From Begonia masoniana (taxonomy: Eukaryota > Streptophyta > Magnoliopsida > Cucurbitales > Begoniaceae), in the NCBI GenBank assembly GCA_022432975.1, contig CM039508.1:21159213-21223212 (forward strand): a stretch of 64,000 nt of DNA. Reading direction: 5' to 3'. How positions within the stretch are numbered: the first letter of the stretch is position 1; each line of letters begins with the position of its first letter. Both the position numbers and the translations under genes were made by a program. Positions 1 to 64,000 of this stretch are shown here, piece after piece. The notes below the pieces were generated by a model. It ran no database searches and was not told the origin of the DNA. It saw only the letters and a list, made by a program, of their open reading frames with translations.

Positions 1-10
1 ATACCACAAT
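1..10 (-). other. Edge of a primer-binding site (element off left edge)
   Basis: On the minus strand the LTR end at position 11 is followed by a short spacer and TGGTAT, the first six bases of the tRNA-Met-type PBS that is complete at 5741-5752. The internal region of this element therefore lies left of the window. Only the edge is visible, so the match is short. Confidence 0.5.
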
Positions 11-423
11 TGTAACGACCCCGGCCAGGAGCCGTCACGTGATCATATTCTTTCATTAATCATTTGCTTGACTTTTACTATTATTACATTCACTTACTAT
101 CTCTCAACAGAATTTCACATTTTACATATATTTTTTTTTTCTTTCTAAACTGGTAATAGAGACGCAGAACCATTAAGGAAGACGAACCCTCTCGTACCCG
201 ACTTCCAACGCCTCGTCGGCTCAACTCTCACAGAGTCGAGCGACTAGACTCGGTCATTGGCTTCTTGCCAATTTCGGGAAAAGAGGAGGTGCCCACAATT
301 CTCTTAACATAATACCACTCGGGTTTGCATGGGTTGCATGCGTTGACAACCCTCAGAAGTTTAGTCGTCCGGTCATCACGTGCATTACGCGTGACTCGCT
401 TAACATCACCTAAAAGGAGACAT

Positions 424-850
424 CTTCCGGTCGCTAAACGACAAAACACATTTTACATCTTCCGGTCGCTAAACGACAAAACACATTTTACATCTTCCGG
501 TCGCTAAACGACAAAACACATTTTACATCTTCCGGTCGCTAAACGACAAAACACATTTTACATCTTCCGGTGACGTCATCCGGAAGACTAAACCATCAGA
601 CAACTATCCTTCGGCATCTGCCGATGACGTCAACCGGAAGACTAAACCATCAAACAATTCACCTTCGGCATCTGCCGATGACGTCAGCCGGAAGACTAAA
701 CCATCAACAATTAACCTTCGGCATCTGCCGATGACGTCAACCGAAGACTAAACCATCAAACAACTATTCTTCGGCATCTGCCGATGACGTCAGCCAGAAG
801 ACTAAACCAACCAACACTAACTCTCGGCATCTGCCGATGACATCAACCGG
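424..850. repeat. Two short tandem repeat blocks in U5 of LTR1
   Basis: Four exact copies of a 35-bp unit start at 424, 459, 494 and 529 (each begins CTTCCGGTCGC). About five copies of a 53-54-bp unit follow, with the phrase TCGGCATCTGCCGATGACG at about 611, 665, 718, 771 and 824. Each 53-bp unit has a small hairpin (CGGCA...TGCCG) and, in four of five, the palindrome TGACGTCA, an ACGT-core site of the kind bound by plant bZIP factors. The vocabulary is shared with the 61-bp array at 35537-38491. Confidence 0.9.
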
Positions 851-1446
851 AAGATTGCCAAATCCGATTCCGTCCTACGTAGAGACACTAAATCATCAAG
901 ACTCTCCACTGAAGAAAACACAACTCCTCCAAACGCATATAACGGAAGACTTATGCAACAGATCATTTATAATCTATATAATCATTCCTACTCAGTGATC
1001 CACTAGACAGTTTCAAAGCTCAACGTTTGAAATAATCTCATCCTACTTAAACTACCATATCCTTTACATACTGTAACATAAGAGTCTTAACCAGGGGTCA
1101 TAAGTCGCCTCTCAGTCCCGCACTGTCACCTTGAGCATCCTCCAGCAACCAGCCTTAAGCATCCTCTTTGGAACATAACATCCTCACCTGAACCTTCTTC
1201 ACCTACACCATAAGGTTTAACTATAAGCCTAATGCTTAGTAAGGAATGCATGCTGACAGATATACATGAGTACACAATTTAAAGAGACATAAGTTCATAA
1301 ACCATTCATCATTCGTGTTCATCTTTATCTTTTACATAACATGTATTAAGGCAGGGAACGAGGGAGGAAGACAGGGGTACATAGTCATTGCCTATCGCGG
1401 CAGTCATACATAATCATTTGCCTATCGCGGCAATCATGATACATCA

Positions 1447-1590
1447 CTCGGCCTCCCCAGTGGGAGAATTCGCGAGCCATACATATCATTAACTCGGCCT
1501 CCACCAGTGGGGAGATTTCGCGAGTTGTACATATCATTAACTCGGCCTCCACCAGTGGGAGAATTCGCGAGTCATACATAACATAGTCTT
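1447..1590. repeat. 46-48-bp tandem repeat x3 in LTR1
   Basis: CTCGGCCTCC recurs at 1447, 1493 and 1541, each followed by CAGTGGG, GAGAATTCGCGAG-like sequence and a CATACATA phrase. The block lies inside predicted intron 2 of the LTR leader. A shorter repeat, TGCCTATCGCGGCA, occurs twice just before it (about 1388-1440). Confidence 0.8.
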
Positions 1591-2393
1591 TCCCCGCTCT
1601 GCACTTAATCTTGGGTTACGTTTGCTTTTCATATTCTCAACTTAATCATAACAGGGACACAGTGCATAGACATAAAGTTCATAGAGAGAGTTATTTCATG
1701 AGGACAAGTAAAACATCCTGTAACTTTACATTTACTTACACAACTTCTTCATATCGTGGAAATAACAAATCATAGTCCATAAGCTAACATCTCAGTGATT
1801 TCCTAATACCCTTGCGGTGTAGGGCCCTAGTGGCCGGAAATCTTAACACATTCACTTACCTGGATTCCTTAGCAATCCAAACTTCCTCTCTCTTAACTTC
1901 TTCACCTAAAACATGTACATTACAGTAGTTAAAACAAAGTCCTAGTAGCCCTAATCATAAACCATCATAGGATCTAATAGCTAAAGTCATTCCGATTCCT
2001 CTGTTTGACACACTGCAGTTTGAAATTCGAAACTAGGTGGACAGGTTTTACCATTGATTAAATCCGAGTTGGTTACTTAAAATGCTCAGAATCAATTCGG
2101 GATGAATTTCTACTCCCAGATTTTAAAAAGTCATAAACTACTCGGCCACTGCTAAAAAATCCGAACGCAGTGCCGAGCTGAAAACAGAGCTCTAATTACT
2201 AATGAATGACCACATTGTCCATTTCATACCTCGGGTGTGGATTTGCAGAGGAGAGCAAGCTCGAAACCAGCCGTCGGTAAAGGGAAGTTCTGGTAGCCGA
2301 GAGCAAGAACTTGGGAAAGAAGGAATCGCCGAGAGGGAATGTCGGCTACAGTGCAATAAATGAGATTTAAGGTTTCCATTTCCTATTTATACT

Positions 2394-2401
2394 TAATCCA
2401 T
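2394..2401 (-). promoter_or_regulatory. TATA box of LTR1
   Basis: The minus strand reads TATAAATA here, within AAGTATAAATAGGAAATGG. Similar TATAAATAG-AAATGG contexts occur in LTR H at about 29203-29216 and about 47557-47572. It lies about 160 bp inside the U3 edge, with the first predicted splice donor about 165 bp downstream. Inferred from position and sequence only. Confidence 0.65.
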
Positions 2402-2579
2402 CAATTCTAATTACAAAAACTGCCACCTAACACCTAGTTTTACTAATTGTAATAAATTGTCTTAAAATAAATTTAACTCACAAAGGTTAAAATAGAGGGT
2501 TGCCAATGAAATTGGTCAGAAAATCACATGGCGAAATGTCGGGTTGTGTTACATTTCTGTAGTTGGACTTTTTAACTCC

Positions 2580-3010
2580 TTTAGCTCAACAGGGCCATCG
2601 ATAAGGCTATTAGCTACGGGTAAGGCTCAGGGTACGTATCTATTACAAAACTTATTTACTCTATCAGGTGGTAATACTGGCAAATCACCAAGAATGCCTT
2701 AGGGAACTCTCGGACTCATGGGGATACTTGTAACTCATTTATTCTTCACCGAACTCCATTATGCTATAAGGAATCTCACAACATTTTCAGTAAAACGGGT
2801 AAATTTTAGTGAGGTATAATCGGTATTTGCTTATATGAGAAAGCTTGACAAGGAATAATGATCCCATTTGGGGTACGAAAATCACCCATCCAGATCTACA
2901 ACTGATTGTGGAATAATGCCTAAAATACAACATTCCTAATATCACCTTCATACCTTCTGTCAATTACAATCAGTTCTGACTATATAGTTCTTACTTTCCT
3001 AAGGAACAAA
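2580..3010 (-). pseudogene. Decayed gypsy pol fragment (protease-RT linker)
   Basis: No open frame survives, but the DNA aligns by eye with the intact-looking stretch 38820-39260 of element H: phrases for the linker between protease and reverse transcriptase at 2590-2760 (for example CTATCAGGTGGTAATACTGG against CTATCGGGTGGTAATCCGGG), and GATTGTGGAATAATGCCTAA at about 2900-2930 against GATTGTGGCATAATGTCTGA. It is an old minus-strand element into which LTR1 inserted. Its boundary with element A at about 3010-3060 is not resolved. Confidence 0.7.
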
Positions 3011-3059
3011 CTCACTTTAACAATCAATTATAAGTAGGCCTTCCCTGATGGTACATTAC

Positions 3060-4096
3060 TGAACTTATCACCCTCGCTGGTAGTGTCAGAACTGGAGCTG
3101 TAGTCAATCTCTGTTTCAGCTCCATAAAACTTCTCTCGCACGCAGGCGACCATACAAATTTTTCGTTCTTTCTTGTCAATCGAGATAGGGGGACGGCTAT
3201 CTTTGAAAACCCTTCGATGAATTTCCTGTAGTATCCAGCTAATCCAAGAAATCCTCGTACCTCTCGTATATTCCTAGGCTGTGGCCATTGTTTGACAACC
3301 TCTATCTTAGTTGGATCCACCGAGATCCCCTCCTGAGATATGATATGACCAAGAAAACTTACTTGATCAAGCCAGAATTCACACTTAGAAAATTTCGGAT
3401 ACAATTGATGCTGGCATAGAGTCTTAAGAACAATCCGTAAATGCTCCTCATGCTCCTCCTTTGTCTGGAGTAAACCAGGATGTCATCTATAAAAACAACG
3501 ACAAACCTGTCCAAATACTCTTTGAAGACGCGATTCATCATATCCATAAATGCTGCAGGAGCATTGGTAAGTCCAAAGGACATCACAAGAAATTCGTAAT
3601 GCCCATACCTCGTTCGAAACGCTGTCTTTTCAATATCTTCTTTTCGGACCTTCAACTGATAGTAACCCGAGCGTAGGTCGATTCTTGAAAACACTCGGGC
3701 ACCCTGCAATTGGTCAAATAGATCATCAATTCGGGGCAGTGGATACTTATTCTTCACAGTCAATTTATTCAACTCTCGATAATCACGCACATCCTGAGAG
3801 TTCCATCCTTTTTCTTCACGAATAGGACCGGTGCGCCCCCAAGGAGAAAAGCTGGGTCGTATAAACCCCTTGTCTAGCAACTCCTCCAACTGAGACTTCA
3901 GTTCTTTTAATTCTGCAGGTGCCAACCTATACGCATTCTTGGATACAGGCGCTGAACTCGGATAGACATCAATTACAAACTCGATCTCCCGATTAGGCGG
4001 TAGCCCAGGAAGATCGTCGAGAAAAATCTCTGAGAATTCCTTTACAACTGGAAGGTCATCCGGTTTCAGCTTATCAAGCAACCGAGTATCAATCAC
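3060..4096 (-). pseudogene. Element A reverse transcriptase (truncated before RNase H)
   Basis: Ty3/gypsy reverse transcriptase, which would copy the element RNA into DNA in the cytoplasmic particle. Two overlapping minus-strand frames cover it. The longer one (3359-4096) has the N-terminal linker ([19 protein letters not shown]), [31 protein letters not shown] and the catalytic VVFIDDIL with both aspartates. A frameshift near 3465 moves the thumb and connection region into the next frame (3065-3404), which has [17 protein letters not shown] and [14 protein letters not shown] and ends in TAPVLTLP at the start of RNase H. The block just before YRELNKL (about 3790-3850) is garbled by compensating small indels. 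Homology stops at about 3060, so RNase H, integrase and the 3' LTR are missing. Confidence 0.88.
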
Positions 4097-4101
4097 TGTG
4101 G

Positions 4102-4560
4102 CTACGAAAATAGAACATCCGTCTTTAATCGTTCTCTGGCTAACATTGAATAAGTAACAGGCGGTCCACTTAGCTTGTTTCTCGCCTGAAATGTGAATTC
4201 AACTTTGTTCGGGGGGCGAAAAGTCACCATCCCGGACCCGCAATCAATAGTGGCGCAATGGCGTGCAAGCCAATCCATCCCCAATATAAGATCATACACC
4301 TCTATCCCCATAACTATCAACCGGGCATAGAGAGTGTTGTTTCCCACAGAGACTACGTTGCCCTGGAAAACCTGATCAGACTGCATATTTGCTCCCGAAG
4401 GCAGCATTACTCTATACTCACACTCAGCCAACTCAGATGCTAGTCCCAATCTACCCATGCAAGCATTTGAAATAAAGGAATGTGTAGCTCCTGTATCTAT
4501 CAAGGAAAATACCGGTACACCCATGATTAGAATAGTACCTGCTATGAACAGATGGCTGTG
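4102..4560 (-). pseudogene. Element A retropepsin-like protease
   Basis: Aspartic protease domain that would process the Gag-Pol polyprotein. The minus-strand frame 4102-4797 contains the active-site phrase FSLIDTGATHSFIS with the catalytic D-T-G intact, then a beta-rich stretch ending in DLILGMDWLARHCATIDCG, the usual C-terminal signature of gypsy proteases. It lies between the zinc knuckle and the RT linker, the normal order. Frameshifts near 4540 (from gag) and near 4110 (into RT) break what should be one continuous frame. The N-terminal part of the 231-residue open frame, before about 4560, is out-of-frame gag rather than real protein. Confidence 0.85.
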
Positions 4561-5592
4561 CCTCCTCATCAACATCTCCGGGCTCGATAAATGCGAAGAT
4601 TCTCGGCATAACTGTTCTCTGATCGGTGGCCGCTCTAGGACAGTTCTGAGCAAAATGACCGATCTCTCCACATCTAATACAACTGTTCGTGCCCAACCGA
4701 CAAGCGCCATAGTGCTCCTTCTGGCACTTCGGACAAATAGGTTTCTGTGTAGCCCCTTGAACTTGTTTCCCCTTGCCTTTATCGTTTCCTCCTTCATGAG
4801 GCCTTTTGACGCCTCGTTGTTGTTGTCCTTTGGGTTGCCAACCCCTAGTTCGTATCTGTGGCTGGATCTCCCGAAAGAAGCCCTTGGAAGGCTCTCTCGG
4901 CTTAATACAGGTCAATTCAGCAGCTTCGAACTCCAGGGCTCTCGCTGCAATCTCCTCATAGGGCACATCCAGAATACCAGACACTATAATGTTTTTCCGT
5001 ACCTCCTTATTCAGTCCATCCATGAATTGTTGTACTTTATCCTCATTATCACTGACTAGGCGCGGAGCAAATTTAGATAAAGCTTCAAACCTTCTGATAT
5101 ACTCTGCCACCGTACTAGTCTGTTTCAGTTGTGTGAACTCAGCCCTCTTTGCCGCCCTCACCGTACGGCTAAAATATTTGTCAAAGAACACGGTTCTAAA
5201 CCGTTCCATCTCATCAGAGTCACGTCCGTCGTAGCCTTAATAGAATCCCACCAAGATCGGGCATCCAATGCCAGGTGGAATGTGACGCACTCAACTTTCT
5301 CGGCATTGTCCACTTTGGCATACGCCAACATATCCTCCATTTTTCGAATCCATTCCTCAGCAATAGAAGGATCCGTAGATTGCCCGTCAAATGTCGGAGG
5401 CCTTAACTTTTGAAATCTCTCCATGCTTGGACCATTGGGAACGACTATATCCTGGGCTCTCCGATTCTCTCGAACCTCTCGAACCAAGTCCGTAATTTGT
5501 TGGGCTTGTCGATCCATATGTTGGGATTGACGATCGAGTAGGTCCGTTAGCCTATCCATAGCATCGTCTCGGGCGTCTCTACCTCGAACCAT
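4540..5592 (-). pseudogene. Element A gag (nucleocapsid polyprotein, frameshifted)
   Basis: Gag forms the virus-like particle and binds element RNA. The ATG at 5592 follows the predicted leader acceptor at 5606 by 13 bases. Frame 5158-5592 has a Q/L-rich, coiled-coil-like N-terminus (residues about 10-45) and the retrotransposon gag core (FQKLRPPTFDGQSTDPSIAE, ARSWWDS). A frameshift near 5205-5215 moves to frame 4451-5209, with FFDKYFSRTVRAAKRAEFTQL, SKFAPRLV, a basic linker rich in G/K/Q, and one complete CCHC zinc knuckle (CIRCGEIGHFAQNC, residues 177-190), preceded by a CPKC...HYGAC half-knuckle. The second shift, near 4540, leads into the protease. Single-protein organisation as in Tekay-type chromoviruses. 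Non-functional as it stands. Confidence 0.9.
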
Positions 5593-5605
5593 TTTTCTAA
5601 AACTC

Positions 5606-5669
5606 CTATAAAAATTAAAACAAGAAATCCTAAGAAATCAAACTAAATAAAACAATTAAACGTACTTAC
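5606..5669 (-). other. Predicted 64-nt leader intron before gag (element A)
   Basis: The minus strand reads CAACT|GTAAGT at 5670/5669 and TTTTTATAG|GAG at 5606/5605, with a T-rich tract before the acceptor and the gag ATG 13 nt later. Matching intervals occur at the same place in elements C, D, H and K. Splicing is inferred; 64 nt is close to the lower limit for plant introns. Confidence 0.5.
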
Positions 5670-5740
5670 AGTTGATGAAGGATGTCCGCGTAGTGGCTGA
5701 GCAGTCGTGCAGTCTACAGAACCGTTTTTAAAACCCGGGG

Positions 5741-5752
5741 GCTCTGATACCA
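5741..5752 (-). other. Primer-binding site, initiator tRNA-Met type (element A)
   Basis: The minus strand reads TGGTATCAGAGC, the classic complement of the 3' end of plant initiator tRNA-Met, four bases after the LTR end. It fixes the orientation of LTR A and the start of reverse transcription. Confidence 0.92.
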
Positions 5753-5756
5753 TAAT

Positions 5757-8220
5757 TGTAACACCCCTAATTCTGTACCCATATTTTACCCGTATAAATT
5801 TTTCATTTTCATTTTTGTACTTATTTCTTTCCTCTACTTTAATTAAAACCTTACTCGGTAATTAAACTGTAGTTGAAATCAAAACTGAAATCAGAATTTA
5901 AAACTGAACCTCAAAGCATTTAAAACAAACCTTTAATAAATAATTAAAACTTAAAAACATTTAAAAGAAACTTTAAAACAATTTAAGAAAGTGGGAGGGC
6001 AGAATCGGAACTCTGCCCTCAAAATAGAGGCGGCGACCGATCTCTGCTCTGCAGCAGAGATCGATCGCTGCCATGCATTATAGCAGGGGCGATCGATCTC
6101 TGCTGCAGAGCAGAGATCGATCGCTGCTAGCTATGGCAGCAATCCGATCGATGCTAGCTATAGCAGCGATCGATCTCTGCTCTGCAGCAGAGATCGATCG
6201 CTGCAAGCATGCAGCGATTCCTTCTCTTTCAGCGCCTGCGTTCGGGCGCAGCCTTTCCTGCGCCCGGGCGCCAACTTCTCTGGAAAACCAGAGAAGTCTG
6301 CGTACGAGCGGCCCTCGACCCGCGCTCGGACGCCAAACTCTCTGGATTCTTTCTTCTCTTCTCACGCCCTGCACACGACTCACACAACACATCTTCCTTT
6401 TTTTCTTTCCTTCATCATTCATCAATTACATATTTCACAAAAACACACTTCCATACCACAACACTATCTCGCACATACGCTTCACACACTATCCACCACC
6501 AATTCGCTAACTTAAACGCAATTAAAACATAACTAATTTCGTAAAAACGAACCGCGTGGTTCCGTTTAAAAGTTTAACATATCCCCTGTTTTCACAATCA
6601 GTAAAACTTTACAAAATACATTCAATTTCTCAAAACACTTTCTATTAACCATCTAGATTTCCAACGACCTATAATATTCTAACATTTTCTATGCAAATCA
6701 ACCCAAAGTACCTATGTGAGTCCCCACGGGTCAAAATCACGCCCCGACTGCCAGCGCACTCCCACGGGCCTCCTTCTTCAACATGCTCATTCTTCAGGCG
6801 GAGGGACGCCTTCCTCACCTGTCTCAATGTCTCCTACACCATAAAGACACCTATGAGATAAAAATCTCAGTAAGCCCTACGTAAATGCTAATGCATGATC
6901 ATGTATGCTATGAAAACCGTCCATATCATTTCATTTCAGTACGTGTCAGTCTAGGTTAACGGGCCCTAAGTGCATTCAGATGGATAGGGCACGTCAAGCG
7001 GGTAGACAGCCCACACCATCTGAAGGGAGGAAGACCCGCTCACCACGGAACGCCGGGTCTGAACCTCACCCGAATAACCTCCATGCGTTGTTTATCATGA
7101 TACTTTACTTGTCACATGCATGCAATTCTTTCTCTTGAAATCGATGCGTAAATTCATTTTTCATGGCATTTTGAAGACTGTGATGCATGAACAGTTCAAA
7201 GTAAATGTAAGGTAAACAATCAACATATATACCATCAAGACAACAAATGAACAACATATAAAAACAACTAACCCTAACTACCCAAACCCAAAGCAATTTA
7301 AACAAATCAATCCTCAAAGTTCCTCGAGACGACTTGACATATGGTGTAGGCCGATTGGCCAAAGTAAGTCACGAGAACTTACCTCACGTCCGTTGTTTAC
7401 CGAGCTTCGTCCAAATCGTTTGTTCACCTATAACATTTCACAACATACATATTAAATCGAGTCTAAAACCGTCAAACTCCGAAATTGCTAACTCCTAACT
7501 AAAGAAAACTCTCCTAAACTCTATTTTGGTTCGTGAGGCATTTCGTCGAGCAATTCGCGCTCGAGAATCATAAAACTCCATTAATGGAGTTTTTACATTT
7601 CTCCAACCACCAAAATTTCAACAACTTCCATTTAATTCCAACAACTTCAACCATAATCATAAATACGCCTCCTTTGAGCCATAAATACGGTAACCCCTAA
7701 GTTTTTAAGCTTTATTTCGCGTTTTTTAACGAAAACCCTAACGAATCCTAATTGTTTTAAACCCTAGAAATCGCTATTTAACGTTCCGAAAGCTTAGAAC
7801 CTTACCTAGAGAGCGAAGATGGAGTAGAAACTTGAAGGCTCGAATCACCGGAGGAAGGAGATCGTCGCCGGAACGAAGAGTCGCCGGAGGAGGAAGAAAA
7901 GTCGCGCGCGAGAGGGAGAGGGAATGGAAAGTTACGTTGGAGTGTTGGAGAGGAAATGAAAAGTTTGTAATATTTAATAAAACTTGGCTTTGGCTATTAC
8001 CAAATTGCCCTTCACTTTGATTTCTATTTGTTCCTCCACTCGTCTCGTCATTTAACTAACGTTCCGATTTTCCAAAATTCTCATATTTCACCCAAAATTC
8101 CAATTTATTATTACGGCTTCGTTAAAACTTTCCGTTCGTAAAACGGACTAAATCTGACGTATTCTCAAAATGGCCGTATATATTGAAATAAAAATAATTC
8201 CCGTAAAGCCGGGCGTTACA
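5757..8220 (-). mobile_element. LTR A: 5' LTR of element A, inserted in gag of element C
   Basis: 2464 bp from TGTAACACCCC to GGGCGTTACA, next to the PBS of element A. Its high end cuts the element C gag frame at 8221; GTTGC at 8221-8225 should be one copy of the target duplication, and the partner copy is not visible because the left half of element A is lost. Minus-strand splice signals are: donor TCTAG|GTAAGG at 7806/7805; acceptor TTATAG|GTGAAC at 7438/7437; a 55-nt micro-exon (7437-7383); donor TGAG|GTAAGT at 7383/7382; acceptor GGTGTAG|GAGACA at 6834/6833. Shares a CCCCGACTGCCAGCGCACTC block and a stem-loop with LTR B. Open frames at 6073-6532 and 7832-8020 are chance frames in the LTR. 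Confidence 0.88.
6025..6292. repeat. Palindrome cluster in U5 of LTR A
   Basis: GATCGATC-TCTGC/GCAGAGATCGATCGC palindromes recur at about 6035-6075, 6088-6125 and 6166-6205, with GCTAGCTATGGCAGC and GCTAGCTATAGCAGC between them. At 6271-6292 is a perfect 9-bp stem, CTTCTCTGG/CCAGAGAAG, with an AAAA loop; LTR B has CTCTGG-AAAA-CCAGAG at about 11213. All would lie in the transcript 270-540 nt before the PBS. Confidence 0.85.
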
Positions 8221-8971
8221 GTTGCCAACCTCTGTCCTGGCACGGTGGTGGTTGAGTCTCCTTGATAAACTTCCTTGGCGGTTCACGTTTTCCTTGCACT
8301 GTTAACTCAACATCTTCCAATTCCAAAGCCTTAGCTGCCACTTCGGAATAGGGTATGTTATGGATCCCCGTAGTCTTCACTCCTTGGAAGAGGCTCGGCT
8401 TTAGTCCATGGACAAACTGGTGAATCTTGTCTTCCTCATCATCCACCAGACGGGGTGCAAACCTGGACAAGGCCACAAACTTATAGATGTAGTCAGCCAC
8501 AAAATCGGTTTGGCGCAGCTGCATAAACTCCATCTTTTTGCTGGCCCGAACCGCTCGGCTAAAATACTTGTCATAAAAGGTCGTCTTGAACCACGCCCAA
8601 GTCATAGTTTCCGCATTCGTAGTGCTCTGACTTGAGTCCCACCAATGCCTTGCACCCAATGCAAGATGAAAAATAGCAAAAGTGACCTTGTCCCCTTCAT
8701 CGACCTTGGCATACTTGAACATGTCCTCAATTGTCCAAATCCACTCCTCAGCATAAATAGGATCCGAAACTTGACCATTGAATATAGGAGGTCGAAGGCG
8801 GTGAAAATGCTCGCTTCCATTGTCGTGAGTCACATTTGAGCTAGAACTCCTTTGCTCGTCCCTAGCAGCCACCCACTGCTCAATTTTGCGGGACTGGCGA
8901 ATAACCAACTCGGTTAGCTGAGCGATGGTGTTACTATCCTCATTGCTCTCTCTTTGTTGATCTCTTACCAT
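8221..8971 (-). pseudogene. Element C gag, intact for 250 codons then cut by LTR A
   Basis: Gag protein of a minus-strand Tekay-like element. I place the start at the ATG at 8971, ten bases past the predicted leader acceptor, because the product (MVRDQQRESNEDSNTIAQ) matches the start of element H gag at 45243; the open frame continues upstream only by chance. No stop or frameshift occurs over 250 codons: an N-terminal Q-rich helix, HFHRLRPPIFNGQVSDPIYA, ARHWWDS, FYDKYFSRAVRASKKMEF, LSRFAPRLVDDEEDKIHQF and the KFIKETQPPP linker. LTR A then ends it: the LTR's terminal TGTAA supplies the stop codon. Zinc knuckle and pol are missing from the window. The cleanest gag here, so element C was young when disrupted. 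Confidence 0.9.
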
Positions 8972-8981
8972 TTTGAGATTC

Positions 8982-9043
8982 CTAAACAAGTAATCATAAA
9001 CACATCTTAACGTAATGACATTACTAAAATCATAGACACTTAC
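8982..9043 (-). other. Predicted 62-nt leader intron before gag (element C)
   Basis: The minus strand reads CAACAACT|GTAAGTG at 9044/9043 and CTTGTTTAG|GAATCTC at 8982/8981, ten bases before the gag ATG. The exonic phrase GAATCT after the acceptor is shared with element D at 14296, on the opposite strand and in a diverged family. Confidence 0.55.
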
Positions 9044-9117
9044 AGTTGTTGAAGTGTGCTCATGTGACAATCTGTGCTGGAAGGCAGTCTGCAGAATCGA
9101 TTTTAGAACCCGATTTT

Positions 9118-9129
9118 GCTTTGATACCA
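9118..9129 (-). other. Primer-binding site (element C)
   Basis: The minus strand reads TGGTATCAAAGC, one base from the initiator tRNA-Met consensus, four bases after the LTR C end. Confidence 0.88.
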
Positions 9130-9690
9130 TAATTGTAAGGACCCCATTAGGGTCGAGACTGATTCATAACTTTATTAGATTATTTACACTAAGCTTACTC
9201 TCTATATATTTTTTTTTTTACATTACTCAAAGACAATGCCACATCTGATAAAAACTAAACCCTTCAAAAACTCGGCTCCCACATAAGACTATCGACACAG
9301 TTAGTCACAGAGTCGATCGACATGACTCAGACATCGGTTCCATAACGTGTTCGGGCAGAAGGTATGTGCCCTCAGACTATTCGACTTCATCGATCGCGGG
9401 CTGCATGGATTTGCAGTCATCTACCGATAGGAACACATTCCCTGAATGTCACGTGCACTCTGCTTGACTCAATAGACTTCGCCCAGTAGAAGACATCATC
9501 CGATGGACACGAGCGTTTCAAGTTACTCATGGACATCGCCCGGTAGAAGACCTCTACCGATTACTAAACGACAAAGCATAATTACCCACATCATCCGATC
9601 ATAAAACGACAAGACTTAATACTCACTCATCCGATAGCGAAAACATCTACATCTACCGATTAACATGTGAGTCACACGTGACATAATAAT

Positions 9691-10110
9691 CATCATCCGA
9701 TAGAAGACCTCTACCGGTGAGTAAAGAATTTCTAGCATCTGCCGATTGTAATAATCAGCATCTGCCGATTGTAATAATCAGCATCTACTGATTGACATGT
9801 GCATCACACGTGACATATACTCATCATCCGATAGAAGACCTCTACCGGTGAGTAAGGAATTTCTAGCATCTGCCGATTGTAATAATCAGCATCTACTTAT
9901 TGACATGTGCATCACACGTGACATATACTCATCATCCGATAGAAGACCTCTACCGGTGAGTAAGGAATACTAGCATCTGCCGATAGTATATTTAGCATCT
10001 ACCGATTTACATGTGCATCGCACGTGACGTATAAGCATCATCTGATAAAAGGCCTCTACCGGTGAATAAAAAATTCCTAGCATCTGCCGATAGTAATATT
10101 CAGCACCTAC
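9691..10110. repeat. About 107-bp tandem repeat x4 in LTR C, with a G-box per unit
   Basis: The phrase CATCATCCGATAGAAGACCTC recurs at 9691, 9822, 9930 and (mutated) 10036. The first spacing is longer because a 23-bp segment AGCATCTGCCGATTGTAATA is duplicated. Units carry CATGTG-CATCACACGTGAC, containing the G-box CACGTG recognised by plant bZIP/bHLH factors. Related single units precede the block from about 9490. Confidence 0.8.
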
Positions 10111-10599
10111 CGATGACAACATCTACGAAACGAGACATCCTGACTTTCACAGACTTCAACTTGACTAAAATAAGATTGCACAGGTATAAATCATAGACTC
10201 ATCCAGAATACGTGTAGCGAAAGACTTAAATAATACATAAATCATTTTATCTCCTCATGATCATTCTTAAACTTAGAAATCCAGTCAGACAAATCCCAAA
10301 ATCTATCGTGTTAAGAAAATCTCTTCCTACTTAATTTCAGTATGTATAATTCTTACTATTATCATAGAGCAGAAACCACGGGTCATTCTCGCCTTTCCAG
10401 CCACAATCTGTCACCCTGAGCACCATCCAGCAAACCAGTCCTAGACATCTTCATTGAGTTTGAAATCCTCACCTGATAACTCGTCACCTACATCATAAGC
10501 TTTAAACTATAAGCCTAATGCTTAGTAAAGAGTACAATGCCGACATGTATGCATGAATGCACAGTTGAAAAGAACACATTTACATAATCATTTCTCATT

Positions 10600-10690
10600 A
10601 CATTCTTGTTCATGTTCTTCTTCATCGTTTACATCACATTCTTGTTCATCATTTACATCATGTTCTTGTTCATCATTTACATCATGTGGA
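10600..10690. repeat. 24-bp tandem repeat x3 in LTR C
   Basis: CTTGTTCATCATTTACATCA-type units recur at 24-bp spacing (CTTGTT at 10641 and 10665, plus a weaker copy before). Read on the LTR sense strand they are ATGATGAACAAGAACATG-like and lie at the same LTR position as the 26-bp array in LTR I (ATGAATGATGAATATGATCA...). A likely seed-stage version of that array. Confidence 0.75.
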
Positions 10691-10705
10691 TTAAGGGAGG
10701 ATTTG

Positions 10706-10763
10706 TTAGTTCAATTTAGTATCTTGAGTAACAAACCGGGTTCAGATAACTCGGGGCATTACA
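10706..10763 (+). mobile_element. End of the 5' LTR of element D
   Basis: A short plus-strand LTR terminus ending GGGGCATTACA, followed after GTA by a PBS. The rest of this LTR is missing; LTR C sequence abuts it. No gene. Confidence 0.6.
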
Positions 10764-10766
10764 GTA

Positions 10767-10779
10767 TGGTATCAGAGAC
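10767..10779 (+). other. Primer-binding site (element D)
   Basis: TGGTATCAGAGAC, initiator tRNA-Met type, plus strand. Its last base is the first base of the CATTC target site used by solo LTR B. Confidence 0.9.
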
Positions 10780-11049
10780 ATTCTGTAACGACCCTTACCC
10801 GTAACCCTTAATTCCTCGTATATATATATATATATATATTTTTATATATACTTAACACTTTAAACCTACCTTTGAGCGGAAATAAAACTTTTAAAATCGA
10901 AGTCGAAATCGGAATTGAAATAAAAAACCAAATCGTTTGGAAACTGATAGAAATTTCTTAAATCAATTATTAAAAGCAATTGAAACTATTAAAGAAAATC
11001 AATCGACTGAAGAGAGGAGGGCAGAAGGGACAAATCATCCCAAAAGCAT

Positions 11050-11240
11050 AGGCGACCGAACGCTTAACGATGAGCGTTCGGGCGCCCCTTGCATAGCCGC
11101 CCGGACGCTTAACCTCAAGCGTTCGGTCGGTTCACGTTCTGCTTCCAGAACGTGAACTTCGACTCCCTAAACCGACCGAGCGCCTCTCTACCCGCGCACA
11201 GTCGCCAAACCCTCTGGAAAACCAGAGAGTTCTGCGTTCC
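11050..11240. repeat. Hairpin cluster in U5 of LTR B
   Basis: CCGAACGCT...AGCGTTCGG (about 11056-11082) and CCGGACGCTTAACCTCAAGCGTTCGG-type pairing (about 11100-11126; arms CCGGACGCTT and AAGCGTTCGG) are two near-perfect hairpins; CTCTGG-AAAA-CCAGAG follows at about 11213. Same LTR position as the palindromes of LTR A, with unrelated stem sequence. Confidence 0.8.
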
Positions 11241-12739
11241 AACTCCTCTCTTTCTGCGACCCGTCGCCCCTTCCCATTTCTTTCTTTTCCTCTTCTTTCC
11301 CTCATGCCCTGATCACCAATTTCTCACACAACACTCAAACACTTTTCAACATTCACATTTCCTTCATCTTTCTTCATCACATACCATTAAAGTTTCACAA
11401 ATCACACTTCTATACAATAACCCCGTCTCTCGCATACATTACACACGCTATTAAAGACCTATTCACCGACTCATAACACGTTTAAAAACATAACCATATT
11501 TCATGAAAACGAACCGCGTAGTTCCGTTTAAAAGTTTAACAATTACTCATGTTTCAAAAATACCAAAACATTTCAAATTTCATATCCAGACCCAAGCATC
11601 CTAAAACATTTATCTATACAATTTTCTATATTCTATCCATTGAATCCCAAAACATTTACCTAAGTCCCCACGGGTCAAAATCACGCCCCGACTGCCAGCG
11701 CACTCCCACGGGCCTCCTCCTTCAACATGCTCATACATCAGGCGAAGGGATGTCTTCCTCACCTGTCTCAATGTCACATACACCATAGAATTAAACACGT
11801 GAGCTAGAGGCTCAGTAAATCTAAGTGAATGCAAATGTATGCTATGCTATGCTATGTTCTTTTGAAACTCTGCATTCTTTTCATTTCTCTGTTTCTTTGT
11901 TTCTGTGTCTATGTGTCACCCGGGGCTTCACTCTCGTTAGATAGGAGCGGCACATCCCGCGATTGGATAGCCCCTCGGATCTAACACGGGGGGAAAGCAT
12001 GCTTCCTTCGACAGCCATGCCTGAACCACCGCACCCGGCATGACTATCTCTGTTGTTCAATTACGTACTTTGTTTACCTTTTTTCTGTGTAAAACGCTTT
12101 GAAATTCATTTTGCATGCGTTCTTAGAAAACGATGCATGAACGTGCTCAATACAATAATTAAAGCAAGTAAAAACATCCAATATTAAACTAACAATTAAC
12201 GACTTAACAAAACGTAATTCTAACTACCCGTTCCAAACTACCCAAATGCATCTCAAATATCCTCGATCGACTCAATTCGTACGGTGTAGGCCTAGATGGC
12301 CAAACAAGTCACAGAGACTTACCTCGGGTCCTTAGCAAATGAATTTAGCTTGACGAATCTCTTTTTGTAACTTGAAACCTAAAGCACATCAACTAAAAAA
12401 ATCAATATCTCCAATCGAAACATCTCAATATAATTAGTTTTAAAACCGAACATCAACAATTCCAATCCATCTAATCCAACAAGAACATAAACATGTGTGG
12501 CACTTTAAATGAAGCATTTCAAACCAACACAAGCAAATCAGTTGACTTTAATCATAAAAACTAAGATTCTAGCTCGAAACATGAACCAATTTCGAAAAAT
12601 TATAACTTCATCTACAAATGTCGAAACGGCTTAATTCCAAAGGCCACGGCTTCCTTAAGGTATCTAATTTAATCCACAAAAACAGTTTTGCGAGATAGAA
12701 TCGGGAAGAGGGTCAAAATGCATCGGAACAGTAACCTGC

Positions 12740-13290
12740 CCGGAATTTTGTTTTACCATTTCACTTAAACTTTGAAAATTCATAACTTCTCCAATTCATA
12801 TCCGATTTCAATGATTCAACATGCTATAGAATCCTTAAAACGTCTAGTTTAACATGGTCGAGTCTATTTGCTAAAAAGCTAACTCATTTAGTGCCAGAAA
12901 AACGAATACCGAACTGGTTGCGGAAATTCTCCAGTTTTTGCACAACAACTTTAAAAATTCATAACTAAATCAATTCTTAACGAAATCGAGTGAATCAAGT
13001 TGCTATGGACTCCTTAGAATGTCTACTTTCTAATGGTGAAACTCATTTATCGAAAACCAAGCCCGAAGAATGGCAGAAAATATAAAACCAAAACTGCTCT
13101 GTTTTTAAATCCTTACTTTTTGTCCAACTTCGAAAATTCACCATAAATCGTACACATATCCGAATTCAATAATTCAAAATGTCATAGAATCCTTACAATG
13201 TCTAGTTTAACATAGATATATTCATTTATCAAAAATCAACCCCAATAAATGGCAGAAAATAAAAATCCGAAGCTACCCTACATTTTCCAG
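12740..13290. repeat. Diverged 180-bp repeat x3 in LTR B
   Basis: A block with ATTCATAACT, a CGATTTCAATGATTC-like phrase, ATAGAATCCTTA and GTCTAGTTTAACATGG recurs at anchor points 12801, 12981 and 13160 (spacing 180 and 179). Copies differ by many substitutions. The block lies in the predicted first intron. Single related blocks occur in LTR M (about 62240-62350). Confidence 0.7.
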
Positions 13291-14233
13291 TTTGTACATT
13301 TCAACAAATCCATCGAATAATGCTAAATAATCGTCAATACGGCAATATCTAACATTTTTTAACATAGCCCGGTTATTTTCGACACAAACCAACAAAACCC
13401 TAACGGTTTAAAAATCTAGAAGTCGAGAACTAACTCTGAAATAACACTAGAATCTAACCTAGAATGCGGCTTGGAGAAGAAATAGTGAAGAACTCGGCTC
13501 GATTGATGGAGGAGTCGTTGAAAGAGAGGAGAATCGACGTTGGAGAAGAAAAATCGCCAGGGAGGAGTGCTCTGCGATTTTCGTTGAGGGTTGGAGAAGA
13601 AATGAGGGGAGTTTTGCCATTTTAATTGAATTGGATTGATAAATTACAAGTCCGTCCCTGATTTAAATTTTCTCGTTTATCCTATTGTTCGACTATCGGT
13701 TCGGTTTCTCTAAAATTTTCTTATTCTCCAATAATTCCAACTTATTATAGGGCTCTAATAAAACTCTCCGTTCATCAAACGGAATTTGTTTACTATTTTA
13801 CGAAATTAAATCGCAATAGGGGCGAAAACGGAAACTTCACCGTTTCACCATCGATTGGATTCCAAAAATTCTCATCTTTCCCCTAAAATTCCTATAAATC
13901 ATAAGGGTTCCATTAAAAGTCTCGATTCACAAAACGGACATATTTCGATTATTTACGAAATTACCTCTTATAGCGGAAATCGAACACTTGGGCGTTATAC
14001 TGTCAATTTGGATTTATGAAATTTCCTTATTCTTCTAAAATTTCTCATTAATTACTAGGGCTCTAACGGAATATTCTGTTCGTAGAACGGACTTAATTTG
14101 ATATATTTACGAAAATGGCATTCATATGCAGAAAATCAAAAACCCGATGAAAACCGGGTGTTACACATTCAGTTAAACCGTTCAAAAGATTACTCATCAG
14201 TGCCGATCGTCGCATGGGAGTACTCCAACAACT

Positions 14234-14295
14234 GTAAGTGTTTATGTTAACCTTAGTTATTAGATGTTTATGAGAGTATAGTTAACCCTGTGCAG
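14234..14295 (+). other. Predicted 62-nt leader intron before gag (element D)
   Basis: CAACAACT|GTAAGTG at 14233/14234 and AACCCTGTGCAG|GAATCT at 14295/14296, with the gag ATG at 14308. Length and flanking exon phrases match element C although the strands are opposite and the families diverged. Confidence 0.55.
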
Positions 14296-14307
14296 GAATC
14301 TAGTAAG

Positions 14308-15330
14308 ATGTCTAGACAACCAGCAGACCAAGAGTACCAAGAGAGATACCGAATCCGGAAACATGAAGAAGATCCTAGCGTGATTAGGCAGCTGACAGAT
14401 TTGGTACGTCAGCAACAGACCTAGTGCGTCAGCAGTCCGATTAGTTAGGAGTGCTATTGAACCGAGAGGTACAAGGAAGTGTCAACTCGAGTTCCAGCAA
14501 TGAACATTCTGGAGATAGATTCAGGAGGCTACAGCCACCCACGTTTGGTGGACAGTCGTCTGATCCAGTTATTGTTGAAGGGTGGCTTAGGAAGATTGAG
14601 AATATGTTTAGGTGCGCCAACATTGGAGAAGGAGACAAGGTCACGTTGGCAACATTTTATTTGGCTGGTGATGCTCAACTTTGGTGGGAAACAATAGAGA
14701 CCACCACTGATGTTTTGGCGATGTCTTGGTCACAATTCAAGGACATTTTCTATGAGAAATATTTTAACAGTACTGTCCAAACTGCAAAGAAGTTGGAATT
14801 TCTGAACTTGAAGCAGACAGGGTCTTTGGCCGAGTACAGTAGGCAATTCGAGTTCCTGTCCAGGTTTGCTGGACATTTTGCTCACAGGGACGAGGATAAG
14901 GTGTTCAAATTTGTGCATGGGCTAAAGCCGGAAATTTATCGAGGAGTTAAATTTTGTGGTATTAAAGGCTTGACATCCAGCGAAGTTATGTCCACTGCTC
15001 TGGAGGTGGAAGAAGCTGAAAAGAAGTGTGCTGGACCAAAGGAGATCCCACAAAAGTTTGTCCAGCCACACCAACAAAGAGGAATGAAGAGGCCAAGTGA
15101 AGGCCAGAATAGCCAAGGAACAGGAGGGAAAATACAGAATGCAAGGAAATTTCCTCAGTGTCCTAAGTATTTGAAGAACCACCTAGAGAGTGCAGATTGG
15201 GCTTTGGGAAGTGTTTCAACTGTGAGGAGGTTGGACACACGATCAAAGAATGCCCGAAGCCTAGAATCACCAGATGATACAATTGTAACAAAGTAGGCCA
15301 TATTAGCAGAGACTGCCCAGCTCTTAGGAG
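14308..15330 (+). pseudogene. Element D gag (frameshifted, two zinc knuckles)
   Basis: Gag of a plus-strand Tekay-like element. The likely start is the ATG at 14308, after the leader acceptor; it opens 38 codons (MSRQPADQEYQERYRIRKHE...) before a stop at 14422. The main body is open from 14451 to 15296: FRRLQPPTFGGQSSDPVIVE, LWWETIE, FYEKYFNSTVQTAKKLEFLN, LSRFAGHF, FVHGLKPEIYRG and a basic linker. A frameshift near 15180 puts the first CCHC knuckle out of frame (CFNCEEVGHTIKECP at about 15209-15253). A second, YNCNKVGHISRDCP (about 15279-15320), has lost its first cysteine context to a stop. Neighbouring elements A and H have one complete knuckle. Confidence 0.88.
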
Positions 15331-15340
15331 TGGCCTTGCT

Positions 15341-15780
15341 ATGATTAAACAGAGGATATTCTCCATGATGGAGTCGGGTGAGGAACAGCCCGCTGTTGTA
15401 TCAGGTACTATATTGATCAACTCTATACCTGCTTTTATTTTAATAGGTTCTGGTGCAACACATTCTTTTATAGCGTCAACGTTTGCAGTTAAGTTAGATG
15501 TACAGTTTTCGCCATCTGAACATGTGTTTAATGTCACGTTACCCTCTGGAGAATGCATGCACTCTAGCTGAGTTATGCTTAATAGTGTGGTGATAGTGAG
15601 AAACAAGAATTTACCTGCTGATCTCATTATTATGGATATAATGGGATTTGATGTAATCCTAGGGATGGACTAGTTGTTTAAGCACCACGCCACAGTTGAT
15701 TGTAGGACTGGAATAGTTAGCTTCCAACCCCCTGGTAGTTTGAAACATACCTTTCAGGCTTCGAAGAAGAATAAGGAAAT
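15341..15780 (+). pseudogene. Element D protease, catalytic aspartate lost
   Basis: Retropepsin region continuing from gag. The active-site phrase reads LIGSGATHSFIAS (about 15440-15478): the catalytic Asp of the expected D-S/T-G triad is Gly (GGT for GAT). Two stops follow: TGA after GECMHSS (15569-15571), and TAG in place of the Trp codon in GMDW at about 15671. Downstream, HHATVDCRTGIVSFQPPG identifies the C-terminal part. Both the substitution and the stops make it inactive. Confidence 0.85.
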
Positions 15781-16790
15781 GTCTGTGATGACTTCTATTA
15801 ACACTAGACCTTCCCCATGTGGAGAGTATTTGTGCTTTTTAGCTAGCGTTTTAGACACACAACTTGTAGGGAAGGCAAATCCTCAAAATGTCTTAGTTGT
15901 CCAAGACGTTCCTGAAGTATTCTTAGATGACATTTCTGGTTTACTACCAGATAGAGAAATTGAATTTGTTATAGATGTTTACCCCGGCGCCGAGCCCGTG
16001 TCTAAAAATCCATATAGACTAGCACCTACAGAACTTAAAGAATTAAAGAAGCAGTTAGAGGATCTATTGGAGAAAGGGTTCATACGCCCCAGCTTTTCAC
16101 CGTGGGGTTCACTTGTCCTTTTTGTCAAAAAAGAAGGATGGATCGATGCGGATGTGCATTGATTATCGGGAACTAAATAAGCTAACTATCAAGAACAAGT
16201 ATCTATTGCCAAAGATTGACGATTTATTCGACCAACTTAATGGTACAAGAGTTTTCTCTAAGATTGACCTTAGGTTCGGTTATTACCAGTTGAAGGTTAA
16301 TCTGAAGATATCCCAAAGACTTCCTTCGCACAAGGTATGGACATTATGAGTTTTTTGGTTATGTTCTTTGGATTGACAAATGCACCAGCAGACTTCATGG
16401 ATCTTATGAATAGAGTGTTTCATGAGTTTTTGGACAAGTTTGTCATAGTGTTTATAGATGACATTCTAATCTATTCTAGTACTAAGGACGAGCATGCAAG
16501 GCATTTGAGTTTGGTGTTAGAAGTACTTAGACAGCACCAACTTTATGCTAAGTTTTCCAAATGTGAGTTTTGGTTGGACAGAGTTCACTTTCTTGGTCAC
16601 GTGATCTCTGGAGATGGAATATCTGTTGATCCAGCCAAGGTTCATGCCGTTAAGGAGTCGCCCCAACAGAAGAGTGCTGCAGATATTCGGAGTTTCCTTG
16701 GATTAGCAGGATATACAGAAAATTTATTGAAGGAGTTTCAAAGATTGCAACACCCCTCACTCGGTTAACAAGGAAATATACCAAGTATGC
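15780..16790 (+). pseudogene. Element D reverse transcriptase (two frameshifts, active site intact)
   Basis: Three frames tile the domain. 15674-16162 carries the linker ([49 protein letters not shown]). After a shift near 16130, 16113-16349 has [20 protein letters not shown] and [13 protein letters not shown]. After another shift near 16300-16340, 16337-16768 has [20 protein letters not shown], the catalytic [30 protein letters not shown] and FLGLAGY. The two active-site aspartates remain although the reading frame is lost. A third small indel near 16710 garbles the join to RNase H. Confidence 0.9.
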
Positions 16791-17240
16791 TTGGACAGAG
16801 GAATGCGAATCCAATTTCCAGACTTTGAAACAGAAACTAACCAATGCCCCAATATTAACACTTCCCATTGAGAATGGTAAATTTAGCATTTACTGTGATG
16901 CATCCAAGATTGGACTTGGCTGTGTCTTGATGCAAGAGGGAAAGGTAATAGCCTATGCTTCTAGACAGTTGAAAACTCATGAGAAGAATTACCCTACACA
17001 TGACTTGGAATTAGCTGTAGTGGTATTTGCACTTAAGATTTGGAGGCATTACCTGTATGGACAAACTTGTGAAATATTCTCGGACCATAAAAGTCTGAAA
17101 CATATCTTCACACAGAAGGAATTAAATATGAGGCAACGTCGGTGGTTGGAGTTTGTCAAGGATTACGATTCTGAGATCAAATGACATCCCGACAAAGATA
17201 ATGTAGTGGCCGATGCTTTGAGCAGAGTGACAACATGAAC
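16790..17240 (+). pseudogene. Element D RNase H domain
   Basis: RNase H would degrade the RNA template during reverse transcription. In frame 16825-17184: [37 protein letters not shown] (first catalytic Asp), [11 protein letters not shown] (Glu), [17 protein letters not shown] (Asp) and [15 protein letters not shown]; then a TGA at 17182-17184 where Arg or Tyr is expected, followed in the same frame by [14 protein letters not shown] (last Asp). One nonsense mutation and the upstream shifts disable it. Confidence 0.88.
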
Positions 17241-17325
17241 CCCAACTATGATTTTCGATATGCCATTAGCCTTAGCGTCAGAATTCTAAAGGTTTAATCT
17301 AGAAGCAGTATCCAGTGTATCAGCT

Positions 17326-17881
17326 ATGCTTTCAGCCAGAACCTTAAAGCCTACTCTTCTGGAGAAAATAAATGAAACTCAGACAAATGATGTAGAGTGC
17401 AACAAGTACAGATTAAGCATGGAATCTACTGTTAGTTCATATTTCAATTATTCCAATAATGGGATCCTTAAGTTTAGAAATAGATGGTTTGTTCCTGCCA
17501 TTAAAGAACTTCGAGATGAGATTCTTTCTGAAGCACATTCTTCTAGATTTTCTGTCCACCCTAGAAGTACGAAGATGTACAAGGACCTCAGGCAACATTA
17601 TTGGTGGCCTTGTATGAAGAGATGTGTGGCAGAGTATGTAGGATCGTGCTTGATTTGCCAGCGGATTAAAGCTGAACATCAGAGGCCTGCAGGAACATTA
17701 CAACCCTTACCAGTTCCCGAATGGAAATGGGAGCAAATAACGATAGACTTTGTTGTGGGATTGCCTGGAACAGCAAAGGGATATGATGCAATCTGGGTAA
17801 TAGTTGATCGATTAACCAAATCTGCCCACTTTCTACCTATGAGGATGACATACTCGATGGATCAGCTTGCTAAATTGTATA
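17326..17881 (+). pseudogene. Element D integrase, cut by element K LTR
   Basis: Integrase would insert the cDNA into chromosomes. The N-terminal HHCC zinc-binding module is seen (EAHSSRFSVHP ... HYWWPCMKR ... CLICQRIKAEHQ), followed by the spacer TLQPLPVPEWKWEQITIDFV, with the first catalytic Asp of D,D-35-E, and VDRLTKSAHFLPMRMTYS. The frame stops at LAKLYM because the LTR inserted at 17882: its first bases TGTAA give the stop. The second Asp, the Glu and any chromodomain are not found elsewhere in the window. The short tract 17240-17325 before it is the RNase H-integrase linker with stops. Confidence 0.9.
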
Positions 17882-18193
17882 TGTAACGCCTGGAAATTTT
17901 GGCTATGGGTTTGAGTCTTAGGCTCCCGGGTTTTATTATTTTAAGTGTTATAGAGTTTTAATTCGTAGAAATAATAAATTAAGTCCAAATGGCGAACTGG
18001 AAGTTTTGTTAGGACCCTAAGAGTTAGTAGGAATATTATAGGAAATAAGGGATTTTGGAGGAACCAAATAGTGAAGTAAATTGTTAACAAACAATAAAAT
18101 TGAACTAAGGGTAAAATAGTAATTTCGAAAGTCAAAATTTAAATTAAAAAGGATTTTTCTCTCTCTTCCCTCACTTTCTTCTCCCTCACGGCT
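17882..18193 (+). mobile_element. U3 start of the element K 5' LTR
   Basis: Starts TGTAACGCCTGGAAATTTT, like LTR M (TGTAACACCCGGAAAATTTT at 61509), and ends in a pyrimidine-rich leader tract (CTCTCTCTTCCCTCAC) like the post-TATA region of the other LTRs. GTATA at 17877-17881 would be the target duplication. LTR F interrupts it at 18194; I take 20490-22714 as its continuation. Confidence 0.65.
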
Positions 18194-20490
18194 TGTAACA
18201 CCCCCGAACCCACCATGGCTCGGAGCACTACTTTGCTAACCAAACCCACGTTGAAACATAATTTAAACTAGGCCTAGACTCGCTAATTACCCTTACTCTT
18301 AACCGCTAAGCACCACGGCGTTTTCCCCGAAAATTTCGGCAGAGTAACGCCTGAAAATGGCGCCTCCAAAAATGCTAAGTACCTGCACACAAACCAATTT
18401 TCAACCAGATCCAGAATATTCTTACTCAGCTAATCACTCACTATCCAGCATACAAAATCTCCAATAATAGAAAAATGGAAAACTAAAATACTAACATTCC
18501 CAAATGCAGAAAATCCACAGGTTAGGGCGACCTATCACCCTTAACTTAACTATATACAACAATAAACATTTACAATAACCACCAAAATATTAGACCCCAC
18601 ATCTCCGAAGACCATGGTCGAGACGCCCCGACAACTGCCCGCACCGGCATACCGCGTACATCAACGACTGCGTCCCAATCCTAGCTTTCCTCGAAGCTTT
18701 AACCTGTACTCCTGTCGTCACCTACACCACAGAACACACACACACGTAAGCTTAAGCTTAGCAAGTAATGAAGAACGAATATAAACATTCACAACGCACA
18801 CCACACTCACACAATACTCAAGCAATAACCAACAAACAAACAACACCGACAACCAATATTTGCCGTGCACCGAAGTGCCATATTTGCCGTGCACCGAAGT
18901 GCCAATTTGCCGTGCACCGAAGTGCCATATTTGCCGTGCACCGAAGTGCCAATTTGCCGTGTAATGACCTGGACCCCGTTCCCGCAGGCCCAGGCCACTA
19001 CTCAAGATGCCGTGTATGACCGGACCCCGTTCCCGCAGCGCCAGGCGCACTACTCAAGATTGCCGTGTAATGACCTCGACCCCGTCCCGCAGGCCCAGGT
19101 GCACTACTCAACCACTCACACAACTCTTAGAACGCAACAACTCACCGCACCCAACACGACAACACCAAGCAATTCATTACTCAAACACAAAACCTTTAAA
19201 ACCATGCATTAATCAAACAAACTAAGCAAGCAACTAAACCCAACAACAACCAATATTTCATTGCCACACTACTTAATACCAAACAACACCCGGTATTCAA
19301 TAAAACACAACAAATCAAACAAAACCAAACAAAACAACTAACCAATAATACAAGGCAACCACACCACCCAAAACAATACAGCAACCAAACAAACACACAC
19401 ACTTACCGTTCGGTCTAGGCCCGAAGGCAAAAACAAATATCTCCACTACTTACCTGGCGTCCTAGCCCACTGAGGATGCTCGGTTATCTGTCCACCTACG
19501 GCTCGACCTACGACAAATATTCAAACTTTATTAAACTCAAGGTTACATTCACCAATTACAATGTCAATTAACCCCACTAAGATTAATTTAGACTTGACAT
19601 AACACAATTTGAGGGTTCTCCATTCGAAAACCCGAATTTCACCTAAACGTAAAACTTCGAATTTGCGTAACTTTTGCTACGCTTAACGGAACAACTCGAT
19701 TTCAACGGCTAAACAATTCAACTAATAACCTAGTTTAACATACCAAGAGAAGCTTATAAAACTAATAACCGTTGCTAAGTCAAAAACCCCCAAAACAGGA
19801 ACCGGTTTTTATACTAAAACATCTAAAATTCCAACTCTAACCCAATTTCACCAATCTCCTTCCGCCAATCAGGCACATTTCAACTCAATTAGCCTAATCT
19901 AACTAAAACCTAACTAAACGGGCAACTAATTTGGGTTCGGTAAAAACCGACCGAAACTTCAAACGCGCGTAACTTTTGCGTCGGTTATCGGAATCGAACG
20001 ATTCCAGTGGCCACGTACTCCTCTAATAACTGCCAAAATGAATTTAAAAAGAAACGACCGTAGCTAGGTCAAATTGGCAAAAACCGATTCTGCCCCTAAC
20101 CGGAAATTTCCTCTTTCTGATTTTCCATCAAATTCCACCCAATTCCTCACCAATCGACCACCCATACCCTCAATTAGCATAAACTAACTCAAAATCCCGA
20201 AGCTACAAGCAAAACCCGAAATCCCCAAATTGGAGCCCTCGGTTTTTAGCTCCTCCCGAGCTGCACACTACTCGGCATTCCTTGCCAGCACCGAGCTCAG
20301 CAATTCAACGCCAAGAGCGACCAAAACAGCCGGCGATTGGAGCTCTAGCAGCTCGTCACCATCGGTCCTGAACAGAACCGAAACAGGGGAGGAGAAACTA
20401 CCTGTTTTCGGTCGGTTCTGGCGCGGAGAAAGCCAAACCGAGCTCTGGCCTCAGCTCGTCGGCGTCTGCACGTCTGAACGGTGGCCGGAG
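18194..20490 (-). mobile_element. LTR F: minus-strand LTR inserted in the element K LTR
   Basis: Starts TGTAACACCCCCGAACCCACC after CGGCT; no matching right-hand CGGCT was found, so the U3 side may be lost. Minus-strand signals: acceptor TCGAGCCGTAG|GTGGAC at 19496/19495; a 42-nt micro-exon (19495-19454); donor CCAG|GTAAGT at 19454/19453; acceptor CTGTGGTGTAG|GTGACG at 18722/18721, with TGCTAAGC upstream. From about 19680 its sequence is the reverse complement of 20580-21100, forming a large inverted repeat. The right boundary (20450-20570) cannot be fixed. The open frames at 20230-20699 lie in this LTR pair. Confidence 0.7.
18861..19113. repeat. 23-24-bp x4.5 and 53-bp x3 tandem repeats in LTR F
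   Basis: TGCCGTGCACCGAAGTGCCA starts at 18861, 18885, 18908 and 18932. From 18955 a longer unit (TGCCGTGT, GACC, GGACCCCGTTCCCGCAG, CTACTCAAGA) repeats at 18955, 19008 and 19061. The two blocks share the TGCCGTG start. Both are inside the predicted second intron of LTR F. Confidence 0.9.
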
Positions 20491-22714
20491 TCGTGGTCGC
20501 CGGAGTCTCCCTCTTCTCACCCTTGCTCCTCGCGCTCAGCGTCGGGCACTCGACAGACTACACGTTGAGTTTCTCCCCTGTTTCTTGCTTGGTTGTGGTC
20601 GTGGGTCGCTGAGCTCGATTGGGCTCCGATTGCCGGCCGTTTCTGGTTGCTCTCGGTGTCCAATGGCCGAGCTCGGTGCTGGCATGGATTGCCGAGCAAT
20701 GGGGAGCTCGGATTTGGGGAAAAACCGAGGGTTTAGGTTTTGAAGCTCGGGTTTTCGTTGTGGAATTCTGGGTTTTCTTATTAGATTATGTTAATTGGAT
20801 GTTAGGAGGATAGATTAGTGAGGAATTGAGAGAGTTTTGATGAAAAATCGAAAAAGAAAGATTTTGGGTAAAAGGGGCAGTTCGGGTTTTGCCCTTTTTG
20901 ACCTAGTTCCGGTATTGTTTTAAAATTCCTCTTGGTAGATTTAAAATAGGTTATTAGAGGAGTACGTGGCCGCTGGAATCGTCGATTCCGATAACCGACG
21001 CAAAAGTTATGCATGTTTGAGTTTTGGGTCGGTTTTTGCGAACCCAAATTAGTGGCCCATTTAATTAGGTTTTAGTTAGATTAGGCTAGAAATAGTAATT
21101 TGAGATGTTTCACGAAAATAAGAGTTTAGTTATGCCCGAACGAAATGAGTTAGAATTTTTGAAGAAATTGTCTTAGCTCGGGATTTCGTTTAGCTTTGAA
21201 ATGGATGGTTTAGATTAATACTAATGACGTGCTATGAAATGCCTTAGGTAATCCAAGCTCTTCAAGGACGGTGCTCGGCATAACCAGGACACCAGGTAAG
21301 TGGATGTTAGGTTTCCGGCCCTTAAGGCCCTACATCGTGTCAACGCTAGGCTTTCTGTTTGATGATGATTTTTCTGTAGAGGTGAGTGGGGGGCTTCATG
21401 TCTGGTAGCCTAGGATTTAGCTATTAGTTGGTATTTGATAAAGTTTGTCAAACATCATGTATGTCTATGTATGTTGGTGAATTGTTTGAGATCTGTCGGT
21501 AAATTGTGGATGATATGTGGTCCGAATTACCTCATGCTCATTTTATTTAGAAAAAGTAACGAAAATGTTTTAGCATTATTTTTTCACGTTTAAACGGAGA
21601 AACAGACACGATGTAAAAACTGAAAAATGTAAAGTGTCTGAGGGAATGGTTCACCCTTCAATGTAAATTTGTGGAACGTCCAGAAAACTTATGATATCTG
21701 AGGGAAAGGTTCACCCTCAGATAAAGATTTATTTGTGGAACGTCTAGAGATGGAGAAAACTAATCCCGCCCTCACATTGGGTAGATTAGCATGTATGTAC
21801 CTGAAAGAACTGAATATGTAGATGAAAACACAATGAATGAATATGTATGCTAAACGAATGAAATGAATATGAACAGATGAAACAAACGAAATGATTATTA
21901 CGAAGAAACTGTGAACTGCATATGTAGTACAACTTTTTACAATTCATATAGTGCATTCCTTACTAAGCATTGGCTTAAGTATATGTTGCAGGATGTAGGG
22001 GCAGAAGACAGGTACAGTGAGTTTCTGAGCATGCTTGGATCATGGAACGCAGTTGGAGGAGTACTAACCCATGGCGGCAACCCGGCAATATGGTTAGGGC
22101 GATTCCGACGTGGGTAGTAGGTGTCCTGTTGGTTAGTATGGTGGACGTGTCATGTTTTGGGTAGTTTTACCTGTGTTTTGATTAAAAGAGCAGGAAAATG
22201 TTACGTATTGATCGATTGGTTTTGCTAGAAAATGTAACACCAAGTCAATTTTGATGTATATGTAGTGGTATAGATTGGTTTAGAATGATGTATATGTAGT
22301 TTGTAGTAGATTGTTTAAAATGTGACTTCTGTATTTTGAGATATACTGGAACTGTTGGTATTTGAAATGTTGGTTATTTTAAAAACATGTAAGGTACGCC
22401 TCGATTTTAGAGCGATCCATCAGTTTGTGTCTTTGCTTTTTTCCGAAATTGTAGGTTATATAGTGTTTTGTTTTAAATTGATCTTACTTTAAGTGGTTAC
22501 TTGTTTTAAAAATGGTTTAGTCTAGTTTAAATGTTTAAAATTCAGAAATTTTTTACGCTCAAAAATAGGTGGGTCAATTTGTCTAGGTTCAGTTTATTTT
22601 AGATGTCAGTGAAAAAAACAATTTTTTCGAAAACACATGGGCTTAGGTACAGGTGTAATGTTCAATTAAATCAGGTCCTGTGACGGCCCTACGGGGTTTT
22701 GGGTCGTGACGTTA
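20490..22714 (+). mobile_element. Rest of the element K 5' LTR (arm of an inverted repeat)
   Basis: Plus-strand LTR homologous, in reverse, to LTR F (for example GAGCTCGGTGCTGGC at about 20669 against its complement at about 20285; GAGGAGTACGTGGC at about 20958 against its complement at about 20010). Splice signals: acceptor GCCTTAG|GTAATCC at 21247/21248; a 48-nt micro-exon (21248-21295); donor CCAG|GTAAGT at 21295/21296; block TACTAAGCATTGGCTTAAG at about 21960 and acceptor GGATGTAG|GGGC at 21998/21999. A 62-bp unit (CTGAGGGAA-GGTTCACCCT) occurs twice at about 21636-21755. Ends in degraded GGGTCGTGACGTTA near 22714. Confidence 0.65.
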
Positions 22715-22728
22715 TTGATTAAGACACT

Positions 22729-23377
22729 TGGTCACAATCGTTCAGTTTATTACCTAACAATGCCACTCGCCCATGGAAGTGGCTTCGCCGACTGTAAGTT
22801 TTAAGTTTACAGGAATGTCTATAGATTGTGTTATAGTGGTTTTGGTGTTGTCTAACATGTCTAGGTACAAAAAAGCCACGAGTACTTTAAGTGCCCCGAA
22901 TGGATCCCAATAGCCCGTTATATGGACATCTTACGCCCAACATCCCAACAAATAGGGGTGTTTTTTGTTAACATCGAAATGAAAAGGTAAAAATTCGCAG
23001 ACCAGGTGAGAAATTTTTAGCAGCTAGCCCGACAATTCGATGGTCGTCGTCGGTCCTACGAGTGCTGAACCATGGCTTCGTCAGATTGAAGTATGTCTCC
23101 TATGCAGAAAGTGGAGGAGCCACAAAGTGACGTTGCCACATGTATTAGACTAAGGCTCCATCTTTCTCTGGTGGGATACGTGATTGCCGTACGGGATACG
23201 AAGGTTATGGACTGGTGAACAGTTCAAGACAACATTCTATAATAAAGTATTTCATTCGCACTCTACGGGCTAGTAAGAGGTGGAGTTCGCACAATTGCGC
23301 CAAACGGGTCGTGGCTGACTTTGCAAAAGTTGACTCGTTGTCTCGATATGCCGGATATATGATCTAATGAGAGGAGG
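22729..23377 (+). pseudogene. Element K leader and decayed gag
   Basis: A degenerate PBS (TGGTCACAATCG, 22729-22740) and leader phrase (GTTCAGTTTATTACC) parallel element D. A leader intron is predicted from GACT|GTAAGT (22793/22794) to CATGTCTAG|GTAC (22864/22865), 71 nt. Gag survives only as pieces in shifting frames: AEPWLRQIE, FLWWDT, EQFKTTFYNKVFHS, EFAQLRQTG and SLSRYAGYMI, which are the conserved blocks of the other gag genes here in the same order. Stops occur throughout. The assembly gap removes the rest. Confidence 0.75.
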
Positions 23378-23477
23378 NNNNNNNNNNNNNNNNNNNNNNN
23401 NNNNNNNNNNNNNNNNNNNNNNNNNNNNNNNNNNNNNNNNNNNNNNNNNNNNNNNNNNNNNNNNNNNNNNNNNNNNN
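23378..23477. other. Assembly gap of 100 N
   Basis: Exactly 100 N, the usual placeholder for a gap of unknown size. Sequence on the left is Tekay-like gag; on the right is protease/RT of another gypsy family. Continuity across the gap is therefore not shown. Confidence 0.99.
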
Positions 23478-24045
23478 TAAATTTTGTGGTGGCACAGATG
23501 GATGACTTCAATACTATCTTAGAAATGGAATACTTGATGGAGCATAAGGTCATTCCAATCCCCTCAGTGAAATGTTTGGTGATTATAGGAAACAGTCAGA
23601 TAGTTGTCCTAGCAAATCTTGAAACAGTCAAACACCGAAAACATAAAAATGATCCCTGCAGTTCAAGAAAAGGCTGAAACACCAAGATCCCGACCTATAT
23701 CATTGTCTCGTCAATCACAGATGAAAGAAAATGGGAAGTAGTGCCACAAGAGATTATGGATGTCTTGGAAGAGTACAAAGACACTACTATGCTTGAATGT
23801 TTCCTAAAGTCTTTACCTCTATGCCTAAATAGTTTTCGAAGTCTCTACCACTACGCGTGGACATCGATCACATACTACAAAGGCCCCTTACAAAATGATT
23901 TGATAGATTAAAATGAATTACTCGAGGCATGATTCATTAGACTGGAAAAAGTACCATTCATAGCAGTTGTATTGTTCGAGAAGCATGATAACTTACACTT
24001 GTGTATTGATTATTGGGCGCTCAACAAAATTCATTAAGCCTTGTG
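23478..24045 (+). pseudogene. Decayed gypsy protease-to-RT fragment of another family
   Basis: Frame 23486-23677 reads AQMDDFNTILEMEYLMEHKV then IPIPSVKCLVIIGNSQ, the end of the aspartic protease domain of a distinct Ty3/gypsy family (usual form: a DDF-GMEFL-H motif). Broken frames follow with EIMDVLEEYKDT (about 23753-23790), the RT linker, and at about 23990-24040 LHLCVLIDYW/ALNKIH-like RT block 2 phrases. No active site remains. It may belong to a Galadriel- or CRM-like chromovirus; the fragment is too short to decide. Confidence 0.6.
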
Positions 24046-24779
24046 CTCGAATTCAACCAGTAGATGACATGTGGTAAGAGTTTTCAATGTAATGCGGTAA
24101 GCCCATAAAACATCATCTAATTTTTTGGTCCAATTATGATACAAATATCAAAGGATGGAGTCGACTGTAAATCACAAAGTGGTCGATCAAAGTTTAATAA
24201 GTGGGTAAAAGGCTCTCAAGTTTGAACTACTGAGGTCAAGATGTTGACGACCAAAAATATTAGAGGTTCAATTTTTAGGCTATTTTAGGGTAGGAATCAG
24301 TCGACCGGTTGAGGGTTTGGTCAACTAGTTGACAAAAAAAATATTGCTTCATAGAAAATATCAATGCGCAAAAATCCAAAATTTGGTTCACAACCTACAA
24401 GCAATTTTCTTAAAATTATATCAGCATACCATCCAATACTCAAATGAGGATTAAAATAATAATAGAAACCCGTAACCAAGGACGTCTTGGTGAACGTTTT
24501 GGAATGTCAATTTTTGCACTTTCTTCAATGGAAATTGTTCGAGAAGAATCTTCTCTTAAACGAGGAACACTGTACCCACGTCGGTATCCGCTTATGGGGA
24601 AATCTTAATTTTTTTTCTTTTCATAAAAAAAAAAAACTCCCTATCAACATAACCTAATCCTATTCTGATCGTCAAAGTATTAATTAAAACAACATAAAAA
24701 TACTTAAATAAAATAAGGTGCAAGAAATTAAAATCTGTGGGTTGGGCTTGGAGCATGGCACATCATCCTTCTAGAGTTG
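24046..24779. other. No recognisable gene; AT-rich decayed DNA
   Basis: Nothing coding is recognised. The stretch has a perfect 14-bp palindrome, GTCAACTAGTTGAC, at about 24321, beside GTCGACCGGTTGAGG, a motif style also seen in the LTR-like sequence at 57180-57480, so it may be the remnant of a related LTR. Confidence 0.4.
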
Positions 24780-25430
24780 AGAAAAAAATTGTCTTCAAAT
24801 CCAAGCCCTCTTCAAGGGCGTATCAGGTCATAAATAGTATCTCCTTCCTTTTGACTTTTCACAAAAGCATCTGGTTATGATATACTTGGTTAGGATGCAA
24901 AGGAACTATTTATGCTTTAAAGTTCTTGTTACATAAGTGCATGCCCTCATGACTGAAGATTGCTTGGGGAGCGCGCTGAAACAACTGAATATTTTTTTTT
25001 AGAAATTTTAGAACTACTTGAGCATTGTTAACTGGTAGTAGTAGAACTTCAATCCAGTTAGTGACATATTCAACGACCATTGGTTTGTAGACATTTCCAT
25101 ACGCTACACATCAAAAAGCTCCACTTCCAAAATTTAATTTAGGGGCATTTCATCTCTTTTTTAAATGTTACTCGTTCTTCAACATCGATCATATCAAGCA
25201 ACAAAGTGATGTGCATCTTTAAAAATTGTTGGCTAGTAAAAACCACATTCAAGTACTTTAGTAGTTGTTCTACCTCTTCTAAAATGTTCAACGTACTTTA
25301 AAGAATGGCGGTGTCTCAAAATATCCTCTATTTCTTCATTCAGAATGTAATGCCGAATGATCTGATTTGGGTAATGTATAAACAGATATGGCTTGTCCCG
25401 ATGATAGAATCTTACATCATGCAAGGACTT
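24780..25430 (-). pseudogene. Athila-like integrase remnant
   Basis: The minus-strand frame 25233-25424 reads QIIRHYILNEEIEDILRHRH then SLKYVEHFRRGRTTTKVLEC, the zinc-binding N-terminus of an Athila-type integrase. About 24920-25110 gives VEYVTNWIEVLLLPVNNAQV then VLKFLKKNIQ, the core region with the Asp replaced in VEYV, and FSHEGMHLCN in place of the usual catalytic D-x-G-T-H-F block. About 24810-24910 has VPLHPNQVYHNQ, a decayed HPQTNGQ motif. Many stops. Order and strand agree with the RT-RNase H remnant to the right. Confidence 0.7.
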
Positions 25431-26720
25431 TTTTTTATTTTTATGAAAGGTTAGGTCGAGAGGCTAGATTTTGCTGACAATGTAATTTACATAATCAACA
25501 TACCAAGGTAGTCTTTTGTCTTGAATTGTCAACAATTAATCATTTGGGAATGTCTCATTTCTCAATTGCCAACTCTTGCTCGGTGAGTTGCGAAAGATGA
25601 TTGGCTACTTTGTTTTGTGAGCCTTTTCTATCCTAAATTTCCAAATCAAGTTCTTGTAGCAAAAGAATCCATCTTATTAATATAGGCTTTGCGTTCTTTT
25701 TAGATATGAGGTATTTGATTGCATCATATCCTGTGCATACAATCACTTTTGCTCCAATGATGTATGTTCTAAACTTATTAAAGACGTACACAACTCCCAA
25801 TAACTCCTTTTCAGTGGCGATGCAGTTCTACTGTGATTCATTGAATGTTTTGTTCGCATAGTAGATGGTAGGAAATATTTTTCTCTATGCTGCCGCCAAA
25901 CTGCTCTCAGTTTATAGTCGCTTGCATTACAAATAACTTCGAAGGGAAGAGTCCAGTCGGGTGTTACATTTATAAGAGTAGTAACCAAATTCCTTTTCAG
26001 TGCTATAAAAGCTTTCATACAGTTCTTGTCAAAGTTAAATTTTATGTCTCTTTCTAGCAAGTTGTATATAGGTTTTGAGATTTTTAAAAGTCTTTGATAT
26101 AGCTTAAAATCCAACATGTCTTAGAAAACATCCAACACCTTTAATCAAAGTTGGAGGTGGTAGTTTCTCAATTGTCTCAAGTTTTTCTTTATCAACTTTA
26201 ATCCTTGTTTTTGAGATTTTGGTATTCAAATACATTGTACCATTGACATTGTTCATAATTTAATATCAGATTTGTTTTCTCACATCTTTGTAGGACCATT
26301 TTTAGATTTCCTAGGCAGTCATACAAAGATTTTCCAAAGGTTGAGAAGTATTCCATAAAAATCTCGACTATCTGCTTTACTATGTCTGAGAATATCATCA
26401 TCATCCATCTTTAACATGGGGTTAGAGAATACAAAGTCCAAAAGACATTCTCCTAAAAACAAATGTGCGATAAGGACATATGAACATGGTCTTTCATGGT
26501 TTATGGCAATTTGGTTTTAGTTGGAGTAGATCTAAAATGCAGTAAAATTTGTGGCCAGCTAATCTATTTAGGATATGATCAAAGAATGCAAGGGGAAACA
26601 ATTTTTTTGGGTAACCTTGTTGAGCTTCCTGTAGTCCATGCAAATATTTTATTCGACCATGGTCCTTGTTGAAATGGTCTGATGTGCAACGAGATCCTTA
26701 CACTCGTAATCAAGCGTAGA
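25430..26720 (-). pseudogene. Athila-like reverse transcriptase-RNase H remnant
   Basis: Minus-strand frames show RT block 2 (YRKLNKVT-like, about 26600-26640), GYSNYNQIAI-like block 3 (about 26520), and MMMIFSDIVKQIVEIFMEYF then STFGKSLYDCL (26198-26404). The catalytic F-x-D-D has become FMEY, so both aspartates are gone. Frame 25743-26117 has KPIYNLLERDIKFNFDKNCM, TPDWTLPFEVICNASDYKL (RNase H first Asp present) and [14 protein letters not shown]. The PDW-LPFE-DASDY signature is typical of the Athila/Tat branch, which lacks a chromodomain. Older than its neighbours, judging by stop density. Confidence 0.78.
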
Positions 26721-27007
26721 GGTTTTCTAACCTTAATTCACTTGTTTATTTTGGAGGTGTTCATGGAAACAAGAGAATTCAAACTACCCATTTCATCCAT
26801 TGCAATAAATTTTGGAATTCTTCATGATGAAGCTTAAGTGAAAAAACAAGCACAATTTTAAAAGGTTTATTAAACAATCTGACATTGCTAGGTATCAAAT
26901 CCTAGATATGTATTTTGCATACTTGGCGTTCTTAACAATCTCATATAAAAAAATGTCATTAATAAATATTGTACCTAACATCTCAAAGTAATAGGGTGGA
27001 TCAATAA
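26721..27007 (-). other. Probable upstream pol linker of the Athila-like relic
   Basis: Weak minus-strand phrases (FINDIFLYEIVKNAKYAKYI at about 26890-26950) could be the decayed gag-pol linker of the Athila-like element, but I cannot confirm this. The stretch ends where element H inserted. Confidence 0.35.
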
Positions 27008-29388
27008 TGTAACGACCTTTAAACGTAACTCTTGAATCCCCATAGAATATTATTTATTTATTATTTTTTTTTTTAGAAGAGAAGAAAACTTTGGTCAAAA
27101 TCCGTGATGGTTGAAATCGTCGTGAAACTATTTGATAAAACAATATTTAAGTATCAATTAAAATATTAGAAACAATCGGCCGAAGGGACTGAGGGTATAA
27201 AGGTGTAGAATATTTAAATGCCTTAAATTTGAACACATCTACCGCAAAACAGTACCAATTTACATCCACCGCTACACTCCTACCGCCCATCTTCCGAATG
27301 CTTCTACCGAACATATCCACCATTCAACAGTAACCAATTTACCTCCACTGCTACACTCCTACTGCCCATCTTCTGAATGCTTCTACCGAACACATCCACC
27401 GCTCAACAGTAACCAATTTACATCCACCGCTACACTCCTACCGCCCATCTTCCGAATGCTTCTACTGAACACATCCACCGCTCAACAATAACACACAACA
27501 TCTACCACTCAATAGTAACACTCAACATCTACCGATTAACATCTGCCGATAATCGGTTGAAAAATGACACTTCAGTTCTCTACTATCCTAAGTTCTCTAC
27601 TATCCTTCACTTCTCCGGACACAAACACACTACGAACTAACTAAACATCACCATCATTCCTTAACATCTACAACACTCCTGCTCAAATCTACTTACTTCT
27701 TATCCTCTATAGACTTCAAACTTCATTTCTAGAATACTCATATATGTAGGAATATGGACCCAGATGGAATACGCATGGCAAAAGGTTAAAGGACGGAAGA
27801 AAACATTTAGTCTTATAATCCTCTTTAAAAACATAAAAGTACTGAACAAGTCAAATATTTATCATCATTTAAAAAAAAAGTTCTCTTCTACTTATTCTTA
27901 TATATCATTGTCTTATACCATAATAGGCCAGGAGCACCATCCTTTGGTCGAATCACCACTCAGCACAAAATCCACACCATGAGCACCATCCAACAATCGG
28001 ACTTAAGCATTATCTTCAAGAGTGAAGTCCTCACCTGCTGATTCGTCACCTACATCATAAGGTTTAAACTATAAGCCTAATGCTTAGTAAGAAGTGCAAC
28101 ATGTACATGAATGCTCATGGATGCATATTTAATAAAATCATGTTCACATACTTTATTCAGATCGAAGAGTCATGTTTATGTCCTTGTCCTTGTTCTTGTT
28201 CATATCGAGGAAATCATATTCTTGTTCATCGTTTTCATATTAGGGATTAAGGAGGAGTTTGTGCCGAAGGGGGGTAGGCAGTGCGCGTGTACATGGCCCT
28301 TACGGGCAAGAATCATGGTCCATCCCTGGACAGTGACATGGCCAAAACTGCCCCCAACTCTCACTTAATCAGGGTTTCATACATTTCATTTTCTCGTTTC
28401 ATTTATAAGGAGTATGCGTGTAAAACATTTTGTATTTTCGATAAATAAATCATGATGCATGGACATAAACGTGCACAGAACATGAGACCGTTGAAGAAGT
28501 CGTTCACCAGAAAACAAAGCATCCACTATTCCAAACATTGTACTAAAATAGAGAACTACCTAAACATAACCAATCGTCAGAGGCAAATCCGAACCTACTA
28601 CCCTTGTGATGTAGGGCCCTAATGGCCGGAAATCTTAATATACACACTTACTTGGATTCCTTAGCAACAACGTCTTTCCTTCACTTGGAGCCTTTTCCAC
28701 CTAAGACATTTCATGTATTAATGTAAGAAAACAAATCCTAAATAGTCTAAATTCAGGAATGGTAGTTTCCTAACTAAGTATATTTCCTAGAAGTCTAACT
28801 TATTTCATTTCGGCATTGTATCAACCACCTAGTGTGCATAGAAACCCCAGCTAAACAATAATGGAATTCGGGTTAACCCACTACTCGAGCTCCGCCAACG
28901 TTCGTTATTTCTACTCATTATCTACAACAACAAAAAATATTGTGTTATTAACCATTAATACTATGTTACTATAAATTCCTCAGCAAACCCGAATCTCAAG
29001 CTCTAATCTAAAATCAACTCCTAGATAACTAATTAGCAAACACATTGTCCAAATCTTACATCGAGCTTGGAGTATCGGAAAAAATCAGGAGGAAGCTGAT
29101 CGCTGGAGAAAGAACAGAGAAAAGAGCTGAGGGGAGAGAGAGTCGGCTGAAAGAGGAAAGTCGGCTGGTGGAGGTTTTTGTGAGGTTTTAGGATTTCCAT
29201 TTTCTATTTATACACTTAATAAGCTAGGCTTAATTACAAGTTTGCCATCAAACCTAATTTTTATAGAAAGAACTGATTAAACATTGACACCTAAATTTTC
29301 CGCCAAGGAAATATATTTAAACAAAGGTGGCAGTTAATTCTGTTTCCTTAAAAGAAAATTCACCTGTCCGAAGTTATCGGGTGTTACA
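27008..29388 (-). mobile_element. 3' LTR of element H
   Basis: 2381 bp, TGTAACGACC...GGGTGTTACA, following the PPT on the minus strand. Splice signals: donor CTCGAT|GTAAGA at 29060/29059; acceptor GTCTTAG|GTGGAA at 28701/28700; a 49-nt micro-exon (28700-28652); donor CCAA|GTAAGT at 28652/28651 (weakened from CCAG in the partner LTR); acceptor GATGTAG|GTGACG at 28050/28049 with TACTAAGCATTAGGCTTA upstream. TATA-like TATAAATAGAAAATGG on the minus strand at about 29205. No gene inside. Confidence 0.93.
27250..27490. repeat. 79-bp tandem repeat x3 in U5 of the element H LTR
   Basis: CAGTAACCAATTTACATCCA-type starts at about 27250, 27328 and 27407, each followed by GCTACACTCCTACCGCCCAT, CTTCCGAATGCTTCTACCG and CATCCACCGCTC. 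The partner LTR has the same block at about 45620-45870. ACATCTGCCGATAATCGG follows at about 27540, echoing the LTR1 and 61-bp repeat vocabulary. Confidence 0.88.
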
Positions 29389-29400
29389 TCCACCCCTCCT
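29389..29400 (-). other. Polypurine tract (element H)
   Basis: The minus strand reads AGGAGGGGTGGA directly before the 3' LTR start TGTAACACCCG. It is the primer site for plus-strand DNA synthesis and confirms which LTR is 3'. Confidence 0.9.
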
Positions 29401-29429
29401 TAAACAAAATTTTTGTCCTAAAAAATTGA

Positions 29430-30545
29430 TCAGACGAATAACTCTGGATATTTGTCCAACATGTCCTGCTGTCGTTTCCAAGTGGCTTCTTCAATGCCAT
29501 GATTCGTCCATAGAACCTTTACTAGTGGAATTTTCTTATTTTGCAGAACCTTAACCGTTGACTCCAAAATTTGTATTGGTTTCTCTTCATACATTAAGGT
29601 TGGCTGAATTTCGATTTTCGTCAGCACAACAACAAGTGTTGGGTCACGTATGCATTTCCTTAGCATTGACAAATGAAAGACATTGTGAATCCATCCTAGT
29701 GAAGAAGGCAACTGCAATTCATAAGCCGTACTACCAATCCTTGCCAAAATAAGGAATGTTCCAATGAATCGTGGATTAAGCTTTCCTTTCTTACCAAACC
29801 GCATAATTCCCTTGAATGGTGAGATCTTTAAGAAAACCTCATCCCCGACAGTAAACTTGAGTCTCCTCCTTCTCCGATCCGCATAACTCTTCTGTCGGCT
29901 TTGTGCAGTCATCATCCTTTTTCTAATGGTGGCGATCTTGTCCGACATCTGCTGTAAAATCTCAGGGCCTAAGAATTTTGCTTGACCAACTTCATCCCAG
30001 TACAAAGGTGACCTACATTTTCTACCATACAGTGCTTCATAAGGTGCCATACCGGTGGTGGACTGGTAACTATTGTTGTAGGAGAATTCAACCAGAGGCA
30101 GATATTGACTCCATGATTCCTGAAACTCCAGCATGCACGCTCTCAACATATCCTCTAGTATTTGAATGGTTCTTTCTGATTGACCATCTGTTTGTGGGTT
30201 GAATGTGGTGCTGAAAGATAACTTTGTACCTAGCGTGCCTTGTAGACTTTTCCAAAATCGAGAAGTGAATCTGGGATCACGATCGGAGACAATAGATACT
30301 GGGATTCCATGCAACCTGATAATCTCCTGTACGTACAGGTTCGCAAGCTGGTCCATCGTGTAAGTCGTCTTTACAGGTAGGAAGTGAGCTGATTTCATCA
30401 TTTTGTCAACTACAACCCAAATGCTATCGTGGCCTTTAGTCGTCTCTGGCAGTCTAACAACAAAGTCCATGGCAATGTTTTCCCACTTCCATTCAGGGAT
30501 CGGTAAGGGTTGAAGGGTACCTCCTGGTCATTGATGCTCCGCTTT
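29430..30545 (-). pseudogene. Element H integrase core with C-terminal chromodomain
   Basis: Integrase that joins element cDNA to the chromosome; the chromodomain is thought to steer chromoviruses to histone-marked heterochromatin. A single 346-codon frame (29430-30470) carries the core D,D-35-E: D2 (MDFV), D63 (VSDRDPRF) and E99 (GQSERT), with 35 residues between D63 and E99. It continues with SYNNSYQSTTGMAPYEALYG, RKCRSPLYWDEVG, a GPY/F-like module (NPRFIGTFLIL, Pro of GPF changed to Thr), HNVFHLSMLRK and a chromodomain at residues about 288-344 (YEEKPIQILESTVKVL, VKVLWTNHGIEEATWKR, DMLDKYPELF). The stop is natural, at the end of the chromodomain. Upstream, a TGA at about 30533 interrupts EHQ-PGGTLQPLP, so the whole integrase is broken although the core is intact. 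Confidence 0.93.
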
Positions 30546-30795
30546 GACTTGCTGGCATATCAAACACGAATTTTTAGATTTGGCCACCAATAATGTAACT
30601 TTAAGTCCCGATACATCTTGGTGTTTCTAGGATGTACAGAAAAGGGTGACGAGTGCACCTTAGCCAAAATTAATTTACGTAACTCCTCATCACATGGAAC
30701 GTACCATCGATCTCTAAACTTCAAAATTCCATCCTCAGAAAGATTGAACTCAGAGGAAGCGTCCTTCGACTTACTCACTATATTATTCTTTTTTA
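30546..30795 (-). pseudogene. Element H integrase zinc-binding N-terminus
   Basis: Frame 30560-30778 reads EDGILKFRDRWYVPCDEELR, then ILAKVHSSPFSVHPRNTKMY and RDLKLHYWWPNLK: the two His of the HHCC module. The frame is lost near 30565, and the CxxC pair (LICQQVK-like) falls in another frame around 30545-30560. It links RNase H to the integrase core. Confidence 0.85.
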
Positions 30796-31508
30796 TTAAT
30801 CCTTCTGTTGTGCCTCTTTGATCTTCTTCAAAATAGTTGGCCGAATAGATAATGTCGAAAGTAAGACCAATAGTTTTGGAACTATCTCCAACTCAAATTT
30901 CTGAACTTCAACCCTCAAGGTTAATGACATGGCTGACACTGCAAGCTGCATCGTCTTTGATATCCTGCATAATGCGTCGGCAACCTCATTGGACTTACCA
31001 GGGTGGTACCTAATTTCAAAGTCATAGTCCTTTACGAATTCAAGCCAATACCTCTGCCTCATGTTTAGCTCCTTTTGAGTAAAAAGGTACTTCAGGCTTT
31101 TATGGTCTGAAAACACTTCACACTGCTGACCAAACAAATAATGCCTCCAAATTTTCAATGTAAAAACAACAGCGGCTAATTCTAAATCGTGAGTGGGGTA
31201 ATTCTACTCATAACTTTTTAGCTGTCTGGAAGCATACGCTACAACCTTGCCTTCTTGCATTAGGACACACCTCAAACCAACTTTGGATGCGTCACAATAA
31301 ACACTGAATTTTCCTCCTTCAATTGGGAGTGTCAAAAGAGGGGCTGTTGTTAACTTTAGTTTTAATGTCTGAAAACTACACAGGCTCCAGTCCAAGAGTA
31401 CTTGGTGTCCTTCTTTGTTAAACTTGTTAAGGGTTTGACTATCATAGAAAATCCCTTAATAAATTTCCTATAATAACCTGCCAAACAAAGGAAACTACGG
31501 ACCTCGCT
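30796..31508 (-). pseudogene. Element H RNase H and RT tail
   Basis: From high to low coordinate on the minus strand: [19 protein letters not shown] (end of the RT connection, adjoining LTR I), a small frame break near 31400-31430, frame 31204-31395 with [20 protein letters not shown] (first catalytic Asp) and [20 protein letters not shown], a stop at 31204, then frame 30796-31158 with [20 protein letters not shown] (catalytic Asp), [20 protein letters not shown] and NEVADALCR (last Asp; usual ADALSR with Ser to Cys), followed by the linker to integrase. LTR I interrupts at 31509. Confidence 0.9.
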
Positions 31509-32557
31509 TGTAACACCCGACAACTTCAGCCAGGTAACTTCATAACTTTATTAACGGTCATAAATATTCAATCTTCACGGTTTAGAGTTTTATACCAAGA
31601 ATAATTAATTTTATGTGGATTTAAACTAGGTTGAGTGGCAGAGTTGTAATAATGGAGGGTGATGACCAATATATAAAGAAAAAGGAAATGTTTTAAACCT
31701 CACTTGAACCACTGTAGCCGACACCTTCCTTTTCGGCGATTTCTTCTCTCCCAAGCTCTTGCTCTCTACTTTCAGCATACTCTCTTCGACGATCGGTTTC
31801 TCTGCCACCACTCGACTACTCTGTGCCCGAGGTATGCAATAGACAATGTAGCTATCTGTTAGTTTGTTAGTCCTGTTTTCTACTCGACATTGGAGTTTTG
31901 AATCTTCCAATGGCCGACTAATAATAAGGACATTTGAAATCTGAGAGTGGGAATGACTTTAGCTATTAAATCTTAGGATAACTTGAGATTAGAACTGTTA
32001 GGATTTTTGTTTTAACTACTGCAATGTAAATGTTTTAGGTGAAGAAGTTTAAAGAGAAAGGAGCTCAAGTGCTAGAAGACCAGGTAAGTGAATGTATTAA
32101 GATTTTCGGCTAATAGAGCCCTACATCGTGGGAGTACTAGGTTGTTTTAGATGTCTAATGTTTACCTTATGATAATGAGCTTGTCTACACTTGAAGGATT
32201 GATGAATGTTGTGAGTTATACTATTTGATGACCTGCTAGCGAATGTGAAGTTGTCTGCTCTGGTATGATCCTTGTCATAGTCTGATGGGTTAAAAGTTCT
32301 CATGTTCATGCATCATGAATGATTCTCAAGCATTAGAAAATGTTTTAATGCATGTTTTCCATGAACAGAATATGTATGTATATATGTATATATATAAGAT
32401 TTATGCAACGTGGACTAAGTGAGGGTTAGGGGCAGTTCGGCGTACGTCACAGTCCAAAGAGGGACATATAAATACGACCCGCAATAGGGAACAAGATCAA
32501 ACTCACTGTCGAACCCCCTTTACCAGCACAAATCCTCTCTTAATCCACACAACTTAT

Positions 32558-35536
32558 ATGAATGATGAATATGATCAATGACTATGAATGATGAATATGA
32601 TCAATGACTATGAATGATGAATATGACCAATGACTATGAATTGAGTTGAATCGACCAATGACTATGAATGTTGAATATGATCTATGACTTATGAATGATG
32701 AATATGATCAATGACTATGAATGATGAATATGATCAATGACTATGAATGATGAATATGATCAATGACTATGAATGATGAATATGATCAATGACTATGAAT
32801 GATGAATATGATCAATGACTATGAATGATGAATATGATCAATGACTATGAATGATGAATATGATCAATGACTATGAATGATGAATATGATCAATGACTAT
32901 GAATGATGAATATGATCAATGACTATGAATGATGAATATGATCAATGACTATGAATGATGAATATGATCAATGACTATGAATGATGAATATGATCAATGA
33001 CTATGAATGATGAATATGATCAATGACTATGAATGATGAATATGATCAATGACTATGAATGATGAATATGATCAATGACTATGAATGATGAATATGATCA
33101 ATGACTATGAATGATGAATATGATCAATGACTATGAATGATGAATATGATCAATGACTATGAATGATGAATATGATCAATGACTATGAATGATGAATATG
33201 ATCAATGACTATGAATGATGAATATGATCAATGACTATGAATGATGAATATGATCAATGACTATGAATGATGAATATGATCAATGACTATGAATGATGAA
33301 TATGATCAATGACTATGAATGATGAATATGATCAATGACTATGAATGATGAATATGATCAATGACTATGAATGATGAATATGATCAATGACTATGAATGA
33401 TGAATATGATCAATGACTATGAATGATGAATATGATCAATGACTATGAATGATGAATATGATCAATGACTATGAATGATGAATATGATCAATGACTATGA
33501 ATGATGAATATGATCAATGACTATGAATGATGAATATGATCAATGACTATGAATGATGAATATGATCAATGACTATGAATGATGAATATGATCAATGACT
33601 ATGAATGATGAATATGATCAATGACTATGAATGATGAATATGATCAATGACTATGAATGATGAATATGATCAATGACTATGAATGATGAATATGATCAAT
33701 GACTATGAATGATGAATATGATCAATGACTATGAATGATGAATATGATCAATGACTATGAATGATGAATATGATCAATGACTATGAATGATGAATATGAT
33801 CAATGACTATGAATGATGAATATGATCAATGACTATGAATGATGAATATGATCAATGACTATGAATGATGAATATGATCAATGACTATGAATGATGAATA
33901 TGATCAATGACTATGAATGATGAATATGATCAATGACTATGAATGATGAATATGATCAATGACTATGAATGATGAATATGATCAATGACTATGAATGATG
34001 AATATGATCAATGACTATGAATGATGAATATGATCAATGACTATGAATGATGAATATGATCAATGACTATGAATGATGAATATGATCAATGACTATGAAT
34101 GATGAATATGATCAATGACTATGAATGATGAATATGATCAATGACTATGAATGATGAATATGATCAATGACTATGAATGATGAATATGATCAATGACTAT
34201 GAATGATGAATATGATCAATGACTATGAATGATGAATATGATCAATGACTATGAATGATGAATATGATCAATGACTATGAATGATGAATATGATCAATGA
34301 CTATGAATGATGAATATGATCAATGACTATGAATGATGAATATGATCAATGACTATGAATGATGAATATGATCAATGACTATGAATGATGAATATGATCA
34401 ATGACTATGAATGATGAATATGATCAATGACTATGAATGATGAATATGATCAATGACTATGAATGATGAATATGATCAATGACTATGAATGATGAATATG
34501 ATCAATGACTATGAATGATGAATATGATCAATGACTATGAATGATGAATATGATCAATGACTATGAATGATGAATATGATCAATGACTATGAATGATGAA
34601 TATGATCAATGACTATGAATGATGAATATGATCAATGACTATGAATGATGAATATGATCAATGACTATGAATGATGAATATGATCAATGACTATGAATGA
34701 TGAATATGATCAATGACTATGAATGATGAATATGATCAATGACTATGAATGATGAATATGATCAATGACTATGAATGATGAATATGATCAATGACTATGA
34801 ATGATGAATATGATCAATGACTATGAATGATGAATATGATCAATGACTATGAATGATGAATATGATCAATGACTATGAATGATGAATATGATCAATGACT
34901 ATGAATGATGAATATGATCAATGACTATGAATGATGAATATGATCAATGACTATGAATGATGAATATGATCAATGACTATGAATGATGAATATGATCAAT
35001 GACTATGAATGATGAATATGATCAATGACTATGAATGATGAATATGATCAATGACTATGAATGATGAATATGATCAATGACTATGAATGATGAATATGAT
35101 CAATGACTATGAATGATGAATATGATCAATGACTATGAATGATGAATATGATCAATGACTATGAATGATGAATATGATCAATGACTATGAATGATGAATA
35201 TGATCAATGACTATGAATGATGAATATGATCAATGACTATGAATGATGAATATGATCAATGACTATGAATGATGAATATGATCAATGACTATGAATGATG
35301 AATATGATCAATGACTATGAATGATGAATATGATCAATGACTATGAATGATGAATATGATCAATGACTATGAATGATGAATATGATCAATGACTATGAAT
35401 GATGAATATGATCAATGACTATGAATGATGAATATGATCAATGACTATGAATGATGAATATGATCAATGACTATGAATGATGAATATGATCAATGACTAT
35501 GAATGATGAATATGATCAATGACTATGAATGATGAA
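32558..35536. repeat. 26-bp minisatellite array, about 114 copies
   Basis: The unit is ATGAATGATGAATATGATCA followed by ATGACT, period 26 measured directly. The first six or so units (32558-32690) vary: one has GACC for GATC, one is rearranged around GAATTGAGTTGAATCG, one has GTTGAAT, one has CTATGACTT. From about 32691 to the end I saw no variant. Both strands carry frequent stops; no coding potential. It lies after the strong donor, that is within the predicted second intron. Related phrases exist as a single copy in LTR J (40225-40243) and as a 24-bp x3 repeat in LTR C. Confidence 0.97.
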
Positions 35537-38491
35537 AGTGTTATTTTGTCGTCTAGCGATCGGCAGATGTAGAGTGTTTAAGCCATCGGATGATGAAAGT
35601 GTTATTTTGTCGTCTAGCGATCGGCAGATGTAGAGTGTTTAAGCCATCGGATGATGAAAGTGTTATTTTGTCGTCTAGCGATCGGCAGATGTAGAGTGTT
35701 TAAGCCATCGGATGATGAAAGTGTTATTTTGTCGTCTAGCGATCGGCAGATGTAGAGTGTTTAAGCCATCGGATGATGAAAGTGTTATTTTGTCGTCTAG
35801 CGATCGGCAGATGTAGAGTGTTTAAGCCATCGGATGATGAAAGTGTTATTTTGTCGTCTAGCGATCGGCAGATGTAGAGTGTTTAAGCCATCGGATGATG
35901 AAAGTGTTATTTTGTCGTCTAGCGATCGGCAGATGTAGAGTGTTTAAGCCATCGGATGATGAAAGTGTTATTTTGTCGTCTAGCGATCGGCAGATGTAGA
36001 GTGTTTAAGCCATCGGATGATGAAAGTGTTATTTTGTCGTCTAGCGATCGGCAGATGTAGAGTGTTTAAGCCATCGGATGATGAAAGTGTTATTTTGTCG
36101 TCTAGCGATCGGCAGATGTAGAGTGTTTAAGCCATCGGATGATGAAAGTGTTATTTTGTCGTCTAGCGATCGGCAGATGTAGAGTGTTTAAGCCATCGGA
36201 TGATGAAAGTGTTATTTTGTCGTCTAGCGATCGGCAGATGTAGAGTGTTTAAGCCATCGGATGATGAAAGTGTTATTTTGTCGTCTAGCGATCGGCAGAT
36301 GTAGAGTGTTTAAGCCATCGGATGATGAAAGTGTTATTTTGTCGTCTAGCGATCGGCAGATGTAGAGTGTTTAAGCCATCGGATGATGAAAGTGTTATTT
36401 TGTCGTCTAGCGATCGGCAGATGTAGAGTGTTTAAGCCATCGGATGATGAAAGTGTTATTTTGTCGTCTAGCGATCGGCAGATGTAGAGTGTTTAAGCCA
36501 TCGGATGATGAAAGTGTTATTTTGTCGTCTAGCGATCGGCAGATGTAGAGTGTTTAAGCCATCGGATGATGAAAGTGTTATTTTGTCGTCTAGCGATCGG
36601 CAGATGTAGAGTGTTTAAGCCATCGGATGATGAAAGTGTTATTTTGTCGTCTAGCGATCGGCAGATGTAGAGTGTTTAAGCCATCGGATGATGAAAGTGT
36701 TATTTTGTCGTCTAGCGATCGGCAGATGTAGAGTGTTTAAGCCATCGGATGATGAAAGTGTTATTTTGTCGTCTAGCGATCGGCAGATGTAGAGTGTTTA
36801 AGCCATCGGATGATGAAAGTGTTATTTTGTCGTCTAGCGATCGGCAGATGTAGAGTGTTTAAGCCATCGGATGATGAAAGTGTTATTTTGTCGTCTAGCG
36901 ATCGGCAGATGTAGAGTGTTTAAGCCATCGGATGATGAAAGTGTTATTTTGTCGTCTAGCGATCGGCAGATGTAGAGTGTTTAAGCCATCGGATGATGAA
37001 AGTGTTATTTTGTCGTCTAGCGATCGGCAGATGTAGAGTGTTTAAGCCATCGGATGATGAAAGTGTTATTTTGTCGTCTAGCGATCGGCAGATGTAGAGT
37101 GTTTAAGCCATCGGATGATGAAAGTGTTATTTTGTCGTCTAGCGATCGGCAGATGTAGAGTGTTTAAGCCATCGGATGATGAAAGTGTTATTTTGTCGTC
37201 TAGCGATCGGCAGATGTAGAGTGTTTAAGCCATCGGATGATGAAAGTGTTATTTTGTCGTCTAGCGATCGGCAGATGTAGAGTGTTTAAGCCATCGGATG
37301 ATGAAAGTGTTATTTTGTCGTCTAGCGATCGGCAGATGTAGAGTGTTTAAGCCATCGGATGATGAAAGTGTTATTTTGTCGTCTAGCGATCGGCAGATGT
37401 AGAGTGTTTAAGCCATCGGATGATGAAAGTGTTATTTTGTCGTCTAGCGATCGGCAGATGTAGAGTGTTTAAGCCATCGGATGATGAAAGTGTTATTTTG
37501 TCGTCTAGCGATCGGCAGATGTAGAGTGTTTAAGCCATCGGATGATGAAAGTGTTATTTTGTCGTCTAGCGATCGGCAGATGTAGAGTGTTTAAGCCATC
37601 GGATGATGAAAGTGTTATTTTGTCGTCTAGCGATCGGCAGATGTAGAGTGTTTAAGCCATCGGATGATGAAAGTGTTATTTTGTCGTCTAGCGATCGGCA
37701 GATGTAGAGTGTTTAAGCCATCGGATGATGAAAGTGTTATTTTGTCGTCTAGCGATCGGCAGATGTAGAGTGTTTAAGCCATCGGATGATGAAAGTGTTA
37801 TTTTGTCGTCTAGCGATCGGCAGATGTAGAGTGTTTAAGCCATCGGATGATGAAAGTGTTATTTTGTCGTCTAGCGATCGGCAGATGTAGAGTGTTTAAG
37901 CCATCGGATGATGAAAGTGTTATTTTGTCGTCTAGCGATCGGCAGATGTAGAGTGTTTAAGCCATCGGATGATGAAAGTGTTATTTTGTCGTCTAGCGAT
38001 CGGCAGATGTAGAGTGTTTAAGCCATCGGATGATGAAAGTGTTATTTTGTCGTCTAGCGATCGGCAGATGTAGAGTGTTTAAGCCATCGGATGATGAAAG
38101 TGTTATTTTGTCGTCTAGCGATCGGCAGATGTAGAGTGTTTAAGCCATCGGATGATGAAAGTGTTATTTTGTCGTCTAGCGATCGGCAGATGTAGAGTGT
38201 TTAAGCCATCGGATGATGAAAGTGTTATTTTGTCGTCTAGCGATCGGCAGATGTAGAGTGTTTAAGCCATCGGATGATGAAAGTGTTATTTTGTCGTCTA
38301 GCGATCGGCAGATGTAGAGTGTTTAAGCCATCGGATGATGAAAGTGTTATTTTGTCGTCTAGCGATCGGCAGATGTAGAGTGTTTAAGCCATCGGATGAT
38401 GAAAGTGTTATTTTGTCGTCTAGCGATCGGCAGATGTAGAGTGTTTAAGCCATCGGATGATGAAAGTGTTATTTTGTCGTCTAGCGATCGG
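35537..38491. repeat. 61-bp minisatellite array, about 48 copies
   Basis: Period 61 (AGTGTTATTTTGTCG at 35537, 35598 and so on). Each unit holds TTGTCGTCTAGCGATCGGCAG, ATGTAGAGTGTTTAAGCC and ATCGGATGATGAA. I noticed no variant unit. Reverse-complemented, the unit resembles the U5 repeats of LTR1 (CCGGTCGCTAAACGACAAAA) and LTR C (CATCATCCGATCATAAAACG). The array stops mid-unit at GATCGGC, where RT sequence begins. Confidence 0.97.
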
Positions 38492-38492
38492 C

Positions 38493-39259
38493 ATTACAAG
38501 AAATTTGTAATGTCCATATCAGGTTCTGAATGCTGTCTTTGGTATATCTCCCTCCTTAACCTTCAATTAGTAGTAGCCCGAACGTAAGTTGATTTTTGAA
38601 AACACTTTGGCCCCTTATAACTGGTCAAATAAATCATCGATTCGTGGTAAAGGGTACTTATTCTTGATTGTCAGTTTGTTCAACTCCCTGTAATCAATAC
38701 ACATCCGAAGGGATCCTTTCTTCTTCTTAACAAACAAAACAGGTGCACACTAGGAAGAACAGCTAGAGCGAATAAATCCTTTGTCTACTAACTCCTGCAA
38801 TTGAGTCTTTAGTTCCTTCAATTCAAACGGTGCCATACGGTAGGGATTCTTAGACACAGGTAATGCCTCAGGGTATGTATCAATTACAAATTCAATTTCT
38901 CTATCGGGTGGTAATCCGGGCAAGTCATCCACAAATACCTCGGAAAATTCTCGAACCATGGGAATATCTTGAAGTTCTACCTTATCCTTCACCCGTATAT
39001 CCATTATGTTAGCTAGATAACTCACACAGCCACTTCTCAGTAATCGCTGGGTTTTTAACGAGGATATAATTGGCATCTTGCTTGATTTTGGGATGGCTTG
39101 AAAAGAATACCAGTCCCCATTCGGGGGTCAGAATTCATCTAGACCATTCCTACAGTTGATTGTGGCATAATGTCTGACTAGCCAATCCATACCCAAAATG
39201 ACTTCATATCCTTTCATAGCAATTATAATCAACTCCACATATAACTCTTTGTCCCATAC
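38493..39259 (-). pseudogene. Element H protease end and RT N-terminal half
   Basis: Between LTR J and LTR I, on the minus strand: DKELYVELIIIAMKGYEVIL and GMDWLVRHYATINCR (protease C-terminus, about 39120-39259), then frame 38750-39076 with [40 protein letters not shown] and ELVDKGFIRSS, a frame break near 38750, and RT blocks up to about 38493 ([19 protein letters not shown] at about 38670-38700, DLFDQL, and MDITNFLVM-like at the border). The segment from this point to the connection domain at 31508, which includes the catalytic F-x-D-D, is missing. Confidence 0.87.
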
Positions 39260-42200
39260 TGTAACAACCAGTACCTTGGTCAGGTATTTTTTTTCCACAA
39301 TTATTTATGGTATGACTTATGCAATTGAGGAATTTTAAATGGAAGTAGGTTTAGTGGCGGAATTGTAATTAAGTCGATTTTATTTAGTATAAGTAGAAAT
39401 TGGAAATGCTAAAACCTCATTTAAACCCTCATGGAGCCGACATTTCCCTCTGGCGATTTCCTCCTTCAAGTAACCGATTTCTCCTCCTCCTTCTTCGACG
39501 ATTCAAAGCTCAGGTGAGGTTTAGGTGATTCACTCATTAAGCTTTGATTAAGGATGATTACTAGTTAGTATTTACGGACTTAGAATCGAACAATGTATAG
39601 AATCCTGTAATGGCATTGGTATAGAATCCTGGACGTTGTTAATGTTGTAGGTTGAGAGTCTAAAATTTATATGAATCTGGTGGTTTAGGCAGCAATGTCA
39701 TTAAGGTTTTGAAAGTTAAGCTCTGTACACTAGGTGCTCGACGAAATGCCTTAGAGGTTAAGCTAGAATCTAGGATGACTTCTTTAGCTAAGATTTTACC
39801 AGCTCTGAGTTTAGATTATTCAAGATATATCTAACATTAAAGCATGAAATGTCTTAGGTGGAGAAAGACTCACGTGAAGGCACGACATAGCTAAGGAGTC
39901 CAGGTAAGTGGGTGTGTTAAGATTCCGGCCATTAGGGCCCTACATCACGAGAGTATTAGGAAACCTGTTATGATGTTATGTTAGAGTTTATGAAGTCGTC
40001 TGCTCTGGTACGATTCTTTCCACTATCTGATGGTTTATGTGCATTCATGTCCCTGCACAATAGCTCGTTTCCAAGAACACGAAAACGTCTTATATACATG
40101 CTTCCTTTTATGAATGAGATGAGAATATGAAAAGAACAAGAACAAGTAAACGATAATTTATATATGTCACTGTCCAGGAATGGACCAAGAACTCTGTCCG
40201 AGAGGGCCATGTACACGCACATAAATGAATGATGAACATGACTTCCCTGACCTGATTAAAGAATGTGAACACGATTTCTACTTAGTGTGCATTTACGAGC
40301 ATTCGTGTATATGTTGCACTCCTTACTAAGCATTAGGCTTATAGTTTAATCCTTATGATGTAGGTGACGAATTCGAAGGTGAGGACCTCAAACCTAATGA
40401 AGAGGTCTAAGTCGGGTTGCTGGAAGGTGCTCACGGCGAGATTTTTGTGGTTGGGAGGCGATTTTGACCGTGAGATATTGCTCCTAGTATAATTTAGTAA
40501 GGTTATGATACTGAAGTATAAGTAAAATAGGTCTTCTTATGACAATGAATACTGGGATTGTCTGACAAAGTTTCGTGTTTAAAGAAGATTTTAAGACTAA
40601 AGATTTATCTGTTTTCCGTAAGTCTTCCGCTACGCATGTATAAGTTTCGTGAGTTGAATGGTTTCCTTTCGAAATGAAATGTAAAAAGAAAGAGTTAAGT
40701 AGTCTGTGGACGCCGGGGTCTGTGGACGAAAGGGTTAAGTAGTCTGTGGACGCTGGAGTCTGTGGACGAAAGGGTTAAGTAGTCTGTGGACGGTGGGGTC
40801 TGTGGACGAAAGGGTTTAGTAGTTTGTGGACGCTGGAGTCTGTGGACGAAAGGGTTAAGTAGTCTGTGGACGCTGGAGTCTGTGGACGAAAGGGTTTAGT
40901 AGTTTGTGGACGCTGGAGTCTGTGGACGAAAGGGTTAAGTAGTCTGTGGACGCTGGAGTCTGTGGACGAAAGGGTTTAGTAGTTTGTGGACGCTGGAGTC
41001 TGTGGACGAAAGGGTTAAGTAGTCTGTGGATGCTGGAGTCTGTGGACGAAAGGGTTCAGTAGTCTATGGACGCTGGAGTCTGTGGACGAAAGGGTTAAGT
41101 TGTCTATGGATGCCGGGGTCTGTAGACGAAAGGGTTAAGTAGTCTGTGGACGCTGGAGTCTGTGGATGAAAGGGTTAAGTAGTCTGTGGACGGTGGGGTC
41201 TGTGGACGAAAGGGTTTAGTAGTTTGTGGACGCTGAAGTCTGTGGACGAAAGGGTTAAGTAGTCTGTGGACGCTGGAGTCTGTGGACGAAAGGGTTAAGT
41301 AGTCTGTGGACGCTGGAGTCTGTGGACGAAAGGGTTAAGTAGTCTGTGGACGCTGGAGTCTGTGGACGAAAGGGTTTAGTAGTTTGTGGACGCTGGAGTC
41401 TGTGGACGAAAGGGTTTAGTAGTTTGTGGACGCTGGAGTCTGTGGACGAAAGGGTTAAGTAGTCTGTGGACGCTGGAGTCTGTGGACGAAAGGGTTTAGT
41501 AGTTTGTGGACGCTGGAGTCTGTGGACGAAAGGGTTAAGTAGTCTGTGGACGCTGGAGTCTGTGGACGAAAGGGTTAAGTAGTCTGTGGACGCTGGAGTC
41601 TGTGGACGAAAGGGTTAAGTAGTCTGTGGACGCTGGAGTCTGTGGACGAAAGGGTTTAGTAGTTTGTGGACGCTGGAGTCTGTGGACGAAAGGGTTTAGT
41701 AGTTTGTGGACGCTGGAGTCTGTGGACGAAAGGGTTTAGTAGTTTGTGGACGCTGGAGTCTGTGGACGAAAGGGTTTAGTAGTTTGTGGACGCTGGAGTC
41801 TGTGGACGAAAGGGTTTAGTAGTTTGTGGACGCTGGAGTCTGTGGACGAAAGGGTTTAGTAGTTTGTGGACGCTGGAGTCTGTGGACGAAAGGGTTTAGT
41901 AGTTTGTGGACGCTGGAGTCTGTGGACGAAAGGGTTTAGTAGTTTGTGGACGCTGGAGTCTGTGGACGAAAGGGTTTAGTAGTTTGTGGACGCTGGAGTC
42001 TGTGGACGAAAGGGTTTAGTAGTTTGTGGACGCTGGAGTCTGTGGACGAAAGGGTTTAGTAGTTTGTGGACGCTGGAGTCTGTGGACGAAAGGGTTAAGT
42101 AGTCTGTGGACGCTGGAGTCTGTGGACGAAAGGGTTAAGTAGTCTGTGGACGCTGGAGTCTGTGGACGAAAGGGTTAAGTAGTCTGTGGACGCTGGAGTC

Positions 42201-44006
42201 TGTGGACGAAAGGGTTAAGTAGTCTGTGGACGCTGGAGTCTGTGGACGAAAGGGTTTAGTAGTTTGTGGACGCTGGAGTCTGTGGACGAAAGGGTTAAGT
42301 AGTCTGTGGACGCTGGAGTCTGTGGACGAAAGGGTTAAGTAGTCTGTGGACGCTGGAGTCTGTGGACGAAAGGGTTAAGTAGTCTGTGGACGCTGGAGTC
42401 TGTGGACGAAAGGGTTAAGTAGTCTGTGGACGCTGGAGTCTGTGGACGAAAGGGTTAAGTAGTCTGTGGACGCTGGAGTCTGTGGACGAAAGGGTTAAGT
42501 AGTCTGTGGACGCTGGAGTCTGTGGACGAAAGGGTTAAGTAGTCTGTGGACGCTGGAGTCTGTGGACGAAAGGGTTAAGTAGTCTGTGGACGCTGGAGTC
42601 TGTGGACGAAAGGGTTAAGTAGTCTGTGGACGCTGGAGTCTGTGGACGAAAGGGTTAAGTAGTCTGTGGACGCTGGAGTCTGTGGACGAAAGGGTTAAGT
42701 AGTCTGTGGACGCTGGAGTCTGTGGACGAAAGGGTTAAGTAGTCTGTGGACGCTGGAGTCTGTGGACGAAAGGGTTAAGTAGTCTGTGGACGCTGGAGTC
42801 TGTGGACGAAAGGGTTTAGTAGTTTGTGGACGCTGGAGTCTGTGGACGAAAGGGTTAAGTAGTCTGTGGACGCTGGAGTCTGTGGACGAAAGGGTTAAGT
42901 AGTCTGTGGACGCTGGAGTCTGTGGACGAAAGGGTTAAGTAGTCTGTGGACGCTGGAGTCTGTGGACGAAAGGGTTTAGTAGTTTGTGGACGCTGGAGTC
43001 TGTGGACGAAAGGGTTAAGTAGTCTGTGGACGCTGGAGTCTGTGGACGAAAGGGTTAAGTAGTCTGTGGACGCTGGAGTCTGTGGACGAAAGGGTTAAGT
43101 AGTCTGTGGACGCTGGAGTCTGTGGACGAAAGGGTTAAGTAGTCTGTGGACGCTGGAGTCTGTGGACGAAAGGGTTTAGTAGTTTGTGGACGCTGGAGTC
43201 TGTGGACGAAAGGGTTAAGTAGTCTGTGGACGCTGGAGTCTGTGGACGCTGGAGTCTGTGGACGAAAGGGTTAAGTAGTCTGTGGACGCTGGAGTCTGTG
43301 GACGAAAGGGTTAAGTAGTCTGTGGACGCTGGAGTCTGTGGACGAAAGGGTTAAGTAGTCTGTGGACGCTGGAGTCTGTGGACGAAAGGGTTAAGTAGTC
43401 TGTGGACGCTGGAGTCTGTGGACGAAAGGGTTAAGTAGTCTGTGGACGCTGGAGTCTGTGGACGAAAGGGTTAAGTAGTCTGTGGACGCTGGAGTCTGTG
43501 GACGAAAGGGTTAAGTAGTCTGTGGACGCTGGAGTCTGTGGACGAAAGGGTTAAGTAGTCTGTGGACGCTGGAGTCTGTGGACGAAAGGGTTAAGTAGTC
43601 TGTGGACGCTGGAGTCTGTGGACGAAAGGGTTAAGTAGTCTGTGGACGCTGGAGTCTGTGGACGAAAGGGTTAAGTAGTCTGTGGACGCTGGAGTCTGTG
43701 GACGAAAGGGTTAAGTAGTCTGTGGACGCTGGAGTCTGTGGACGAAAGGGTTAAGTAGTCTGTGGACGCTGGAGTCTGTGGACGAAAGGGTTAAGTAGTC
43801 TGTGGACGCTGGAGTCTGTGGACGAAAGGGTTAAGTAGTCTGTGGACGCTGGAGTCTGTGGACGAAAGGGTTAAGTAGTCTGTGGACGCTGGAGTCTGTG
43901 GACGAAAGGGTTAAGTAGTCTGTGGACGCTGGAGTCTGTGGACGAAAGGGTTAAGTAGTCTGTGGACGCTGGAGTCTGTGGACGAAAGGGTTTAGGGGTT
44001 GTTACA
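39260..44006 (+). mobile_element. LTR J: plus-strand solo LTR in the element H protease, with a 40-bp array
   Basis: 4747 bp, TGTAACAACC...GGTTGTTACA, flanked by CATAC (39255-39259) and CCTAC (44007-44011), a 4-of-5 target duplication. On the minus strand the protease frame reads up to the insertion on one side and resumes on the other. Splice signals: donor CTCAG|GTGAGG at 39514/39515; acceptor GTCTTAG|GTGGAG at 39857/39858; a 46-nt micro-exon (39858-39903); donor CCAG|GTAAGT at 39903/39904; block TTACTAAGCATTAGGCTTAT at about 40323 and acceptor GATGTAG|GTGACG at 40363/40364. The array occupies nearly all of U5 and ends 12 bp before the LTR end. Confidence 0.93.
40690..43994. repeat. 40-bp minisatellite array, about 82 copies, two variant types
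   Basis: Period 40 (TGTGGACGAAAGGGTTAAGT plus AGTCTGTGGACGCTGGAGTC), itself built from two related 20-bp halves (each has TCTGTGGACG). Two linked variants occur: GGGTTAAGTAGTC and GGGTTTAGTAGTT. They alternate near the left, run as a block of the second type at about 41640-42080, and become nearly all first type to the right. Left-end units carry private changes (CCGGGG, GGTGGGG, CTATGGA). One extra 20-bp half-unit at about 43240 shifts the phase. Confidence 0.97.
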
Positions 44007-44455
44007 CCTACTAAAACAATTTCACCCTTTACTACTTGTTCAGAATGTAAGGATTCTCCCGACAGTAACATGACACTATATGACTTATCAGCTAGAAGAG
44101 ACCGTAAATTATACCTGCTTACCATTGTAGTTGCTACGAAAGAATGAGTAGCGCCGGTATCTATAAGTGTGTATGCGGGTTTACCACAAATCTTAATCAT
44201 ACCTATTATAAGCCTATGCTGCACTGCATTATCATCTTCCATCATGGCAAAAACTCTAGGTGCCACTCTCGTACGATTCGTATCTGGCGGCATTGGACAA
44301 TCCCTAACAACATGGCCAACCTTGTCACACCTATAACAATGGCCCGAGTATAGTTTGCATTCGCCATGGTGGTTCTTCTGGCAGGTGGAACATAGAGGAG
44401 CTTGAGGTCGTTTTCCTTTCCCTTGGTCATCATTTGGATTGAAAGGTCTCTTCAT
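44007..44455 (-). pseudogene. Element H zinc knuckle and protease start, interrupted by LTR J
   Basis: Minus-strand frame from 44455: MKRPFNPNDDQGKGKRPQAP linker, half-knuckle CSTCQKNHHGEC, complete CCHC knuckle CYRCDKVGHVVRDC (residues 40-53), APRVFAMMEDD, then protease with LIDTGATHSFVATT (D99-T-G intact), SVMLLSGESLHSEQVVKGEI and VLVG. At 44007 the frame runs into LTR J; the open frame continues to 43871, but its last 40 or so residues (HRLLNPFVHRLQRPQ type) are translation of the 40-bp array, not protein. The remainder of the protease is at 39120-39259. Stops separate it from the gag body at 44456-44574. Confidence 0.9.
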
Positions 44456-45243
44456 ACCTTTCTATTGTTATTGTGGTCCTCTGTTCTGTTGTGGCTGCCA
44501 ACCTTTGCCCTGGTGCGGTGGTGGCTGAGCCTCCATGATAAACTTCCTTGGCGGTTCACATTGCCCCTGCACTGTTATACCTCTACTTCTTTGAATTCCA
44601 AAGTCTTAGTAGCCACTTCGGAATAAGGTATGTTATGGATCCCTGCAGTCTTCACTCCCCTGAACAGGTTTGGCTTCAATCCTTGAACAAATTGATGAAT
44701 CTTGTCCTCCTCATCCTCCACCAAACGGGGTGCAAAATGGGACAAGGCCTCAAACTTACAAATGTAGTCTGCTACGGAACTGGTTTGGCGCAGCTGCATA
44801 AACTCCATTTTCTTACTAGCTCGAACAGCTCGGCTAAAGTATTTGTCAAAGAAAGCAGTCTTAAACATTTCCCAGGTCATATCTCCCACGTTAGTAGTGC
44901 TCTGGATTGAGTCCCACCAATGCCTTGCATCCAGTCCCAGGTGGAAAACAATACGTGATCTTGTCTCCTTCATCAACTTTTGCATACTTGAACATGTCCC
45001 AATTTTTTGAATCCATTCCTCAGCATGAATAGGATCTGAGTCTTGTCCATTAAATATCGGTGGTTGAAGTCGGTGAAAACGCTCGCCCCCTTGGTCATGG
45101 GCTGTGTTCGAACTAGAGTTCCCTTGCTTTTCCCTAGTAGCCACAAGTTGCTCGATTTGACGAGATTGACGAATAACCAACTCCGTTACTTGGGCAATAG
45201 TGTTACTATCCTCATTGCCTTCTCTCTGTTGACCTCTTACCAT
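44456..45243 (-). pseudogene. Element H gag body
   Basis: Particle-forming Gag. The start is at the ATG at 45243, directly after the predicted acceptor (CAAG|ATGG), giving MVRGQQREGNEDSNTIAQVT, matching element C. Blocks: RFHRLQPPIFNGQDSDPIHA, EEWIQKI, ARHWWDS, FFDKYFSRAVRASKKMEFMQ, LSHFAPRLVEDEEDKIHQFV and HNIPYSEVATKTLEF. A small deletion garbles the stretch near 44960-45010 (EDMFKYAK-like to GTCSSMQK). A frameshift near 44580 and stops at 44456-44480 separate it from the knuckle segment. Closest in sequence to element C gag. Confidence 0.9.
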
Positions 45244-45316
45244 CTTGAAAGTCATAACATTTTATCACAAACACATCTTAACTTTAAATGAAATTACTAT
45301 AATCGTAAATACCTAC
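45244..45316 (-). other. Predicted 73-nt leader intron before gag (element H)
   Basis: The minus strand reads CAACAACT|GTAGGT at 45317/45316 and GACTTTCAAG|ATGG at 45244/45243. The donor is weaker than in elements A, C and D (GTAGGT for GTAAGT), and the acceptor abuts the gag ATG. Confidence 0.45.
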
Positions 45317-45390
45317 AGTTGTTGGAGAGTACTCATGTGGTGATTTGTGCTGGAAGGCAGTCTACAGAATTGATTTTAGAATCTGGTTTT

Positions 45391-45402
45391 TCTTTGATAC
45401 CA
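45391..45402 (-). other. Primer-binding site (element H)
   Basis: The minus strand reads TGGTATCAAAGA, initiator tRNA-Met type with small changes, four bases past the end of the 5' LTR. Confidence 0.88.
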
Positions 45403-45406
45403 TAAT

Positions 45407-47746
45407 TGTAACGACCCTTAAACGTAACCCTTGAATCCCCATGGAATATTATTTATTATTATTTTTTTTTTAGAAGAGAAGAAAACTTTGGTCAAAATCC
45501 GTGATGGTTGCTATTTGATAAGACAATATTTAAGTATCAATTAAAATATTAGAAACAATCGGCCGAAGGTACCGAGGGTATAAAAGTGTAGAATATTTAA
45601 ATGCCTTAAATTTGAACACATCTACCGCTCAACAGTACCGATTTACATCCACTGCTACACTTCTACCGCCCATCTTCCGAATGCTTCTACCAAACATATC
45701 CACTGCTCAATAGTAAACAATTTACATCCACCGCTACACTTCTACCGCCCATCTTCCTAAAACTTCTACTGAACACATCCACCGCTCAACAGTAACCAAT
45801 TTACATCCACCGCTACACTCCTACCGCCCATCTTCCGAATGCTTCTACCAAACACACCCACCGCTCAACAATATTACACAACATCTACCGCTCAATAGTA
45901 ACACTCAACATCTACCGATTAACATCTGCCGATAATCGGTTGAAAAAAGACACTTCAGTTCTCTACTATCCTTCACTTCTCTAGACACAAACACACTACG
46001 AACTAACTAAACATCACCATCATTCCTTAACATCTACAACACTCCTGCTCAAATCTACTTACTGCTTATCCTCTATATACTTCAAACTTCATTTCCAAAA
46101 TACTCATATACGTAGGAATATGGACCCGGATGGAATACGCATGGCAAAAAGTTAAAGAATGGAAGAAAACATTTAGTCTTATAATCCTCTTTAAAAACAA
46201 ATAAGTACTGAACAAGTCAAATACTTATCATCATTTAAAAAAAAAGTTCTCTTCTACTAATTCTTCTATATCATTGTGTTATACCATAAAAGGCCAGGAG
46301 CACTATCCTCAGGTCGAATCACCACCCAGCACAAAATCCACACCATGAACACCATCCAACAATCGGACTTAAGCATTATCTTCAAGAGTGAAGTCCTCAC
46401 CTGCTGATTCGTCACCTACATCATAAGGTTTAAACTATAAGCCTAATTCTTAGTAAGGAGTGCAACATGTACATGAATGCTCATGGATGCATATTTAATA
46501 AAATCATGTTTACATTCTTTATTCATATCGAAGAGTCATGTTTATGTCCTTGTTCTTGTTCATATTGAGTAAATTATATTCTTGTTCATCATTTTCATAT
46601 CATGGATTAAGGAGGAGTTTGTGCCGAAGGGGGGTAGGTAGTGCGCGTGTACATGGCCCTTACGGGCAAGAATCATGGTCCATCCTTGGACAGTGACAAG
46701 GCCAAAACCGCCCTCAACTCTCACTTAATCAGGGTTTCATACATTTCATTTTCTCGTTTCATTTATAAGGAGTATGCGTGTAAAACATTTTGTATTTTCG
46801 ATAAATAAATCATGATGCATGGACATAAACGTGCACAGAACATGAGACCGTGGAAGAAGTCGTTCACCAGAAAATAAAGGATCCACTATTCCAAACATTG
46901 TACTAAAACAGAGAACTACCTAAACATAACCAATCATCAGAGGCAAATCCCAACCTACTACCTTTCTGATGTAGGGCCCTAATGGTCGGAAATCTTAATA
47001 CACACTTACCTGGATTCCTTAACAACAACGTCTTTCCTTCACTTGGAGCCTTTTCCACCTAAGACATTTCATGTATTAATGTAAGAAAACGAATCCTAAA
47101 TAGTCTAAATTCAGGAATGGTAGTTTCCTAATTAAGTATATTTCCTAGAAGTCTAACTTATTTCATTTTGGCATTGTATCAACCACCTAGTGTGCATAGA
47201 AACCCCAACTAAACAATAATGGAATTCGGGTTCACCAACTACTCGAGCTCCGCCAACGTTCGTTATTTCTACTCATTATCTACAACAATAAAAAATATTG
47301 TGTTATTAACCATTAATACTATGTTATTATAAATTCCTCAGCAAACCCAAATCTCAAGCTCTAATCTAAAATCAACTCCTAGATAACTAATCAGCAAACA
47401 CATTGTCCAAATCTTACCTCGAGCTTGGAGTATTGGAAGTAATCAGGAGGAAGCTGATCGCTGGAGGAAGAACAGAGAGAAGAGCTGAGGGGAGAGAGAG
47501 TCGGCTGAAAGAGGAAAGTCAGCTGGTGGAGGTTTTTGTGAGGTTTTAGGATTTCCATTTTCTATTTATACACTTAATAAGCTAGGCTTAATTACAAGTT
47601 TGCCACCAAATCTAATTTTTATAGAAAGAACTGATTAAACATTGGCACCTAAATTTTTGGCCAAGGAAATATATTTCAACAAAGGTGGCAGTTAATTCTG
47701 TTTCCTTAAAAGAAAATTCACCTGGTCGAAGTTGTCGGGTGTTACA
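45407..47746 (-). mobile_element. 5' LTR of element H
   Basis: 2340 bp partner of 27008-29388. Minus-strand splice signals: donor CTCGAG|GTAAGA at 47418/47417; acceptor GTCTTAG|GTGGAA at 47059/47058; a 49-nt micro-exon (47058-47010); donor CCAG|GTAAGT at 47010/47009; acceptor GATGTAG|GTGACG at 46416/46415, with the branch block as TACTAAGAATTAGGCTTA. TATA-like TATAAATAGAAAATGG at about 47560. Three 79-bp repeats at about 45620-45870. Nothing coding. Confidence 0.93.
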
Positions 47747-48560
47747 ATAAAAATTAGACATTATTTTCTATGTCAAATACAAAAATAGAGGGCTCATTTA
47801 TGCTAAAGGAGCTAATTCTCTTTTACTCGGGCTTGAAGGTAAAATCCACTTGAAGAAAGACCTTGAAGACAATACATTGGATCATTGCCACACGCATTGC
47901 TTAAGAGTTCATTTATGTTTTATTTTAGTTTATTTTATGAAGAGTTGAGATAGTTTAATTAGGTAATTGTTGGAGTCACTCTCCTAGAATATGTTCTAGT
48001 TGAATATATGTTATGTTTGTGAGGGATTTTTGGTATTTTTTTTTTTTTTGTTTAGAATATTAACCAAATTGCTAGAGCTATTTAAGCTCTCTTTACGCCT
48101 CTTTCTACTTAGTTTTTCATAGTCAAATCAAGAAAGTTTCTCCTGCCTCCCCCTTTGTTCTTTTGAACAAAACACCACATTCCATTTGGTTACTTGTAAC
48201 CGATTGTTTATGTTTTGTCTATTTATGAGAGTTGGATAAAAAACTTCTTATTTTAGTTTTTTTCATTTCTTAATGGCAAAAAGTATTAGTAAAATTGGGA
48301 AATCTTACAACATATCAAGTTGGAGTGCTGTGAATCTACTGATAGTAGTCGTTGAAGTGGAGGGGTGTACAGGCACCAATCCAATTAACTTGCATCTATC
48401 CAAACATAACTTTCTTCTGTGTTCAGATTTGACCGTGAATTTTTTAGGGTTTATTTTTTACTCAAGCATGGTGAGCTGTCCAAAAATCTCTCCAAGATTC
48501 AGTCATTGGCACAATTTTTATGGCAGTCAAGATACCCCTAAAATATGTGAATTCAATTCA
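47747..48560. other. No confident gene; possible LTR or promoter remnant
   Basis: AT-rich, with TGTTGGAGTCACTC at about 47968, a long T run (about 48040), GAGCTATTTAAGCTCTC (TATA-like inside a small palindrome) at about 48075 and a pyrimidine-rich tract after it, the pattern of an LTR promoter on the plus strand. The 126-codon frame at 48273-48653 has no recognisable domain and crosses the start of LTR N; I do not call it. Confidence 0.4.
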
Positions 48561-49417
48561 TGTCATGACCAGAATATAGGCCTAGACAGAAATGCCAGAT
48601 TGAGTGACCTGAAAATAAAATTTCAAACACCCCATAATTTGTACAGACCGTGAATAAGGAAATTAACGGATCAAGAAATTTCTCACCATGATAGAAAAAT
48701 ATAACACTCAAAATAAAGAGAATGATGATAACAGGATCTACTCCTCAACGAGCAACCACAACATCAACATCCACGATCCTAACCTAGAAATGGAGAGGGG
48801 TCTTTGGGGTGAGTGACTAACTCAGTAGGAAATCCTATACTATACTGAAATGCATATGTAAAACTGATTTTATCATTTTCTTTCAAAAACATGAACAATT
48901 ATAAAAAAATATAGTGCATGAGTTTATATCCAAAAACATTTTTTTTCAAGCTAAAATAGGCTCCATGAGCTAAGGATTTTAAATTCATCAAATCCTTATT
49001 ACCCTTTTTAAAAACAGGCTCAACAAGTCATGGATGCGACAGGTTCAAAAACATTACAACGTACATAGGTAGAGCTATACATAAAGTAAATCTCCACCAT
49101 TTTATGAGAAAAATAGTTCCAGTAGAAAAAGAGGGTCACTCAAGGCCCCTCTGACATACTATCATAGAAAGATGATAATTGTAGATCTGACTGCATCTCA
49201 TGAATCAAAAGAAGATGAAAAGTGACGGTGATCCAAAGATCCAACCATGTCACCTGGGTTCTCGATGAGCAACTCTACAAACAGTATAACCCGTAAATCA
49301 AAGGTTAGCTCGCGATCCAAAAACCAGGCAGTGACACCAAGATGAAGTCAAAAAGAGTGGTCAGCAATCTGAAGACAAAGCAGAGACACCACTCGTAAAA
49401 TCATGTCAATCAAGTAC

Positions 49418-50679
49418 TGATATACCTCGAGGGCCTATGACATGCTCTCGATCAAAGGCCATGCACCCGGCTGAATTATTACCTAATAACTTTGTATGTT
49501 TTGCAGGTGAAGTTTCATTTGAAGACCTACAATAGGAACCAACCATCCAAGACATAGAGAAGCCATGCCATGTATTAATCTAGGAGGAAGATTTGACCAA
49601 TGCAAATGAGAGCAAGGATAATGTAGAAGGAGAATTTGTTTTCCCTTTGACAAATCATGTAACTCACCCGATTAGAGAGTGATTTGTGCTCTCAGTTTTC
49701 TTTATGCATTTGTTTGCTATATTTTTCTTTTAGTTTATGGTTGGACATTTGCATTAGTGTTATTATCTATTTAGGTTTTTTTGGAAGAACCAAAGGGATG
49801 CTGGTCACACCAATCTCAAGGTGAAGAAGCACCTTACCCGATTTGGTGAAACCAAGAGTACTCGAGTACACTCCTTTTGGCTGCCCTTCCTCTTTAGGAT
49901 TTATGACCATTTTTTTTGTTTTATGTAAAGCCCTAGCTGCTGCTGGCAAAGCAGAGAGTTATATAGCTCTTGTATGTTTTTGTTGAAGGCAGAACATGTT
50001 GAATGATTAAGTAGAACCATCGGTTCATTTTCTTCTCTCAAACTCTCTCGCCGACAAGGTGAATCCGAGGAGCTGGACTTCTATCCACTAAACCGTGAGA
50101 TTAGTGGTGTTTTTTTGCTTCTTCCTTCTATTCTTTCCCAGTCAAGGGATTGAAAACCACATAGCAAGGTAGCAAATCATCCTCACACGTGCGCGCTAGA
50201 GCATATTCCTCTTGAAGATTATCAAGTCCAAAAAGGTGTTCAAATAGCACCTCTACGACAAGCAGGCCTTCATTTGACTACAACTTTTGATTCCGACCGA
50301 ATTTGTCAAAGATATTTTAAGGGTACCTCATCTGCATATTAACTAAGAACGCTTTAAATATTCATGTTATTTAGATAAGTTTTGAAGAAGATATGTTTTC
50401 TGAAAGCTGAGCATTTTTTGGATAGATAATAGTTTTCTGACCAAGCAGTTTTTGTGACTTGTATCACCTATATCTCATAAACCATAAAGAATTTGACACT
50501 GAAATTTTAAGATAATTTCATACTTATTCCTAGCAAGAATTTATTAAATTTTCAGAGCATAAAAGAGTTATATTGGTTGGAGTCTGCTCAGCCAACATTG
50601 AGTTAACTGAGTAGCAGATTTTTGTTTGTAATTGTCTTGTGTTTGTGTAGCCATTGAAAAAGTATATTGAAGCCTATCA
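49418..50679 (+). mobile_element. 5' LTR of element L
   Basis: 1262 bp, TGATATACCTCGAGGGCC...GAAGCCTATCA, aligned along its length with 55246-56491. Shorter than and unrelated to the Tekay-like LTRs, and without their splice-signal set. Includes AGAGTTATATAGCTCTTG (TATA-like) at about 49952. Frame 49767-49949 is chance. Confidence 0.88.
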
Positions 50680-50681
50680 TT

Positions 50682-50693
50682 TGATATCATAGC
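50682..50693 (+). other. Primer-binding site (element L), degenerate
   Basis: TGATATCATAGC, matching the initiator tRNA-Met-type TGGTATCAGAGC at 10 of 12 positions, two bases after the LTR end. Confidence 0.7.
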
Positions 50694-50886
50694 TAATTAA
50701 GTTGCTGGGCACAATAGGTCTTGTTTTTGGGTTGCTGTTTGGGTTAATTGAGAGCCCTAGTTCTCGACCATTTCCCTTTTGTCATACCATTTCAAGAAAT
50801 TTTGTTTTTATGTTCCATGGGTGTGTGATTAAGTCAACAACTTCGGGGATTGTCGTGTATTTTTTTTAGCAGCATTTAGTGAGGAT
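50694..50886 (+). other. Untranslated leader of element L
   Basis: Leader between PBS and gag ATG. Has CACAATAGGTCTTG and a T run before GCAGCATTTAG. I see no counterpart of the leader intron of the Tekay-like elements. Confidence 0.5.
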
Positions 50887-51830
50887 ATGATGACTAGAAG
50901 TGGGACAATTTATAACAATAACCGGGGCAAAAATATTTCACCAACCGAGGAACCTAGCCATAAGGATGGCGAGTCTAGCATTCAAGGCCAAATTGATGAT
51001 ATCAATCTTAAGTTGAAAAATATTAACCAATGGATAATGAGGAATGACAGTGCTAGAATCCCTCAAGAACCCATACCTAGGACGAGGACCGAGCACCCAA
51101 GGAGAAGATTCCAATGTGATGAGTTTGTAAATGATAGCGATTCTGAAGATGAGGAGTTTACTTTTGAGCAAAATAGACGTGGACACAATGAGGATTTAAA
51201 ACATATCAAGTTATCCATTCTTCCATTTAATAGGACATGTAATGGGGATGTGTTTTTAGACTGGGTAAATAAGGTGGAAAAAGTTTTTGATTATTATGGT
51301 TACTAAGAGAAAGTGAAACTTAAATTAGAACCACTCGAGTTCTCTGGCTACGCAAGTCTATGGTGAGAAAATCTAAAAGCTCAAAGGTGAAGAGACAGAG
51401 AAGATCCCGTCACGACTTGGAGAGTAATGAAAGCCCTAATGAGGAAAAGATGTGTACCGAGTCATTATAAACAGGAATTATTCCTACAAATGCAAAATTT
51501 AAGACAAAATTCTCAATCAGTTGAAGAATACCTTACGAAATTTGAAACACTTAAGATCCGTAGTGGAGTGGACGAACTAGAAGATCTGGTGATAACAAGA
51601 TTTGTTAGAGAATTAAATCGAGAAATTAGTGACGTGGTAGAACTGCAATCATTGGATTCTATGGATGTGGTAGTACAGTTTTCCCTGAAGATAGAGAGGC
51701 AAGTGAAATGCAAGGGAAAGGCACACACTACTCATTTTCCTCCAAAAATCGAGAGTTCATTTAAGCCACCACCCAAGTTGGATGTTAAAAAGTCATTCAC
51801 TAAAAATTAGCCCGTGAAAGGAAATGAGGG
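50887..51830 (+). pseudogene. Element L gag (stop and frameshift)
   Basis: Gag of a different gypsy lineage. Frame 50887-51306 starts MMTRSGTIYNNNRGKNISP, has an acidic patch (NDSDSEDEEFTFEQN), then LKHIKLSILPFNRTCNGDVF and LDWVNKVEKVFDYYGY, ending in a TAA at 51304 inside the gag core. More stops follow to 51426 (EKVKLKLEPLEFSGYASLW), and frame 51427-51810 carries MRKRCVPSHYKQELFLQMQN, VEEYLTKFETL, FVRELNREISDVVELQ and a Lys-rich tail. The block order matches CRM/Reina-type gag (DPEAYLEWEKKVE and PSHYYRDLYQKLQ motifs of that family). Confidence 0.85.
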
Positions 51831-52710
51831 CAGGCCCTTAATCGAGGATGAAAATTGCCTTAGAGCACGTGAAATCAAGTGCTTTAAGTGCATAGGTTTG
51901 AGACACATGGCTGCTCAGTGCCTTTATCGCAGAGTAATGGTTCTTAGAGCACACACATGAGAGGTAGAAAGTGAGGACGAACAAGCAGAGGATTCCAATA
52001 AGGTGTCTGAAATCCAAGAAGAGGTATTCCATGCCCAAGAGGTCTTGCTAATATTAATGATTAGAAGAATTCTTGTCTCAAATACTAATGCAGAAGACTA
52101 TCAACGGGAAAACATATTCCACAACCGCTGTTTGATTAAGAAGCGAGTATGCTCACTCATCATAGATTGAGGCAGTTGCACTAACGTAGCTTCCCAAGAA
52201 CTCATGGATAAATTGGAATTAGACACCACTACACACCCTAGCCCATACAAGTTGCGTTGGTTAAATGACAAGAACGATATTAAGGTTGCAAAACAAGTAA
52301 GTATAGAATTCGCCATTGGTGGTTATAAGGAGAAGGTCCTTTGTGTCGTAGTACCTATGAGTGCTAGCCATTTGCTCCTAGGTAGGCCATGGTAATTTGA
52401 CAGAAATGTGTCACATGATGGTTACACGAACTACTATTCTTTGAGTTTTGGTGAAAAATTAATCAAGTTGGCACCATTCAAACCAAAACAAGTTGCCCAG
52501 GATGAAGAAACGAGAAAGAAGGGTAGAGAAACAACTAACCTCTTCCTATCACAGAAAGGATTAAGGAAATCATTGTTGGAGGAAACACCTCTCGTACTTA
52601 TGTTATTTAGAGACAGGGTGGAAGAATTAGGAGAGATTCCCGACGTAGTATGAATTCTTTTGAATCGATATAAGAACGTTTTCCAAGAAGAACTACTACA
52701 AGGACTACCC
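51831..52710 (+). pseudogene. Element L zinc knuckle and protease (stop in active site)
   Basis: A CCHC knuckle, IKCFKCIGLRHMAAQC, is at about 51870-51918. The protease starts near 52150: CSLIID-stop-GSCTNVASQE. The active-site Gly codon after Asp is TGA, so the motif keeps its Asp but is interrupted. Frame 52204-52395 continues LDTTTHPSPYKLRWLNDK, VSIEFAIGGYKEKVLCVVVP and ASHLLLGRPW (the beta-strand end of the protease), with another stop directly after. Frame 52408-52653 is the linker toward RT (LIKLAPFKPKQV, with a Lys/Arg-rich patch). Confidence 0.8.
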
Positions 52711-53375
52711 CCCTTCACGGCATCAAAGTATAGATAGACCTACAACCCGTGGCAATACTGCCCAACCGTCCTTCTTATAGAATGAATCCCAAGGAAGCCA
52801 AGGAGTTAAATGGTCAAGTGTAGGAGCTACTAGAAAAGGGGTATATTTGGGAATCAATGAGCCCGTGCGCCGTCCCAACCATGTTGGTACCAAAGAAAGA
52901 TGACTCTATGAGAATGTGCGTGGACAGTCGAGCCATTAACCAAATTATCATAAAGTATAGATTTTCGAAGAAGACATGTTGGACGAACTAGGCGGAGCAT
53001 CAATATTTTCTAAGGTTGATATAAAGAGTGGGTATCACCATATCAGAATGAAAGATGGAGACGAGTGGAAGACTACTTTCAAGATCAAGTACGGACTCTA
53101 TGAGTGGATGGTCATGCCGTTTGGTCTCTCTAACTCTCTGAGTACGTTCATGAGGCTTATGCACCACATACTTAAGGACTTTATGGGAAAAGTTTTCATA
53201 GTATATTTTGAAGACATACTTATTTATAGCATGGATTTATCGGTAGACCTGAAGCACCTTAATACCTAATTCGAAGTCCTCAGGAGTACCAAACTATTCG
53301 GAAACTTATAGAAATGCTCATTCGCCCATGAAAGAGTCTATTTTCTAGGATTCATTATAACCAAGGATGCTTGAA
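52711..53375 (+). pseudogene. Element L reverse transcriptase, catalytic motif altered
   Basis: Broken frames from about 52740 read [40 protein letters not shown] and [17 protein letters not shown]. Frame 52976-53269 then has [40 protein letters not shown] and [12 protein letters not shown]: the catalytic F/Y-x-D-D is YFED, the first Asp replaced by Glu. A frame break near 53275 separates the thumb ([18 protein letters not shown]). Confidence 0.85.
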
Positions 53376-53950
53376 AGTGGATGAATCCATACTAGCGGCA
53401 ATCAAGGACTGGCCAATTCCAAGGAGCATATCAAATGTTAGGAGTTTTCACGGATTAGTCTCTTTTTGTCAGAAGTTTATAAAGAATTTAAGTTCCATCA
53501 AGGCCCCTATTACGGATTGTGCTAAGAAGGGACAGGAATTCCATTTGACACCAACGTGTCAGAATAGTTTTGAAAACGTCAAAGAAAGACTTTGTCAATC
53601 CCCTGTAATAGAAAGTGACAGATCAGGTTTAGGTATTGGAGTCGTACTCATGCATGAGGGAAAGCCAATTGCCTATTTCAGTGAGGAGTTCAAGGGGGCA
53701 GCCTTAAATTATTCCACGTATGATAAAGAGTTCCAAGCGATCATTCGAGTTTTAGAAGAGTGGCAATACTACCTGCTCTTCAAAGAATTCATCATACATA
53801 CGGATCACCAGGCCTTGAAACACATCAAGAGTCAGAGCAAACTAAATAGACGGCTTAGAGTTTCTAGAGTGATACCCATACATTATCAAATATAAGAAAG
53901 GAGAAACCAATGTCGTAGCGGATGCCCTCTCCCGGAGACACGTTCTTCTA
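53376..53950 (+). pseudogene. Element L RNase H
   Basis: Frame 53371-53895 covers the connection ([40 protein letters not shown]) and RNase [21 protein letters not shown] (the first catalytic Asp region reads ESDRSG, usual form E-C-D-A-S), [40 protein letters not shown] and [20 protein letters not shown] (Asp). A frameshift near 53880 precedes [10 protein letters not shown] (about 53911-53940). Confidence 0.85.
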
Positions 53951-55257
53951 ACTGAACTAATCACCCATCTTTTTGGCTTTGATTGGATAAAGAACAACTA
54001 TAATGAAGACCCTAATTTCATACCATATTATAGAAAATGCTAGGATAAGACCGAGGGAGACTATCACATGGTTGATAGTTTTCTTTTCAAAGGAAATAAG
54101 TTGTGTGTACCCAGAAGTTATATCCGAGAATCTTTAGTAAAGGAGGCCCATGGTCAGGGATTATCTAGTTATTTTGGCAAGAAAAAGACACTAGACATGC
54201 TTAAGGAACACTTCTAGTGGCCCCACCAAATGCGAGACGTACATCGAGTGTTAGAAATGTGTATCATTTATAAGAAAGCCAATAGCAAATTGCTTCCCGA
54301 AGGACTCCACCTTCCCTTACCCGTTCCTAGTCACCCATAGGTAGAGCTTAGCATGGACTTTGTCTTGGGACTTCCCTGCACGGCCAGGGGTAAAGAAGCA
54401 ATTATGGTGGTTGTGGACAGATTTGCCAAAATGGCACACTTTGTCGCTTGCTCCAAAACAGACAACACCTCCATCATCGCTGAATTGTTTTTTCGAGAGA
54501 TAGTACGTATGCATAGGATCCCTTGATCCATAGTTTCAGACAGGGATACAAAATTTCTAAGTTTCTTTTGTACAACTCTATGGAAAAAGCTGGGCACCAA
54601 GCTACTTTTCAGCACATCATTTCATCCCCAAACGGACAGATAAACGGAATTCGTGAATCATACTTTGGGCACTCTTTTGAGAAGTATTATGGGTAAGAAA
54701 CTAACAAATTGAGATGCTAAGCTCCCTTAAATAGAATTTTATTACAACCGAATCATCCACTCAGCCACTAAAAAGACCCCGTTTGAGGTAGTTTACGGTT
54801 TCAATCCACTCACTCCACTAGACCTCATACCTTTTCCCCAAAAAGATCTTGCCAATCCTATAGGGCCCCGCAAAGCCGAACAGGTCAAGAAGATGCACGA
54901 AAAATATCCAAAAATCTATCCAAAAGAGGAACGATTTGGTACCCAGAGAGTCAACTGAGGCAGAAAGGAAGTTATTTTTAAGGAGGGAGACTTGGTCTGG
55001 CTCCACTTAAGGAAAGAATGTTTTTCCAAACAACGAAGATCTAAACGACTTCCAAGAGCTGATGGCCCTATTAAGATACTCGAGAAGATTAATAATAATG
55101 CTTACAAACTTGAACTACCAGGGGATTACGGCGTATCAGCCATATTTAACGTACATGATCTATCCTCGTATATTGTCAAAACTGACGATCTTAGTATTGA
55201 AGAACCTTTGGATTTGAGGTCAAATTCTCATTCACCCGGAGGGAATTATATGCCTTG
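53951..55257 (+). pseudogene. Element L integrase
   Basis: Scattered frames in family order: zinc module AHGQGLSSYFGKKKTLDMLK, MCIIYKKANS with the CxxC degraded (about 54140-54290), [27 protein letters not shown] (first Asp), [34 protein letters not shown] (second Asp, about 54527-54570), SFHPQTDR in place of HPQTDGQ, then TEFVNHTLGTLLRSIMG. Frame 54992-55258 gives the C-terminal part: HLRKECFSKQRRSKRLPRAD, GPIKILEKINNNAYKLELPG and FNVHDLSSY, ending near the PPT. No chromodomain follows. Stops at several points. Confidence 0.85.
55238..55245 (+). other. Polypurine tract (element L)
   Basis: GGAGGGAA directly before the 3' LTR. Its position sets the LTR start at 55246 and, by alignment, 49418 for the 5' LTR. 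Confidence 0.8.
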
Positions 55258-56491
55258 AGGGCCTTTGACACGCTCCCAATCAAGGGCCATGTACCCGGCC
55301 GAATTATTACCTAACAACTTTGTAAGTTTTGTCGGCGAGTTTCATTTGAAGACCTACAATGGGAACCAACAATCCAAGATACAGAGAAGCCATGCCATGT
55401 ATTATTTTTGGAGGAAGATTTGACCAATGCAAATGTGAGCAAGGATAATGTGGAAGGGGGAATTTGTGTTCCCTTTGACAAATCATGTAACTCACCTGAT
55501 TAGAGAGTGATTTTTGCTCTCGTTTTTCTTTATGCATTTGTTTGCTATATTTTCCTTTTAGTCTATGGTTGGACATTTTCATTAGTGTTATTATCCACTT
55601 AGGTAGGTTGAAAGAACCAAAGGGATGCTGGTCACACCAATCTCAAGGTGAAGAAGCACCTTACTCGATTTGGTTCAACCAAGAGTACCTGAGTACACTC
55701 CTTTTGGCCACCCTTCCTCTTTAGGATTTATGACCATTTTTTTATTTTATGTAAAGCCCTAGCTGCTGCTGGAAAAGCAAAGAGTTATATAGCTCTTGTA
55801 TGTTTTTGTTGAAGGCTGATCATGTTGAATGATTAAGTAGAACCATCGGTTCATTTTCTTCTCTCAAACTCTCTCACCGGCAGGGTGCATCCGAGGAACT
55901 TGACTTCTATCAACTAAACCATGAGATTAGTGGTGTTCTTTTGTTGTTTCCTTCTATTCCTTCCCACTCAAAGGCTTGGAAACCACATAGCAAGGTAGCA
56001 GATCATCCTCACATCCTCTTGAGGAGTATCAAGTCCAAAATGGTGTTCAAACAGCACCTCTACGACCAGCAAGCCTTCATTAAACTACCACTTTTGCTTC
56101 CGACCAAATTTGTCAAAGATATTTTAAGGGTACCTCATCCACATATTAAGTAAGAACTCTTTAAATTTTCATGTTATTTGGATAAGTTTTGAAGATGATA
56201 TGTTTTCTGAAAATTGAGCATTTTTCGATAGATAACAGTTTTCTAACCAAGCAGGTTTTGTGATTTGTATCACCTACATCTCATAAACCATAACGAATTT
56301 GACACTAAAATTTTAAGAGCATTTCATAATTATTCCTAGCAAGAAGTTATCAAAATTTCAGAGCATTTGATAGAAGATTGAAAGAGTTATACTGGTTGGA
56401 GTCTACTCAGCCAACATTGAGTTAGTCGAGTAGCAAATTTTTGTTTGCAATCGTCTTGTGTTTGTGTGAATAGTTATATTGAAGCCTATCA
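55246..56491 (+). mobile_element. 3' LTR of element L
   Basis: 1246 bp ending GAAGCCTATCA, followed by AAGTAC. Its first bases (TTATATGCC) have diverged from TGATATACC in the 5' copy, so the terminal TG is lost. Frames at 55542-56153 are chance. Confidence 0.87.
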
Positions 56492-57179
56492 AAGTACACT
56501 GGCAAAATTTAGGGATTCAAAACCTAAAGAGTGGGTCATCACCGACCTATTACCCATTTTCTCACATTTAAACAACAACCTTCACGCAACAGAAGGTGCA
56601 TATAATCCGACTTCGGTTGCCTTGGTTGCTCAGCGAGACATAACCCAAAACAATCGGAGATCGATATCAAAAGCTCAATCAGCCCCAAACAACAATAAGA
56701 TCTGACTCTAGTTGTTTTGGTTGCTTAGTCAGATACAACCCAAAATAACCGAAGACCGATATCAGAAGACTCAATTAGTCCCAGATTAAAAATTAGCCCA
56801 AATGGGCATCAATGGATAACCAATTTTTAAAATGCTATATCAACACTTTGAATTTAAACATGGAAAACATATGTACATATACATAAAAACTGACATGCAG
56901 GTGACCAGGCCCCGTCAAGGTTTTCATAGGTGTCGATCCAACAAAATTAGCTTTTTGAAAACTATGCAATGCAATGTAAAACAATACAGTATAGAAATCT
57001 CTACTTAAATGACGACAACAGCTTACCGACTAGCGACACTCGCTACCGAACAGGCACCAGAGATAGGAATATCGTCAGAATCTACAACCAATCCGACATA
57101 AAAAATTCCTACACAACCATGGTATAAAAGTTAAGGACTCCTAAACTAGGACTAGGACTCTTAGATGGAAGGATGATGA

Positions 57180-57480
57180 ACAGTTGCAGTCGACTGGTCT
57201 CCCCAGCAGTCGACACTAGGAATAGTAGGTTTAGCCAGCGGTCGGCACTTCATACCTCTTGTGTTTCAACACAAAATAAACTAGCGGTCGACACTTCCTT
57301 CTAAAGTATCGACACCTTTCAAAAATAAAAATGTACGTGGTCGGCACTTCTTTCAAGCAGTCGACACTTGATACCTTTCCATTTCTTGCATTAGGGTTTG
57401 AGTATCGACCGACCATCCTTAGCAATCGACACTTGAGTGATTTTTTAGTGACAAGAAGTTGCAAAAATCGCCTTCCCTAG
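57180..57480. repeat. Degenerate GTCGACACTT repeat cluster
   Basis: Variants of AGCRGTCGACACTT recur about eight times (for example GCAGTCGACTGG, GCAGTCGACACT, GCGGTCGGCACTTC, GCGGTCGACACTTC, GTATCGACACC, GTGGTCGGCACTTC, GCAGTCGACACTTG, GCAATCGACACTTG) with irregular 25-50 bp spacing inside LTR-like sequence N. Confidence 0.65.
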
Positions 57481-57900
57481 CCATTTGTCACGTCCAATTG
57501 GCAAACAAACTCATCTAGACTTTAAATACACTTAATTAAACTATAAGAATACTACATATTAGAGTTTCTAAGCTCGAATATGATTTCTTATAAAAAACCT
57601 AAACTTTGAACTTAAAATCGGGTAAGAAAACAACTTACCTGCGATAAACCTTCAAGAAAATTGAAAATCAAGATTCCAAAAACTCGACTTATACGACGAA
57701 GTCACTTTCTTGCTCATCTCTCTCTCGCGTCCACCTTGTCGGCGGCACAAAATTAAGAAATATTTTACTCCTTTTTAAATAAATAAAAATCTATTTAATA
57801 TATAAAATGTAATATAGAGTCAGATCGCTTGAATTGTGGATGACCAATTCGGTCATCTAGAGCAGAGAATAACTTGTTTAAACGACCAAACATTTTTGAG

Positions 57901-58438
57901 GTCAACCAAATGTTTTGGTGTCTGGAGTTTTTATTTTGGTTATGGGTTCCAACAAACTTTTGAAGGATTTGAGTTTGATTTATTTGTTATTTATTAATTT
58001 CAAGCTTACAATGACTACTTTTTTATTCACACGATTAGATTTTTGTTGGTTCTAGAACACCTTCTCAACTTGGCTATCGCCATCTCTGGTTATGAGATAC
58101 AGCTAATGATACAATATGTTTTTCACCAATCTTGTCAAATTCATATGAAATTTATAGATTCAAGGATCATGCATTCTAAAGTGCTTCACTTACCTTGGCT
58201 TCTATTTACAAATGGTAGCCAATATTTATTTAAAAGCTGTTGAAAAAGCAGAGAATAAAGCGTAGGATAAAGTGACACTTGTATCTCCTAATATATTTAC
58301 TTTTGAACATTCTCATTCTATTCTTTCAAGTTCTATTTTATTCATTGACATGGTAATTACAATAAAACATAAATTAATAGAATAATAGATCATGTAAACG
58401 AATGAATAATGATATGTAAATATCATATTAAAGTCTAG
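57901..58438. other. No recognisable gene
   Basis: AT-rich flank between LTR-like N and the copia LTR. A 66-codon plus-strand frame (58043-58243, MLVLEHLLNLAIAISGYEIQ...) has no domain I recognise; it could be a fragment of a decayed gene but is not supported. Confidence 0.35.
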
Positions 58439-58843
58439 TGTTGTTGTGGCTTTTGTTGCAATAAAAGTAAAATAGAAAAACTCAACATGAACAAGAAAGA
58501 TACGACATCGAGAGTTAACGTGGCTTGGACTAATTATCCTACGTCCACGGATACGATCACTGAGCCTTTAATCAATACTGAAGAATCACATTACAAACAC
58601 CAATGCCAGTAAAGATACAAGAATTACATGCAAATAATTTATCCAAGATTTACCTCTTTATTCCCTTCACGTTTCTCTGTCACCTACCAACTCTGTTCAC
58701 CTTTGTTCTCTCAACTAGTAACATAGAGAATGAAAACCTTCATTACTAAAATAGTGTAACTGCTGGGTTTATATACTATCACTGTTTTTAACTACGCACT
58801 TAACACATTGGTAATAACAGTCAAAACGGAGTCATTATTCACA
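58439..58843 (-). mobile_element. 3' LTR of a Ty1/copia element
   Basis: About 405 bp. The minus strand starts TGTGAATAATGACTCCG directly after the PPT CAAGGTGGATAAT (58844-58856), a typical copia arrangement. TATA on the minus strand is AGTATATAAACCCAG at about 58762-58776. The low end TGTTGTTGTGG (58439) is my best estimate and is less certain. The partner 5' LTR lies beyond LTR M, off the window. Confidence 0.65.
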
Positions 58844-58856
58844 ATTATCCACCTTG

Positions 58857-59640
58857 AATTAGTTTTCAAATTCCAGCTCAGATAACCATATCCTTTCTCG
58901 ACTATTCATAGTGAATATTCACTAAGTTCAAGTAGTGCCTAAACCTAGCCACAGGTAAAACCTTGGTTAGTAAATCTACAAGATTTTCTTATGTCCCAAC
59001 TTTCTGAACCTTTATTTTACCTTCAGTGATAACATCTCTAATAAAAGGGTACTTCACAACAATGTGTTTAGTCCGATCATGAAAAGTTAGTTTTTTCATG
59101 AGATGAAGTGGACTTTGATTATCACAATAAATAGTCAAATATGAATCATCTATCCCTAAATCATTAGCAAGCCCATTTAACCATAAAACTCCATTTACAC
59201 CTTCACATGCTGAGAGATATTCTTACTCAGTTGTGGACAATGCTACAGCTTTATGAAACAAGCTTTCTAGCAAACTGTACCTCCATATACCGTAAATATA
59301 TATCCATAAATGGATTTCTTAGAGTCATTACATCCTACAAAATTAGCATCAACGTATCTAGATACTGTATTTTTGCTTGTTTGATATTTTCCCATAATTA
59401 ATGCTACATCAAGTGAACCTGATATATACCTCATCTTTAGTGCATGCTAGTGGGTCTTACCTGGGTCTGCTATAAAACGACTGGTCTGCTACAGATCATT
59501 GGATACATTATGCTTCCCAATATATTAGAATATGGAATTCAATCCATCCATTTCTTTTCAACTTCAATTTTTGGACTTTGTTCGTGGCTCAACTTAAAAT
59601 GAGCTCCTAAGGGTGTTAGTACTGGCCTTAGATTTGCAAG
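58857..59640 (-). pseudogene. Copia RNase H remnant
   Basis: Minus-strand pieces show the copia RNase H: a YVDANFVGCNDSKKSIYGYI-like first block (about 59300-59420), the AVEYLSACEG-like block (about 59190-59230), TIYCDNQSPLHLMKKLTFHD and RTKHIVVKYPFIRDVITEGK (about 59000-59130), then the C-terminal end before the PPT. Frames are interrupted throughout. Copia order (integrase before RT-RNase H) is kept on the minus strand. Confidence 0.75.
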
Positions 59641-60330
59641 ATCAAATTTGTTCAACACATTTTGCAGATAATTTTTTTTGTGACAGTATGATGATTTTCT
59701 TCCTTTATCTCTACAATATCAATGCCCAAAATTTTCTTTGCTTCCCTCATATCTTTCATATAACACTTTTTTCCCAATTCTGATTTCAATTTAGATATCT
59801 CTGCAATATATTTTCTTGCTATGAGAATATCTTCTACATAAAGTATTATAGAGATCTTACTATCAGTTGTTTCACCTCTTATATACACACAATGATCATA
59901 TTTGCTTCTGATAAAACCAATGGATGCAATAAATTCATCAAACCTTTTGTTCCATGGTCATGGTGATTGTTTCAGTCCATACAAAGACTTGTGAAACAAA
60001 CACACTTTGCTTGCATCAGACACTTCAAAACCTTCAGGTTGGTATATATATATAGTCTCCTCCCATGTAAAAATGATGTTTTAATGTCCATTTGCTCTAG
60101 CTCGAAGCTTTGAATATCAACCAACAACAAGAATACATGGATAGAGGTCTGTTTGACAACTGGTGAGAAGATCTCGCTAAAACCTACTCCATTCCTTTGA
60201 GAAAAACTTTTAGCAACTAAACTTGCTTTATATCTTGGTTTTTCTGTTTGATTTGATCCCTCCTTAATTTTGTAAATCCACTTGCTTCTAATAAATTTTT
60301 TGTGATGTAGATCTATCAACTAAAGTCCAT
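59641..60330 (-). pseudogene. Copia reverse transcriptase, catalytic motif altered
   Basis: Frame 59972-60319 reads FIRSKWIYKIKEGSNQTEKP, RYKASLVAKSFSQRNGVGFS, EIFSPVVKQTSIHVFLLLVD and LEQMDIKTSFLHG, the copia RT N-terminal blocks. Frame 59652-59888 has ISIILYVEDILIARKYIAEI: the usual YVDD is YVED. It continues with MKDMREAKKILGIDIVEIKE. A break at about 59890-59970 falls in SLYGLKQSP-like sequence. Catalytically dead if translated. Confidence 0.88.
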
Positions 60331-61508
60331 GTCCTATTCTTTCGCAATGAGTTCATCTCTTCTCGCATTGCTTTTAACCACAATTCATTATCATTGTGAG
60401 ACATGACTTTAGAGTAACTTAGAGGTTCTGAAATAGTCAAGTCGGCTAAAATATGCAGTGCATATGCTATTTTTTTAGCATATCCTAACCTTTGAACATA
60501 TTTAATTACCCTTCTTGATCTATATCTCGTAAGTTGATAACCAATAAAATGATCTTCTTTAGAAGGTTCTATCTCAATAGTTTCCAGAATATCAATTTTT
60601 TTTTGGCATTCTTACAATGAAGAATCTGTGTTATATGTTTCATACTCCAACTCAACTTGAACTTTCTAATGTTGCATTTGTTGTTTGTTGTTAGATGCTG
60701 CAGCAACCATTTTCAGAGGAAATTCACTTCATTAAAAACAATATCTCAACTAATAATGATTTTTTGTTTCCCTGGTTCTAATGACCATAATCTATACACC
60801 TCCACTCCTTCTTGATATCCAAGGAATATACATTTCTTCGCTCGAGGTTGGAGTTTATCTTGCTTGATGTGTGCATAAGAAGTACACCCAAAGATTCTCA
60901 AATCAGCATACTTTGCTGGATAGTTATGTCAAACCTCGAATGGAGTTTTAAAATCCAATGCCGAATAAGGAGGCAGGTTTATAAGATAACTTGTTGTCAT
61001 AACATCTTCTGCCCTAAATATTCTTGGTATACCTGCTTTCAAAAGCATGCAACTGACTCTTTCTTTATTGTTCGATTCATGCACTCAGTCAGACCATTTC
61101 ATCGAGGTATGTGGCTAACAATATGGTGACGTTTAATGCCTTCTATCTTGCAGTATTCATCAAATTTATTTGAGCAGTATTCCATTCCATTATCCATACG
61201 TAGTTTCTTGACATTTCTATTTGTTTGGTTTTCAACCATAATTTTCCAGAGTTTAAAGGTTTCAAAAACCCGATCTTTAGTTTTGAGAAAGTAAACCCAA
61301 AAATTTCTTGAGAAATCATCTATTTTAGTCATAAAATAATGTGTTCTACCTTTTGATGCTATCCTCTCTGGTCTGCACACATCTGAGTGTATGTAATCTA
61401 ATATTCCTTGAGAAGAATGTACTGTTGTATTAAACTTTAATCGACTGCTTTTGCCGAGAACACATGTCTCACAAAATTTCAGGCTTGAAATTTTATCCTT
61501 GTGCAACA
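60331..61508 (-). pseudogene. Copia integrase, interrupted by LTR M
   Basis: Frame 61099-61509 carries the GAG-pre-integrase module (KISSLKFCETCVLGKSSRLK, with FCETC as the zinc pair), YIHSDVCRPERIASKGRTHY, FMTKIDDFSRNFWVYFLKTK (catalytic Asp in IDDFSR) and KLRMDNGMEYCSNKFDEYCK (the D-N-G-x-E-F block). LTR M begins at 61509, cutting the module just after MLHKD. Downstream (60340-61098) are broken frames of the integrase C-terminus and the linker to RT, including VMSHNDNELWLKAMREEMNS at about 60350-60410. The target duplication cannot be checked because LTR M leaves the window. Confidence 0.88.
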
Positions 61509-64000
61509 TGTAACACCCGGAAAATTTTGACTACGTGTCTAGATCTAAGTTAGTGATGTATGAGAGTGCTTTGTGAGGGGTTTAGAAGGTTATTAGAAGA
61601 GAAAGGTGATTAGTGGAAAGTTTGACAAGTCAAACCCAATTGTGATTGGTGGAGAGTTTGAGTGTGACTTGTCAATGTGTCAATGTGTGTTAACCAATCA
61701 AATTGTGAAGGTGATGGGAAGAAAAAGTGGTGGTTTAGAGGTGGGTTTGGCGTTGGATTAAAGGTGAAAAGGGGAGGGTTAAATGGTAAATTGACTTGGT
61801 GAATTAAATGAAGGAATAAAAAGAAAAGAAATGGTTTATTTTTCACTCATCTTCCTCTCCTCCATCGTGTCTCTCTCCTTTCCTCCATAGCCAACGACTC
61901 TCTTCCTCCTTTCTTCATTTCTTTAAGTGATTGCAAAGTAAATTTACATGGGTTTTAGTTTATGTGCTATGGGATGAAGTTTGGAAGAGTTTTTAGGGTG
62001 TGTTGGGTGGTTTTAGGGAGAGTTAGAAAACCCTAGGTTAGGGATTCTGAAAATCTGAGTTGAAATGTTAGATTTCTTTCTTATTTTGATGATTTGGTTG
62101 TTGAATGACTTAGTTTAAGTCGTTGGAGTGGTTGGATTGAAGATTGGAAGTGAAAGTGTGAAAAATCGATTTTTACCCTAAAGTGCACCGGTTCTGTTTT
62201 GGCATGTCCGACTTAGACCTTGTATTTGGATGGTTGATTTGAGTGATTCAATGGATAGTAGACGTGTAGAGGTTTCCGAGTTGTGTTGGCACGTCGAAAT
62301 CTGTTGTAAAACGAGGGAGTTATAACTTTTTGAAGTTAGACGGTCAATTTTGGGGTAAAGATTGGGTTGGGGGTTGTGTTATAGTTCTATTAGTTAGGTT
62401 AAGAATTTCATTAGAGTTTGTAAATTTCTAAGTTGATTTCTCATTATTTTTAGGTGATCGAACGTGTGATTTTGTTGGACGGAGTGAACGAGAAAGTATC
62501 GAGCAGCAACCAGGTAAGTAGTGGATGAGTGTTTGTTGCCTTCGTGCCTACACCATAGAACGGTAGGGATTGATTGTTTGTTTGTTATGTTTTGCTTTTG
62601 TTATGCATCGGGTGTCATGCATCATTGTTTTCTAAACTACGAAATCACGAGTTTTTGCATGTTTGAGTGGTGAGGATGATGTGGAAGAAAGATAAGAAGT
62701 GATATGCAACTTGGTCTCGAGCAGAATAGCTTCGTCGGGCAGTTGAGCACCCCGCGTGGGATTCTATTCGAGATGCCCTGTTAATGTACGTAATGCGTCG
62801 TGAGTACGAATTCCTCGACCTGTTCGTGCTTGAAGTGCACAATGAGGATTCTACGATTGATTGGGGGAGATTCGTGTTGGCCATCCTAGACTGTGTTGGG
62901 ACGTGTGCCTCCGTCTAGCTCCGTGGATCAAGGCGTGGCCGTCCTGGACTGTGTGGGGGCGTGTGCCTACTTGATTCACCTGAAAGTGAAAGATAATTGC
63001 AACCGAAATGAAAAGAAAGCAACAGAGTGTGTAGAAACTGCATGTTAGGGTTGAGTCGAGCATTTAGTGTGTTGTTGTGCATTATTTCCCTACTTGCTAA
63101 GCATTAGGCTTATCTTTTTGTGTTCTGTGGTGTAGGTGACGAGTGTTATACAGGTGAGGTCGATGAGACAGCTCAGGATTAGGCCACAGTCGGAGGAGTA
63201 CGGAGTCCGCCGGTGCAGGCTATTGTCGGGGCGTTTGGACCACTGTGCCTCGGGTAGTGTGGGAGGTGAACATTTTGATAGATGGTTGTTTTCGCGTTCG
63301 TAATGTTTTTGTATGTTGGAAGTAAGATAGAACAAGTGGTGAACGGTTTGTTATAAAGGTTTTAGTACCGGTTGTATAGTTTCGTGGTAAATGATTTTAT
63401 TATGTGTGTCGTTTTGGTTGAAACTATTTTTGTAATGGTTGTTAGTGTTTGGGGTTTGAAATAGTATATTTTGCTGTAAATTTTCAGGTTTTGGTTTAAA
63501 GAAATTTAGGCGTTACGCCGCCCGTTTTGGTTTTAAAATAACTAACGTCGGGTTAAATTTTCTATTTTTGTATTTCTCCGTTTGAAGTCGATTTTCCAAA
63601 ATTTTTATGGGCTTTGAAGGTTTAGGTGTCGGGAAGGTATGTTTAAATTTTCGGAATTTTTGGAGGTGTTTTAGTCGTGGAAAAAATGAAGGAAGAGAAG
63701 GTAAGTCAAAAGTCGGGGAAAAAGTAAAGTTTTTGGGCGTTTTGGGGGCAAAAACCCGAGGAGGTGGCGAGTGGACGCCGTGGGGAGGCGAGCAATCGCC
63801 TCTGGTGCGATTTTTGGCGAAAACGGCAGAGAAGGTGGCGAGTAATCGCCACCGGGAGGCGAGTAATCGCCTCCGACACAGGCCAGGCGCGCAAGGGCGC
63901 GCATCAGGCGCGCTCTGTGCGCGCGCCAGGGGCGCGTGGGCGCCGCGCGCGCGCACCTCCTTGTTTTTTTTTTAATTTTTTTTTAAAAACTTCATTTTTC
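61509..64000 (+). mobile_element. LTR M: plus-strand long LTR running off the right edge
   Basis: Starts TGTAACACCCGGAAAATTTT, like the element K LTR. A CT-rich tract (CTTCCTCTCCTCCATCGTGT) at about 61849 marks the presumed transcription start region. Splice signals: acceptor TTATTTTTAG|GTGATC at 62453/62454; a 60-nt micro-exon (62454-62513); donor CCAG|GTAAGT at 62513/62514; block TGCTAAGCATTAGGCTTATC at about 63095, a clear pyrimidine tract, and acceptor CTGTGGTGTAG|GTGACG at 63135/63136. A 60-bp unit (GGCC-TCCTGGACTGTG-GGGCGTGTGCC) is doubled at about 62880-62970. At least 2492 bp. Frames at 62645-63335 and 63513-63975 are chance frames inside it. Confidence 0.88.
63765..63960. repeat. GC-rich hairpin cluster in LTR M
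   Basis: GGTGGCGAGTAATCGCCACC (about 63834-63853) and GGAGGCGAGTAATCGCCTCC (about 63855-63874) are perfect or near-perfect hairpins, preceded by a GGAGGCGAGCAATCGCCTC copy at about 63783. A run of GCGCGC words (63885-63955) follows. Same relative LTR position as the hairpins in LTR A and LTR B, with unrelated stems. Confidence 0.88.

What the first reader, a model, noticed from the sequence alone, without database searches (positions are those of the whole stretch)
18722..63135. Conserved multi-intron splice architecture inside diverged long LTRs
At least nine LTRs (1, A, B, F, K, I, J, both H, M) show, on their own sense strand and in the same order, an acceptor of the form YTTAG|GTG, a micro-exon of 42-60 nt, a near-perfect donor (AG|GTAAGT in all but the left H copy) and, 460-730 nt later, TACTAAGCATTAGGCTTA, a pyrimidine-containing tract and TGTAG|GTGACG. 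Micro-exons: 1860-1905, 7383-7437, 12323-12378, 19454-19495, 21248-21295, 28652-28700, 32039-32083, 39858-39903, 47010-47058, 62454-62513. The LTR sequence around them has diverged widely and repeats have been gained or lost, yet these signals persist. I infer that the long leader is spliced to shorten the path from cap to gag, while unspliced RNA is the genome. Spliced gag RNA is known for the copia element BARE of barley; I am not aware of a multi-exon leader of this kind in chromoviruses.
Basis: partly seen in the sequence, partly recalled or inferred. Interest (0 to 1): 0.88.

Follow-up and report, generated by a model that had tools for sequence, protein, structure and literature searches.

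The report
Spliced leader inside retrotransposon LTRs
The long terminal repeats of an abundant retrotransposon family in this genome carry conserved splice-site signals that are predicted to trim a 2.3-kb RNA leader with more than 50 upstream start codons to about 240-300 bases, and 50 places in the genome carry the exact junction expected when the first intron is missing, which is likely the trace of spliced RNA copied back into DNA.

Summary
Ten LTRs carry a 42-60 nt micro-exon, AG before it, AG/GTAAGT after it in nine and AA/GTAAGT in one. Nine element types are only 37-61% identical there, yet AGGTAAGT is their one 8-base invariant block. In 67 LTRs all eight donor columns are among the 12 most conserved of 803. 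Predicted exons avoid ATG (24 representative exon-2 sequences: 1 found, 9.5 expected).

The architecture is larger than reported: a pyrimidine-rich exon 1, a 15-nt exon 3, and an exon 4 plus a 60-72 nt intron between PBS and gag. In element A four introns would turn 2338 nt with 54 upstream ATGs into 242 nt with none (start site assumed).

The genome has 50 exact exon1|exon2 junctions (2584 unspliced counterparts) but no exon2|exon3 junction by two patterns, against 9173 unspliced exon-2 donors. RNA spliced at intron 1 was likely reverse-transcribed, RNA lacking intron 2 apparently not. A packaging role is inferred. No RNA reads were available; a DNA deletion between AGGT repeats could imitate the junction.

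The parts
11..2553 (-). LTR 1 (2543 nt); TATA box at about 2391, exon 1 predicted about 2359-2230
1860..1905 (-). LTR 1 micro-exon 2 (46 nt)
1823..1835 (-). LTR 1 hairpin HP1 GGCC-ACTAG-GGCC in intron 2
   Evidence: position counted by hand
1224..1238 (-). LTR 1 hairpin HP2 TAAGC-ATTAG-GCTTA upstream of exon 3
1188..1202 (-). LTR 1 exon 3 (15 nt)
5757..8220 (-). LTR A (2464 nt), 5' LTR followed by PBS (5752) and gag; exon 1 ends 7806
7383..7427 (-).
6819..6833 (-). LTR A exon 3 (15 nt)
5670..5713 (-). Element A exon 4 (44 nt), just after the PBS
5606..5669 (-). Element A intron 4 (64 nt, 80% A+T), just upstream of gag ATG (5592)
9044..9088 (-). Element X exon 4 (45 nt) with an ATG that is in frame with gag if intron 4 is removed
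8982..9043 (-). Element X intron 4 (62 nt); gag ATG at 8972
10473..10487 (-). LTR piece X exon 3 (15 nt), HP2 at 10510-10524
10784..14165 (-). LTR B (3382 nt); exon 1 predicted to end at 13459
12323..12378 (-). LTR B micro-exon 2 (56 nt)
11763..11777 (-). LTR B exon 3; acceptor mutated to TGTAT
14234..14295 (+). Intron 4 of the + strand gag element (62 nt)
19454..19495 (-). LTR F micro-exon 2 (42 nt)
18704..18721 (-). LTR F exon 3 (18 nt; following donor weak, GTTAAA)
21248..21295 (+). LTR K micro-exon 2 (48 nt)
21999..22011 (+). LTR K exon 3 (13 nt)
27004..29388 (-). LTR H left (3' LTR), 93.6% identical to the right H LTR
28652..28700 (-). LTR H left micro-exon 2 (49 nt, donor AA/GTAAGT)
28035..28049 (-). 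LTR H left exon 3; HP2 at 28072-28086
32039..32083 (+). LTR J micro-exon 2 (45 nt); TATA about 31670, exon 1 ends about 31831; no exon 3 found
39858..39903 (+). LTR I micro-exon 2 (46 nt); exon 1 ends about 39513
40364..40378 (+). LTR I exon 3 (15 nt); HP2 at 40327-40341
45402..47746 (-). LTR H right (5' LTR): TATA 47570, predicted start about 47538, exon 1 ends 47418
47010..47058 (-). LTR H right micro-exon 2 (49 nt)
46401..46415 (-). LTR H right exon 3 (15 nt); its HP2 is disrupted
45317..45361 (-). Element H exon 4; its donor has decayed to GTAGGT; gag ATG 45243
62454..62513 (+). LTR M micro-exon 2 (60 nt)
63136..63153 (+). LTR M exon 3 (18 nt); HP2 at 63098-63112

Best explanation
The LTRs encode a leader with conserved splice-site signals that is likely spliced through up to four introns, which would join a capped pyrimidine-rich exon 1, a 42-60 nt exon 2, a 13-18 nt exon 3 and a ~45 nt exon 4 to gag and so remove almost all upstream ATGs. 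Shown: the conserved sites, the ATG-poor exons, two covarying hairpins in intron 2, and genomic places with the exact exon1|exon2 junction. Inferred: RNA that loses introns 2-4 is the gag(-pol) messenger and cannot be copied, because intron 3 as predicted removes the PBS. RNA that keeps intron 2 is the genome. Splicing of intron 1 alone is compatible with packaging and leaves intron-1-less LTRs: both LTRs of a new copy take their R-U5 from the 5' end of the RNA, so both lose the intron.
For: (1) Window: 9 sites fit acceptor+exon+donor, all LTR micro-exons; shuffles mean 0.03. (2) Nine element types, 37-61% pairwise identity; AGGTAAGT is the only 8-column invariant block. (3) Of 60 genome LTRs chosen by a different motif, 57 have the post-donor block; 55 of 57 have GTAAGT and 52 of 57 AGGTAAGT before it. 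All eight donor columns rank in the top 12 of 803. (4) Exon 3: TGTAGG in 55 of 60, AGGTRAG in 54 of 60. (5) Intron 4 is intact in 15 of 18 PBS-selected records (13 of 15 distinct regions); over the loci matched it is 60-72 nt and 70-82% A+T. (6) ATG: exon 2, 24 representatives, 1 vs 9.5 expected, 0 of 2000 shuffles as low; exon 1, last 110 nt of 42 LTRs, 5 vs 33 by mononucleotide shuffles; introns 1 and 2 as a whole are not depleted. (7) AG is nearly absent for 30 nt before the exon-2 acceptor; T is 44% there vs 19% in the exon. (8) 50 exon1|exon2 junctions with 11 different exon-1 ends, backward control 0. With the exon-1 end CACACCCGAG, 24 of 30 gapped matches are the exact junction. Eight same-strand pairs lie a median 6938 apart vs 7184 for 21 unspliced pairs. 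(9) Of 6 intact loci with an ATG in exon 4, 5 are in gag's frame once intron 4 is removed; unspliced, that frame meets the TAA of GTAAGT in all 6.
Against: No RNA data. Junction searches for exon2|exon3 (two patterns) and exon4|gag (one pattern) found 0. The exon1|exon2 junction is also what a DNA deletion between the AGGT at each end of intron 1 would leave. The exon-4 acceptor (TTCTGYAG after the PBS) is missing in L065, L072 and L074 and its use is a guess. Exon 1 was located by a rule that demands AGGT, so its GT is not independent evidence, and 10 of 64 LTRs gave no call. The PBS-chosen set hardly tests exon 2: the block was found in 2 of 15 regions, both with AGGTAAGT; in most others the piece held may be too short, but L098, L100 and L103 (1.85-1.9 kb held) show no AGGTAAGT at all. 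ATG is also scarce in the hairpin block 20-40 nt after the donor and in some bins of intron 1.
Confidence: 0.84

Rival explanations
1. Splicing occurs, but its use is not to shorten the leader: introns near the promoter raise expression (intron-mediated enhancement) or make the RNA look like a normal host mRNA and so escape silencing or early polyadenylation.
For: The introns lie close to the predicted start; plant 5' UTR introns are known to raise expression (recalled). Same sequence evidence as the main reading.
Against: It does not by itself explain why predicted exons avoid ATG, nor why intron-2-less junctions were not found while intron-1-less ones were.
Confidence: 0.3
2. The sites are not spliced: GTAAGT blocks recruit U1 snRNP to suppress premature polyadenylation in the 5' LTR, or the blocks are other RNA/DNA signals that resemble splice sites.
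For: GTAAGT is among the most constant elements; the hairpin and CCTAC block beside it are about as constant and are not splice signals.
Against: Acceptors with an AG exclusion zone, ATG avoidance bounded by the exon at its 5' end, and 50 exact exon1|exon2 junctions.
Confidence: 0.08
3. The 50 exon1|exon2 junctions are DNA deletions between the AGGT repeats at the intron ends, later amplified, and say nothing about splicing.
For: AG/GT stands at both ends of intron 1, so deletion by 4-base homology gives the same letters; 24 of the 50 places share one exon-1 end, so amplification is likely in part.
Against: 11 exon-1 end variants show the same junction; among gapped matches for one end, no near miss except one place lacking GT; intron 2 has the same AG/GT at both ends and a larger pool (9173 exact donors), yet 0 junctions.
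Confidence: 0.15
4. Simple shared ancestry: the LTRs are too young to have lost the motifs.
For: Some loci are near-identical copies of one subfamily.
Against: 37-61% identity around the sites between the nine window types; 24 exon-2 clusters below 75% similarity, all read from LTRs with the donor.
Confidence: 0.02

Closest known systems
BARE1 of barley (Ty1/copia), spliced subgenomic gag RNA
   Same: Separate RNA pools for translation and replication; U-rich facultative intron (PMC3735527, passages seen)
   Different: One 104-nt intron at the end of gag that creates a stop; here the sites lie in the untranslated leader, mostly inside the LTR
Ogre (Ty3/gypsy, Tat) intron; EVADE (Ty1/copia) short-GAG splicing
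   Same: Partly spliced plant LTR retrotransposon RNA (PMC6317226 and PMC12786077, passages seen)
   Different: Introns between or within coding domains; [quoted passage not shown]
CRR centromeric retrotransposon splicing
   Same: A Ty3/gypsy element with spliced RNA (mentioned in PMC3735527, passage seen; that CRR is a chromovirus is recalled)
   Different: Described there as removing rt to create two ORFs, not leader introns
Tekay/Del chromoviruses with long LTRs, e.g. Bongo of beet
   Same: LTRs of about 2.6-3.0 kb in most Bongo LTRs listed (PMC3605345, passages seen); LTR lengths here 2.3-3.4 kb
   Different: That paper's main text has no occurrence of 'splic'. In sunflower, Tekay elements were absent from the highly expressed set (PMC7730604, passages seen), so their RNA was not examined there
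Retroviruses with the major splice donor upstream of the packaging signal (HIV, MLV) or inside R (HTLV-1, foamy virus)
   Same: Hairpins just downstream of a donor, kept only in unspliced RNA (recalled)
   Different: Acceptors and whole micro-exons also lie inside the LTR here; packaging function untested

Membership tests
Tekay/Del chromovirus (Ty3/gypsy) | Long LTRs, TG...CA, with a tRNA-iMet type PBS just downstream | tested here: met
   Four LTRs measured (L1, A, B, H: 2345-3382 nt) beginning TGTAAC and ending TTACA; PBS TGGTATCARAGM after A, X, H. The tRNA assignment is recalled.
Tekay/Del chromovirus (Ty3/gypsy) | Ty3/gypsy gag, RT, RNase H, integrase | tested here: met
   Pfam Retrotrans_gag, RVT_1, RT_RNaseH, Integrase_H2C2, SH3_Tf2-1 above cut-off in pieces of several elements; copies are broken
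Tekay/Del chromovirus (Ty3/gypsy) | Chromodomain after integrase | tested here: inconclusive
   Pfam Chromo E 0.03, 14.7 bits, below its cut-off of 25.1
Tekay/Del chromovirus (Ty3/gypsy) | Place in an RT-RH-INT tree | not tested
   No reference set at hand
Spliced plant LTR retrotransposon (BARE/Ogre kind) | Conserved donor and acceptor sites and U-rich introns | tested here: met
Spliced plant LTR retrotransposon (BARE/Ogre kind) | Spliced RNA seen in cDNA | not testable with these tools
   No RNA data; 50 genomic exon1|exon2 junctions are indirect
Retroviral-type packaging signal downstream of a donor | Conserved, covarying RNA hairpins kept only in unspliced RNA | tested here: met
   HP1 fully paired in 50 of 64 (20 shuffle sets 3-13), two double-change stem types; HP2 stem of 5 bp or more in 19 of 20 sequences used (shuffles mean 3.3, max 9) with stems TAAGC/GCTTA, TGAGC/GCTCA, TGAGAT/ATCTCA. 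That they lie in RNA that is spliced is inferred.
Retroviral-type packaging signal downstream of a donor | Needed for RNA packaging | not testable with these tools
   -

The most novel reading that the evidence does not exclude
A plant chromovirus sorts its RNA by splicing inside its own LTR: intron 2 is a removable packaging and reverse-transcription passport made of two hairpins, HP1 and HP2, that share a NYTAG-type loop in the main subfamilies. RNAs that lose it become five-exon, nearly ATG-free gag messengers; RNAs that keep it become genomes even if intron 1 has gone. The result is a retrovirus-like switch built from micro-exons in an element family present in thousands of copies.
Probability: 0.4. 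Interest if true: 0.92.

Novelty: new variant of a known kind. Interest (0 to 1): 0.82.

Why it matters
How one retrotransposon RNA is divided between translation and replication is open for most plant elements (my judgement), and long LTRs with dozens of upstream ATGs need an explanation. A multi-intron leader inside the LTR, with junctions left in the genome, would explain how gag is reached, give a ready RNA-seq test in plants with such elements, and put candidate packaging hairpins on the map. LTR-derived exons of 15-60 nt could also enter host transcripts.

Tried and rejected
Chance and simple shared ancestry (rejected). Coding micro-exon: exon-2 lengths leave remainders 0, 1 and 2 on division by 3 in 25, 30 and 9 of 64, so no conserved frame. 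The 18-mer as a plain branch point: it is a hairpin whose stem is rebuilt in other subfamilies. CTRAY branch motifs are not clearly enriched before the exon-2 acceptor; the looser YTNAY motif is (29 in the -40 bin vs 3-9 elsewhere; 22 of the 24 representatives, L040 and L054 dropped because their acceptor is lost), but that stretch is T-rich anyway. The first exon1|exon2 pattern gave 80 places; 60 of them, ending TAG, may be ordinary acceptors (ATGCTCTAG), so only the CGAG-type pattern is used. Related sequence elsewhere: 5 stretches in viral contigs and 16 in prokaryote genomes hold the 16-mer; none of their 22 hits has the exon-3 signals after it, so they are chance. One protein search timed out; another gave one hit, in a record called a bacterium. 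Papers: ten answered searches (one search failed on a sign) in open-licence PMC only; for five papers I saw passages, for the rest listings. None of this showed a leader intron in an LTR of a chromovirus; that is absence in what I saw, not in print.


Full report
What was checked. Nine of ten donors are AG/GTAAGT and the left H copy has AA/GTAAGT. A pattern of acceptor, exon length and donor fits 9 sites, all of them these exons, against a mean of 0.03 in 200 dinucleotide shuffles.

Elements. The window is a nest of Ty3/gypsy elements (Pfam gag, RT, RNase H, integrase) with LTRs of 2345-3382 nt (L1, A, B, H measured) and a PBS TGGTATCARAGM. H is one element with both LTRs (27004-29388 and 45402-47746, 93.6%), between which I and J appear to have been inserted. 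A chromodomain gives only a weak match, and no tree was built, so 'Tekay-like' rests on LTR length, PBS and recollection.

Conservation in the window. Nine element types (H1 left out as twin of H2) align at 37-61% identity from 250 nt before the exon to 200 nt after it. Of 446 well-filled columns 24 are invariant; eight are the contiguous AGGTAAGT and six lie in a CCTA-A-C block about 40 nt into the intron.

Conservation in the genome. The window lies in a 795-Mb assembly of unknown name. The 18-mer near exon 3 has 13,097 exact copies, its backward control none. I fetched 60 LTRs chosen only by that 18-mer, all from contig C1. A profile of the block after the donor, built without the donor, finds 57 of 60. 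Of these 57, 55 have GTAAGT and 52 AGGTAAGT directly before it (L032 and L034 lack it and were left out of later exon-2 counts). In an alignment of 67 LTRs (10 window, 57 genome; effective number 44.7) the eight donor columns are all among the 12 most conserved of 803, and the acceptor A and G rank 18 and 26. Caveats: rows were placed by the neighbouring block, and the window rows were chosen by their donors.

Exon 1. After a pyrimidine-rich stretch (69% in the last 110 nt) many LTRs have an end such as CTCTAG/GTAAG or CYCGAG/GTATG, mostly 200-470 nt before exon 2. The search rule required AGGT, so the GT is not evidence; 54 of 64 LTRs gave a call and 42 of them are GTA or GTGAG. The exon-1 donor columns are only moderately conserved in the alignment (0.80 and 0.77 for G and T).

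Exon 3, exon 4, intron 4. Exon 3 is TGTAG/G...AG/GTRAG, 15 nt in 47 of 49 cases found among 60 loci; 11 of 60 do not fit the strict pattern. Loci chosen only by LTR end plus PBS (18 records, 15 distinct regions, since L095/L098 and L096/L099 are the same places and L090/L091 overlap) show TTCTGYAG after the PBS in 18 of 18 records and CT/GTAAGT in 16 of 18; the complete order exon 4, intron 4, gag ATG is found in 15 of 18 records, 13 of 15 regions. Intron 4 is 60-72 nt long with 44-58% T. Where exon 4 holds an ATG in an intact locus, it is in frame with gag after removal of intron 4 in 5 of 6 (L102, L104, L107, L057 and window X; L103 is not), while the unspliced frame stops at the TAA of the donor in all 6. 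The exon-4 acceptor is missing in L065, L072 and L074, and the intron-4 donor is lost in H, L085, L090 and L091. In this PBS-chosen set exon 2 could hardly be tested: its block was found in 2 of 15 regions, both with AGGTAAGT; L094 and L101 have AGGTAAGT at a fitting distance; L098, L100 and L103, with 1.85-1.9 kb held, have none.

Start-codon avoidance. In 64 exon-2 sequences ATG occurs 6 times against 24.2 in dinucleotide shuffles (59.4 by mononucleotide); in 24 representatives below 75% similarity, once against 9.5, and none of 2000 shuffles is that low. Other words of the same letters are common in the same exons (AGT 83, TGA 70, GAT 30, TAG 26, GTA 25). ATG density is 0-5 per kb inside the exon and 73-80 per kb in the 20 nt before it, but it is also low in some bins of intron 1 (1.6 per kb at -40 to -30) and zero in the hairpin block 20-40 nt after the donor. 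Exon 1 has 5 against 33 expected (mononucleotide); intron 1 has 358 against 320. The first 394 nt of intron 2 after the donor have 1289 against 537. In element H the leader falls from 2295 nt with 71 ATGs to 303 nt with 4 when introns 1-3 are removed (its intron-4 donor is decayed); in element A from 2338 nt with 54 to 242 nt with none (the start of A was assumed 125 nt before its exon-1 donor).

Acceptor quality. AG is almost absent between -30 and the acceptor (0.004-0.016 per position over 62 LTRs, against 0.08-0.14 further up), and the last 60 nt of intron 1 have 44% T against 19% in the exon.

Traces of splicing. If spliced RNA is copied back, LTRs without the intron should exist. The junction YYRYRCYCGAG|GTGAAGAAG occurs 50 times, its backward control none, with 11 different exon-1 ends, 24 of the 50 sharing one; the unspliced counterpart occurs 2584 times, so about 2%. 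A gapped pattern for the commonest exon-1 end gave 30 places: 24 the exact junction, 1 lacking GT, 5 copies of an unrelated string. Eight same-strand pairs lie 6.6-7.5 kb apart, median 6938 against 7184 for 21 unspliced pairs from the first 100 listed places (one-sided U test P 0.008), as expected if both LTRs of an element are shorter; the shift of about 246 is somewhat less than the usual intron-1 length of about 325 in this type. Both LTRs of a new copy take R-U5 from the 5' end of the RNA (established), so this also suggests that exon 1 to exon 2 lies downstream of the cap. No exon2|exon3 junction was found with two patterns against 9173 exact unspliced exon-2 donors, and no exon4|gag junction with one. 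Exon3|exon4, exon1|exon3 and exon1|exon2 of the CTAG-type subfamilies were not searched specifically. A DNA deletion between the AGGT at both intron ends would give the same letters; that intron 2 has the same ends and no such products argues against it. The surroundings of the 50 places were not read.

Hairpins in intron 2. HP1, starting about 20-26 nt after the donor, is GGCC-N4/5-GGCC before (C)TAC. It is fully paired in 50 of 64 (20 shuffle sets 3-13); GGCT/AGCC (5) and GGTC/GACC (4) are double changes that keep the stem; 14 of 64 have a mismatch. Among 20 copies, 10 from the window and 10 of the 13 PBS-selected records in which one search found exon 3 (repeats L091, L099, L105 dropped; 5 of 18 records gave none), 19 have 5 bp or more (shuffles mean 3.3, maximum 9); H2 does not. 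Most HP1 loops and the main HP2 loop are of a NYTAG/NNTAR type.

Mechanism. Shown: conserved sites, ATG-poor exons, covarying hairpins, junction places. Inferred: the cap site, actual splicing of introns 2-4, use of the exon-4 acceptor, messenger versus genome roles, and packaging by HP1/HP2. HP2 could instead loop out the stretch between branch point and acceptor.

Novelty. Splicing of plant LTR retrotransposon RNA is known (BARE1, Ogre, EVADE, Bagy2 env, CRR; passages of PMC3735527, PMC12786077, PMC6317226). [quoted passage not shown] In the searches named in Tried and rejected I found no leader introns inside chromovirus LTRs. I file it as a new variant of a known kind.

Noticed in passing
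32557-38493: LTR J contains a 26-bp array (114 copies) followed by a 61-bp array (48 copies, near identical); the 61-bp unit resembles LTR 1 sequence.
   Followed up: partly
40688-43992: LTR I contains about 83 copies of a 40-bp unit.
   Followed up: no
18194-22011: LTRs F and K stand head to head with inverted similarity (19890-20343 vs 20623-21088, 76%); both may have lost their 5' ends.
   Followed up: partly
49420-50679 and 55248-56491: A different LTR-like pair (87.6% identical) enclosing a reading frame without Pfam match and an RNase H frame; not examined for splice signals.
   Followed up: no
G000:C1:35903918 and 35910693: A same-strand pair 6.8 kb apart with a spliced exon1|exon2 junction at one place and an unspliced one at the other.
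   Followed up: no
L090, L091: Two PBS copies 121 nt apart, with the intron-4 donor lost in both.
   Followed up: no
window 8216-8971 (-): The only protein hit for this gag (73% identity) is a short record labelled as a bacterium, presumably plant DNA in that sample.
   Followed up: no
23378-23477: A run of 100 N in the window.
   Followed up: no
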